NCBI RefSeq assembly: GCF_965363235.1
Contig: NC_134847.1
Location: 53,910,439 to 53,974,438, forward strand
Source: Mytilus galloprovincialis
Lineage: Eukaryota; Mollusca; Bivalvia; Mytilida; Mytilidae
DNA length: 64,000 bases
Reading direction: 5' to 3'
The translations under genes were made by a program, and so were the position numbers. The notes under the pieces are model-generated. The model made no database searches and was not told the DNA's origin. It was given only the letters and a program-made list of their open reading frames with translations. Numbering within the stretch: the stretch's first letter is position 1; every line of letters starts with the position of its first letter. Shown in pieces: positions 1-64,000 of this stretch.

Positions 1-192
1 AATGAAAGTGAAGTTTCTGATTATGGGCTTGAAGATATATCCGATTATGAGGATGAGGAATTGATTAATGATGATATAGTCGACGCAAGTGATGATGAGC
101 CAAGGAAAACAAAACTTTTCGAGATGAACTTAAAAAATGTACGAAGAACAAAAGAAATTAGGGAAAAACAGATGAACAGATGGACAAATTAG
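1..192 (+). CDS. Possible 3' end of a plus-strand exon, acidic then basic
   Basis: The frame is open from the first base to a TAG at 190-192, about 63 codons. The first half is rich in Asp and Glu (DYGLEDISDYEDEELINDD) and the second half is basic (KNVRRTKEIREKQMNRW), a composition uncommon in random AT-rich sequence. No domain is recognised and the upstream part lies outside the window. It could be the last exon of a host gene or a fragment of a mobile-element ORF. No splice acceptor is needed because the frame enters from the edge, and no clear poly(A) signal follows closely. Confidence 0.3.
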   Translation, partial: NESEVSDYGLEDISDYEDEELINDDIVDASDDEPRKTKLFEMNLKNVRRTKEIREKQMNRWTN

Positions 193-1190
193 TTGATCAG
201 GCAATCAACAAGCCATTGAAAACAGAGACACTGAACACGTGTCCCAAACAAAACTACCAATACTTGTTATAAAAATCCCGTGTGCAAAGTTTTAAAGATA
301 TATACGACATAACTTGCCTTGGGAAATTCTCCGAAACATTTAATAAGAGAGACAACTAGGGCTTCTTCAAACATTTACAATATTTAAGATGGGAGACAAC
401 TCTGTATGTCTCAGTGTTGTCTCATACAGATTGAAATAAACAATTAAGTCCCCCATAGGCGACAATGGTAGCCTTTTTCGAGATACAGACTTTAGAAAGT
501 TGATTTTTTGAACGAAACCTTGTTAGAATCAAAGAAAAGTTATTAGGACAGTATTTTTTGGTCCCAAAAATATAGGGTCGCGTTGCTTTTCTTAGCGTAT
601 TTTGTACTTATCTCCCATGCCTATCAATTTTGCCCTTAAAAATACGTGTCTTGTCCTAGCGTGGAAAAGTCATCTCAGTGCCTTTAGGGCTACGAAATAA
701 TTTTTATTTTGCCTTTTGTATTAAGCAGAGTGCACGAAGTCTCTTAAAATAAAAAATAACGGGCGCACATATCGACCAATCAGGATTAGCCATACTCTTA
801 ATTCTGAATACCATGCTCATAAAATGGCTGCGCCCATATAATCTAATGGTGTATTGTAACCTACACATTTGTTATTCACTGCACTGTTTCTTAAGTTATC
901 AATGCATTGTAATAATACATGTATATTAATGCTATAGTTTTCGATAGTCCAATGATTATATATCATTTGATTGAAATAAAAGCACTTTGCAGTAAATTTA
1001 TTTATGGTTATATAGTATTTTACTTTTGTAGTTTTGCGTACAATGCATGTCTCGTTGTATATAACATTGGAGGTTTCAAAGATGTACGAAGATTTTGTTG
1101 TTAGATTTCTATGATGCTAACCTTTTTGAATAGGGTTTCTTTAACTATCATTTAATATTATACATTAACTATTCTTTAATGTTCAATATT

Positions 1191-1235
1191 TAAAAGAGGG
1201 ACGAAAGATACCAAAGGGACAGTCAAACTCATAGT
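1191..1235 (+). repeat. Dispersed repeat family R1, 5' fragment
   Basis: The phrase GACGAAAGATACCAAAGGGA begins a dispersed family seen several times in this window. The same phrase occurs in reverse complement near 47270 and 45340. Only about 45 bp remain here. Confidence 0.5.
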
Positions 1236-1654
1236 AGTTCTAACCGATTTATATGTATCTAGTCGGCAAATTTAAGAGTTAAAAATGCTATTTGACATTT
1301 TAGGTTTCTCCTTTGGAACTCAATAGCTTTTTTATAACATTGAAATTTCATAATTGTATTGGGATATCATCTAAAGATTTCATTTACGTTGAATGATGGA
1401 AAACAACGACAACTGTACCTTTTGATTTGTGTTTTGATTTGTTTTACTTTCTGAATCCAATTTCTACAAATGATTAAACAACGGACAGATTTGTGTTAAA
1501 GTTTGAACACTGTGTGCTAATATGTGTCTCCTAAATTGTAAGTTAAACCCTCAAATGACATGATTTCCGTACCCACAATAATACTGCACGATGCATGGAA
1601 TGACCTTCATGGTAGTGAAACGGCTTTTCGCCAAAAGAGATACCGAAGGGCCAT

Positions 1655-1925
1655 TCAATAAATTTGAGAATGGAAACGAGGAATGTGTCAAAGAGACAAC
1701 AACCCTACCAGAAAGCAGAAAATAACACAAAGCAACCAATATGTCTTGAACAAAGCGAGACATTCTCGCATCCGGATTCGGGCTTCAGCTGGTTCCTTTA
1801 CAAAAATGTTAACCAGTCCATAAGACTCATGGGTAGAAAATAAATTGACAACGCCATGGCTTAAAATGAAACAGACAGATAGACAAATAACATTACACAA
1901 ACCACATCATAGAAAGACTTATTAA
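1655..1925 (+). repeat. Composite of dispersed repeat families R5 and R1
   Basis: Bases 1655-1835 match the R5 family (GTCAAAGAGACAACAACCC followed by a stretch resembling 41215-41310). Bases 1840-1925 match the R1 family (GACAACGCCATGGCTTAAAA). The same two modules recur separately elsewhere in the window, so this is a composite or nested copy. Confidence 0.5.
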
Positions 1926-3065
1926 CGATAATATAATATAGATGACAAAAATAAAGAACATCTAAAAAATGCCGATTAAAAACAACTTTCACTACAAAAT
2001 TGCAATCTGCGTTTTATTCATAAAGTATTTAACTATAAAGAATTCATGACAGACCGTTTTATATTGTACCTGTTTATATAGTTTGAAAAACTAAGGAAGG
2101 ACATTTCTAAACAAACCTTAAGTAAATTGCATGTTTTAATGCAAGTTTTTGAATTTTCATTCCAAATGTTTTTTTTTGTCATTGGTGTGTAATGCACAGA
2201 CACAATAAAAAAAATTTAGGCCAGTACCGTCACAATACATGTACAATAAGACCGTTCTTCTTGGTCACTATAGACATGGATATTGTTTGCACTTCCGATT
2301 TACAAAAAAATCGAACACTGGATCGAGTCGGTAATTAGAAAATTAAACTGTGTGTACTTGTTGAATTATCAGCTTCCTTAAATTGCAAACAATCTCAAAT
2401 TAACAAAAAATCGTGATCTCCTGCGAAGTATAAATTCTTTTTGCATTTAGTTATTGCAAAAGAGATGTTAAACTTCTTTCAATTTTTTTGGGGAAAATAT
2501 TAATCGATCCGAAAGCATGCCAAGTTATCTTTCCTCATTACTATGGTGACATTCAATAAAAAGATATAAACCGTGACTAAGGTGTTTTGGGTCTGTGATT
2601 TTGTATATAATTGCGATTATTAAATGCATAAAGTGTTGTAATGTATAAAGTGTTGTAAAACTTTCACATACTGATGATGTACATGTATATGTAATAGATA
2701 ACATTTTGCTGTATAGCTGTATAGCAGTGAAACAAAACTATATTTATTTCTTTTTTTTTTTTTAAATTTCCAATTATATTCAATAAAATGCAAATCTTAT
2801 TTCATGAATGTGTTCTCTAGTTCTTTTAAGGTGAATATTTGTTTCTTCAAACTTTGATAATTACAAAAAAGAAAGGGATTCGTCTCATGTCTGTATTATA
2901 TTACCAGTATAGAACAAACAATCTCGATGGCCCATATTGTATTATGATTTCAAAAAACAAGGATGACCAGAATTGACATTTGGTCACGAATGAAAAGACT
3001 ATTTTGATGCATAATCACTTGATATAATTTGTACATATATGTTATAAAAGTAACAAGACGATGTC

Positions 3066-3265
3066 ACTTGTGGATCAGGATCTCCTAACCCTTCCGGAGC
3101 TGTTTAGATCACTCTTGGATTTTTGTTGGGTACGTATTGCTCAGTCTTTAATTTTCTGTCTTATATTTTGCGGAACTGATTTTTCAATTTTTTTGCCAGG
3201 TGTTGTCAGTTTCCCTTATATTCGACTTATGAGTGTTCTTTGTATCTTCAATTTCAGTTTTTACT
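3066..3265 (-). repeat. Dispersed repeat family R1, degenerate reverse copy
   Basis: The phrases CTTCCGGAGC, TTGCTCAGTCTTTA, GTTGTCAGTTT and CGACTTATGAGT appear in the same order as in the R1 copy at 47040-47275. The copy is diverged, with several mismatches and small indels. Confidence 0.45.
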
Positions 3266-3519
3266 AAGGCATACTAGTCCAATGAATGGCCTCGGAAAAC
3301 ACACGGTTAAGTACTGCAAACTACAGCTAGGTAAAAAAAACACCTGTAAACACAGAACAACCCGTAAAAGTTTGTTTTTAATACGCACGTTGTTAATTAA
3401 AATCATAATATGGATATGATCCTAACATTTTCCTCGACATATAGTTGATTTTTATTTTAGTTCATTTATATGTTTTGGAGTTTAGTATGATGTTCATTTT
3501 CACTGAACTAGTACACAAT

Positions 3520-3650
3520 TTTATTTAGGGGACAGTTGAAGTCCGCCTCCGGGTGCGGAATTTTCTCGCTCTGTTGAAGACCCATTGGTGGCCTTTGGCT
3601 CCTCTTTTACTGATATTTAAGTTATTTGTTAACAGCTACAAGACGTATAA
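3520..3650 (-). repeat. Dispersed repeat family R5, reverse copy
   Basis: The phrases GCGGAATTTTCTCGCTCTGT and GAAGACCCATTGGTGGCC are the reverse complement of the R5 module seen at 27430-27500 and 41240-41300. Confidence 0.5.
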
Positions 3651-4735
3651 AACCCTGCTAAATGGCTTTTCTTTTTTGTTACGATATTTTTCTTTCTGTC
3701 CGTTGAAGTATACTGATGTTTATTTTGGGGTTTGTGCACTATCTTATACGTTACATTACCGCCTGTAAATTATTGCGTAAACCCCTGAGGGTTTACGCAG
3801 TATATATTGGACGATATATGTAGTCTTTCGGAACACCGGATGTTATTCGGAATACATCTGTCCTTTCTATTGCCACCTTTCATATACATGCGCAATAGCT
3901 TATCAATTGACCTGTTGAATAAGCATTAGCATCATGAGTTGCTATAGAGATGCAAAATTTATCATGACACAAGCTATGTTAATGAGCATTTGAATACTTC
4001 CTTGCACGCAATTGCAAGCTGCTAATATTTACCTTACATATATCCGTAATAATTATTTTAATTAGAGTCAAACGTTTAAACCTGGTTACCAGCTGTGTTA
4101 ATTCATGAGATAAGATTTCATGTAAACAAGCAATGACATAACAAATTAAATGTGCCGCTTTAATAACGATTGATAACCTTAAAATTAATCATGCATGCAA
4201 TTTTAGCAAACTTAACAGGATCGACGTTAAGATATCAAATGTTTTTTTTATAGACACCGAGTGATGATAGATGTAGACAGAGATAACCAATAATAATTTC
4301 TATCATATGGTCAGGGAACAGATTATCTAACTATATGTTCCTATTGTAATTTTAAAGGCTCTTCAAAATGTTCGTAAAAATAAAAATAAATAATTATTAT
4401 TTCTTGAAGACGATCAGATGATGAATTTTCGGTTTTAATATATATTAAGTACGACAATGTAAAATAGTGCAAGGGGATTTTGAGCCATCTCACTGATCAG
4501 TGTAGGCTACACAGTACCCCCAAATGAACAGTATAAAACTATCCAGCAAGAGAGAAAAAGATGGGTCAATATAGAAAAATTAACAAGGTAACTTCAGTTC
4601 AATTTCAATATATACATGTATTATTATATAGATTATTCTAATGAATAAGTCAAATGTCAGAGGGAATATCTTTTTAAATATGGCAGGAAAAACAATTAGA
4701 CAACTCTCCATGAAGTGTTAGACACAGTGCAGTCA

Positions 4736-4778
4736 AAGTTAGCAGTTACATGTATACTATACATGTAACTGCTAACTT
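4736..4778. repeat. 43 bp palindrome with perfect 21 bp arms
   Basis: Bases 4736-4756 are the exact reverse complement of 4758-4778, separated by a single C at 4757. The arms start AAGTTAGCAG and end ACATGTATA. It directly follows a fragment resembling repeat family R2 (CAACTCTCCA at 4701-4710). No function is evident; it may be a recently formed inverted duplication. Confidence 0.8.
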
Positions 4779-7771
4779 CAAACCAGAAACAAAAAGCAAA
4801 TATGAACTGCACCAAAAAAAGACAACCACCAAACAACATGCTTCTTACTTGGAACATTCAGAAAATATCTTCAAAGCGAGTTAAAATTTTTAATAAGTTT
4901 TTGTTTTTAACAAAAGCGTTTTGCCATCTAAAACTTTTAAGAGCAGAAAGCACACAACTTAAAATTGCCAATGCTTACTACCCTAAGCATCACAAAAATC
5001 TTGCAGAGCAGGTGTAAAGATATTAATAATGATCAATATCAAGCCATTGTTCAAATAACCATGAACATATCAAATTTTATAAAAAAAAAACCACCACAGC
5101 TATTTACAGGTTCACGTACTGCATTTCTTGAACACAAGTAATCATCAATTAATTACATTTCTTCACATTTGTAATTGAACTTTAGCCTAAAAAAATAACT
5201 CTTATAAAAAACCAGCACCTTAAAATGGAACATCCAGTGGTTGACTCAGCATATTGTCTTTCGGGAGAGAGAAGAAACAAATATTCCTTGGTCGTGGGCA
5301 ATGATTTCTTAATGCGGGGTTCACATATTGCCGGTTATTGCTCCCGTTTGAGATCAGACAGCAATAAGACACGAAAAGCGAAAAAGTCGGATTACTATCC
5401 TCAATTATCTGGAATGTCCTATCATTGTCTGAACGCAGTCGTTTAAATTCGTAACAGATAGGCTACGGGTCGGGAATGGCCTTGATAGTTCGGCGAAGCA
5501 CCCCGACATTTAGGTGCGTCCCGTAACATTCGGGGAAACTCAGCCGACTTTGTCTAGCCGGATGACAAGCGTGACTATGTCGTGGCAGATTCTGATGTAT
5601 CGGATAAAAATTCTAACATTGTTCTGTGTTTTCTGGACGGTGTCCTGTGGAACGGGAATGATCTGGAGAAATTTTTCATTGATGTTTTTCTGCCGATTGA
5701 GTCCAGATTGCATCCAGATCTAGTCGATTTCAAACCGTCTTTGCCGAAATCGTTCCGGAACAGTCCTGTTATTAATACGAAATTCGCCAATGATACCCAC
5801 CTCAGAGTCCCGACAATTACAGAATACAATACGACTGAGACCAGACAAAGACGTTTGCAATGAGATAGAGAGGATCGTGATAGAATTCCGTTCCGACAGT
5901 ACCTGATCATCCCGAGTATGTCGACAGTTTTCGAACGGATAACTTCTGTCAGCGTCGGTTCACTGTCTGGTCACTGTCTGATCTCTGTCGGATTACATTC
6001 GGTAGAATCGGGATGCAGTTGTGACAAATTCGGTCGAATTTTACTTTGCGAAAGATACAAATCGGATTAGAAGCGGATTGAGAACGGGATTATCGTGAAA
6101 AAATTCTCTTGGAAACGGTTGAATATCGACGCTTCCTGAACAATATCTGATTGTTGTCGTGATTAATTAAATAAAGTTTGAATTTCCTTCCACGATTCAC
6201 AGGATCTTGATCAGACTTTTGACAAATTTTAATTGGGAATGGTCCTGTCAAAGACGGCAGTAAAAATCGTGAATGTGTGATCACAGCTTTAGCGAAAATA
6301 TATCAACCCACATTGAATTGTAATTTCATTAAGTAAACAATCAATGTCAGTTTTTAATTCTTATACCACAATAATTATATAAAACAATACATCTTAAGTA
6401 AACAATTATATAATATTTAATACCAAACAAGCATTTGGGTTTACGATTGCATTTCTTTTTTTAAAGAAAGCAACTTGTCCTAATGTTATCTTATTATCGG
6501 TGTCCCTTATCCACTAAGGTTGGAATATACCATCTACAATTATTCCTTGTTAACGTGCTCTACTGTTGAAAATTCACATGCAGGAAGTATTTTGATTTTC
6601 TGTTTTTTTTTGCGGTCTGTCCTATTTTTTCACTGATTGTTTTGATTTTTGTTTCCTTGTATATTTTTTTTCACATTTTTTCATATCAGGGCCGTTTAAA
6701 GTTAACTATACACTTCGGAGTTTGCTCAGTATTTCTTGAAGGCTTTTTCAGTGACCAATATTTTATTAGCTTTACATATATAGTGTTGTCTCCAAACAAA
6801 TATCATAATTACGAAACACAAATGAAGGTTAGAATCTTTTATTATCTGTCAAGAAAATATATTTAATAAATAGTACAAAATAATCCTCCAAGAACCAGAA
6901 CTGTTGTCAGCACCAACACATGAACGGAATGTGGAAACGGATCAAAGATTCATCATTACAAATGAGAAAAAAAAAACGTATGTTTTGCCTCTACAAATGC
7001 TTTTCATACCTTTTACATTTTTTTTTATAATTTTCAACGCATATATCATAATATAGTCATATCATTTTGTGTATCCAATAATGGATGTCTATACACAGTT
7101 TGATATATTTTCTGACAGTTTTGTCCCGTATTGAAAAAAGGGTTGCCGGTTGGAAAAATGTTCTTCAAGTTCTTGACTATTTTACTTCTTACAAAAACCA
7201 AGAAAATATGGACGGAGTTAAACAACAAAATTAGACTAAAATGTATTAGATATAACAAAAACAACATAAAATAACAATTAAAGGCGAATAAATCGGAAGG
7301 GATATCACAAAATATTTTATCACATTTTTTTCAAAAGGTTCCAAACCTCTTGTAGGCATAAACTTACAATCCATGCTTTTTTGTCTAAACATTCTACGCA
7401 CACTCTTTCTTTCACTCTTTCTTAATTAAATATATATTTGTTTGTATTGAAGCATAAGAATATGATGCCTCTAAATAATTTTAGTTGAACGGGAAACTTT
7501 CTACCATTAGTCCTACAACTCTATAAAACAAGAACACCATAATCCATCAGTTTCCATAGTGATGCCTCGTTTTGATAATTGGACACCTGGTGCAGAATTC
7601 AAGTATGAGACATGCGCTTTCCAACAAAGCACAAAGATAAGTATCCATATAAATAAAGATCTACTGTTCACTATGTTCATATATCTAACCAGGAAAACTA
7701 GGCAGTTTTGCTAAACTTGCTTAAATTGTGTATAATTGAGCATTTACGTTCCTGAACTATTTTTGATCAAT

Positions 7772-7981
7772 TCATCCACGCACTATTTCTTCTCTATATT
7801 TTTTGTATGCTATTGGAACTTCTTTTTTGTTGGTATTGAATCTCGACTTTATATAGAGAAACTTGTCATCATTTGCGTCACGGGGTATTTCGTAAATCTT
7901 CAATGGTGTATGATGATGCCTGTGGTGTTCAACTTTCATCCAACCCCCTCCAACACGTACCATATGTGCTTTTCCTTTAAG
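7772..7981 (-). CDS. GAR-5 terminal exon: C-terminal half of a GAR (Gas2) domain
   Basis: This last exon of GAR-5 has a clear acceptor (TTTTTCTGTTTCAG) immediately 5' of 7981 on the minus strand and enters in phase 0. It encodes 69 residues and ends in TGA at 7772-7774. The product starts LKGKAHMVRVGGGW, the GAR signature, then a His-rich helix (VEHHRHHHTP replacing the usual LxxYLxxHDP), then KFLYIKSRF, which matches the tail of the other cluster members. The GAR domain is known in GAS2 and spectraplakins as a microtubule-binding module. Here only its second half is visible; the preceding exon does not show the expected CxC and YxxG part. An old hammerhead-type repeat sits in the intron about 60 bp upstream (8039-8083). 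Confidence 0.75.
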   Translation of the reverse strand, partial: LKGKAHMVRVGGGWMKVEHHRHHHTPLKIYEIPRDANDDKFLYIKSRFNTNKKEVPIAYKKYREEIVRG

Positions 7982-8038
7982 CTGAAACAGAAAAACAAAA
8001 TAAATATATTGATTAGATACCTGGCTTTAAATTGTGTA

Positions 8039-8083
8039 TGCCAATTGCGCGTTTCGTCTACACTCGCCTCATTAGTGACGCTC
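8039..8083 (-). ncRNA. Degenerate hammerhead ribozyme copy
   Basis: Read on the minus strand, the order is stem I strand GAGCGTCA, core CTAATGA, a stem II region, GAAA, GCGC and TGGC. It matches the copy at 60353-60398 along its length. The core G5 has become A (CTAATGA instead of CTGATGA) and the cleavage-site triplet is changed, so self-cleavage is not expected. The flanking repeat extends over about 8010-8150. Confidence 0.5.
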
Positions 8084-8530
8084 GAAAAAAAAAGTCGTAA
8101 AAAAGGCCAAACGAAGTAAAAAGGTTAATAGCATTTAAGATCCAAAATGCAATTTGTTTTTGCCACTTCAACTAGGATAATCTTTTAAGGCGTGTAAAAT
8201 TAATGACAAAAGTGATTGATAATAATTATGCAGTTATATTTTAAAAACACCTTTTCGCTCACTCATCAGATTCTGTATTTCTAAGTTGTTTTGTCTTAGG
8301 ATAATATTTATTACATAGATTTCAAATGTTTCAATTCATATGATTTGATTTTTAGTTAAATATACAGTCAAACAGTAAGTTATTATTCAATGTTATAAAC
8401 TATCAAACCTGTAATATAATTTGGTTTTGTACAAGCTTGAAATATTAGTAAATGTTCATTCGGTACAAACTTGTAACATAACAATGTAAAGTCTATTGCA
8501 TGAATGTCCTAATATAAAACTACTACATTC

Positions 8531-8761
8531 GAGGCCCCTCATGGGGAGGGGGGGGTCCTAGTAATCACATAATCACCATTTTTTTGCCAATATAATCACA
8601 TAATCATTAAATATTTGCTTATCTTTAGAAATCAAATAATCATAAACTAAAAATACAGTCCTAGGTAATCAAATAATCATGAAATATTTGGCTTAATAAT
8701 CAAATAATCATTAAAAAAACGGCCAAGTAATCACATAATCAAAAACCCCATGAGGGCCCTC
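8531..8761. mobile_element. 231 bp non-autonomous inverted-repeat element with internal tandem repeat
   Basis: The ends are GAGGCCCCTCATGGGG and CCCCATGAGGGCCCTC, an almost perfect 16 bp inverted pair. The element is flanked by ACATTC at 8525-8530 and again at 8762-8767, a 6 bp target duplication. Inside, a degenerate motif like AATCANATAATCA repeats about ten times, so nearly the whole interior is tandem repeat. No coding capacity exists. Superfamily is not assignable from the termini alone. Confidence 0.75.
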
Positions 8762-9468
8762 ACATTCCAGTCTAACAACACGGGGTTTCTAGCTACAAAT
8801 GAAATAAAATGAAACAATGCCTTTTGGTAAAGGTCATGCTAAAAGCTATATTTACATCAAACGCAACTGTGATACCAACGAAAACAGTGCCAGTGTATGA
8901 ACAATTACATCGTTTATTAGTATGTGCATATTTTCATTTGATATTTTCTATTATTATACCTTACATATATTTTAAACAATTCTATTGGGTGAAACGTTAT
9001 CACGTGACATGGAATAATTCAGTTGTTTTTCATTCAATTGCAAGGAAGGACGAATAACCCTAAAAATTTGCACCAGCGGTGAATAACCCTATTATTCACC
9101 GGTGAATAACCTTTTCAGTTTGTTGATTTGTACTTGAGTTACCTCCCATGAAAATGACGTCACAGACGTAAATAAACAAAATGGCAGCGTTCACGTTACA
9201 CTGGAAGCCCACCGAGAGATGAGGAAATAACGCATCATTTGGACATGAATATAGAGTACCAAGCTGATGATAGCTCTTATAGAGTAACGGTCCTTTTCAG
9301 GGCCATCAATATTTTACAAAAAGATTCTACCTTTGTTGTACATTCTAGAAATTCTAGAACACAATTGTATTTTCAAACGTTAGCTTGTCTTTATCTTTGT
9401 TATGTAAAGTTTAAAAAATATAGAAAGTGTTAGAAAGGCCTTTCCACTGTTAGTTCAGTATAATAAAT

Positions 9469-9609
9469 CAATTGTGGCCCCTTAGAATCGATGAATATCC
9501 AAAATTGTCAACCCTTAAAAGTTATTTCACTTCGGGCTGCGCCCTCATTGAAATAACCTTCTCGTGTTGACAATTTTGGATATTCACCTTTTCAACGGGC
9601 CATAATTGT
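9469..9609. repeat. Fold-back element, long hairpin with GC-rich tip
   Basis: GAATATCCAAAATTGTCAAC at about 9493-9512 is inverted at about 9566-9585, and CAATTGTGGCCC pairs with GGGCCATAATTG at the ends. The tip is GGGCTGCGCCC. The arms are about 60 bp with some mismatches. The design resembles the fold-back at 40427-40559, although the sequence differs. Confidence 0.7.
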
Positions 9610-11280
9610 ATATTATACAACGTTATTATCATCTTTATATATATGTTGTTCATACCATTAATATTGCTTTTCTATTTCGTATCTTACAAACAAAAAACAT
9701 ACGTTCACAAGCCAATCTACAATGATTTTAGTTATCTAAACAACACATTTGATTTTGCTAACTAGGACACTATAGACTCGGTTTAGTGAGAGCAACTAAA
9801 AGAAGTCAAATCGATGCAATTTACACAAAAGTAATATTGTTTTCCAAATGATTTTGTTATGTATAGAAAACATGAAATACAGTTCATATTCTACCTAAAT
9901 TGTTCCTTGATTTTACTTCTTTTGGTTACTCGTACTTTACCGACAACCAGTGTCATACCACAGAGTAGGTATTCTGTCGAAAACTATAAATTTCGGAGTC
10001 AAAAGTCGGTAATAAGAAAAAGTCTATAGCACTAAGAGTTCATCGGTATACCGTTTTTTAAATCAAAATTTGCAAGGATGCATTTCATACACATCCGTTG
10101 CACACATGTTGAAATCAAATCGAGTTTATACACGTATCATGATGGTACATGTGTTTTTTTGTGCAGTGAACCTTGCATGCAATTCGTATTACCTTTTGCT
10201 TTTTCGGTTTTTCCTCTGTTGTTTTCTTAACCTATTGTTGCAATAAAAGTTTTTGCTATTCATTTAAAGTAATCGATATTTGTATAAAAATGTTAAACTT
10301 TGAAGGGTATTAATTGCTTGCAGCATCTTTTTTCTTCCTCGAAAATCAGGAATCGAGATATTTGTATAAAGTTTTGTTTTGATTCTAAATTTTCATTAAT
10401 TAAGCTTCTGACAAACTATTAATTGTCATTATATTGTTAAAAATGACGTTAATAATTACATACATATTCAGTTTTCTCTTTGATATAATCAGGTAAAATA
10501 AAATGAATAAATATAATGATTCTCCTAATATTTTGATATAAAAAGAATTAGGATCTAACAGTGTATCATAGTATGTTTTTTGTCTTTTAATATCAAAGTA
10601 CATGTAGTTACAATTTTCATATCTATTGACAATACCATGAAATAGGACCATGCGAGCATACATATAAACATCAAAACATGCAACAATCCAGCATGGATAA
10701 CACAGGTATACAACTTGACTATAAAGCCATGCACTGCGTACAACTGTATGGTAGGTGTTATAGCGCTATGATGCAAAATATGGACATTAGTCTGTTTCAA
10801 TTCGCGCTACAGAAGCTTACATGAGATTTTGATTAATTTTCTATGTATCAGATGGAAATTCTAGCTATATACTGTAACATATGTAACTAACAGCAGCATA
10901 CCATTATCACCAAGCAACTAATAACAACAACAAACATATCTGTAAAATTTGTATATTTTTGTACTAAATATCATTTTTATCATTATTTATGTAAAAAATA
11001 ACTTTTAAAAGAATGAAAAAATCATATCTGTTATCACAAACTATAAACAAATAAATTTATTAATTAATTTTAAAGTCGTTGAGAATCATACATTATCTTA
11101 ATTAGATATGACCAAGAATTTATATTTTAAAACAAAAGCATTTAATTTATTGTATAATTTTTTTACTGATATGATTTTTTCATGCGAAAATAATTGGTAC
11201 AAGTTTACAATAAATTGATTTTTTCTAAAGTGCATATATTTGCGTAAATAAACATGCAATAAGCTCGTGCGTTGTTTTAC

Positions 11281-12081
11281 CCATTTGTCTGTTTGTTGTC
11301 CACGAGAAAGCGGAGTTAAGTAAGTGTCATCCATGTCAGACTGACTTTTTAAACTCAGTTTTCTTCTATTTGGAAACTTGGAGTCTTCCACTATAACTAA
11401 TGGGTCGTCGTCAAATTGTCTTTTAGTATTGTCGATCACTTCCTTTATCTTAGATTTAGAATGATCGTCAAACCCCGGAATCACTACGTATCTAGGTTCT
11501 TCTTCTTGTTCGTTCCACTTCCGTTTGTCTTTTAACTGGGCCTCTATTTCCCCGGTGTATTTCAAAGGTTCAACCTTTTCCGTCTCTGGATTTACATATA
11601 ACAGGGTCGAATGATTACTATAATCGCCAGAAGATTTGAGTTTGCCATTTTTACTGTCATTCATATAAAATGAAGGCCCATGTGATAGTTTGGCGCCATA
11701 TTCATCAATCTGTACATGACCACGTGTTTTCTTCATCGAATGGGTACCAGATTGTTTAAGTGATGACCGTGGAATATTGCCATAATCATGAATTAGAACA
11801 GGAACTTTTTTCAAGTAAGTTTCAACCTGAAGCGGTGGAACAGAATCCTCAGAATTTTTTCGAGTCGACTTTGAAACGTGTCTGTGCTTCTTTCTCTCTC
11901 GTTTTGCAGTTTCAACATATCGTGGACGTTCATATGTAGTCGGCGTTTGTTTTCGTTTCTTTCTATTCTTTGACGACCTACGTTTCGGAGGGTATGTATT
12001 TTCTTTTTTGAAAAACGGTCCATAAAATGTTGTGCTTCCTTTTAGAGGTACTGTGTAAAAGTTGTCAGCTGTGTTAACACT
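11281..12081 (-). CDS. GAR-5 large internal exon, basic and low complexity
   Basis: This is an open phase-0 exon of 801 nt (267 codons). On the minus strand it follows TGTTATTTTTAAG and starts SVNTADNFYTVPLKG. It ends at TGG with donor GTAAAA, so the last residues are QQTDKW. Residues about 25-70 are strongly basic (KKENTYPPKRR, RKKRKQTPTTYERPR, KRERKKHRH). A motif GHVQIDEYGAKL near residue 120 echoes GNVYIDEEGRRIY in exon 1, hinting at an internal duplication. Later residues are acidic/basic mixed (KRKWNEQEEEPRYVVIPGF). Translated base by base, the 5' 267 nt contain no stop in this frame. No catalytic domain is recognised. The exon joins directly and in phase to the GAR exon at 7981. Confidence 0.65.
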
Positions 12082-13147
12082 CTTAAAAATAACATTAACA
12101 ATGTGAATAGACCTTCACAAAAACGGACAACGTAAATATACACCAACACCTGCACCTCAAGCAAGTTTTATGAAAATAGCAATCATAGCAAAACTTGTGA
12201 GTTTAGACTTGCAGTTATAACTATACGTATGTTTTCTGTTAAATTACTCAAAATGATAAAATTGAAAAATTTAAAACATGTTTTGAACTAAAGCAGCAGT
12301 TACAGTTGTATTTTTTACGTGAGAATCAGGATTTCTCAAAAAGCTCAAAATAACTCCTTTTGAAATATTAAAGCTGACAGGCTAGAATGACCTATTTAGA
12401 CAATTCAAACTATGTAAAGTACTTATTAATCCCATATTAGCTCAAGGAGAATTAAACCGACAACAGTTTAGTCCACAGCAAATGTTCAAAGTAATCGACA
12501 TTAAATTTCAACATGTATGAATATTCTGGATAAAAATCGATAGTCAATTACAAGTTAATATATGCAAAAATATTTCAACATCTCATTAAATAAATACACA
12601 TGGGTTCATAACATTTGTTCGGGTTAAAACACATCTAAAGCTGTTTCCATGCAAGTTATATCATATACAAGTTCCACACTTCATACTTAGTGAATAGTTT
12701 GCGTGGCCTACAATGATTATAAATTTATTTAACATGAATGATTTTAATTTTAATAAACATGCACTGTAACATATCATCTGAATATTTGAAGCTTTGAGAG
12801 TTTAAAATATGTTTGAATGTAAGCCAAAATTTAGTGTGTATTAGCTTGAATTTAAAATTGCCTGTCGTAAGCAGAATTATATAACCTTTAGTTAAAATGT
12901 AAATAGATTATAATTTCAAATATATGTATTGAATAAACCTTTATGTATTGAATTTCAAGAACTTGTTTTGCCATTTATAGACTCCCACGTTCAATAAGCG
13001 GTTGACAAAAACTTATATCTATATTATAGGCAAACAGAACTTTGTTTAACGTCGTAATCTATAACGCAAACTAGACAATAAAAGCATAGAAAACATGCAC
13101 AAAATGTATTCTATTCTAGATATATTTTCAGGCTAAAACAAATGAAA

Positions 13148-13450
13148 AACAAGAATGTGTCCATAGTACACGGATGCCCCACTCGCACTATCATTTTCTA
13201 TGTTTAGTGGACCATGAAATTGGTGTCAAAACTATAATTTGGCATTAAAATTAGAAAGATCCTATCATGGGGAACATGTGTATCAAGTTTCAAGTTGATT
13301 GGACTTCAGCTTCATCAAAAACTACCTCGACCAAAAACTTTAACCTGAAGCGAACGGACGCATAGACGGACGAACGAACGAACGAACGAACGAACGGAGG
13401 CACAGACCAGAACACATAATGCCCCTCTACTATCGTAGGTGGGGCATAAA
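13148..13450. repeat. Dispersed repeat with ATGCCCCA ends and (GAAC)n tract
   Basis: The block starts near GATGCCCCACTCGCAC and ends with ACTATCGTAGGTGGGGCAT, so ATGCCCCA is inverted at the other end. It contains GGACGAACGAACGAACG at about 13370-13398. This combination is familiar from bivalve non-coding DNA (recollection, not searched). Confidence 0.55.
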
Positions 13451-14246
13451 AACCCACTGTAACTCCTAACTAGGTATTAGTCCGACAAGTACTGAAATTG
13501 GAAGAGTTATCTCACCCATAGGTTGCTATACATGATTATATAGTGGGCGCCAGGGATCAGTAGACAAAATTAAATTTGCTGTTGCTTGTTATAGCCAAAT
13601 ATTATATTAAAACTGTCCTACCAAAACATATGATTTTATTAATTTCAATTTTTTTTGTTGGTCTATACACCTAACATCTGAAACCATTTTCATTTTTTAG
13701 TCCTGTAATTATAACCTTTCTTTTGAAACTTACGATACTTAATCAAAAATTGAATTGTAGACTTCGAGGGATATAAACAATAACATTCAGGGTTTGACTG
13801 TAAACAATTAAAGTTAAGATTGAACTGTCGACTAACAACATTATGAGTCATTGAATTCAGAGTTGATCTGCATCAGATCAGGTTAATAATACTTTAAAAC
13901 CATGATCACATATCTTATCATTCTATGAGCACAGAAGCCAAAATAAAGAACCTTAATAATAACTATAAATATTTTCTGAATGCCTTGGTTGAACAACCAT
14001 GAAAACCTTCATTAAAATGTAATCTACAAAGCAAACTGAGATTGGGCACCACTGTAGACTATGACGGAAACCCAGTTTTGAACTGCAGACAAGCCATATT
14101 TTAGCCATTCTTTTCTAAGTATTTCGAAGCCTTTCTTATAGTGCGGGATTTTCTCGCTCTGTTGAAGTCCAATTGGTGGTTTTGAGTCAATTTTTGTTTT
14201 ACACGCTCCCCATTTGTATTCTTTATTCTATTACAACATACTTAAA

Positions 14247-14629
14247 AATGCCATTGAAATTCATTATCCGATTAAATATCTAGATATACATGTAGTATAT
14301 CAAAATCTAGATCTCTATATTTTTCTGTAAAACAGAATGAACGTGTTTTCATTTCCCTAGTGGCACGTGGTACAGCGGAAGACGCTTTCCCTGTCAACTC
14401 ATCCAGTTCGCTCCATTTTGGAGTTCATGCTATACCTTCGGATTTGTTTCATTTGTATTTCCGAAATGGATTTACGAGACTTGTACAACTGTAATTTCTT
14501 GTCAAATGACAAAAGTTACTTCGGAGCTTGTGAAATAGAGCTGAATAAAAAAAATATCATCAAAGAAACGCTTTTAAAAAATGTATAAAACCACAAACGC
14601 TAATCGGATAATGAACTTCGAATGGCATT
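14247..14629. repeat. Inverted pair bracketing a coding-like segment
   Basis: Bases 14247-14274 (AATGCCATTGAAATTCATTA and on) are inverted with few mismatches at 14601-14629. The 326 bp between them contain the plus-strand coding-like stretch at 14361-14490. It could be a small inverted-repeat element or a decayed transposon. No clear target duplication was found. Confidence 0.45.
14361..14490 (+). CDS. Candidate plus-strand exon, unrecognised
   Basis: The segment follows an acceptor-like TTTTCATTTCCCTAG and ends ACT before GTAATT. In the frame starting after two bases it reads ARGTAEDAFPVNSSSSLHFG, continuing through VHAIPSDLFHLYFRNGF, with 42 codons and no stop until the donor. Amino-acid usage looks protein-like, but no family is recognised. 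It enters needing one base and leaves two, so it does not join directly to the small plus-strand exons at 15862-16475. It lies between inverted repeats, so it may belong to a mobile element. Confidence 0.25.
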
Positions 14630-14758
14630 GCTAGATTTGGTGTTTTACAATACATGCTAAATTGATAGCATACAATCGATACTAAACTATAATTGTACTT
14701 TCTATATTTGTTAAATATAAAGCAAATTTGGGTATATAATATGCATTGCAGGTTTTAC

Positions 14759-14809
14759 CTCGTTGTCGCTCGAACTTCTACTACTGGAAGTAGATTCTGC
14801 AGTAATGTT
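14759..14809 (-). CDS. Candidate GAR-5 micro-exon, Ser-rich
   Basis: On the minus strand, TTATTATTGTTTAAAG precedes a 51 nt phase-0 segment encoding NITAESTSSSRSSSDNE, followed by the donor GAG/GTAAAA. It lies in the right place and orientation between the GAR-5 exons at 17166 and 12081 and would keep the frame. The Ser-rich acidic product fits the disordered character of the rest. The acceptor is T-rich but weak. Confidence 0.4.
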
Positions 14810-15861
14810 CTTTAAACAATAATAATATAGTTTATATAAAATTATTCAAATCTTTGAACACAAGTTAATCAAAGTTAAAGCAAACGATTACTTATTTAAA
14901 ATCATGTTCTTTAAAAGCAATATACGTGCATTAAGATGTCTTTAATATCATACATAGTAGTAATGAATTTTGTGGCTATTACTGTCATTAGAAAAATTAC
15001 AATACCTTTGTTTTTTTTTTAATATTGATGAAAAAATAATAATGTAACAATTCCATTAAGATATTGTCATAAATTGTTGTCAACATACTAATACTATTAT
15101 TATACTTTTTAAAGGTTTACAACAAAAAAGTAAAAAAATATGTGAAAACAGCATGCAAACATGTACACAGTCGTAAAATTGGCCATGGTTAACTATGGGA
15201 ATACTTGTTTGTAATTTTCGTATCAATTTCATATAACAAGTTGGGTAAATTATCATGCCATTCACTACATTGTAGCTGAAATTAAAATAAGCGATCCCGA
15301 CATATTTAGTATGTCTTTTATGACGTCAGTATCATAAAACATATCCATTTACTTGGGTATAGAGTAATAAGGAGTTCGTAATATATACTATCTAAAACAA
15401 GGAGATGTGGTATGCTTTCCAATAATAAAATGTAAAATAAAAATATCTATACATAAGATATAAAAAATTGAAATATATAAGTACAAAACTTCTTTACGGC
15501 AAGAAAACTACAAATCTGATAAACTTTTCTTATCAACATGCATATAGACGTTTTGAATATGGTTTATGCTAGATGTATCTGAAAGGTATGCAATTAAAAT
15601 AAATCCATGCATTTTTCTGCTCTATATACGCACCAATTTAATATAGAATTTGTCTGGGTCTTTTGTTCTATAGTAATCTAAAACACGTAGTGTGACCTTG
15701 GACGGTACTATTCCCTTTATCGTAGACTGGTCCTTTAATTAGTTATAAAATATAATAACTACCCACTTCACTACACTTGTGTATTGTTTCTAAGTTGACA
15801 ATAATAAATACAAATGCATTTGCATGTACTGCACATGTGATACTACTTTACTCTACAAGAT

Positions 15862-16475
15862 ATGCCTTTACATATATACATTTATGTTACTAAAAAAGTG
15901 TTGGATCAAAGATGTATGTGGTTTGAAGCCAGCGTCTCCAAAATATTCCCCTCTGTCGCCGATAAAATGGTTCATACTACAATGTTTGATCTTAGAATTC
16001 GAAGACACTCAAATAACGCCATATGTATTATTTTCTGTTTCAGATTTTCAAATACGCAAACATGTAAGTTTCGTATTATGTTGTTACTATGACAAACAGC
16101 GAAACATGCTCATTTATAGCACTTAAACAATCTTTTGTAGCCCGACCTTCATTTGCTACCGTGAGCAAATAATACGCTGATTATAGTGTGTCTTAAGAAA
16201 AAGAAAAAAACTAAAATCAATATAAAACTATATCAGTTAAAGCAAATATATATAAGAAAATCAAGTCAGCATTACAGACATTGATTTTAGACGTGAAATA
16301 TGATTTTTTATCTGTCATTACAGCAAGCAATTTCTCATGAGACATTTCTTGTCACGAATTATATGAAAAGAAACGAAAAGTAAGTATTCCTTATTCCCAG
16401 AAAAGTTGAGAAAAGGTTATATCAACGGAAAGAGGTTAATTTTTATATATCTCTAGCCAATTTGGTTTGCGATGA
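15862..16475 (+). CDS. Candidate small spliced plus-strand gene or 3' end of one
   Basis: Four segments join in one frame: 15862-15913, 16044-16063, 16324-16379 and 16457-16475 (stop TGA). Donors are GTATGT, GTAAGT and GTAAGT; acceptors are TTTTCTGTTTCAG, CTGTCATTACAG and ATATATCTCTAG. Introns are 130, 260 and 77 nt. The joined C-terminus reads YFQIRKHQAISHETFLVTNY, then MKRNENQFGLR. The ATG at 15862 gives 48 residues; the frame is open a little further upstream, so this may be only the 3' end of a longer gene. No family recognised. It lies antisense within a GAR-5 intron. The support is three consecutive consensus introns and a stop only in the last segment. Confidence 0.4.
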
Positions 16476-17165
16476 ATCTGTTCACCGACGTCGAATTAAG
16501 TTTGGCAACAGCTATCCCTATTTCGGACAGTGCTTTATTGTCCTCGTTTGGATACTCTCATTTGAGTGACATTGAAAAGCATATTCAGTCACTAAAAATA
16601 AAGCTTCCTCAAAAGTTTAAATGGTAAATATTTCTAAAGATAGATATGTATATTTATATATATATAAGATCATAGGCAGCTAGACTGTATTCAGTTAATA
16701 GTTCGTTATATACAGAAATAAGAAGTTCTACGTGAAATTCATTTGAATTTGATGCAGATCGTGACAGATATATATCTGAATGTTTCTATCATTAATGTTA
16801 GAACTGTAAAGAAATCAAACTAACTTGCTAGAAACAAGCAGAATGTTTAGTCTATGCTGTGTGTGTGTTAATGAGTTAAGCAAGACTCTTTTGTATTTTA
16901 ACCCTAAATTAACATTATTTGATATATGACTTATATTGTTGAAAGAGAAATGTTGGTTAGCCTGTTAGACCAGTATTACACTAGGTAACAGTCTAGTTAA
17001 AGACATATCTCGCATCGCTCCCGTTTTCTCACGCGACATATCAGAAAAAGGAAAACTGTCCGGCTAATAAAGAAATCATCGTTCACCAAATAAACAAGCC
17101 ATTTCAGTTCATATACTAAATACAAAGTTAAATAATGTAGTTTTAAAAAATGTGTATTTATTTAC

Positions 17166-17321
17166 CTTTTCAGTGGGAACAATTTTCTTAGACGCCGTAT
17201 ACTCCGAGGGTTCGTAATAAGCATATGTTGGTGGATCGGGTTCGGGGTTCTTAATCAAATGTTCTTTCTTTTTAGGTGCTTCATAATAAATTTTTGACGA
17301 GTCAGCTACAACTTCTAAATC
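17166..17321 (-). CDS. GAR-5 internal exon, Pro/Tyr/Lys rich
   Basis: This 156 nt phase-0 exon (52 codons) follows TTTTGTTTAAG on the minus strand and ends TGAAAAG before donor GTAAAT. It encodes DLEVVADSSKIYYEAPKKKE, then a stretch with NPEPDPPTYAYYEP, and ends SKKIVPTEK. The ending resembles the C-terminal edge of the large GAR-2 exon (RRIVPQPKRK), which also lies just before a phase-0 donor, so the two may derive from the same ancestral exon end. No domain is recognised. Confidence 0.6.
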
Positions 17322-17341
17322 CTTAAACAAAAGCATTAGTT

Positions 17342-20300
17342 AATTACTTTTCATCTGTAATTTTTTAGGATAAAAATGTGCAGAATTAAAACCAGGCATG
17401 CATAAGAAATTATAAAGGCATTGAAACAAATCATTTTTAAAGGGTCATTTATTCAATGAATTTAACAGATCATTCATTGTTCAAGTATGCATACAAACGT
17501 ATTTGTTTTAAATGTATTTTACTACCCCACCCATTTACACGTTGTTTTGAAATTAAACGAGTCGCGAACTGTTGCTTACCACGGTGATGAATTGGGATTT
17601 GAAAATTTTACAAACGCCTATACGTATTTCAAAGAAACAATGTGTTATCAACACAAAATTCTGTCAATACATGTACTTAAATTTTCTTGTGAAATACCCT
17701 TTCCCAGTTAACAATTAATTTAATTTATGATAATCTAGACAAAAAAAGGGGGATTGTCGAATTCTAGTGCTCCAGAGGACAAGTCATAACATTATGAAAT
17801 AACTAACGGTAGTCAGGTGAAGTCAAAATGATTTGAGAAAGTATCTTTAAAGGCTATACGACTATTTTCCTTTTATTATTCTTACGGATTTTACGAGGTC
17901 AAATTCTTTACAGGTGGGTGATGTATATTTGCTCTACTTTTGGGAGAGCTATACCTCCATATTGAAGTACAGCCTTTAAACCTACATGTAAGCCAGTTTT
18001 CGAACAAATATTTATTGAAGATCGATTTAGCAACTCTCGGTGTTATTTGGAAAATATCCAGACATTTAACTCATTTTGGAAAAGGGTGGGTGATGGAAAA
18101 ATAGAATATATATGTGGATGTGCATGGGGTTAAAAGGATAGAGAATAAGGGGCCTTCAAATAAAGAAAATGGGGGGGGGGACAAAGCTTACTGAACAAAA
18201 AAAGAAAGAAAAGAATAGAGAATCACGGGTTGGTAGAAATAAGGGGGAGGGGTTCGAGAATTAGTTGGCAAACTTGATTAAAAAAAATTCTTGCCTTTAA
18301 ATAATGATAATATAGAAGTTTTTCCCATCGTAGGAAGATTTTTTCCCCCGCCTAATAAAATCGGCAGAAATCCCTTTGCTTCAATTGTTATGATAGAATC
18401 TTATATTATTTTTACACACTTAAATTGAATGCCGAATTTATATTTTGAATTACATGTATTCGAAAGGAAAGCAAAGGACAAATCACAATTCCCATAAAGG
18501 TCAGAGAAAAATGTATCTGATCTTTTCACTATAGTTGACATTCTTCACTCACTTTTGTATTTAATGGTTAGAGAAAATATAAGATTAGTTAATTGAAGTT
18601 TTCCCCTTTCTCTTACTTATGGCAGAAATAGAGTTTGCTTCAAGTGGACCATATTATATACAAATACACAAAATGTATATGAAAAGCAAGAAAGATATTA
18701 TAGATATAAATCTCTCATACTTAATCTAAGTTTTTATTTGGTGGGGAGGGGGGATACTATTACGTTTTTCACCTATACATATTGACATTTATGATTGAAA
18801 CATAAAAAAGATGCCTAGAAATTTATTTAATGTTAAAAATCGATGTTTTACAAGAAATCCATTCCAATTAACAACTTGGAAGTCGCTTCGACAAACTTGA
18901 CAATCATAATTATCAAGTAGCTTAATATTGATTTTGGTTGCCAACCGATGATATTATTATTGAGGAAAATATTTAGTAAATATTGAACTAATGGTGTGTT
19001 ATGGTGTAATTATCATATCTATTTACCATAAGAAGAATTATGGTTACAGGTGCATGAAAAACATGTGATTAAGCAATATGTGAATGTTAGGACATAGATT
19101 ATCCACAAATTATCGGTCCTTTCACTTTTCGTAAGATATTTAGTCAACTTAGATTTTTTTTGTTAAGAAAGAAAGGAATGAAGAAAAAGATATAGTCGCG
19201 CAGGAAAATGATTTGTTTGTCTCAATAACCCACGTATCCATAGATATTAGATGATAGACATTAAAATGAAGAAAATAGAGAGTTATTATAAGGTTAATAA
19301 TATTCCTTTATGATGTATAATATTAAAAAAAGTCTAAAATAAACATGATTTCAAGATTATATGCATTCGAATTCTTTAAAACAATTATTCTTAAACAATC
19401 AATATTAGATAGCATTTTAATGTTTGAAAAATCACGCTGTGTGTGATAGCTTAAAAATCACAAAATTAAAAAAAAAACCATTTGTTTTCTACAAGCGGAA
19501 ACAAAATTTACCTCCACTCTGTCGTAAACTGGTTCGGGAAGATTTGGTTGCTTAACAACCAACTGCATTTCTAAGTTTTCTTTCTCCTATGAAAAATAAG
19601 TTCTATGGCTATAGTGATAATATTACTAATTTAAGATAAGAAAAAAAATGTCGGTTTTGTTTTTGCATCACACAAGTGACAAAACGTTGGTATGGCACTG
19701 TCGGTACCAGTAACTGTACCAAAAACTTTGGCACTGTTGGATACCGGTTACTATCATAGATATAATGGTCTCCTTCTCTAGAAGCATTCAAGGTTGTCAA
19801 ACAGTCTCAACACACTCAGACTATGAATTTCTGTAATGCATCCTTTGCAAAGAACCAATAAACTCGTCCGCTGAAAGCTGTTAGGGATGGTGTCCCACAA
19901 TACAGAGACTTAAACATTGTTTTACAATAAATGTATGGATACATTATTCAATGTGCTTTAAATTTACAAAACAGTACCAATATTTTCGTCTCCACATATA
20001 CATGTATACACACATGAATTGGTTGCGATTTATTATCTAGAATAAAGGGAACAAAGGGAAAAAAGTTTCATACTTTTCGTTGAAACGTGAACCTGATAGT
20101 ACCACAATTCCAGCCAAAAAAAAAAAAAAATAACAATTGATTAAAATATCACCAAAATCAAACTACGAAATGTAAACCTCATGAAAAAAAAAAATTTAGT
20201 AGAATACATCATCCGTTGTAGCTGAAACATTATAGGAAAATCTACAAGAAAAATACTAGAAACATTTTTTTCTCTACAGTTTAATATCTTACATGTTGTA

Positions 20301-20870
20301 GTTCCTATATACTTACAGATCAGAAAATAAAGAAAGAACAGCTACTGACAAGACTAGTATAATTTACTCATCTGTATATAAGTTTTATAACACTTTCTTT
20401 ACACCCTGAGATATACATAAAATTGTTGAAATTTTCATACTATTACACTCGTCAGTTTGAAATCCGTTTCAAAAGTTGTTGAATAGAATATAGTCCTACA
20501 ATATTTGACTTAGGAAGACGAAATATTTATTCAGTTTGCCTGTTTTTATATACAATATCTTGTTTGTTTTGTATGTACACATGTACCTGTAATTTTTGCA
20601 TTATAACTTGTCATAATTTTTCTTTTTGCAACAATATTATCAATAATATCATTTTAAGGTGTTTCAAAATTAAAATTTCGGCTAGTACAAAAATTGCTTA
20701 GAATAATGTCCAAAATGTAATGCAAAGTGATATGCTATTGGATTAGGCTAGAAAAAGAAACTTGGTATATTTAGAGCAGCATTAGTGTGCTATGTGCACT
20801 TTGTACAAAATATAATAGAAAGGGCTCTTCATACAAAATTGTTCGATAATATTTAGCCACATAAAAAATG
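17342..20870. other. GAR-5 introns 1 and 2, no further gene seen
   Basis: Apart from the 75 nt exon at 19512-19586, this stretch is AT-rich intron with homopolymer runs (poly-G near 18171-18180, poly-A near 20118-20131). I identified no repeat family or additional exon that I could support. Confidence 0.4.
19512..19586 (-). CDS. GAR-5 small internal exon
   Basis: On the minus strand, TTATTTTTCATAG precedes a 75 nt phase-0 segment encoding EKENLEMQLVVKQPNLPEPV then YDRVE, followed by donor GTAAAT. A second AG three bases downstream (TAGGAG) would remove only the first Glu, so a NAGNAG alternative acceptor is possible. It joins in frame the exon ending at 20879 to that starting at 17321. Confidence 0.6.
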
Positions 20871-20878
20871 AAAATTAC

Positions 20879-22039
20879 CTTTTTTTGTTTCTTCTTTTTG
20901 GGTGGTTTCGGTTGTCTTGGTGGTTCAGGGGTTAGAATTCGAGGTGGTGGCGGTGGTGGTGGAGACGGTGTTCTAGGAGTAGGCTCCCTTGGTGTTGGTA
21001 GGTCCGGTTCCTGTACGACTTCCACTGTTTCCCTTTGATAATAATGTGTTGCAGTTTTGATTTTTCGTTGCTTTTGTTTCTTAAAAGTCTGTGTTTGTAC
21101 ATTACGTAACAGTTTTTTCTGTTTTGGCTGTGGTTGTATGACGTAATTTGTGGTCATCTGACAACCGACGTCGCGTGTTGGAGGACGTTGCATTATATAT
21201 TCCTGTGGGTATTCTATATATTCTTGTCTATGCAAAGCCCTTTCGTTAGCTGCTTGTTCTTTCGTAACATAGCCAACAGGTTGTCGGTCTCGATAGCTAT
21301 TCCTAGTAACGTATTTTACATTTGTTTCTTCAGATACTGGCCTTTTGACATACGTTACTCTTTCTTCGGATCTCGGTCTTCTGACAAGCTCAACCTCTCT
21401 GTTATCAATGATTCGTTTTTCACTAGAAGGTCGACTCCTTACAACATAACGTTCACGTAAATTTGAATCATCTACAACTCTTCTTGTTACCACACGCTCA
21501 CGTGAAGGCCGAACAAGAACTTCACTAGCTGGTCGTCCTGACCGTACAAACAATTCCTCGCGATTATCCAAAGTATTGTTGCGCCGTACGACATAATCAC
21601 TCGCGGGTCTTGAACGTGAAATGCGAGTACTTCTAATCGTATCTCCTTCCCTGGTCCTGAGTACGGGTCGTTCCTCTTCTGCAATAGCTCTTCTTGTTAG
21701 AACACGTGGTCGTTCTTCGACTACTCTTCTAGTTGAAGTATTTGGTCCTTTAGGTCGTACCGGGACCATATATTCTGAATCAGCTTCACTCATTGTTTCA
21801 TATTCTGTTTCTTCCTGTTGGTATACAATTTTTTCCGGTCGTTCACCGCGTTTCAATTCTCCATCATCCATAACAACGTACCGTTTTGAATTTCCACTTT
21901 TCCCAGATGTTCTATAAATCCGCCTACCTTCTTCGTCGATATAAACATTGCCTCGTCTGCCCTCGGGAGCATATTGAACATGTGAAGCTTTCATTCTAGG
22001 TGACCTCACCTTATGCTTAGATCTCGAACGCTCAGCCAT
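20879..22039 (-). CDS. GAR-5 first coding exon: Arg-rich disordered region with RPxSE repeats and polyproline
   Basis: It starts at ATG (MAERSRSKHKVRSPR) and runs 387 codons to an AAG/GTAATT donor. No acceptor-like tract precedes the ATG, so I take it as the first coding exon. The product is very basic. A five-residue motif recurs at 144-148 RPASD, 169-173 RPASE, 203-207 RPSSE, 221-225 RPRSE and 233-237 RPVSE, each usually followed by a short hydrophobic VVR/VLVR patch. VQTQT at 314-318 contains a TQT core like LC8 dynein-light-chain ligands. Residues 358-367 are nearly all Pro, and the end is PKPPKKKKQKK. With the exons at 19586, 17321, 12081 and 7981 the protein is 800 residues (817 with the micro-exon). 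A microtubule-associated scaffold is inferred from the terminal GAR half-domain. Confidence 0.75.
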
Positions 22040-22764
22040 TTTCTTATTATCCCTATGTATGTTTTAAATGAATTAAAATCCAGAAAAATATCCCTGTTAA
22101 CTATTTTAACACATCCACATATTATTGTTTCGTTCTATTGTTTGTTCGTGTTTTGTTTTAACGGTTTGTTTATATTTCCATCTCTCTCAAATCGCCATAA
22201 TCATGTGTTGCTGTGCTGTCTATACTTGCTCATCACAGTCCAGTGAACCGTGTCACATACGAATTACCTTATAAAAACAACCACCGGATTAAATAAAAAT
22301 TTAAAGCATTTTTCTTTCTATACACATTCGTAGTTATAATTACTACATAGATGTTAATCCGCCAGTCAAAGGCTTATTCCCTAGTAACCAGGTTTGTATG
22401 GCCAATAATAAGGTTGAAATATACTGTCACTTTCACGACGTCACACGCTGGTAATCATATGGATGAATACCTCATCAAACAAACCGTTATAAAAATACAA
22501 ACAGTCAGAAATTTATTATTTACACATATTCTCAGGAAAAGCCTAGGTCACATATAAACGAATATGAATAACGCTTTAAATCTACACGTATATATTCATG
22601 ATATTGAACCAATGTAACGCCTGGTTAGTTTTTTGAAATTTAAAAATTGGATCTTTCTTAAGATTGTTAAATTACATGGAGTGTGTTTTTCGAGACTAAT
22701 TGTTTAGGTTCATCGCCGTTTGAATTGATTTTAAATGATAGTTTTATCATACTCGTGTAACCAT

Positions 22765-22795
<31 letters not shown>

Positions 22796-25164
22796 CAATT
22801 GATAAATTGCATAAGGATTATTTGGAATAACACAATGTATATGTAGTTAAATACGCATTCAAAATAACATTAATTATTTGGGATTATTTTCTAAAAGTCG
22901 ACTTCTATAATACTAAATACAAAAGGCCTTGACTATTAAAGGTTTTCATGGAATTAAGCTTATTTTTTTTGATAAACAACATTGCAACAGTAATTAATTG
23001 GTATTTAAAATACCAGCAGATTATAAGAATTAGTGCATTTTCCGCCTCTAAAACGAAATAATTTGTTATATAATTAGATAGAATAACAGTAACTAAAGGC
23101 TTAATTACTGGTAGTAAATTGCTTTCATGTACAATTGCACTTTGTTTTACCGATGCATACATTTAATTAAAATCCTTTGAGATCACCTACCTGGCAGGTA
23201 GATAGATCAAAGCAATCGATTTCATTGTATGTAATACAATGTGTAGTGTCAGATAGATCCGAGATTGATTTACAAAGCGAATCAAGACATAACACGTGAC
23301 AAAACATCAAGAAACAGTATGACATCCAAATCGATTCATTATTTTGTAAAACACAAATATTATTATGATTTTACAAGTGGCTAAATATGGGCAAAATACA
23401 GTAACGAGCAAGTTCTTTTCGTTTCGTTACATGTAAAATGAATTTAACGCGAGTCATAAAAACAAGAAACTTTTAGTAATCAATAATAATTTTATAATTA
23501 TATCGGTTTGTCGATCAATAGATGATTATCTACATTATGTCTTGTTTGTAAATCTAAAATCGGAAAAAAAAATTGAAATATAAAAAAAGACATGGTTTAA
23601 AATAGGAGCTAAATAGTTTCCATATAGTTTTTTGTTGTTGCAAGTATTTAATATGAATTAATATTAAGTCATGAAAAATATAAGGATGACAGATTATTTC
23701 GGGCAATTTGATTATTTATTAGTAATTATACCAACATTATAAAACACAGCTGAGCAACAACCTGATGAGACATTACAGAAAACACTATTTTTTTGTTCAA
23801 AATGCACTAAAAAGAAAAAAAGTTTAAAGTCAAACAACGTTTGCATTGATGTTATTAGAAATCACCGACGCATGTCTTTTGATAAAATATATACGTTTAA
23901 CTGTTTAACTGTTTAAGGTAGGCGTTAAATATTTCACCCAAGAGTTATTATATACAGACCGATGAATAGAACACATTTAAAATAGATTGATACGGTCTTT
24001 TATTATTCAGTGAAAATAAATTTTATTTCTATAGATCAAACCGCAGTTAAGTATTTGATGATTCCATAGAGACATTTAAATATGACATGCCGATATATAA
24101 ATATATTATCTATCTTTGAAATCAATTAATAAAATTGACATTTGTAAATTAAATCCATTTAGCTATATTGAAGATTCATCAAATAATCAAATTACAATGT
24201 TCAACTGTTTTACTGTTTAGATCACCACTGAAATGTTATTATCACAAAGATGTATACAAAAATCATTTCTAAATATATAAAAGTAGGAAGATGTGGCATG
24301 AGTGCAAAATTAATGATAATAATTTAATTCTTTATTCATTGCCGAAGGATACGTTACTGATTTTCTAAACTATTTCGATGCACGCACTGTATTGACAAGT
24401 AAATACATATTTAGTCAATCATGTATTGATTGTCGATTACTTAACCTCGTCTTGGCAAATATTTCATGTATATTCAGGATAAATACAGCATTTATAGATT
24501 ATACAAGGGCAGCAATTCCGACTATCATTAAACAATGAGAGTACTGTGGAAAGGGACCGATATTTTGTCGTAAAACAGACAACGTATTGCTATCTAAATG
24601 TATTACTGCAAGTATTGTTTGACATGCAAAGTTCTGGACACTCTCTACACGAGACATAGGAATTAACGTCCCAATACTGTTTGGTCATGGCTGCGTATTC
24701 ATACACCCTACACAGTTAAACGGACGCACCTTAAACAATGTGTTTAACTGCTTAATAGGTATAGGAGTATATTTACCCCATTTCCAAGTTAACCCTTGTA
24801 CTGCTAACAATGGGGCGAGATACGATTTTTATCGAAAACGAGTAGTACTTTGCTCAATATAAAATGTACGTCAAGATAAGATTATAGCTGTAATGGACTG
24901 AAACCAATAGATACATCGATGGACGTCAAAACGTCAGACTCGTCACTATGTAGATTTTGTTTAAATTAACCCGTGTCCAAACACATTTGTGTCCAAACAC
25001 TTTTGATAGAACGGAGAATATCAAAATCTATCATATTTCCCGAAAAATAATACAACAAAACCTCCCCAAAAATCATCTCTTGACTACATAAGAGATATAT
25101 ATAAAAAAAAAACACGGAGGAGGTTCAAACTTGTGATAGGCAAACGGATTTACTGTCAGATTTA

Positions 25165-25370
25165 TAATAAGAAGATGTGGTATGATTGCCCATGAGACAA
25201 CTATCCGCCAAAGTTCAAATGAAGTGGATGTGAACATTTATAGGCAACTGTACAGCCTTCAACTATGAGAAAAACCCAACCGTATAGTCGGCTATAAACG
25301 CCCCGACATGAACAATTTGAAGCAATTCAAATGACAAACTTACAGCCTAGGTTATAACAAATTAATTTTC
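25165..25370 (+). repeat. Dispersed repeat family R2
   Basis: AAGATGTGGTATGATTGCCC begins a stretch that continues with GAGACAACTATCCGCC, TACAGCCTTCAAC and CCCCGACATGAACAATT. It is colinear with the R2 copy at 29640-30400. Boundaries are approximate. Confidence 0.6.
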
Positions 25371-27080
25371 GGTCGATATCACATACTTCAATGTAAATGC
25401 AGACAAAAAATGGTATGTAAGCAATCGGCATAACAAGAATTCGATCCAAACAACACAAGGCGCGCCAAAAATCGTAGGCATTTCCTCCCATGCATTCATA
25501 TCCGTTACATCATTCAACTACATATGTTAAGTTCTAATAACATTTAAATTGCAAGTATGGAAAACACAGTTTTATAGCAAAATAGCTAGCTACATGAAAC
25601 TACTATCTTATAGTTTTGGAAGTCGAAATAAATTTGATTCTTGAGTTGAATATGTACAACATTGTAGATAGAAGTAGGTCGTTATTTTTGATAATGGCTC
25701 TGGTTAACTCCCCATGACACCATCAAATCTGTTAGACCACAAATAATAAACACAAGCAGGTTGCAATTGCTTCTATGCTAATATTGCGTCTTTTATAATG
25801 TATGCCCCTAACAATATTTTGCTTTCATGATAACAAGTTGTTACAATTTGTTCTAGTTCTACCCTTATATTATTTTACGATCTGTGCCACATTTTTGCTC
25901 GTCTCTTTTTCTTTTGTTGTTTTTCGGTATCTCTGTACTCAAAACTTTTTCAGTCAATATGGTGATAATTGCTAGAACTATTGTCCTTGGCACTTATCTA
26001 TTTTTTTAATGGTACAAAAGTGTGCATATAATTATGTTCTGCATCCATAACACGACGTTCACAATGATCAAAACTCACTGTAAAGACACGGCCGACACTC
26101 GGCTAACCGAGAGTTTGGTCGGTTAATCTATATTGAGTATGCGGCTATATCGGCGGTTGGTCTGTTAATCGGGTTGGTTATACGTCTGTTAAGAGTAAAA
26201 CTCACAATTTAATGTTAAACTCTGTTAAATATACAGATTTTTGCCATATTATGAGAACCACATCAAAAAAAGAAAAGTGTCTGACAAAATGATATCTATC
26301 ATAGAACATTTTCCACCAGTAAAAAAAATGCATAGCCGGCGCAGTTTTAAGTAAAACGAAAAGGCGTCTCGCAAGTATGTGGTTTTTATGCTTGTACGCA
26401 TAGCAATATTTTGGATAAAAGGCTAAAAAACATTTTTATATATGATTTAAAAGACACAAAATAGTACTTTGGTTCTAAAAAAATAATTGTCATTGATAAT
26501 TATTTCATAATTGTTATATAAGTTGAGAAATACCACATTTTAATGAATATTAGGGGAATACAGTCTGTTAATGGGTTGGACAATTTAAATCGTGTCAGTT
26601 AAGAGTTATTTAGCCACGACAATAGTCTTACTACCTTTAGTTTATATTTTCACATTGAAAAAAATGAGATGTACTTGTGACGAAAAAATTACAATACGGT
26701 GCAACAGTATCCTTATAGAAAGAGAACTTTTATTTTAATTTTATTTTTTTGCATTTCATTGAAGGGTGTGTCACTTCAATATAGCGTTATATGGACTGAT
26801 TGGCCGCTCGAATTCGCACGAATTTATTATTTACGCCAAGTTATCAATCAGCCTTTTTTTTTGTCTGTTCAAAGTCTGTTATATCTATGAATCTGTCATG
26901 TGTTGCAATGCAGCTGGTTAAATTCCATGCGTTTTCTTTGAAATACTAAGGCTTTTCTACCTCAGGAATTGATTACTTTATGCCGGCGTCACACATTGGC
27001 GTATAGACCGGCGTGCTCCAAACGTACAGAGAAAATTGACAAAGTCGGTATACGTTAGTTGCATGCCATAGGAACGCTTA

Positions 27081-27318
27081 GGCAGCAACCATTTGATTTT
27101 CTGGGAGGGGGGGGGGTTGGGTTTTTTTGGAAAAAAAAAGTTTGTTTCCAGTTTTTGGAGAAAAAAATAATTTGTTTTTGATTCTGAGAAAAAAAAATTG
27201 TTTGTTTCATCCTCAGCTGCCACTATATGTAATGCTAAAATTGAAAGAAAAAATTTGTCCAGAAAAAAACCCCATAGCCCCCCCCCCCCCCCCCCCAGAA
27301 AATCAAATGGTTGCTGCC
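27081..27318. mobile_element. 238 bp MITE with TTA target duplication and G-tract/C-tract
   Basis: GGCAGCAACCATTTGATTTT with CTGG opens the element and its exact inverse closes it, about 24 bp perfect. TTA flanks both sides (27078-27080, 27319-27321). A 3 bp TTA/TWA duplication is typical of PIF/Harbinger-type elements. Next to the inverted repeats lie a G-run (27107-27116) and a C-run (about 27281-27298). No coding capacity. Confidence 0.75.
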
Positions 27319-27384
27319 TTAGCAATCGTTCAAAGCGCGTTGTATAAGTTTGTAGTACGTCGAAATACAAAGGTAAAATTGAGA

Positions 27385-27635
27385 AAGGAAATGGGGAATG
27401 TTTCAAAGCGACAACAACCCGACCATAGAGCAGGCCAAGGCCACCAATGGGTCTTCAATGTAGAGAGAAACTCCCGCACCCGTCGGCGTCCTTCAGCTGG
27501 CCCCTTAAAAAATATGTATACTAGATCACACAAGACTAACAAAGGCCAGAGGCTCCTGACTTGGGACAGGCGCAAAATTGCGGCGGGGATAAACATGTTT
27601 ATGAGATATCAACCCTCCCCCTATTCCTCTAGCCA
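27385..27635 (+). repeat. Dispersed repeat family R5
   Basis: AAGGAAATGGGGAATGTTTC, then CGACAACAACCCGACCATAG, GGCCACCAATGGGTCTTCAA, CAGGCGCAAAATTGCGG and CAACCCTCCCC appear in the same order as in 41175-41495. It is inserted in the 0.9 kb inverted-repeat element. Confidence 0.65.
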
Positions 27636-27938
27636 ATGAAGGAAAGTAAATACGCTTGATGAACGCTACAATCCCAGGAAATGTGTATGCAGCATAAAAA
27701 AACATACAACATACGCCAACATACGTTTCTAGTACGCCCAATACACGCTTAAATCTCGTTTTGCACACGTTACAAATAAGATTGACAGGTTAAATGCATC
27801 CAAAATTACTAGCGTATTGGCAGCGTAAATGATTTTGAACACGCCAGTGCTATACGCTGATGTGTGACGCCGGTATCAGTTGTGTTTCCTCAATGCTTTT
27901 CAACTTCGTATTTTATTTGGCCTTTTAAACATTTTTTT

Positions 27939-27980
27939 CGTCACTGATGAGTTTTTCGTAGACGAAACGCGTGTCTGGCG
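27939..27980 (+). ncRNA. Hammerhead ribozyme, type I, intact core
   Basis: The order is stem I strand CGTCA (27939-27943), core CTGATGA (27944-27950), stem II GTTT/AGAC closing a TTCGT loop, GAAA (27964-27967), a short near-palindromic stem III ACGCGTGT, the cleavage nucleotide C at 27975, and TGGCG pairing back to CGTCA with one G.T wobble. All invariant hammerhead core positions are present. Stem III is minimal, as in retrozymes and Penelope-like hammerheads, which often cut as dimers. The surrounding repeat (about 27885-28035) matches 60285-60435. Activity is predicted, not shown. Confidence 0.65.
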
Positions 27981-29289
27981 TAAATATAAGGCGTAAATAT
28001 AAAATTTCAATCCTGGTATCTATGAGGAGTTTATTTCCGGTATGTATTGTCTTTTGAAATTAATATTACTTTGATATTACACTTTTTGAAACCATTTCTA
28101 TCAATCTTCAGATTCCATTGTCTAAATTTATGTTTCATTGTTCATGTGTTGTTTCCATATATTCTAGCCACTAATCTTGAGTCTATCCCTTTAAATCAGA
28201 TAACACCCCATATAGCAATAATATTATGCTTGTAATGTCATTCACAACTCTTAACAGACTAATTAACAGACCGAGTTTTATACATCCGACCCATTAACAG
28301 ACCACATTTTTATAAAAAAATGATTTATGTCACCAAAATACAGTTTTTCGTGTAGATTTTTTACATATTGATGTTAATATGGTAAACAAACATAATGCCT
28401 GTCTTTTTTCGATGTTCAAAATATTGCATTCAAGTAAACTCAACCAACTTGTCATTTTTGTGTACATTTTGTGTGTGTAAAATGTGTATAAATTTACTGA
28501 TGAGTAACTCGCCTTTTCATTTTATAGATCGTTCATTGAAGCTAGAAAAAAAATAATTACACCACTGGATTCAGTACTCCAAATCGTTTTGTCAGACATG
28601 AATTGTTTTAATGATATAAATATAATTAAAAAGTTATACAATGAAACATACTGATCTTGCAATGATTTTCTCGATAACACCTGATTAACAGACTTTAGCC
28701 AACCCGATTAACGGACCAACCGCCGATATAGCCGCATACTCAATATGGATTAACCGACCAAACTCTCGGTTAGCCGAGTGTCGGCCGTGAAAGAGTAAGG
28801 TATAAAAAACATGGAATTATTGATTGATTGAATATAGTGGATAAACAAATTAAGTATGACGTCCATTATCACTGAACTTGTTTGTATTATCTTTCATATT
28901 TGCTGGTGTGTTTTATATATGCGACTTTTTGTGTTTCGTTGGTTCTTATTTAAAGTGACTGTGTACTTTAAAAGATCCTGTCAGTATGTTATTGTTCTAT
29001 AAAATGTCATTATGTTAGTATATTTCTTTTATAAATAAGAAAGTACGTGGAACCTTAATCACGTAGTGGAATGGACCATTTGTGGATTCTTATAAATTCT
29101 ATAGAACTTTTGGACTATTTTAAATCTCGGTCTATTTCTGAAATCAATTCTTACATACTTTTGATTTTTTCAACACTGTATGCTAACATTGCCCATGTGA
29201 AATTTTAAAATTGTTTGTATAAACATTGAACGACAAAAATATGTGACGTATAAATTTGCTGACGTGAGACACGAGAAATTGTTTCTTTT

Positions 29290-29585
29290 AAAATTGTAAC
29301 ACGATGAGGACTGCTGTACCCATATTTTGACTATATTATTCATTATGTCTATTTAGTTCACGCATCATTGTAAATATAACGGAATTTGATGAAACTGTCG
29401 TACAAAGTGAGAGGTTTATCGCTATAAAACCAGCTCAATCCACCATGTACCAAGTAAGGAATATGACAGTTGTTGTCCGTTCGTTTTTGTTGTGTTTTGT
29501 CATTTGATTTAGCCATGTGATTATCAACTTTCCGATTTAATTCTCAGAGTTCAGTATATTTGTGATTTTACCTTTTATCACTTAA
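29290..29585 (+). repeat. Dispersed repeat family R3
   Basis: ATTGTAAATATAACGGAATT, GTGAGAGGTTTATCGC, CTCAATCCACCATGTACCAA and AGGAATATGACAGTTGT occur in the same order as in the R3 copy at 35155-35475. Confidence 0.65.
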
Positions 29586-29639
29586 CTAGCACATATTTAT
29601 TCTAAGGGCCATCTGATTATCTCGCTGTATTGAAGATAT

Positions 29640-30400
29640 TTAAAAAAAGACTATTGGTATGATTGACAATTAGACAACTCTCCACAAGAGACCAAATGAC
29701 ACAGAAATTAACAACTATATGTCACTTCAACAATGAGCAAACTTAAGCCCAAACCGCAAAGTCAGCTATACGTAAAAGGCCCCGAAATGACAAATGTGAA
29801 ATAATTCAAACGAGAAAACTGACGGCCTAATTTATGTACAAAACATGAACGAAAAACAAATACATAACACACAACAAACGATAACCACTGAATTACAGGC
29901 TCCTGACTTGTGACATACATACAAAATGTAGCGGGGTTAAACATGTTATCGGGATGTTATCGGGATGTTAGCGGGATCCCCTACCTCCCCTAACCTGGGA
30001 CTGGTGTAACAGTACAAATTGAGAACATACTATAAAAATCAGTTGAAAAAGGCTTAAATCTAAAATAAGCTTAAATCATCAGATGGATACAAATAAAAAT
30101 ACATCTAACAAAAATATACAGAGTGGACGTGGCTGGTTACTTATATATCCCAGGAACACAAATACACCATAAGTACTGATTTGAGAGTACTCCCAGTTTC
30201 TGACAGCTAGTTCAAAGCCACTAACTAATAATAAATTCATGCATCTAAGACTAAACTATCAATCAGTACACATCCAACATCCAATGAATTTAGCGTAAAG
30301 ACGTCATAAACAGTCAGAGAAAATCAGAACCTTGTGCAATGCCAAGATACAGGTAGCGAATGATTGAAATTGTATATGAATATACCACTAATAAGTTTTA
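29640..30400 (+). repeat. Dispersed repeat family R2, longest copy
   Basis: TGGTATGATTGACAATTAGA begins the copy, followed by ACAACTCTCCACAAGAGACC, CCCCGAAATGACAAATGTG, GGCTCCTGACTTGTGAC, GCGGGATCCCC and GAGTGGACGTGGCTGGTTAC. A tandem GTTATCGGGAT/GTTAGCGGGAT triplication sits at about 29945-29977. This is the fullest R2 copy in the window. No coding capacity is evident. Confidence 0.6.
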
Positions 30401-30942
30401 GTTTGCCTTTAATTTACTAATCACAAAATCAATATCAATACCAATAAAAACAATATTCAATGATCTAGTTACAGTGTTGAATTGGTAACCTTTTAGAATA
30501 AGTTTATTACGAGGGTAGATAAGTTTCCGGGCAAAGTACACAACATTTCCGTAAAAATGAGGATGTGCTTTCCCGTTTGAAATAAGTTTTCTACAGGTGC
30601 AACCAAACTTTACAAACAAATATTTATATCTAAGGAAGAATTTAAGAAAAGGTTTTAAGTAATTTGTACCCTTGTTTAATAATTTACCAGTTATACATTG
30701 ATAAAACCAAAAACGTCACAACAAACACGTGCATAGCGAACTAGTTGTGAAATATTGCCGTAGATGATGCCAAAGAAACACCACCATCCAAAAAAGGAAA
30801 ATAAAGAATAGGGAACGAAATATCGTCCCTTTTGTTTTTACTTATTTTCTCAGGCATTTAAATTACATGCATTAAAAGTTAAAACGCCCAATACAAAAAG
30901 CAGAATTTAAGTTTAACATCTATTCTGACAATATAAAGATAA

Positions 30943-31015
30943 GGAGATGTGGTATGACAACCAATGAAACAACATTCCACCAGAATTCAAACGAGGTGGA
31001 TGTTTATTACATATT
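30943..31015 (+). repeat. Dispersed repeat family R2, 5' fragment
   Basis: GGAGATGTGGTATGACAACC and GAAACAACATTCCACC match the start of R2 copies elsewhere, followed by a phrase shared with 25215-25235 (AAACGAGGTGGATGT versus AAATGAAGTGGATGT). Confidence 0.55.
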
Positions 31016-31266
31016 TAAGTAAAAGCAAAAGTCGTTCCACATTAGGTATTACATAATTGTTATGTTAATGTGAGTCTATTTATGTTTTGAGGGTAAGACA
31101 GTTACCAATGGTTAACTTTACACACAACTACGCACCAAGATGACCCTTTTGTGTAAAAAGTGTCAATATTGACTCGTGGGTATTTATGACATCACATGTG
31201 CAGTATAACAAACAATAATATTTCTGAATCAAAGTGAGCAGACAATATCAACATATTTAATGCATG

Positions 31267-31371
31267 TTAACTATCGAATCTCTGTAAGGATAGCAACACT
31301 TTACTATATTTTAGTGATTGTAGCGGGTTCAAATAATAGCGCTTACCAATCCTCCTACTTTTGACTGTCCT
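31267..31371 (-). CDS. Candidate GAR-4 terminal exon, GAR signature degenerate or frameshifted
   Basis: On the minus strand, ATTTTTAG precedes a phase-0 open segment of 34 codons plus TAA. It begins RTVKSRRIGKRYYLNPLQ and ends SLQRFDS. The exon lies 153 nt past the GAR-4 donor. Its DNA GTCAAAAGTAGGAGGATTGG resembles the GAR-2 sequence coding VKVGGGW, but with a shifted frame, so the signature is not translated. It could be a once-functional GAR exon that lost its frame, or chance. It would give GAR-4 a 502-residue product without a GAR domain. Confidence 0.35.
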   Translation of the reverse strand, partial: RTVKSRRIGKRYYLNPLQSLKYSKVLLSLQRFDS

Positions 31372-31524
31372 CTAAAAATATTAGTATCAAACGACCCTAA
31401 AAAAACCATAAACACAAACAAAGCAGACAACACAAAGTAAATATCAAGAACATTTTTGTGGTGAAAGATTATGATATTGGAACACACATTCCCCAACACA
31501 CACTGCATTCGTTATATTCTCTAC

Positions 31525-32928
31525 CTTTGGTTTTAATTTTCTTTTGTGGTACTTAGGCTGTGGTATTTCATCTTTTAATACTATCTTTTCGTCATCACTT
31601 ACGTCAAAATATGTCCTCTTTGTACGACCAAGTGGCTCACGTGGGTATTCCCTAACTTGAAGACCTTGTACACGTGCTGTGACAACAACGACTGTATCCG
31701 GTTCATCTCTGTTTTCTTCGCCTAATATTGTAGCAGTTAGATAAAAATCAGATTCAAAATTATCATCCGGAGCATCTGACGCCTTCACGCTTAGATTATC
31801 GTCATCCGACGCTGATTCTACAGGCACGTCCTCTTCCTTAACTGGATTTAGAGACTTTAATATATCGGTATTAAGAGACCTCGTCTTTTCTTTCTCAGCA
31901 AACTGTTTTCGCTTCATGACCACGTACAAATCGAAACCATTTTCAAATTGATCTGACTGAAGATGTTTGGTGTCAATGTGTTCATTGTTTTCTTCATCTT
32001 TTTTCGAATCGAACTTAGTTGTCCTTTTAATGATTTCAATAGGTGGAGCAGTTCTAATTTGAGTCTTGGTTGCATAACTCTTGTCCGTTAACTCAGTATC
32101 TAATTGAAACCTATAAGTGTTGTTGATTGGACTCCATAATTTCCTTTTTACAGTTTCGTTAGGTTTTCCCTGAAGACTGTCATGAGAGTACCGTTGTCTT
32201 ATTACATTTTGCACAATACAATCAATTTCTTCAACATTGTCAGCAACGACTGGAGCTATATAGTTATCCCTTGGATAGAGTGGCGCTGGCGTCAGTTTTC
32301 TTAGATTTTCCTTTGGATAGTCATTAATTTGTCTGAATTGATGAATTTTTTCTGTCATCAAATTGTTATATTTGTGAGTTTGTTCATTTTCTTTTTCATT
32401 GGAATCCTTTGATCTATTATTATCTCTTCTACGTTCAGCTTGAGTGTTCTGTTTAGTGGCACGTGTTGAACTTTCCCGTTTACTTTTACGCGATCTGTGT
32501 TCCCCAGATGAATTTAGTTGAAATGACATTGAATGTGTATCAAAACTTACTTTGGATTTTGATTGACTTGCAGTCGATTTCAACTTATGTAATCTTCCGA
32601 TTCTATCGAATTGTTTATTATTATATTCTGCGCTATCATCCACACAAGACATTACAGTTATAAAAGGTGCATCACGTTCTTCTCCGGCTTCTAATGGCAC
32701 GAAATTATCATCATACATTTCATCGGCATAATGAATGACTTCATAATTTCGAACTCTATCCTTTGACCAATACTTAGGTCTTATGTTGCTTTTGATAGTT
32801 CCAGGTGATATCCCAGTACAGCTTGTAACACTTTCATTGATGACTTTCGGTTCTTTTTGTTTAACTGTTTGAAATGCTTTTTGATTCATTCCCTTCCGGT
32901 CATTTCGCTCATTTGCATCTTTAAACAT
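31525..32928 (-). CDS. GAR-4 first coding exon, long disordered protein
   Basis: The exon starts at ATG (MFKDANERNDRKGMNQ) and stays open for 468 codons to a phase-0 donor AAG/GTAGAG at 31525. The protein is rich in Lys, Asp, Glu, Asn and Ser. A basic SR-like patch (HRSRKSKRESSTRATKQ) lies near residues 143-160 and an acidic region (SASDDDNLSVKASDAPDDN) near 375-395. Around 398-425 a beta-prone stretch (FYLTATILGEE, TVVVVTARVQG) is the most ordered part. The end, FDV…EIPQPKYHKRKLKPK, resembles the end of the large GAR-2 exon (FDVFERRIVPQPKRK), supporting common origin. No GAR exon with VGGGW lies before the next gene, so the 3' partner is uncertain: the candidate at 31371-31267, or splicing into GAR-5 exons, which are also phase 0. 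Confidence 0.65.
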
Positions 32929-33514
32929 AATGAAACGAAAAACACAATATATCCAATTATTTTAACAGTAACGATATTATTTCGAAGAGCTGGTTTATAA
33001 CGTTTCAATACATGTGTTACATTCATACATAAAATTACCATAAATAATTATACACATATTGTTTATTGTAAACAAAAAAGACAATATCTCTTTCAATATA
33101 ATGACAAAAGAAGGACCAAATATAATGTAATTAAAAACCAAAGCCTATTCATATATTTAATGAACCACATAACACACAAACAATGGGTCAAAAACAATTT
33201 AAAGTTTTAGAATTAATAGTGTGTGAAACGCAGTATTCTTTATCTCGTGAATTCTTTATAATGTAAATATTTAAAACAAAGTTTTATGAATGTCTACATT
33301 CAAAAAATTAAGTACGTACGGGAATATGTGTAATTAGCAAAAATAATTTTGACCTTGACAATATATTTTTCCTCTAAGTTCACTCTGTGACTTGAGTGTT
33401 TATTCTTATGGATATAACATATTATATTCAAGCAATATGTATACAACTATACGGCTTTGTGTCGAAGACCGTACTTTGACCTTTGAATGGTTTACTTTTA
33501 CAAATTGTGACTAG

Positions 33515-33665
33515 GATGGAGAGTTGTCTCATCGGCACTCATACCAGAACTCCATATGATTATTCAAACGGGAAAACCAAACTAATCTATATGAAAACGA
33601 GAAATGAGAAACATTTATGAACCACATCAAAAAACGACAACCACTGACCATCAGGTTCCTGACTG
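33515..33665 (+). repeat. Dispersed repeat family R2, partial
   Basis: GGAGAGTTGTCTCATCGGCA, CAAACGGGAAAACCAAACTA and ACGACAACCACTGACCATCA match pieces of the copy at 41718-41975. Confidence 0.5.
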
Positions 33666-34649
33666 TCCCTCTACTTTTCGGCTTACTTTTTTGAGAAGCA
33701 CGTTGGCGGCATTAGTGAAGTAAAACAACGAGTTTTATACTGTTTAGTTGTGTTTTCGGGTTCACCCGTTGTTGTTTTATTGATGTACACCTTGCATCTT
33801 CAGTGATCTTATCTTACAGAACATTCCTGTGTAATATTATTATTTTAATTTTGCCCATGCGTATTTCAATAGTGAAACAACAGGCAATCCTATCAGTGTA
33901 TTCCTCAATATCTAAAAAAAATATATAAAAAAAAAGTTGACACAATTATCTAATTCAGTTCACTTTATTACGTCTTTTCTACTGGTCTTTCATGTAGGCT
34001 TCAATTTTTTTTTATTAAACAACCGTGCTGGACTCTTGTTGACGTGGTTTACATGGTATTGAAGTTACATGTATGGTATATATCTTGAAATTTACAACGA
34101 ATCTATGAAATTCCGTCAGATACCATTTACCTATAAGTTGCTTTTGCAATTTTTGTATCCAATATCCAATTTGAAAAATGAAATAAAAAAAGTTATGACT
34201 GATACTGACACATATTCGAATTGAAGGTTAAAGGCCACTTGACAAAGTATAAAATTATTGAACGCAGACAAACTATATCTTCTTTTTAACAAAAGTGTTT
34301 TTCCAGGCGTTTGACAAACAGGATTATGTTTCCACTAAATGAATATAACTAGCATTGTTATGTTGTGTCAACATATGAATACATGTCAACTGATTATAAC
34401 ATTGGCACAACTTTTTCCTTTAAAGTTATAATTTGCAAAATTGTAATTATTCGAAATAAACACCTCTTTTACAAACTATTTGCACTATTCTCCTGTCTTT
34501 GTACCACGTTGTATGCTGCGCTAATCTTGTCAAAATTTAGAGATCACATTTTGCATGAAGCATGGCAATTACGTCACTTGCTTTCTACACATTTTTATTG
34601 TACATATGAATGATGCGACGACCATTTGCTTTCCATTATTCTTTCATTT

Positions 34650-34965
34650 TGCCAATCAGACAACTCTCCACCACAGACTAAATGACAATCAGGTTAAGGG
34701 TAACTGTACGACTTTCGATAGCGAACATATCTCATACCACATTTCAAGCTTTAAAATGACCCCAAATGTTGAATGTTAAACCAATTGAAAAAAAAACTAA
34801 CGGCATGATTTATATACAAAACAAAAAACGTCAAGCAAATATGATGATATACAGTATATATACTGTATACTGTATATCAACGAAATACAGGCTCCGGATT
34901 TGGGACAAGCACATACAGAATGTGGTGAGCGCCTACCCTCCACAACCTAGGTCAATGTCGATCAT
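34650..34965 (+). repeat. Dispersed repeat family R2, partial
   Basis: CAGACAACTCTCCACCACAG, GGCATGATTTATATACAAAA and CAGGCTCCGGATTTGGGACA are in R2 order, with the later part matching 29830-29930. Confidence 0.5.
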
Positions 34966-35154
34966 CGATCTGACAAACACGAATAATCAGATGATACTTA
35001 CAAGTACACTATGTGTACAAAAATCAAATATGAAAAAGGGAAATTACTGTAATACATATGTATATTTTATCTATGATATAGACATTGTTCTTGCCATTTT
35101 ACTTTTTATAAGAAATAAATATATATTTCTTTATTAAACATTAAATTTTGACAG

Positions 35155-35475
35155 TTTTTGTTATTATTGAGATTATGACACAGTGATGACTGATGTATCC
35201 CTATTTTGACAATTTATCCTATTATGGCTGTTTTGTTGACTCATCGTTGTAAATATAATGGTATTTGATGCGACTGTCATACAAGTGAGAGGTTTAGCAC
35301 TATACAACCAGGTTCAATCCACCATTTTCTATATTTGAAAATGAATGTACCAAGTCAGGAATATGACAGGTATGTCCATTCGTTTGATGTGTTTTATCAT
35401 TTGATTTTGCAATTTGACTCTCCGTGTTGAATGTTCCTCGGAGTTCAGTATTTTTGTAATTTTACTTTTTTTTAT
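35155..35475 (+). repeat. Dispersed repeat family R3
   Basis: TCATCGTTGTAAATATAATG, GTGAGAGGTTTAGCAC, GGTTCAATCCACCATTTTCT, ACCAAGTCAGGAATATGACA and CTCGGAGTTCAGTATTTTTG follow in the same order as 29340-29570. Boundaries approximate. Confidence 0.65.
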
Positions 35476-36405
35476 ATCATTTATAAATTTGCGAATTCTG
35501 ATAATGAATATATGACACCGAGTTTCTTGCCTATGATACGCTTTTCTTCAATAATCAGAAACATTTGTGGGCAAAGGAAAGAATTCTGTATCATCCATTC
35601 CAGTACTGTATGCGTTAATGAAACATCAACTCTTTTATTTTTTTCTACTCTTTTGTTTTTTATTTATACACCGTTACGACATTAAGGGCAAGTTGTCCCT
35701 GAACGTCAGTTTTGATGTGCGGGATGTATAATTATGCAGCCTCGTCTGGTCAGAATGATGACTCCATATTCAATGTGTAGAGAGTGCCAAGCTATTTGCA
35801 CACTATTGAACACCTTGTAATAACCATTGAAGAGTCTGTAGATAGCTTGTTGTGATGCAAAGGTTCTTTCCATATCTCTCATGTCCTTATTTTATTTTCA
35901 AGTTGCATTTTTAATTTTCTTGCCATATATTCTGGACTGCACAGGCTACATATTTTATTACTAGTACATTCAGTGTAAATATGTTCTTTTCCTGAATATG
36001 CACGAAGTATTTGCCAAAGGATATGAGCTAAGCATATATCCTCCAATCTTATTTTTGAGTTGTAACCACTAAAATTTGTTTGTTTTATCTTGTAACAGTG
36101 TAAGCAGTGACTTAAACTAGCAATTCTTTAGTGTGTGAGGGGAGATAAATCTTGTGCTTTTAAATTCCCAATAAGATACAAACTGGCTCACGTCTGTCGG
36201 TTGATAAACTCTACCCAATTTTAGATATTTTTCGTTGAGCGTTTCTTAAAAAGATTATTTGATATACTCATATTGAAAATGAGAGAGAGAGAGAGAAAAA
36301 ACAAAACTAAAACTGGATTTCTCCTGTCACCAGGAAATACGTCTAATTGGCCTGCTTAGCTTGAAGACATACTTAATATTCATAAATTAACAAAATTTCA
36401 AATAC

Positions 36406-36411
36406 TTTATT
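36406..36411 (-). terminator. Likely poly(A) signal of GAR-3
   Basis: AATAAA on the minus strand lies 58 nt beyond the GAR-3 stop codon at 36469-36471, in an AT-rich 3' flank. Position and hexamer fit a short 3' UTR. Confidence 0.45.
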
Positions 36412-36468
36412 ATTTTAAATACTAGCACTGTTTTTCTATTTGTCTTCTGTTAACACGATAATGAAATT

Positions 36469-36687
36469 TTAATTCAATGTAACTTTTTTACTGGCAGAAT
36501 TTTTAACTTTTGAATGATGCTTGAGTTTTGGAGGACATTTGTAATGTGACTGGAAACTAAGGTATGATCGTCCTTTATAGTTGCTAGACCTGTTATATTC
36601 TCTCCTTGTAACTGGCACATGTCTTTTGTAGTAGTCGTTAATATCACTCCATCCGCCACCTACCCTAACCACTTTGTTGCAATCTTT
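36469..36687 (-). CDS. GAR-3 terminal exon: C-terminal half of a GAR domain
   Basis: After the minus-strand acceptor TTTTCTACTTGCAG, this phase-0 exon encodes 72 residues and a stop. It opens KDCNKVVRVGGGWSDINDYY then KRHVP, matching the GAR consensus VRVGGGWxxLxxYLxxHxP, and continues to SYLSFQSHYKCPPK, the shared tail of the cluster. The C-terminus is basic (KHHSKVKNSASKK). The preceding exon ends EKYFRVPSK and shows no CxC part, so only the second half of the GAR domain is recognisable. Confidence 0.8.
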   Translation of the reverse strand, partial: KDCNKVVRVGGGWSDINDYYKRHVPVTRREYNRSSNYKGRSYLSFQSHYKCPPKLKHHSKVKNSASKKVTLN

Positions 36688-36759
36688 CTGCAAGTAGAAA
36701 ATTTAAAGAATGTGAAAGGTTATTAATAACATAACAGTTAGTAATATGTTTAGCTAGCT

Positions 36760-36905
36760 ATGAAAAGCACCCAGGTTTAATCTACTATTCTAAATGTTAA
36801 GGAAATGCCCGTGTCATGTCATAAATATAATAGTTGTTATCCATTCGTTTGATATGTATGAGATTTTTATTTTGAAAACTGATAAGGGACTTTCCGTTTT
36901 TACTT
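36760..36905 (+). repeat. Dispersed repeat family R3, partial, in GAR-3 intron
   Basis: ATAGTTGTTATCCATTCGTT, TGATATGTATGAG and AAGGGACTTTCCGTTTTTAC are R3 phrases in the same order as in 35350-35440. The copy lies in the intron between the two GAR-3 exons. Confidence 0.45.
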
Positions 36906-37211
36906 TCATTTCTTTTAAGGTCACGTGAATACTTAATACAAATATTTCACAGCGATATTTTAATAAACGAAATAGATTAGGATAGTGAAATTTAACGCAA
37001 TTATTATTAATTTAATGAATAGCCATTTTCACCGAAATGTAATTATATTAGTGTCATAGTTTATCTATTTGTCTCTTCTTCATTGGAATGCGTAAAATCT
37101 CGTTTACTCGAATTCTAAGTTAAGATTTTTCAAAAAGAATGCCTAACTTTGTTTTTTAAATCAAGGAAAATATATCCCATCTAAAGTAAATGGTATTCGT
37201 ATCTTAATTAC

Positions 37212-39602
37212 CTTTGACGGTACTCTGAAATATTTTTCCACCTTTTGGTGTGCGTGATGTGGAGGCGCAACATTAACACCAATATCGTGTATATCAACGA
37301 TGGACTGTAAAATATCTTTCTTTTCCTCAAATTTGTCTTGTTCTTTCTTGAATTCGTGTACCATAGAAGCAGACACATCTTTATTTTCATCATTCGAATC
37401 CTCTGTTGAATCTTCGGTCTTTTTACTTGGAACTCTATCTACTGTCTCGTTTATGAATTTGCTCTTCTTTGCAGTTTTGTCCCTTTTCGCAGTATTAACT
37501 TTTAACCTCTGCAATTCGTCACTTTCTTTGCTGATCAAATTAACACCCGTATCATCTTTATAGGCACTACAATTTTTGCTACGGTCCCGAAATGGGTCTT
37601 TGGATTCCTTTTTTACATTCTTTATATTTCTATTGTCGGATTCGTTTTGTTCTTGTTGCCTGTCTTTTTGGTTTAGCTCATTCTTGATACGAACTTCTTT
37701 TATTCTTTGGTACTGTTTTTGAAATTCATTTTGTACCATTATTAATACTAAGTCTTTATCGTCATCCTCTGAATAAAAGCAACGATTTTGAGGACGGCGT
37801 GCTGCTTTAATTACTTTCTCCCTGAATTTATTGTTCCTTGCATCTACCTTTGCTTCTTGTTCGTTTGACGCTTCTATAGTCCAGGCATTGTATTTTGGCT
37901 TAGGCACTCGTGAAATATGTTCTCTTCTATTTTTTTCAGTGGGGTTGCTTACATTAGCGTTCGTTTTTGTCATATTGTCTTTACTAGTGTTATAAGTCAT
38001 GCGATTTTTGTTGGAATTTACTTTTGGTTCATTTGGCACCCCTTCATTTTGGTCGACTCGATCAGAAACGTCAGAAAACTGATGCTTCTTCCGCATACGC
38101 CAATGCAATTCATCTTTTGTGTGTGAGTGAAAGAGAATATTTTGATAAGAAGAATACAAATTTGCTGGAGACTCTTCAGTTACCTCTATTGAGCTTGAGA
38201 AAACAGATGCATTAGACACTGACCTGTACACATGTCGTTGTTCTGATGAAGAATGGAACGTTTTAGTAGAATTTGCTCGATGAAATTTTCCGTTTATCAT
38301 TTCATTAACAGGAAACGGATTATATTGAGAGGGTTTTCTTGGCCTACCTTCATTTTCGTCATGATCAGAATCGTATCTTAAATTAAAATATTTGTTCGAT
38401 TTTATACGTGTTGGTTTCCTTGGTTGTTTATAGATATCTTTGACAGGTGTGTCTTCGGAAGTGTTGTTGGCTTTACTGTTTGACTGCTTTTCATTTTCAC
38501 TGCGATGTGTGTTTCTATCTTTAACATGCATTTTGTTTGCGGATTTAGGCTCATTTTCACTACGATGTGTGTGTCTATCTTTAATATGCATTTTGTTTGC
38601 GGATTCCATCTCACTTTCACTACGATGTGTGTGTCTATCTTTAATATGCATTTTGTTTGCGGATTCCATCTCACCTGCACTAAGATGTGTGTTTTTATCT
38701 TTAACATGTATTTTGTTTGCGGATTTCGTCTCACTTTCACTTTGATGTGTGTTTCTATCTTTAACATGCATTTGATTTGCAGATTTAGGCATCTGCTTAC
38801 TCTCATTATCCTTATTTGTATGACGTTCGTTGCTATGGTCTGTTTTCATTGCGTTCGTTGTCGATACTTTATCAGTCTTTACGTCTTTTGATGTTTTGTG
38901 TTTAGATAAATCGTTTTTCATATCTATTTCCAATTTGCTTTTTACCTTGATGCCTTCCTTTTTATCCTTACAAACAGTTGTGTAAATATCAACAACATGA
39001 TTGTCATTTCGTCTAGCCAATTCACATTCAAGTCGCTTTCTGAGTATTTCAGCAAATTTCACATTTTGTTCCGAACTAATTAACTCTCTCCTTTCCTTTT
39101 TATGTTTTTTAGTTTTCTTTTTCTTTTTCTCAGCTGACATATCTTCTGTATCGTTTGATATATTTTGCAATTGTTTTTTTGTAGTTTCTAATAAAATATT
39201 TTTAGAAAGTTGGCGAGATTTATCTTTTGAAGTAGTCCCGGGTTTTTTTCTTTTTTCTCCCTTGTTTTCTGAATTATCCATTTGGTCTTTCTTGTTTTGT
39301 TCTCCTTTTGAACCTGAGTGATCAGCAGTTCCAACGCATGATAGTTCATGAACTTTGCCACTGCTGCAACGAATACTATCAAGAAATATTCCCTCGTTTC
39401 CCGACTTTTCACTATTCGTCATATTTTGGTTTACTGATTTTGATATTACATATGTTCCAATATTCGTGAACTCCCTATCTTTACAATTTTCACACCAAAC
39501 TGAATCAATAATAGCTTTATGATTTGAATGTCGATTTGTTCCTTTTTCTACTGGCATTACTTGTAATCCTTTTACGTCAAGTGCAGAATTTCTTTGGTAC
39601 AT
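37212..39602 (-). CDS. GAR-3 first coding exon, 797 codons, with a 20-residue tandem repeat
   Basis: Starts at ATG (MYQRNSALDVKGLQVMP) and ends AAG/GTAATT, phase 0. Residues 34-40 contain WCENC and 78-89 CSSGKVHELSCV, suggesting a small Cys cluster. Residues 158-172 form a lysine-rich patch (EKKKKKTKKHKKERR), a likely nuclear or polyanion-binding signal. VKFAEILRKRLECELARR at about 181-198 is predicted helical and is conserved in GAR-3psi. Residues 273-372 are exactly five 20-residue repeats (consensus KSANKMHVKDRNTHRSESEM), encoded by 38487-38786. KYFNLRYDSDHDENEGR at about 404-420 is also conserved in the pseudogene. The rest is Lys/Glu/Asn/Asp-rich and probably disordered. With the GAR exon the protein is 869 residues. 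Function unknown; microtubule association is inferred from the GAR half-domain. Confidence 0.75.
38487..38786 (-). repeat. In-frame coding minisatellite, 5 x 60 nt
   Basis: Five 60 nt units lie end to end, each encoding 20 residues such as ESANKMHIKDRHTHRSESEM. Units 3 and 4 are almost identical, suggesting recent expansion. The paralogous pseudogene has only one recognisable unit core (VLHVKDR), so expansion followed the duplication. Confidence 0.85.
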
Positions 39603-40426
39603 TGAATTTCAATGCACAATTTATCAAACGTATAATCAAATATTGAAATAATCTTGTGTTATTAAATGCATTTAAACAACTTAACAATCTAAATACGTTT
39701 TCTTTCAGATAACATTTCCATTTGATATTTGAAAAGAATCAATGTAAGAACAAAAGAATGCATACCTTTAAATGCATTTATACATAAAGTTTAAGACAAG
39801 CCAATAGATACGGATATTTAATTTGTATATTTTTCTAAAACACGTCTTGGTCCACAACCTTTTTAACACTTATTGATTTTATGCATTATTGCTGACTTGA
39901 AGAATACAAAGGTTGAAACATGTGATTATGGCTATCATTCTTGAATATCGGATATCAATCATGGTGAGAGTTCTAATTTTTCACAACTCTAGTGTTTTCC
40001 TTCTTTATTTATACCATAAACATTGTAATGTAAAATGATAAAACAACACTTTCATAAAGATATCATTTTCATATTGAAATTGTCAATAAATTGCCATTGA
40101 TAAGATTTATGATAAGAATATAAAAATTATGAAAAATAATGTCACAACGATAATAAACAATTTTATCCTGATATAGAGTAATTTCTCGCAATTTGATTGG
40201 CTGATATTGACGTAATAAATTTCAGTACAATTTTTTATTACGTCAATGGCATTATCTCTCTTTTAACGTTGACCTAATATATTTTTTTTTAGTTGCTTTA
40301 TAGTCCTAATATTTTTCATTTTTCACAGTTTTAGATTAAATATAAATTATATTTGGTTGACATTGTCCTAAATATTGAATTTGAATATATAAATTTGTAA
40401 AATAACAAAATCAGGATAAATTCGAT

Positions 40427-40559
40427 ACACAGTGTGAAATTGTTCTAATACGGAATTTATCAGGTCAATAAAATTCATATCGGGTTTGGCTTCGCCTCAC
40501 CCGATATGCATTTTATTAACCCGATAAATTCTTGTATAAGGACAATTGTACACTGTGTA
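40427..40559. repeat. Fold-back element with GC-rich tip
   Basis: ACACAGTGTGAAATTGTTCT and the following AATTTATC…AATAAAATTCATATCGGGT are inverted in CCCGATATGCATTTTATTAA…GATAAATTCTTGTATAAGGACAATTGTACACTGTGT. The tip is TTGGCTTCGCCTC. The arms are about 60 bp with scattered mismatches. Confidence 0.7.
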
Positions 40560-40574
40560 ACTAATATTACCATA

Positions 40575-40660
40575 CACGTTTGCAGAATAGAGGCGAAATA
40601 TACCAGAGGGAGATTCAGACATATAAGTAAAAAATTAACTGACAACGCCATGGCTTAATA
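40575..40660 (+). repeat. Dispersed repeat family R1, partial
   Basis: GAGGCGAAATATACCAGAGG and TTAACTGACAACGCCATGGC match the R1 start and its conserved GACAACGCCATGG box. Confidence 0.55.
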
Positions 40661-41174
40661 CAACCACACCTTAATATATTGGTAAGACTAATATATGGAA
40701 GGTCTTCGACAAATAATACATACTTGCAATTGGTTCTAATAGGACATGGCTGGTGGAGAGATATTGGATTCTGATTGTTCAATTCAAAAACAAAACTCTC
40801 CTCCAAAATTACATAAGAAAATGTTTTGATTGCAGGGGACTAATGTAAAGACCGCAATTCGAAGCTAAATTTGTAAAAAAAAAATTCTTCTTTATAAAAA
40901 AAAGTTAGGAAACATGTGCGATACGGACTTCTTGGAGGCCAAGTTAATAACGTTAGGACGACCAACATAACAACACGTTGTCAATGTTTTAGCTTTAAAA
41001 AAAAATGTTTGTTTTTGAAGTAACCGAACAACACGGGACCCTACCATATCACGTGATACTATAATGTTTAGAAGTTTTTGGAAATTATGAACTTGCACAA
41101 TACACAGAAACCATCTTCGTTACATCTATTACTTAAACTGTCGTTGTAATGTTGATTTTACCGCATACTCTTTA

Positions 41175-41495
41175 AAATTGAGAATAGAAATTAGGAATAT
41201 GTCAAAGAGACAACAACCCGACCAAAGAGCAGATAACAGCCGAAGGCCACCAATGTGTCTTCAATGCAGCGAGAAAATTTCACATCCGGGGTTGGGCCTC
41301 AGATGACCCCTAAATAAAACTGTGTACTAGTTCAGTGAAAACTGAAGTCATACTTAACACCAAAGTATAATAGAACTAGAATTAAAAAACATATAAGACG
41401 AACAAAGTTCAGAGGTCCTGACTAGGAATAGGCGCAAAAATTAGACGGGGTTAAACATGTTTTGTGAGATCTCAACCCTCCCTTTGTTCATTCCA
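41175..41495 (+). repeat. Dispersed repeat family R5, long copy
   Basis: GAAATTAGGAATATGTCAAA, GAGACAACAACCCGACCAAA, AGGCCACCAATGTGTCTTCA and GATCTCAACCCTCCCTTTG follow R5 order as in 27385-27635. Confidence 0.65.
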
Positions 41496-41714
41496 GATTA
41501 TTTTCTTGTCAATTGACTCAGTTACTAAGAGATGCATGTTTTATTTGTAATGCTAATTGACATACATATTTTTTGTTATTTAAAATATCATATGTATAAG
41601 TAAAAGTTAAAACTATAAATTAAGATTACAGCTTAACAGACACGTATGCGATTAATCCAGTATTAAATTTGTATCAAGGTTCTAACCTTTGACTTCTTAT
41701 AATATTGCTATCAT

Positions 41715-41975
41715 TAGACATAAGAAGATGTGGTATGAGTACCAATGCGACAACTCTCCATCCAAGTCTCAATATAAATAAGTATACCATTATAGGTCAA
41801 AGTAAAGTCTTCAACACAGAGCCTTGGCTTACACCGAACAGCAAGTTATAAATGGCCTAGTGTAGAACCATTCAAACGGGAAAAACTAACGGTCCAATCT
41901 ATATAAAAGCGAGAAACAAGAAACACTTATGGACCACAGTTACAAAACGACAAATACTGAACATCAGATTCATGA
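41715..41975 (+). repeat. Dispersed repeat family R2
   Basis: ATAAGAAGATGTGGTATGAG, CAATGCGACAACTCTCCATC, GTAAAGTCTTCAACACAGAG and CAAACGGGAAAAACTAACGG are R2 phrases in order. Confidence 0.65.
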
Positions 41976-41989
41976 CTGATCGGGTTTAA

Positions 41990-42125
41990 AAAAAGGCCTG
42001 TACCAAGTCAGAAGTATGAAAGTCGTTCGATGTGTTTGAGCTTTCAATTTTGCCATTTGATTTTTGGCATTTCCGTTTTGAATTTACCTTGGAGTTCAAA
42101 TTTTACTTTTTAAACGTTTTAATAG
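41990..42125 (+). repeat. Dispersed repeat family R3, partial
   Basis: GGCCTGTACCAAGTCAGAAG, GTTCGATGTGTTTGAGC, ATTTTGCCATTTGA and CTTGGAGTTCAAATTTTACT correspond to the second half of R3. Confidence 0.55.
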
Positions 42126-42588
42126 TTACCAACCTTTACCATTATCTGAAACAATAGTGTAACATCACACCAAAAGACACACTATAAATATCTATAGAAA
42201 TAGTTTACCTCAATCAAAAGACAAATCAACACTAGTGCACATACACTGAATGAATACATTTGATCTATGGTACAATGTAAATACAAAATGATATACAATA
42301 AAATAAGGGTTGAATAATTAAAGTAGCAGTATTATACCTTAAAGTTTATAGTCTCAGACTGCTGAAACTGTGCACCAATGAGAAAATCCAAAAACTAAGA
42401 ATATTGTAAATATGTTTTGTTTATGATGTGTGTCAATGGCGTATTGTCCTCTACATCCTTTTTATACATCAATCACAACAGATCGAGTTATTTGTGCCTA
42501 ACATATGATATAATTGATACCAACAGACTTACTTCTTGTCATTATTTAAACATAAGTGACAACCAATACATATACTTTATGATATGTT

Positions 42589-43797
42589 TTAATTCGCAAT
42601 CCTAAACATCCTTCCAGTTCGTTTTGGTATAGCATGACATTGTTTAGTAGCATTTGCTCGATAAAATTTTCCATTTTTCATTTCATTTACGTTGTCAAGA
42701 AACGGATTATATCGAGAGAAATTTTGTGACCTAGCTTCAATTTCTTCATGATCAGAATCGTATTTTATAATGAAATATTTGTTCGATTGAATATGAGATG
42801 GCTTTTGTAATTCCTCGTGTCCACCAAAAACAATACAATCTTCGTATGTGATTTTCGGTTTAATTTGCCGATGTATTTGGATTTTATTTTGAAATGATCG
42901 GTCTTTAACATGTAATACATTAGGCGGTTTCTGTATTCTCCTTTTCTCATCCGCTTTTCTGGCATTCGATTCTTCGTAAGTATCTTTTCCTATTGAATAT
43001 GTTGTCTTTCCGTTATTAAACTGTACATGTGTATTTCGTTTGTTTGTACTGGAAGCGTTTCTAACTTCTTTCACCGAATCGTTGCGTTTTAATATTAAGC
43101 CTTCCTTACTGTCTTTAGTTACAGTCCTGTCAATATCAGCTGTTTGTTTCTCTTTAGACCCAGGGTCTTGATTGGTATTTTGTTTAGCTAATACATCTTC
43201 AAGCCTCTTGATAAGTATTTCTGCAAATTTTGCAGGTTCGAAATCGTTTTCCTCTTTGTTACGTATTTTTGTTGTTTTCTTTTTCTTTTTCTTTATGTTT
43301 CTAGACACATAATCTGTATCATTTAATACATTTTCTAAATTTCCAGGGTGCTCTTCAATAGTTTCTGATGTTTGAAAAATATCTTTTGTAGGTTGTACAC
43401 GCTTTATCAAACTTACATTACTTTGACGACTTTCGTCTTTTGAGCTGGACACTGACTTTCTACGTTCTTCATCCTTGTGATCTGCACTATTATTGTTGTT
43501 GTTTTGACCTACTTCCTTTATATCTGAGTGTTCAACAGTTCTTAAGCAATATGGTTCCTGCACATTCCCACTGGTACAACACATAACACCAAGATATCCC
43601 TCGTTTTTCGATTGTTCATACTTTCCACTTTTCTTTTTCATTTCACCGTTGTCTGTTGATTTTAGTTTTTGATTAGTTCCAAAACTTATTACTTCCTTGT
43701 TTATGGTTAATACACAGACTAAAATCAACTATGTCCTTATTTTTTAACCGTTTTTGTTAACCGCTTCACGATAAGTGTATTATTTATTTTGGCAAAT
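42589..43797 (-). pseudogene. GAR-3psi: truncated duplicate of the GAR-3 first exon
   Basis: Residues such as FEPAKFAEILIKRLEDVLAK, KYFIIKYDSDHEEIEAR and MKNGKFYRANATK match GAR-3 in order, and the 5' flank (43798-43990) matches that of GAR-3 (39603-39795). At the position of the GAR-3 ATG there is ATT (43795-43797), and a TAA follows six codons in. From 43728 down to 42589 the frame is open for 379 codons, homologous to GAR-3 residues of about 50-445, and then diverges into a short tail (QCHAIPKRTGRMFRIAN) and stops. No donor follows and no GAR exon lies before GAR-3. Only one core of the 20-residue repeat is present. The open remnant could still be translated from an internal Met or be an exon of another transcript. 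Confidence 0.7.
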
Positions 43798-43990
43798 TGC
43801 ATTGTTATGCACAATGAACAAAACGTATGTACCAAACTTAAAATAAACATATGTTATATTATGCATTTAAACCTAACCATCCGTATGCAGTTGTTATTCA
43901 GATAAAATTTCCATTTAAAATTTCAAATGAATCAATATACAAATTGAATAATACATGCCTTTAAATGTATATATACGTAAATTTAGAGCT
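43798..43990. repeat. Duplicated upstream region shared with GAR-3
   Basis: Phrases such as TTATGCACAATGAACAAAAC, TTATGCATTTAAACCTAACC and ACATGCCTTTAAATGTATAT are colinear with 39610-39795 (AATGCACAATTTATCAAACG, TAAATGCATTTAAACAACTT, GCATACCTTTAAATGCATTT). The duplication therefore included the promoter side of the gene. Confidence 0.65.
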
Positions 43991-44494
43991 ACAAGCTATC
44001 CTTTCTGAAAATTTTATACTGGTATGGTTTTCTCATACACGTGTTTGTCGTCTAACTATTTTGACCCTCATTAATATGTTTCATTTCCAATTTTGATTAT
44101 TTCATGTTTTTCAGTAATAAAAATCTTGTAGAATGTGCGTATAGTTATTTTTTGTTATCATTTTTGGGCATCTTATAGATATCTATATTAGTTTTTATTT
44201 CCAAAACCCATATAATACGACCTGGAAAATACGAACCAAACTTTCATCACTTATTTTTACCCACACTGACACGATAGTGATTATAAGTAGAAGAACATTA
44301 TTAACCGAGAACAAAAAGTAGGAAAAGATGAAATCAATACTGAATAAATTTCATGCGTCCAAAGCGCTTTCTGGATTACATTAGGCGCAAAGCTGAATGC
44401 TTGAAAGTCAACAAGGTTATCAATCTGCTGCAGAGCCGTCGACCAAAACGAAACTACAAATAATAGCATAATTCATCTATGTTAATAAAATCAA

Positions 44495-44790
44495 CATTAC
44501 TAATTTTGTTGCACCAGATGCGCATTTCGACAAAACATGTCTCTTCAGTGATGCTCGTGGCCAAAATATTTGAAATCAAAAGCTTATATAAAAGATGAAG
44601 AGCTATAATCCAAAAGGTCCAAAAAATATAGTCAAATTCGGTGAAATTCGTAAAATTTGCTTGATTAAGTTGAAACCTTAGTTTTCGATATTTCTAATTT
44701 GACCAACGGTAAATTTAAGGACAGGTTTGCTATAACAAATGATACAGAAATACTAAGTATTGAGGTAATGCAACCCTTATGACTGATAGT
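44495..44790 (-). repeat. Dispersed repeat carrying a hammerhead ribozyme
   Basis: The block starting near TTGTTGCACCAGATGCGCAT and continuing through GATGAAGAGCTATAATCC and AAGGTCCAAAAAATATAGTC reads like a dispersed bivalve repeat (recollection). Its minus strand contains the hammerhead at 44511-44556. The 3' boundary is approximate. Confidence 0.45.
44511..44556 (-). ncRNA. Hammerhead ribozyme, type I, intact core
   Basis: On the minus strand: stem I GCATCA (44554-44549) pairs with TGGTGC (44516-44511), six pairs with one wobble. The core is CTGAAGA (44548-44542), which keeps C3 U4 G5 A6 N7 G8 A9 because position 7 is variable. Stem II is GACA/TGTC with a TGTTT loop. GAAA follows (44528-44525), then the palindromic stem III TGCGCA and the cleavage nucleotide C at 44517. 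The layout is the same as the plus-strand copy at 27939-27980 although sequence identity is limited, so stems have co-varied. Very short stem III suggests cleavage as a dimer. Confidence 0.65.
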
Positions 44791-45129
44791 TTATCAAAAG
44801 CGGTATCGCTAAAATGACCTTTAGTAAATAACTGCTATATCATTTGGACTCTGATTTAGCTTAGTTTCATTGACAATCATATCACAAATTTTTATTTTCA
44901 TACTTCTCAGCTTACCAGTTCGTCATTTTTATTAATAATATTTCGTACCCATTTGAAGTGCTCTTTTGGTGTTTATTTATCCGCTCTTTTTGTTATATAT
45001 TATTGCATATAGAAAAATTCGTATACAAAGTTATCAAAATAACATTATTTTAGACACTTGTTGTTTGAAGATGACCAGAAAGAACGACACAGGCTGCTTT
45101 TAAATGTCAATGTCACATGTAGAGCTGGG

Positions 45130-45345
45130 TATATTTTCTCTTCTGGAGCACATGTGAACACCCGTGATCACCACCAGTTTTTGGTTGGGCTCGTGTTGCA
45201 CAGGTTTTAGTTGTCTAGTTTGTGTTTTATGTATATCTGTTTGTATGTAAGTCATTTTCGTTTTTAGTCATGGCGTTGTTAGTCTATTTTTGCCTTATTA
45301 GTAAGAATTTCCCTCTGGTATCTTTCGCCTCTTTTTTAAATATCG
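45130..45345 (-). repeat. Dispersed repeat family R1, reverse copy
   Basis: TCTGGAGCACATGTGAACAC, CACCAGTTTTTGGTTGGGCT, GTCATGGCGTTGTTAGTCTA and CTCTGGTATCTTTCGCCTCT are the reverse complement of R1 and match 47075-47270. Confidence 0.65.
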
Positions 45346-45806
45346 TTTGAAAATTGTTGGTGAAATTAATTAATTTCCTAAGATCTTCACATTTTTATTT
45401 CGGATATTGAAAAACCATCCACAAAGCTCGTATAGTACAAAAAAATTTGAGATCTCTCGTCTTCAGAATTGTCATGTCGTCTCATATGATCAGTGCTATA
45501 CTTTTTATTTGGTAAATAGTATAAACTTACAATAACCCTAACACCAGAAAATTGAGAAATGTTAAAAACATTAAATATCTTGGAGCACGAAAATCAAACT
45601 AAATAACACCAAATCAGCTTAAACTTTATATGACCAACTTAGAGTTGAAACCTTAGTTTACAAAATTAAAATTTTGATATAAAAATATCATGTATAGATA
45701 GACATTGCAAATGGTACCGTAGAAGACTAACAACATCGGTCCGGACCTGAAAACTTCAACAATAACAAAACATGCACTACTTTAAGTCCTGAAAAATAGA
45801 TTTGAT

Positions 45807-46013
45807 TCATATAGTACGATGAGCTTGATTATATCGTGGTGACTTATAATTTGATCTGAATCCATAGTACTTTTTCTTTGCCTCCGGTAAATCAGAGTTT
45901 TTTAAATGTTCTCTTTCATAAACGAATCTTTTCACTGGTTCATGTCTTTCCATATAGTCATTCATTGTATTCCATCCGCCACCAACCTTGACTGCGTAAT
46001 CGGGATGCTTTTT
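45807..46013 (-). CDS. GAR-2 terminal exon: C-terminal half of a GAR domain
   Basis: After the minus-strand acceptor TGTAATTATTTCAG, the phase-0 exon encodes 68 residues and TGA. It starts KKHPDYAVKVGGGWNTMNDY then MERHEP, a good GAR match, and continues to KKKYYGFRSNYKSP, the tail shared with GAR-1 and GAR-3. The first 34 nt of this exon, its acceptor and adjacent intron are tandemly duplicated (45980-46140 and 46141-46301), leaving a decoy exon start upstream. Confidence 0.8.
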   Translation of the reverse strand, partial: KKHPDYAVKVGGGWNTMNDYMERHEPVKRFVYEREHLKNSDLPEAKKKYYGFRSNYKSPRYNQAHRTI

Positions 46014-46301
46014 CTGAAATAATTACATTGGAAATATTAGTGATCGTACTGTAGTCAATGATAAAAGTAGTAGTTAAAGTTTTTCCAATACTGGTTGAAT
46101 TTACTTTTTGACACTTTGCATTGCATTTTTGTGTTTATTTCACCAACCTTGACTGCGTTATCGGGATGTTTTTTCTGAAATAATTACATTGGAAATATTA
46201 GTGATCGTACTGTAGTCAATGATAAAAGTAGTAGTTAAAGTTTTTCCAATACTGGTTGAATTTACTTTTTGACACTTTGCATTGCATTTTTGTGTTTATT
46301 T
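45980..46301. repeat. 161 bp tandem duplication spanning the GAR-2 exon 2 acceptor
   Basis: Bases 45980-46140 are repeated as 46141-46301 with only about two differences (GCGTAATCGGGATGC versus GCGTTATCGGGATGT). On the minus strand each copy has the acceptor TTATTTCAG and the first 11 codons of the exon (KKHPDY/NAVKVG). Confidence 0.9.
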
Positions 46302-47039
46302 CAAATTCGTTTATGTGAAATATAGGTATCTTGACATTGCTCAAGGTCATATTTTCTCTAACCGTTTTTGACATCTTTTCCCCTAAACCAGTAGGATTTT
46401 GGATGTGTACTGATTGATACTTAATCCAAGAGCATGCTATTTTATTAGTCGTTATTTGCTTTGAACTAACTGTCAGTAACTGCGAGTAATCTCAGATTTG
46501 TACTTAGTGTCTTTTTGTTATTCGGATGTATAAGAACCCGTCCTTGTCGATTCTGTGTGTTTGTTGAAGTTGTTTTTTTTGTATCCAAGAGTGGAACCCT
46601 GCCACATTATTCGTGTGCCTGTCGTGTCAGCCTGTTATTAAGTGGTTGTCGTTGGTTTTCGTGATTAAAGTATATGACACAGACAAGAGTACAGAGGGAT
46701 GGTTAAAAAAACCAAACGATACCCCATCCAGAAATAAGATTAACGAACATATATTAACAGTAAATGCACCCTTTTGGTCATTGCATCAACTTATTTATTA
46801 GGTGCTCTGAGTATAAGACAAGTGTTTAGACTTATCGACTGTGGTTTTTTCAGTACTGTTCAGAACATTTGCCAGGAGACAATTGTTCAGTAGGTTTTCG
46901 GACAATTCAGTATATAATTGATGTGTACAGAAAATACATACTACTGAACAGTTTGAACATACAATACACATATTTCACTTTTCACGAATGTGACCTACCG
47001 AATTAGACTATGCACCGGATTTGTTATAACATAAACAAC

Positions 47040-47275
47040 ACGACGGGTGCCACATGTGGAGCAGAATCTGCTTACCTTTCTTGAGCACTTGATATCACCC
47101 CAAGTTTTGGTGGGGTTCGCTTTACTTAGTCTTTAGTTTTCTATGTTGTGTCTTCTGTACTATTATTTGTTCTATTATTTGTCTGTTTGTCTTTTTATTT
47201 TTATCCAGGCCGTTGTCAATTTATTTTCAATCTATGAGTTCGACTGTCACTTTGTTATCTTTCGTCCCTCTTTTA
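47040..47275 (-). repeat. Dispersed repeat family R1, reverse copy, in GAR-2 intron
   Basis: GACGGGTGCCACATGTGGAG, CCCAAGTTTTGGTGGGGTTC, CAGGCCGTTGTCAATTTATT, ATGAGTTCGACTGTCACTTT and ATCTTTCGTCCCTCTTTTAT lie in R1 order on the minus strand. It lies in the intron between the GAR-2 exons. A plus-orientation fragment may follow at 47405-47550 (GGTCTGGCCATGGTC, GGGGGATCTCAGGTACTCCA). Confidence 0.65.
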
Positions 47276-47925
47276 TATTTTGAAGACTGCAACACTATGC
47301 CAAATATCCGAACATTACTAATTTTCCCGCAGTATATAAGTCTGAAAATGTCTCACTTACATATTGTTTTTTAGATCAAAATGATGGTTTTATATCAAAT
47401 TGATTTTCAATTGAAAACGGTCTGGCCATGGTCTACAAATGGTGCATTGCAGACAGTGACTGAGCTATACAAACCCAATCAGAAACCAGGGGGATCTCAG
47501 GTACTCCAAAGGGGCAAGCAGTTCGTGATGCATCTGAACTGTACATTACAAGCACAAATCATGTGATATAAGTGCATTCGCTAATGCCACAATCGATAAA
47601 AACACAATGGAATTATAGTTTCATGTACGATTGTTGAAACATAGCCGTAGTCATCTGTGACACATACATTCAATCATAGTCAACCGATACAAATCAACAT
47701 AACATCCAAAAATCATCCAAACAACAGCTTCAACTCTACTATTATGTATAATTTGATTGGGCTTCCTTTAAAGTAGCAACTCTAAAATATATGAAGTTTA
47801 AGGATAATAATACCTTATTTGTCACTATTTTTCTAGAAATTGTTTAGTCGTTATTTCATGATTCAATTAAAAAGATTTCTATAAAATTTTATTCTTATCT
47901 GTATTATTTCTTTTCAATTTCTTAC

Positions 47926-49572
47926 CTTACGTTTCGGTTGAGGCACGATACGCCGTTCGAATACGTCAAATGGTTTCGGATCTACTATTTTTGTAGGTGG
48001 TCTCAAATCTATATAATAAACTAACTGGCAACCTTTTTTACGTGGCTGCGGGTACATCGATTCAAAATTTTCATCGTAATATATTTTTACGTCAATATTG
48101 TCAGGTGCTTCGTCTCGCTTGTCAGTTAATGTATTGGAGTTGTTTCTGCATTGATCAAAATTATACACAACATTGTCCTGTTTATTATTATTTAAAATTG
48201 TTTGCCGATTGTCAGAATTGAGCTTAGGATTTGTCCATACTTCTAATTGATTGCGTCTCTCATCTCTTTCCTTCTTTTCCAAATCAATCTGAACATTCTC
48301 CTTAATGTCGTTTGTTTTCTCTGGGTCATCCAACGTGCTTGTCCCCTTCGTATTACTAGGAAGTGGTTTTGTCGGGTTTTCGATAGTTGCAGTTATACAT
48401 GAATCGCCGGTAATGTTCGACTTTAAACGTGGTTTGTTTACTTCCTTTTGAACTAAACTTACAATATGCCTTTCCTGTGCATGTTGTCGTCGTTCTTGCT
48501 CGTATTTCCTTTGCTCTTCTCTAGATTTTACCATTTTCGAATAGTCAACGAGAAGACATTCTGTCTGTGTTGATCTCGTAGACAGAGCATTATATCTGTC
48601 ATTTTGTTGAGTTTCAGAACTGTCAGTTGTATATCCATCGCTACTATCTGATTCGGAACTTTCATCTGAACTTGTATACGCGTAACTTTCTATAGACCCT
48701 TCCGGTTTTCTTGTGTTAGGAAAGGATTGTATATCTTTGACAATCATCTTGTTCTCACTTATCTCATTCTTTCTACGAACTTCTCTATAGGGTCGGAGAA
48801 AAGTAACATCATCATTGTTATTGACTGCAAGTTTAGTTTGATATGGAAAGTTGTGTCCTCGTGTTTCACCCCCATAAGGTCGAGTTCGTGGAAGAGTTTC
48901 CATCCTACGTTTAACAATATTATCGGATTTATTAGAAGATACAAATTTACTCGATTTATTTCGATCTATTTTTCTGTCAGAAGGATCTTCAATGATGTGA
49001 TAAGTTACGACACGTCTTGGGGATGAATTTGAAAACCTTGCAGTTTTCATTTTTGACCTTTGAATCGGTTGTTTAGTTTGAGTGCTGTAATCAGTAGAAG
49101 ATTCGGTTTCACTTTCACTTTCCGAATTTTCTCGGCGGATAAATCGGAAGGATGGAGATGAATACGAATATGTTTCAAGTTCTTCCTTTTTAGGCAAATT
49201 GGATGTTTTATTATTCCGTTTTTCAATTGGCTTTGATGGCATGACATGTACTTTATAAACTGTGTTATCTCTGTAATAATCTGAAGAAGATTGAGTTTCA
49301 CTTTCGGTTTTACAATTTGTTTTCCTGACGACATGAGATGATGGATACATAATTTTATCTCTTTCTGGTTCTTTCTGTCGAAGACTGTACCTTTTCATAA
49401 TTCTGTTATCATGCTGTTCGGAAACTGTCCTCGACGGTACAAATCGTATCAAGCGTCTTCTTTGAGGATAGCTGTAGTAAACTCGTTCCTCTTCTTCTGA
49501 ATTATAGTCATCATCACTATATGGATCACCGGTATCTGGTGAATATTTATGCATCCTTTTAGCTTTGTACAT
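47926..49572 (-). CDS. GAR-2 first coding exon, long disordered protein with TQT motifs
   Basis: Starts at ATG (MYKAKRMHKYSPDTGD) and is open for 549 codons to a strong phase-0 donor AAG/GTAAGA. The N-terminus is acidic (SDDDYNSEEEE, 19-29). Two Ser/Glu/Thr clusters occur at 150-160 and 301-320. TQT, the core of LC8 dynein-light-chain ligands, occurs at 164-166 (DYSTQTKQ) and 335-337 (STRSTQTECL). Residues 346-380 form a charged, probably helical segment (REEQRKYEQERRQHAQERH). The last part is slightly more hydrophobic (CQLVYYIDLRPP) and ends FDVFERRIVPQPKRK. With the 68-residue GAR exon the product is 617 residues. A microtubule-associated role is inferred. A TATA-like element lies 91 nt upstream of the ATG. 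Confidence 0.8.
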
Positions 49573-49662
49573 ATTAATGACTTATAATACCTTCTACCTT
49601 TATATTGGTTCTATATTCTTTTTTCCCCGCTAGCCATACTACCAAGAAGAAGGTTAATATAG

Positions 49663-49669
49663 CTTTATA
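49663..49669 (-). promoter_or_regulatory. TATA-like element upstream of GAR-2
   Basis: TATAAAG on the minus strand lies 91 nt upstream of the GAR-2 ATG (49572). It would place a transcription start near 49635 with a roughly 60 nt 5' UTR. AT-rich context makes chance occurrence possible. Confidence 0.3.
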
Positions 49670-52149
49670 AGGTACATACACTCGGTATGTCTCTGCGATT
49701 ATCGAGCAATTGAGACTCAATAATGTCACTCGTCTACGAAGATGTACAGACAGACCTCAAAACTGATCGTTATTTCGAAAATCCAATATTCAATATTTGT
49801 TTTGTCTATTGTCAATTTAAATTGTAATATTGACGTTTTATTTGTCTTTCAACATTACATAAAAGACATGCTTACAACTAATTGTACTGGTAAGGTATAA
49901 CGTCCCCGTGTGTATTGAAGAATGTTGGCATGAAATCAAATTAAGATCAAACTGAAACACTATATATATCAGATTACGATGTGGTTTGTGTCGAATATCA
50001 ACTAAAGTTTTAAATCGGCTTTGTAATAAATGGATGTGTAGTAAACTTTATATGTCTTTAGGTCATTATCTTTTATGTCAAATAAAGGATTTAAGATGAA
50101 TTTTATATAGATTAAAATTTACTTAATCTCTTTGTTGGAAGAAATATAATATTTTGTTTAAATAAACCAAGTATTAAACTGCAAGCTTTTACATTTACTA
50201 AAGTAATGTTTGATCGTTGAATTGTTTTTAATTATATATATATGTTTATATAAATACTGTTAATCGGTTATTACCGTTCACCTAATTTTTAATGATTTAT
50301 ACTTTTACAAACTGTTGGGTTATGTTTTTATTATCAGCGTGGGGGTTGTTTGATATGAAACTACTATAAAACGTGGCATAGTAGTAGTCTCAGGTTTGAT
50401 CTACATTTTTTATTCGTCAATATTCAATGTTAACATCAATTTTCCTCGCCTGTCGCTGAATTTTCCTGTGTGACGTCACGACAAATGCGACCATGCAAAT
50501 GGCGTCACATAAAAAAGAACACATCTTCTGTAAAGAATTGGAAAAAAAGGATACAGAGTGTCTAAATATCGTCTAAAAATTATAAGAGAAACAAATTCCA
50601 CCCCAAAATCTCGTGCAATACAATATTTCTCCAGTCTCAAAAGTTTCATTTTATACATTTGAAAAATTTGGTAAGATTTGAGTTAAACATAAGAAAATAC
50701 ACTTGTATCGAGTAGAGAAATATCGTATTAACCTCAATACAGTGGTAGAATTATATTTTTATGAACTCTTGAATGGCTGTTATTTATTAGGACGAACATA
50801 CGTTGTATGTATAAAACTGATGTTACATAACTAATGGAAAACACATTGTGAAAAAAATTTGAAAAATCTCATACTTATGTTATCTTTTGAAGATTATGAA
50901 TTGACGTATGACGATCATAATATACATAGAAGGACGAGAACAAAGATCATTTGATATGGGTATGAATACTATTTTGTACCAGACCGAAACACTTACTCCT
51001 TACTTCGCTCCTTACTTCTAAGAACACGCTACTCAGTCCTTTTATTTTAACCAAACTTTTCATTAATGTCGTCATGTTGTCATTTTAATGTTATATTCTA
51101 CATTGCCATACAAGCCGGGGGGGGGGGGGATTGGCATGCCACAAAAAACAGGTTCAACCAACCATTTTTTTTTTTATTAAACAAGTGTGAACACAGATCA
51201 ATGTGGATAATATGTTTGAATGTTTGACGGTGTTTTCTGATAAAAAAAAATCTGTTTTCCCCCCATAGTGTTCTACAGTGACAGCCATCTTCAATATCAG
51301 ACCAGTACCAAACACTAAAAATGTGTAGTGTTGTTTTTTTTCAATATTTGGGTTTTATGTTCAAGATAATCTTGGAGGAGACACATTTTTGTACACAATA
51401 TAATTACCAAATGATTCTGTTAAAATGAGATCTACTACTTTGCTTTTGGATAAAAAAAATACTAAAAATTAGTAGAGGAACGCATAAGCTGCATTTCTAC
51501 ATTATATGTAATTTGATATGCAAGATGGTTTATAAGAACCTGTATGTATGTTCTTCTCGTATGGTTCTAATTATGTCCATTGTGGTGGGCATTTCGTACT
51601 TGGAACACTGTAGTCAAGGATCATCCTAGTATCATTAGTGAAAGATTCCCTTTACATGTTCGACATTGTTTCTTAGATATCTAATAGTTCAAAGTGATGA
51701 TAATACCTGGCATGCACATGGGGCTAGATGAGCAAGAAAGTACACTTCTGTTGTATCACACATATACTTTAATTCTTTCTTTGAAATTGTCTTTATCTTA
51801 GATTCTCCATGGCCTGATTGAAGTTATATAAACGTTGATAAAAGACAAATTTACTAGAATGAAATAGTTTTAATAACATGGTATATCCAATTTATTTGTT
51901 TATGATTCTTAATTTCTCTAAATAGATTATTACAAATAGTGTACACTATAAAAAATATGAATAAGGTTTTGCAGAATTATTCTTGTTTCAATGTTTTTGT
52001 TATGTGGATAGAAATATAAATGAAACTTTTAGGATGCAGTTTTGTTGTGGCCATGGTATAAAAATAAACGGTGCTGTAATCCGTCAACTAACATCAACAC
52101 AAATTAAAGAACCTTAGTGAGCGTGCTCACATACCCCACGCCCCCACAT

Positions 52150-53096
52150 TGTCACTGGACAAATAAAATAACTCTAAGTAAAAAAATGAATCATAATTTC
52201 CTGTCGATAAGCACATCAACATAGTATGTCCTTAATATCTAAAACGTTTCATGAAATTCTGTTGTGATGTTTCAGAGGAGTTTTGATGACAAACTGTTGC
52301 ATAAGTATATTGAGGCAAATAAGTTCAAAGGGGAATAACTCCTAGAAAAAAATTGGAATCATAATTCCCTGTCGATATGCACATCTACATAGTATGTCCT
52401 TATTATCTTCAAAGTTTCATGAAATTCTGTTGTGTGATTTCCGAGGAGTTGAGATGACAAACTGTTGCAGTAGTATATTGGTGCAAATAAGTTCAAAGGA
52501 GCGTATTGAAAAAAAAAATTGAATCCTAATTTCCTGTCGATATGCACATCTACATAGTATGTCCTTAATATCTAAAAAGGTTTCATGAAATTCTGTTGTG
52601 TGGTTTCAGAGGAGTTGCGATGACAAAGTATTGCAGTAGTATATTGAGGCAAATAAGTTTAAAGGGGCTTAACCTCTAGAAAAAAAAATTGTATCGTAAT
52701 TTCCTGTCGATATGCACATCTACATAGTATGTCCTTATTATCGACAAAGTTTCATGAAATTCTGTTGTGTGGTTTCAGGGAGTTGCCATGACAAACTGTT
52801 GCAGTAGTATATTGGGGCAAATAAGTTCAAAGGGGCGTAACTCCTAGAAAAAATTGAATCATAATTTCCTGTCAATATGCACATCTATATAGTATGTCCT
52901 TATTATCGACAAAGTTTCATGAAATTCTGTTGTGTGGTTTCAGAGGAGTTGCGATGACAAACTGTTGCAGTAGTATATTTGGGCAAATAAGTTCAAAGGG
53001 GCGTAACTCCTAGAAAAAAAATTAAATCATAATATCCTGTCAATATGCACATCTACATAGTATGTCCTTATTATCTAAAAACTCCTCTGAAACCAT
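52150..53096. repeat. Tandem array, about 167 bp unit, nearly six copies
   Basis: CCTGTCGATATGCACATC-type phrases start near 52200, 52368, 52533, 52703, 52868 and 53036, a period of 165-170 bp. Each unit also contains AGTATGTCCTTA, TTTCATGAAATTCTGTTGTG, CAGAGGAGTTGCGATGACAA and AATAAGTTCAAAGGGG. The last unit breaks off into ACTCCTCTGAAACCA, which is the unit's own TGGTTTCAGAGGAGT inverted. Confidence 0.85.
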
Positions 53097-55336
53097 GCAA
53101 AGTCAGATATATTTGTGATATGACGTATAAATGTAATGTTTTGTAAACCCGAAATTTGTTTTTGAAACAATCTTTTTTCCACAGAAAATGCCAATTTTTG
53201 AGAAAATATCCAAATTCGGAGACCGTTATCGATCCGTGTCTTATACGCTTTCGCATGCTCAGTCGACGTACTGCCCGCAGTTTTTAACTTTATATATAAA
53301 TGATATAGGACAATGGTGTAGATTAAAAATTACACCATTTCAGACCCTTTTGTTTCCCACATAATTAATATTACCAATAATTAAAAAGTTGCGGGTCGAA
53401 TCCGATACCGATTCCAATAGTATATTTTCACAAATTACCTGATCCCTGTTACATAATCTGTACATTCCGCCTCTGTCGGGCGCACAACCAAACAGTGTAT
53501 TGAGGATTTGCTATAAAGACAGGTAATAATCACACCTGAAATTCCTCATTATACAGGGAATAACTGTGCACCTAATAATCAGCGTGACTTTACCAAATGA
53601 CAATACGAATTCTAAAAATTCAGGCTAAAACTAATTCAGTCAAGGACCCGCGACATGTCGAGGGTATGGTCTAGTTAGCCTTATGCGTTTCGTCCATATG
53701 TATGAATGAATAACCAGTTGCACTCAGGACTCTTCAGTAGATAGTGCAAATGGTTAAAAAGGTGACAAAACCACCTAGCATCAAATTCCAGGTAGCAATG
53801 TTTGATATATTTCAATGTACTTTTTTTATTTGGCTATCTGGATGCAAAGTAATTGTTTCAAATGCATCTAAAAATAATTTGATCTATCTTAAACAATTCA
53901 TGCTCAGTGGATGCTGCTTCAATAATTCCTGGTGATGACAATTTCAACGATCTTACCTTAAGTTGTTTATATCAGAAAGAATGCATTGGCATAACAATGA
54001 ACTGAGCAATGCAAAGCACTTTAATAATACACTTAGACAGAGAGCTCAATCCAGTGATATACTTCTTGAACACCAAATACAAACATGCCTAACTGCACGG
54101 ATCGGAGGTCCTGAAAATAGACATGTAAATTAAATATATAATATGTAAATAAAATGTCTATGTACATGTATATAAAACTCAAATACAAATATATAAAAAT
54201 ACAGATATCTGATAAAAATAGTTAGTAAAAAGCAAGTAGATGTCACTACATGCACAAATAAATACATCCTGAGTGCCTTTCTCTAAAAATAAGAACAAAC
54301 TTTCACCTTATCTTGGTAAACAGGTGGTCCAATGACACAGTTATCGCATATTACATATTACATATTAAAAAAATTTGGGTGCTGAATCTTTATGTTAAGT
54401 AGTAAATTGGTCCAGTTCAAAAAGGTTAAATTTTATCACGTCTGAAGCTGTCAAACTGAATTTTACACCCCCTTAACACAGAATTGTCAATATTTTGAGT
54501 TAGAGCTGGTAGAAGTTTCTATAATTTTGATATTATTTGTCTCACTGGTAGTACACTACACTGTAAAAATATTTTTTGAGAAAGAGCAGGCGATTTTTTT
54601 AATTTGAATTGTCTAAAAGAAATGCACTACGAAATAACTGTGTACTCGGGCCAGGTGAAGAAAAAAAACATTCAAAACTAAAAAGTTTTCAGTGTCTATT
54701 ACCATCACCACTGAATCAATACATTTGTATTAATACATGTACATGTATTTGCATCAGTGTAAAAATGTGCTAAAAAGTAGTAATTTTTTTACTAAAATAA
54801 ATGTATAATTTACGCTTGTGTATGGCTGTATGTAATTGTTTCGCGCCTACATCAATATTTATAGCAGTGCAAAAGTTTTTCTGTGGATAAATATATATAT
54901 ATACATGATATACACAAGGCTGGTGTGGACGAATGGACTACATCTAGACATAAGGTCTATGCAATTTTGATAAATATATACATGTATATACACGAGGCTG
55001 GTGTGGACACACTTGCATGGATGCACAAAAAATCTAGATATATGAAGATAGAGAGAGAGAGGTATTGATGATTTTATACAGAGTTTTATGTATTTTACTT
55101 TCGAAAAAAGACATTCCAATGAAATGGATGTATCAGACATGTCAGATACAGAAGCTAATCTATTTAACTCTCCCAGTCATCCATTATGGAGTCAAAGTCT
55201 CGTGACAGTACTCATGTACAACTAAAACTATGCTTGTAATTCATCTGATTCAACAAATGCAAGTACTGTGAAATGTTTCAAAACAGCCTATTAATTGTGA
55301 AGTAATAGCAGGTCTCCCCATGTATGTAAGGTATAA

Positions 55337-55475
55337 CAAATAGACAAATAATTAGATGACCATTAGTCCAAAGCAACGTGTTACAGAAAAAAAATAAAAT
55401 AGCTAACAAATTGAAAAATAATTAGTTAACTGTTTGTCCAAAGGAACGTGTCACAGGAAAAAAATAAAATAGCCT
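55337..55475. repeat. Tandem duplication, 70 bp unit
   Basis: 55337-55406 and 55407-55475 share AAATAATTAGATG/TTAAC, TTAGTCCAAAGCAACGTGTT (second copy TTGTCCAAAGGAACGTGTC) and GAAAAAAAATAAAATAGC. Confidence 0.7.
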
Positions 55476-55489
55476 GTTGAAGGCCGTAC

Positions 55490-55575
55490 GGTGACCTATA
55501 GTTGTTAATGTCTGTGTCATGTTGTGGTCTTTTGTGGATAGTTGTCTCATTGGCAATCATACCACATCTTCTTTT
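55490..55575 (-). repeat. Dispersed repeat family R2, reverse 5' end
   Basis: GGCCGTACGGTGACCTATAG, GTTGTTAATGTCTGTGTCAT, GGATAGTTGTCTCATTGGCA and ATCATACCACATCTTC are the reverse complement of the R2 start. Confidence 0.7.
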
Positions 55576-55939
55576 TTATATTTTCAACATGGTCAAGACG
55601 TCATAATTATTTGGCTTAGATGACCATTTGATAATTTGGGGGGCCAGAAGTAATATTTTCCAAATTGAATATTCATTTTCATCTATTATGCTTATTTTAT
55701 TCAGTGGACATGTGGATATGATATTCATTTTCAATATCATCCTCCCCAAAAAATCAAAGAATAATCCCCTTTCCTTTCAACTTTATACCTATATGTACTA
55801 CCTCTGTACTAAGATCTAATCCTCTTGCACACTGTTTTTGTTGCTCTCAAGAACATATATAACTATATTAAGTTTAGCTTCTACAGACCCCTTATCTGGG
55901 ATCTGGGCAATGTCCTACTATAGTGAGAATTTCTTCTTA

Positions 55940-56607
55940 CAATCGATAGGGATTTTTGTTTGGGGGTCAAAGTTTTGAAGCTATGTGTTAAGGGGAGGGG
56001 TCATTATGTGGTGAAAAATTTGAACATACTTTTCAGCTGATAAACAATGACCGTTCCTTAAGTTTAGCTTCTAGATACTCCTCTACTTAGTGAGAATTTC
56101 TCCTCGCGTAAGGATCCAGTTCTCATTATTAAATCCGACTGAAAACATATGAAAGAGCATTCCGACCTGGGAGTCCTTGCCTTCACCTGTTAAATCTCAG
56201 TCAAGAGACAGGTTATTCCACTGGTCCACTAAAAACAAATTTCACTGACGGCAATCGATAGGGATTTTTGTTTGGGGGTCAAAGTTTTAAAGCTATGTGG
56301 TATAGGGAGGGGGGTCTTTATGAATTTATGTTGTTCATAATTGTTTTTTTTTGGGGGGGGGGATCAATAAATTTGAACATACCCCTCAGCTGATAAACAA
56401 TGACTGTTCCCTAAGTTAAGCTTCTACAGACCCCTCTACTATAGTGAGAATTTCCCCTCGCGTAAGGTTCCAGTTCTCATTATTTAAATCCAACTGAAAA
56501 CATGAAAAAGCATTCCGACCTGGGAGTCCTTGCCTTCACCTGTTAAATCTGACAGTCAAGAGACAGGTTATTCCACTGGTATGCTGAGAACAAATTTCAC
56601 TGACGGC
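55940..56607. repeat. Tandem duplication of a 312-356 bp unit
   Basis: Both copies begin CAATCGATAGGGATTTTTGT, contain GCTGATAAACAATGAC, CTCGCGTAAGG and CATTCCGACCTGGGAGTCCT, and end CAAATTTCACTGACGGC. Copy one is 55940-56251 and copy two 56252-56607. The second has about 40 extra bases including a G-run near 56353. Confidence 0.85.
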
Positions 56608-56924
56608 TAGAAATGTTTGCATATATACTAATGCTTACCTTTTTTTTGGGAGAAAATATAAAATAGAGAACCCAACCAAAATTTCACGGAGCTGAATTTC
56701 CGGATAATATAAATCGAACGTTTTGGAAAATCTCTCAGGTTTCCCACACAAAACGAAGGTGTCAATTTAAGAATTTTGAAACAAAAAGATCATTTCAGCG
56801 ATACAGGCCTAGTTTATATGTATGTTTATGTGTTTCGTGTCAACCCCATAACAAATCAAAAGTTTTCAAATAATACACTTCCGCCCGCCATGATCCAGTA
56901 AATATATATTTTGTTACAAGTGTA

Positions 56925-57130
56925 GTTAAATATCCTGTACCAAGTCAAGAAAATGGCCATTGTTATATTATAGATCTTTTCTGTGGGTGTTACATTTTAA
57001 TGTTATGTTTTTGTTGTGACGTAGTTCTCCTCTTATATTTAATGTTTCCCTCAGTTTTAGTTTGTAACCCGGATTAATATTTCTCAATCGATGTATGAAT
57101 TTCGAACAGCGGTATACTACAATTGTTTTT
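56925..57130 (+). repeat. Dispersed repeat family R4
   Basis: ATCCTGTACCAAGTCAAGAA, ATGGCCATTGTTATATTATA, CCCTCAGTTTTAGTTTGTAA and GAACAGCGGTATACTAC read as a dispersed repeat that I associate with bivalve genomes by recollection. It is present once here. Confidence 0.45.
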
Positions 57131-57374
57131 TTATACGTTATATATCTAATAGCGAAAAAACGTAAACGCTAGTCTGTGTACATTAGATGCTTCACCAATC
57201 AAACGGTCTATTGAACTGTTAACAGCAATTCCCTCTACGTGTTATGCACACATCAGATTCAACTTTGCAGAAAAATGATGTTCACAATTTAAATACTGAC
57301 ACCGACAGAATACATTTATTTCACTACAAACCAATCCTAAGAAATACACTTTTTATTTGTGCAAGAATAACAAA

Positions 57375-57625
57375 AGACACCAAAGTGAGATTCAATTCAA
57401 AGTTTTGAAAAAAATATAACAACGCCATGGTTAAAAAAGAAGTAAATCAACAGATATTCAACAGCTCTCAACACACAAGTTGGAAATCTGAAGACTGAGC
57501 AATACAAACCTACTAAAACGGAGGTTGATCTCAAATGCTTCGGAAGGATTGGCAGATGCTGCTTCACATTAAGCTCCCGTCGTGATGGATTGTAAGTACA
57601 AACCAGAATGTTAAATCTAATTCGG
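57375..57625 (+). repeat. Dispersed repeat family R1
   Basis: AAAGACACCAAAGTGAGATT, ATAACAACGCCATGGTTAAA, GTTGATCTCAAATGCTTCGG and CTCCCGTCGTGATGG are R1 phrases in the order expected from the reverse copy at 47040-47275. Confidence 0.6.
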
Positions 57626-59017
57626 TAGGACACATCCGGGCAAACGGGGACGAGATTGTAGCTACGACAATTTAAGCATATCCATCGTTATTCGTGGAAC
57701 ATATATTCCATAACGGTCAAGTAATACGTAATGGTGTCCGTTAAATATACGAAAGGATGATTTAAACTTCAAAACTTGGAATTCTTGATTAAGTAGTTTC
57801 CTTTTGAGCAGCAATTCTCTATCAATGAAAATACATGCCCTGTAATAAAGTATCATTTGAGAGGTATGCATAGAAACATAGAAATGGAAAGGTCACAATC
57901 GGGATGCTGAAATAAAGTAAAGTTTTGTTTGCAACTGATCTTTATTTTCAAATCAATATATAAGTAATGATATGAAGCAGATTCAACTGTATCTGATGTA
58001 TTCTTTATATCAAGTTCACCAAATTACGAGAGAACATCATCAATATAGTGGAAAGTGAAGTTAAAGGATACTGTTCACTTCTTTAACTACTTTTTAAGAT
58101 CCTCAAAAGTTTTTTGTATATAGTCAGCCCAACATTAATAAAAAGAGAAGACGTGCATAGTTGGCTCCAATGTGTATATCGTATACTTGTTAAAATACAC
58201 GTCCTCCAAATTAAACAAATATGTTGTCAATTACGAAATCAATCTTGATAATGTCACTTTCATCAGATTTTTTTTAAATTTGTAAACTGAATAACACATT
58301 GCAAAATTAAGAGGTAAAATCGTTTTAAACTTGTGTTCACATAAACATATTAAAATAAAATTCACTTATGTATTCAAAATAATCGTTATAAAAAGTTAAG
58401 AACAGCTGCACATTATCTATATCAAAATAGAATTTATATTATTTATAGTTAAGTTCCCAGTTCCATTATTCATAAAGTATTTAAATGTATGGTGGTGTTT
58501 GATAAACTTTTGTCTCAAGTAATATTGTCAATGTACTCCTCTAAAACATAATTTAAATAGCAAGATACCCTTTCTCAGATTGTTTCTAGTGTTGTTTACG
58601 AAATATGCATGTAGCATATTTGTGAAACCACGAAATCTGTGATTGCAGTGTTCATTTGATTCATTTCTAATTTTATTCAGTTTAAAAAAAAAGTGTTCTT
58701 GTTTACTGTCGTATTTTACTTACAGAATGTTGTTTTGTTGTTATTTAATATTAGATACCTATCAGTTACAAAAAACATTCAGCGAATCAATTGTTTCTAC
58801 AAAAAGTATTTATTTTAAAATACTGTAAATTCAGTAATTAGTGCATTTATTATTGCTATTTTGTCATTTTGGACTAAAATGTGATTTTAATATTTGAGAT
58901 ATTGTGTAAAATCCCGTTTAATTCATATAAATATTTAAAAACGCGAGTTTAAATTATTGCGATGCTAACCTGTCACATTTTTCGCAATGATAAAAACATC
59001 GCCATTATATCTGAAAT

Positions 59018-59242
59018 TTATAGTAGTGAATAATAAAACTGTTTTGACTGGTTCCAGGACTTATAATGTGACTTAATTCCAAGATATATGTCTTTAACTT
59101 CACACGTGTTATTATATAATGGCCGTTTATACTCTGTTATCTTAAACTTATATGGAACATGACGGGCCATGTAGTCTTCCAGTGTCTCCCAACCACCACC
59201 AACTTTAACCATCACGTGATGTTTCTCTGACTTTTCATTGAC
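59018..59242 (-). CDS. GAR-1 second exon: C-terminal half of a complete GAR domain
   Basis: After TTTATCTTGCAG on the minus strand, the phase-0 exon encodes 74 residues and a stop. It begins VNEKSEKHHVMVKVGGGWET then LEDYMARHVPYK, the closest match in the window to the GAS2 GAR consensus HVMVRVGGGWDTLxxYLxxHDP. It ends with DIYLGIKSHYKSWNQSK, the tail shared with GAR-2 and GAR-3. Joined to the exon at 61020-60892 it completes the domain. An AATAAA-like hexamer lies about 170 nt downstream (near 58847). Confidence 0.8.
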   Translation of the reverse strand, partial: VNEKSEKHHVMVKVGGGWETLEDYMARHVPYKFKITEYKRPLYNNTCEVKDIYLGIKSHYKSWNQSKQFYYSLL

Positions 59243-60024
59243 CTGCAAGATAAATGAACTGTGAATATTTATGAAAGTTCTTAGTTCCGTGTTTAAGGCC
59301 TCGCAGTTACTTTGAGATGAAGAATAGCAATACAACGCTGTTCTTTTGCTTTTTGCTTGTGTTTTTCGTAGTGTATGTACTTATTTTGTGACATGGATAT
59401 ATACCCCATATCCTTTGTTTTTCTATTATAATAGATCGCCACTTTATAATCTAAGATACAATTGCTTACTGCATTGCATTGCTAAAATATGCAAATATTA
59501 TCATTTAATTTGCCGAGTTTCTAATCTATTGGTTTACCATTATTAGCCAATCAGAACGCTTTAAACCAAATATTAATAGGGTTACGCGTTTGAATTTAAT
59601 ATCCATTAATAATCCTATTCTCGAATAAATATATAAAGAAAGTATGAGAACAGTATTGGCTATTTGAAAATATCTTTTAATTGTACCATGCGGACAAAGT
59701 GAAACAATTCATAAATATAAATCTATTTTTGAAACTTACAATCGAAGTCTAAATGACCTACAGAAGACCACGGGACTTTGCAGAAAAACCGAAACAATCA
59801 TTTTTCCGATGAGCTTAAGTTTAAAGATTTTGTTCCAAAAGAGACCTCAAACCAAGGTTTGTGAAACTTTAAAATTCACAATAACAGTAGAACAAAATAT
59901 ATACAAAAAGATCTTTAATAACACAATACAAAGAATTAAAAACAAACTATTATATGAATGTAAATGAAGATGTTAAGGAAAATTAATTAATTAATTTCGA
60001 CTGCCACTGGAAAATAATGCTCTA

Positions 60025-60240
60025 TTGGATAGAGATAGAAATTTGGCCTTGCAACAGGCCACCTACGGATCCGTCAAAGGGTTGTTGCAAGGGTTCTTAA
60101 TGTGTAGAGAGCATAGCACTATATGCATACAAGGCATCAGATTCGACATCCCGATTCCAACTGGACTGTTTAAGAAGAATAATAAAGCTACTAGTGTGAA
60201 ACATATTATAAATGTAATACCTAGGGTCAGTTACATGTAA
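60025..60240 (+). other. Repeat-associated open frame, unrecognised
   Basis: A 71-codon plus-strand frame (MDRDRNLALQQATYGSVKGL and on) lies in the GAR-1 intron directly upstream of a hammerhead-containing repeat (60285-60435). It has some protein-like composition (IRFDIPIPTGLFKKNN) but no recognisable domain. It may be a relic of a retroelement linked to the ribozyme repeat, or chance. Confidence 0.2.
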
Positions 60241-60284
60241 CAACTGATAATATAACTTTATAATATGTTGTAAAGTAAAGTTTT

Positions 60285-60435
60285 AGGGATTTTGGTCCTC
60301 AATGCTCTTCAACTTCGTATTTTATTTGGATTTTTCTTAACTTTTTGGATTCGAGCGTCACTGATGAGTCTTTTTTAGAGGAAACGCGCGTCTGGCTTAA
60401 ATACAAAATTTAAATTCTGGTATCTGTGATAAGTT
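60285..60435 (+). repeat. Dispersed repeat with degenerate hammerhead
   Basis: CTCAATGCTCTTCAACTTCG, TATTTTATTTGG and TCTGGTATCTGTGATAAGTT match 27893-28030 in order. The copy lies in the GAR-1 intron. Confidence 0.6.
60353..60398 (+). ncRNA. Hammerhead ribozyme copy with damaged stem II and stem I
   Basis: Stem I GAGCGTCA, core CTGATGA (60361-60367), GAAA (60381-60384), palindromic ACGCGCGT, cleavage C and TGGC are present. The C that should close stem II next to GAAA is G (60380), and the distal stem I pairing (TGGCTT for TGGCGT) is weakened. Cleavage is likely reduced or lost. Confidence 0.5.
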
Positions 60436-60891
60436 TAATTCCTACATTAAAATAATGTTAGTCTTTTAGAATGTGTGAAACTGTACAATATTGGGTTAGC
60501 TAGTTATGTTACAAGGTAGAAAAGTCATGCTTTCTCATTACTTATTCGTATACTATAATTGATACATATTATTACAATGGTTGTTAAACGCTTGTTTTCT
60601 TTATCTATTATGTAACTTAAGCAATATTTAGAGTGCATTGTAAACTTTTTCGAGGATTTGTATGTCGTTGTGTGATAATTTGTTTCTTGATATTGATGTG
60701 CTTAAAGTTTAAAATATATGTAAAGTAAGTTGTCAAGATCATTACACGTAGTTCGACTAATAAATCATGGCTAAAACTAAGATTGACTTTATATATATTT
60801 TAAATTTTATCTGAAATACATGACCAACGTTTCGATCATCTATCTTAAAGTGATATAACAAAACATTCATCTTGTTATGTAATTTACATAC

Positions 60892-61020
60892 CTTAATATG
60901 TAATAGTTTTCCCATTAAAAAATACTGGCCGCTTCTTGTCTTGCTCAAATACTGGTAACATTTGCATGGGGGAAATGCGTTATCTGTAACCATAGAAAAG
61001 CTGTGTCTCAGAGCAGCCAT
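60892..61020 (-). CDS. GAR-1 first exon: N-terminal half of a GAR domain
   Basis: Starts at ATG and encodes 43 residues, MAALRHSFSMVTDNAFPPCK then CYQYLSKTRSGQYFLMGKLL and HIK, before a consensus donor AAG/GTATGT in phase 0. CKC, followed by YxxG-like QYFLMG and KLL, fits the first half of the GAR domain of GAS2-type proteins. With the 59242 exon the protein is 117 residues, essentially a stand-alone GAR domain. The frame is also open upstream of the ATG to a possible acceptor (TTTTATGTTAG), so this may be an internal exon of a longer gene, for example one with a calponin-homology domain outside the window. Confidence 0.7.
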
Positions 61021-64000
61021 CGTGACTTCACAGCTTCGTATATTCCTAACATAAAATAAAATATTAATTATATTCTACCAAAATTATACCCATACAATTC
61101 ACACTTATAAGACTATTATTATTTAAACGTGGATAATTACTTTGTTTCTGCTGTTCGCTTTAATAATTTTGTGCATGTAAACTGTTAATTATTGATTATA
61201 TGTCCCTAGCATTGCTTTCGCTTTCATGTAAAGAAATATTCAAAATTTAACACTTAAACGTCAAGCCTTAACCATATGCAAAATGTATATAAAGTCTCGA
61301 TAACTCACCACTGCTAGAAATTGTAATGTGAAAATCTGTAGTACTATAAAACTGCCGGTTACAACATAAATAATTTATCCGTTTCTGATAAAAAGTAAGG
61401 GAAGTAAATCAATACACATGAAATGTTATGTTGTTTATGTCTGGTGTTTAAAATTAGTTTGTATATATATATTAATATTAATACTTGTGTTTTATAACTT
61501 TATTTAAAGAGTATTATTGATCATCTTAACGAGATCAATTTTCTCGCTAGAGCCGGTACGGCAAAAGCGAGAAAAGCATTCGAGCTGAGGTGAGATGAAG
61601 TCTATAAATATGTTTAGCTTTGGAAGATTTAACTATATACCACTATAAATAACTAGTAAGTAAGGAGTATGGTTAAAATCTCATCAAACACAGTTTAAAA
61701 AATAACAATAGGCGTGTACCTCATGTTTATAATTTCTTGATTTGTTTGAATAGTATTCTATGTTCTCACTTTCCTTTGATAGTGTTTATTTTAACTACGA
61801 AAGACTTTTGTGTTTCATGTTTTATGTCAATTTCTTCATTATGACTACCTTTGTAGCACATAGCCTTTATAATAAAGATTAACATTACGACATGTACAGA
61901 TGGTATCGTTATAGAATACGGTTTCCTACGTTCAGGTATTGCTATTCAATGATATCGAGAACAAAACTGAACTGGTACATATGGTAGTTGACAAAATGGT
62001 AAATTACGAAAAGTTACTTTAAATGTATGTTACATGTACTTGACAACGAAAGGGTAATTAAGCATCATAAGAAACTCATTTTTATTTATATTTTTTGTGG
62101 AGATTCTGTCTCATAAACGTTTTAAAGACATCATAGTTTATCTATTTGTAACCAATAAGATTGTGCTAGTAACTTAACATTAAAAGTGAGTGCAGGAAAA
62201 AGCAGTGAGGAACTCTAGAGTGGTGCAGGGAAAAAAGTAACACAAACTGACTTGTATTATGAATAATTAACCTTTGCCAAAAGTTGACCCAAATTGCAAA
62301 TAACCGTGTGTTTACTGACGTTGCCCAATCGTTGGGCCAAATATTATATAGTATAGTGGTTTTGAATAGTGCTTTTGTTTTTCAACATATTGCCTACGTT
62401 GGACTAACGGTAGACGTTTCCAGATGATTTGTTGGCTTAACGTTGGGCAAACATTGCCTTTTAGTTTTATGTCGGTTGATAATTGTTTGTTGATATTATG
62501 TTTGTTTATCGTTGGATCTAGAAAACAAATTGTTGATACGTTGTTCCAAAGTGATTATTTTGATAAAACTGGTTAATGTTTATATCACCTGATGTCATGA
62601 ATACAAAAAGAGTTATTGATGGAGTCATGTTGACAAGTGATGAATTAAAAAAAGAAACAGTGATTACTATTTGATTCGAAGTTTGCGTTGAAATAAAACT
62701 AAGCTGGACGGCGGACATATTTTGACATGATATTTTTAAGTGTGTGCAAAAGAGGTTTTTATTTTATTTAACATATGATGGTTACAATTTAATTTTCGGC
62801 ATTATTATACGTTGGTTTATAATTGGGTTTCATTTTTTTTTTTATCAATGAAAAAAAAATATAAATAAGAAGAAAATATTAGTAAAGTTTTAACAATTAA
62901 AATTTATCGTTTAGTGCAATCTAAACATATCTTGTGTTCGAATAAAAATTAATGTACGGCAATTTGTTAGTTAAGCGTTGATAGTTTCACAATCATATTA
63001 AGATCCGAATTTGAACAGTGACATTCAATCTTTTGCACCGGGCTAACAATCTAAATGCATCAACTTGCTAGAAGACGGTTATTAGAAATCACTTTATGTA
63101 ATTGGTCATAATTTTTACATGTGCTTTCAATGATAGTTCCTTGTTGATAAGTTTCTTTGTAAATGGCATTAAAGTTTATTTTGGTTGATTGTTAGCTGTT
63201 AGTACTATGTTGGTTTATCGTTGACCATTAATACTTTTTATCGGACTAGTTGATATAATCGTCTGCTAAAATCTCCTTAAGCGGTAGTAACCGTATATTC
63301 TGTGTACCTTTTGGTCATTTCATTACGATTTTCCATCCTTTTTTATCTTGTTTTTGATTGTTGAGATTTCATTTCATTTCATTCCTTTGTATTCATTTTA
63401 ATTTATGAAAAGTTTAACGTTTAATTTGTCGCAAAAGCTACAAACTTTTGCATAGATGTGTCGATCAATTTTGTTTGAATAAACTGATGTTAATATGGTT
63501 AGATATTATATTTAAAAAATTTATATTGTACGCATACCATTGATTAATTGTTATCAAACACACATATTTAACGTTTTTTTCATAATTTGGCAAAGGTTTT
63601 GTAAAAGAAAGGTCATATTTCTCCAGAATTACACCATGTTGTGCTATGAGCCAACGTTAATTACTTTTGCACAAATAACGATAGGCAAATAAAGTTGTGT
63701 TTGTTCGAACAACGATGTCGAAATGTTAGTTTGCTACCTATTTTGGTCGTAATTTTGCTTTACGTGCACGTGATAAGTTGCATTGAATGATGCCATAATC
63801 GAGGATAACAAGATTGGATCGTGTCTTCATATTCGACAATTGGAATACATCCGTGACACATCTAAACCATATCGGTAAGTCAAATTGTAAAGCGTCCGTT
63901 AATTTGTTAGAAAGAATGACATAAACTGTACTCTATGAACTCTTGTTTTAATAGTTTTCTTGTAAGAATCAACTTTCCAAGATGAAAACAAACATGTTAG
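61021..64000. other. Right-hand flank, nothing supported
   Basis: AT-rich DNA without recognisable exons. Phrases like GTTTATCGTTGGATC and GGTTTATCGTTGACC recur loosely at 62505 and 63212, and a GCCCAATCGTTGGGC palindrome lies at 62322-62336. No calponin-homology exon for GAR-1 was seen on the minus strand. Confidence 0.45.

Follow-up and report, generated by a model that had tools for sequence, protein, structure and literature searches.

A tandem gene family derived from GAS2, whose last exon has been kept as a portable tail behind new long exons, is probably what occupies a 64,000-nucleotide stretch of the Mytilus galloprovincialis genome (here, the window). What follows on homology, on the order of the genes, on where the intron falls and in which phase, on lost residues and on chimeric long exons is read directly from the DNA. 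On its minus strand the window holds five intact long open reading frames (ORFs), one decayed, and four exons encoding part of a GAR domain. All six of its longest ORFs (815, 555, 505, 430, 379, and 338 amino acids) lie on that strand, whereas 100 simulated 64-kb sequences (first-order Markov) contain no ORF longer than 188 amino acids. The placed features are as follows.

60892..61020, minus strand: locus F first-half GAR exon (CKC...GQY...GKLLHIK), ATG-started, donor gtatgt, phase 0; Pfam GAS2 match across both halves, profile positions 12-67
59018..59242, minus strand: locus F terminal exon, second-half GAR plus tail YLGIKSHY, own stop; Pfam GAS2 40.9 bits joined to the first half
47926..49572, minus strand: locus A long exon, ATG-started, 549 codons, predicted disordered; donor AAG/gtaagaaatt; relatives A2 and A3 beyond the window
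45807..46013, minus strand: locus A terminal GAR second-half exon plus tail YYGFRSNY, own stop; Pfam GAS2 25.7 bits
45980..46303, minus strand: 161-bp tandem duplication (98% match) spanning the acceptor and start of the locus A GAR exon, which creates a truncated decoy start for that exon
42589..43641, minus strand: decayed locus B long-exon copy (350 codons), aligning to B at 34% identity over 243 amino acids and at 47% over 101
37212..39602, minus strand: locus B long exon, ATG-started, 797 codons; contains 4.9 in-frame tandem copies of a 60-bp repeat; donor AAG/gtaatt
36469..36687, minus strand: locus B terminal GAR second-half exon plus tail YLSFQSHY, own stop; Pfam GAS2 21.0 bits, cut-off 21.3
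31525..32928, minus strand: locus C long exon, ATG-started, 468 codons; no downstream GAR exon found
20879..22039, minus strand: locus D/E first exon, long, ATG-started, 387 codons, motif TRDVGCQMTTNYVI; relatives in the second cluster
17166..17321, minus strand: locus D/E small internal exon (putative), 52 codons, with phase 0 at either end; no homology anchor
11281..12081, minus strand: locus D/E putative internal exon of 267 codons, lacking a start codon close to its 5' end; no homology anchor
7772..7981, minus strand: locus D/E terminal GAR second-half exon plus tail FLYIKSRF, own stop; Pfam GAS2 23.5 bits

An earlier sequence-only reading had described five related loci and a decayed copy, the typical unit ending in a GAR exon. 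The five long ORFs and the decayed copy stand, but there are four GAR exons, none of them for 32928-31525. Measured from ATG to placed donor, the long exons run to 549, 797, 468, and 387 codons, in agreement with the 387 to 797 codons previously given for four loci. Every placed boundary is indeed in phase 0 (7/7 donors and 6/6 acceptors in the window), with placements sequence-inferred throughout and homology anchoring only the junctions into GAR exons. The tandem cluster with a GAR-derived terminal exon is likewise real, but larger than the ~53 kb assigned to it: two relatives of the long exon at 49.6 kb (A2 and A3) lie just outside the window, and C10:37.70-37.75 Mb, at a distance of 16 Mb along this contig, holds a second cluster. 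Searches covered the 264 kb surrounding the window together with 18.6 kb from second-cluster loci.

A local profile recovers the four terminal GAR exons with E values of 6e-33 to 1.5e-29 (next ORF, 2.1); as this profile was trained on those four exons plus two canonical ones, Pfam provides the independent test. For the Pfam GAS2 family (PF02187; curated cut-off, 21.3 bits), three of the four window loci pass (F, A, and E) and B falls marginally below. Except in locus F, the match is confined to the last third of the profile. Each window GAR exon comprises only the second half of the GAS2/GAR domain plus the tail, and of the four window loci F alone shows the first half (CxC...GKY; 61020-60892). 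This half has no match at the ends of all ten long exons inspected (A, A3, B, C, D, E2, S1, S4, S6, and S2; best E value, 1.1), and within the 264 kb and the 18.6 kb of second-cluster loci no separate first-half exons are found beyond those of locus F and an upstream GAS2 gene. With filters off, the window yields no fifth GAR exon, and none lies behind locus C in the 9.5 kb up to the next long exon; across the 264 kb, none is found for locus C, A2, or A3. The decayed B copy stops early relative to B, and a GAR exon of its own was not found. The calponin-homology (CH) domain is absent from the five long exons scanned. Mussel terminal exons span 55 to 76 codons, and mouse GAS2 has 72 residues past position 242. 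A tail motif, [YF]-[LYFE]-x-[IF]-x-S-x-[YF], occurs in 8/9 terminal exons, the exception being S2, which is apparently frameshifted. The vertebrate GAS2 C terminus may resemble this motif, a lead only; a literature search with its sequence matched no paper.

The terminal exon of the cluster genes appears to descend from the last exon of GAS2. The intron leading into it is in phase 0 and falls after residue 242 (mouse numbering), and the cluster shares this position and phase with the GAS2 gene close by and with a GAS2-like gene on C5. As this junction coincides with GAS2's own intron, the short exon can be equated with GAS2's last exon, and the common phase across loci would reflect descent from that intron. 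A GAR sequence on C1, which we take to be spectraplakin-type from its likeness to MACF1, has its intron elsewhere. By our arithmetic, a hearing-loss splice variant at c.723+1 (codon 241; PMC12084551) places the same phase-0 intron in human GAS2. A GAS2 gene with an actin-binding CH domain, both GAR halves, and the tail is found approximately 100 kb upstream of the cluster and in the same orientation; its joined exons score 41.7 bits for CH and 70.5 bits for GAS2 in Pfam, and its best PDB match is the GAS2 CH domain (E value, 9e-39). In a genome search with this gene (18 candidates scored, E <=0.01), CH stretches are confined to the upstream gene and to C5. A GAR tree places E, with weak support, beside GAS2 and the upstream gene and sets the rest apart (69/80), from an alignment too short to place the origin.

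Residues GGG, W257, H267, and P269, which fall within the contact region of the GAS2-microtubule structure, are intact in all nine terminal exons (four in the window, one in the upstream gene, and four in the second cluster). Residue 252 is Thr in 4/4 second-cluster copies. Charge reversal at this residue in mouse GAS2 weakens binding from 0.69 to about 47 uM, the strongest effect among the mouse mutants reported, and microtubule binding may therefore be lost in those copies. The last zinc-ligand cysteine, C270, is replaced in 9/9 copies, and D268 is retained only in S1, S4, and S5. The GAR fold is reportedly held by zinc, and the zinc-held half is thought essential. We take the ligands to be a Cys of CKC, D268, and C270, where our sources attest only that a zinc-binding motif exists; these terminal exons probably cannot bind zinc. 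The picture of N-terminal parts evolving quickly on a fixed microtubule-binding tail survives insofar as the N-terminal parts are more variable than the tail, but "fixed" is too strong given the half domain in three of four window loci, the loss of C270, and Thr252. AlphaFold modeling of the terminal exon alone, with a four-row alignment, reaches a pLDDT of 48, and thus gives no fold.

The long exons probably encode disordered proteins. They had been called barely alignable, which is true between types A, B, C, D, and E (hhalign probability, <=2.4%; best pair A and D, E value 0.019) but not within them, as A, B, and D each have relatives. The two relatives of the A exon share 39 to 40% identity with it (E < 1e-49), the ORF at 43.7 kb is a paralogue of the locus B exon at 39.6 kb, and the exon at 22 kb (D) has relatives in the second cluster. 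The locus C long exon has a single weak match, beside the second cluster (E value, 0.2), and the 267-codon exon of locus D/E has no other genome match at E 1. No Pfam family matches any of the five long exons scanned; with few copies of each, all on C10 bar weak B hits, a transposon derivation of the long ORFs was rejected. TQT-type motifs are those of dynein light chain binding; present in A, D, S1, and S4 and absent from A2, A3, B, and C, they led us to drop that reading. A2 carries an early stop, and S2 and S3 carry apparent frameshifts.

Second-cluster genes join the N-terminal part of one window type to the C-terminal part of another (D-type N with A-type C). Judged by these chimeras, long exons recombine within the exon rather than at the intron. 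S1 and S4 each have an A-type C-terminal module with an A-type GAR exon downstream, both parts having been duplicated together, and the donor context gtaagaaat is common to A, S1, and S6, although not to S4. No GAR exon is found for S6 and S3, which have the A-type module, in the part of the downstream DNA covered. The proposal of interchangeable phase-0 cassettes is thus not upheld, the junction being the inherited GAS2 intron and the demonstrable exchange sitting within the long exon; some modularity is nonetheless real.

Long-exon dN/dS ranges from 0.48 to 0.75, as in A/A2 (0.64; interval, 0.48 to 0.85) and D/S1 (0.48; 0.33 to 0.70), with the interval below 1 in 7/9 pairs, some of which include broken copies, and including 1 in the other two (S1/S4 and S6/S3a). 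Among the GAR exons of A, S1, S2, and S5, dN/dS is 0.20 to 0.35 in 5/6 pairs (A/S1, 0.33; 0.13 to 0.69) and 0.80 for S1/S5, whose interval includes 1; the S1/S4 GAR pair gives 0.31. GAR frames are open through to the stop.

Could the long ORFs instead be independent single-exon genes, and the downstream GAR exons leftover GAS2 fragments? The absence of a GAR exon in range of locus C, A2, and A3, the placement of several donors only because the ORF crosses a GT in phase 0, and the lack of Pfam families in the five scanned long exons would all suit such an account. We nevertheless consider it unlikely, as the long and GAR exons of S1 and S4 were duplicated together, A, S1, and S4 all pair the A-type C-module with a GAR exon of A type, and the donor context recurs in A, S1, and S6. 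The open GAR frames and low GAR dN/dS also argue against it, and an exon beginning mid-domain is unlikely to have been made alone. Long exon and tail would then belong to one transcript.

Exon shuffling among loci at the phase-0 intron, with long and GAR exons as cassettes, is similarly improbable. It draws on the single exon boundary, the uniform phase of placed junctions, and the dissimilar long exons preceding related GAR exons, but descent accounts for the common phase, the visible recombination falls within the long exon, and among the compared genes no shared long-exon C terminus precedes two unlike GAR exons. We give still less credence to a cluster in decay, in which an expanded GAS2 family would consist mostly of pseudogenes and have little present function. 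The early stop of A2, the decayed copy at 43.7 kb, the apparent frameshifts of S2 and S3, and the high long-exon dN/dS, with two of nine intervals including 1, point that way; against this, five ORFs of 338 to 815 amino acids remain open, compared with <=188 in the simulations, and most long-exon pairs have intervals below 1, even if broken copies are among them.

Under the preferred reading of a GAS2-derived tandem family, the starting point would be the GAS2 gene with CH, both GAR halves, and tail, and the direction of change would run from GAS2 through F to A, B, and E. Locus F would have lost the actin-binding part while retaining both GAR halves, and A, B, and D/E would have kept the last exon only, spliced through GAS2's phase-0 intron to new long exons for disordered proteins. 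The long exons would then have duplicated, decayed, and recombined, with the second cluster arising 16 Mb off. In vertebrate GAS2, the last exon encodes the part that grips microtubules and pairs the protein. The mussel tail may likewise meet the microtubule through the GGGW hairpin and the helix behind it, its C-terminal part pairing two chains, with the long part serving as a fast-changing spacer or cargo arm. More tentatively, and doubtful as it stands, the GAS2 last exon might be a zinc-free half-GAR tail, still microtubule-binding and pairing, that was captured repeatedly by disordered proteins to make linkers private to blue mussels, perhaps in sperm or cilia.

Literature searches returned no description of a bivalve or mussel GAS2 expansion among the matches listed, which included a paper on tilapia GAS2 and a snail exposure study, and none for GAR domains among the matches listed. 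Bivalve expansions of the C1q type repeat one architecture, whereas the mussel GAS2-derived cluster has kept its terminal exon and replaced the rest. Tandem duplication is common to the mussel cluster and the bivalve C1q-domain genes (PMC6835236). The family appears to be caught in steps, with full GAS2, a GAR-only copy, and copies in which the last exon alone is left behind unrelated long exons, on one strand of one chromosome, which illustrates how the portion of a domain that passes on can be set by an old intron and offers a test of GAR hairpin function without the zinc-held half. The GAR second half of spectraplakins (MACF1/ACF7 and dystonin) is recognizable in the cluster exons, but the intron of the spectraplakin-type GAR on C1 lies farther upstream than that of the cluster. 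Compared with GAS2, the cluster genes have no CH domain that we could find, miss the first GAR half at three of four window loci, have lost C270, and carry a long disordered exon ahead of the tail; they share with it a terminal exon running from residue 243 to the C terminus, the phase-0 intron after residue 242, the GGGW hairpin, H267, P269, and a similar length.

The window (C10:53910439-53974438) contains loci F, A, B, C, and D/E. Its six longest ORFs are 338-815 aa long, all on the minus strand, and the longest ORF in 100 first-order Markov sequences of window size never exceeded 188 aa; the window's long ORFs are not the product of chance. A Pfam scan of five long exons returned no matches. 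Every long exon fell on the disordered side of a simple charge-hydropathy score that is crude enough to flag GAR exons too, with S2, from a second cluster, at the border. The long exon of locus B carries an in-frame 60-bp repeat in 4.9 copies (38491-38786; 20-residue unit, e.g., SANKMHVKDRNTHRSENEPK). Elsewhere in the window, ORF stretches at 1619-1840, 27097-27636, and 41091-41303 (+) share the phrase NVSKRQQP/NMSKRQQP, which suggests a dispersed repeat.

With a local profile, the window yielded four terminal GAR exons; a fifth lies outside it, in Z, a GAS2 gene further to the right (window-scale 160862-160677). Aligned to 1v5r, the GAR exons start inside the domain at about the same site, mouse GAS2 residue 243, and encode its second half, which contains residue 252 in strand 4, the GGG hairpin (254-256), W257, and the helix bearing 266-267. 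These residues are microtubule contacts in the GAS2 cryo-EM study, in which the first half adds K237 and R242 (PMC12084551). We compared nine terminal exons (four from the window, Z, and four from the second cluster). All nine retain GGG, W257, H267, and P269 and lack C270; residue 252 is Arg or Lys in five and Thr in the four second-cluster copies, and residue 266 is Arg in seven and His in two. At locus A, a recent 161-bp tandem duplication (45980-46303) copies the GAR exon's acceptor and first codons, and use of the upstream acceptor would yield a protein without the GGGW hairpin. On C14, two further GAR exons of spectraplakin type have an altered GGGW (LAEDW and VRGEW, 3.99 and 4.03 Mb), near one that has the motif at 4.87 Mb.

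In the GAS2-like gene on C5, an intron cuts the GAR domain directly after residue 242 (CGG|gtaagg ... ctacag|ATA, phase 0), and its position and phase recur at the cluster GAR exons and in Z; the intron of the spectraplakin-type GAR on C1, in contrast, sits further upstream. Because human GAS2 is one residue shorter than mouse GAS2, a vertebrate intron after codon 241 falls at the mussel site. The hearing-loss variant c.723+1, which causes intron retention, places a vertebrate GAS2 intron there, and mouse GAS2 has 314 residues (PMC12084551). The sequence-only reading had described interchangeable cassettes under a phase-0 rule; the GAR-exon junctions are indeed phase 0, but since this phase is common to the cluster, Z, the C5 gene, and vertebrate GAS2, the rule reflects descent. 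The four other introns read in Z are of mixed phase, two of them phase 1 and the remaining two phase 0.

Above the fifth GAR exon, the ORFs of several exons together encode a calponin-homology (CH) domain. When joined, the Z exons score 41.7 bits for CH and 70.5 bits for GAS2 in Pfam, both above cut-off, and their best PDB match is the GAS2 CH domain (E 9e-39). The first exon was not found, so Z is complete in its domains only. Z and locus F share a strand and are separated by ~100 kb that includes other genes. Among the ORFs of that interval (window-scale ~70000-150000, outside the window), again on the cluster's strand, are repeated ones with GGPANMLCLPNNPELSNRT and others that by eye are C1q-like. 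A genome search with Z (18 candidates scored) found CH stretches only at Z itself and on C5.

The 1.385-Gb genome has ten matches to a foot-protein decapeptide repeat within a single 770-aa ORF, most likely marking a blue mussel (Mytilus edulis group). Searching it located further relatives of the long exons (window coordinate = C10 coordinate minus 53910438):

Relatives of the long exons outside the window
65766-64546 (window-scale): A2, relative of long exon A, with an early stop
78917-77760 (window-scale): A3, relative of long exon A; like A2, close outside the right end of the window
C10:37.70-37.75 Mb: second cluster (loci S1-S6), where there are four GAR exons and five sites that match long exons

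Four second-cluster long exons (S1, S4, S6, and S3) have a D-like start (D/S1, 56% identity over 109 aa) and an A-like end (A/S6, 47% over 55 aa, E 7e-12, hhalign 97.9%; A/S1, 31% over 119 aa, E 4e-6), while S2 resembles D and has a proline-rich end. Compared with each other, the A and D families gave no hhalign match except one of 30 columns at 2.4%. Judged from these alignments, the D-type start and A-type end represent module mixing within the long exon. S1, S5, and S2 have GAR exons 60-69% identical to that of A, and all four second-cluster GAR exons cluster with A in the GAR tree (support 87/86). Long exon D (22039-20879) has a single copy of the motif R/N-[DNS]-V-x-C-Q-x-x-T-x-[YF], and five long exons of the second cluster have two copies apiece. 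Long exon B has a decayed copy in the window (B2), its next best match being on C13 (E 2e-6, eight stops, over the repeat region); C has one weak match adjoining the second cluster (E 0.2), and E2 has no further match.

Nei-Gojobori dN/dS on pairwise alignments gave, for long exons, 0.64 (A/A2), 0.70 (A/A3 and A2/A3), 0.62 (B/B2), 0.48 (D/S1), 0.54 (D/S4), and 0.53 (S1/S6), with 1 inside the intervals of S6/S3a (0.75) and S1/S4 (0.67). GAR exons gave 0.33 (A/S1), 0.26 (A/S5), 0.20 (A/S2), 0.31 (S1/S4), 0.34 (S1/S2), and 0.35 (S5/S2), with 1 inside the interval of S1/S5 (0.80); silent sites are saturated in many other GAR pairs. Constraint looks looser on the long exons than on the tails, but the intervals overlap and several copies are broken.

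Following the helix, [YF]-[LYFE]-x-[IF]-x-S-x-[YF] is present in eight of nine terminal exons; the ninth, S2, has an apparent frameshift ahead of it. A similar motif probably closes vertebrate GAS2. Mouse GAS2 requires residues 277-314 for dimerization and bundling (PMC12084551).

We propose that GAS2 was duplicated in tandem, that the copies would have lost the actin-binding part first and then the zinc half, and that their last exon was putatively joined by splicing to long exons of new origin. The tail may retain the capacity to bind microtubules and pair chains. Of this model, the homology, gene order, intron, and losses are direct observations, and transcription, direction of change, and function are inferred. 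Judged by the CH domain, a complete GAR, and the zinc ligands, genes of the window fall outside the GAS2 family, and yet their ancestor appears to have been a member of it.
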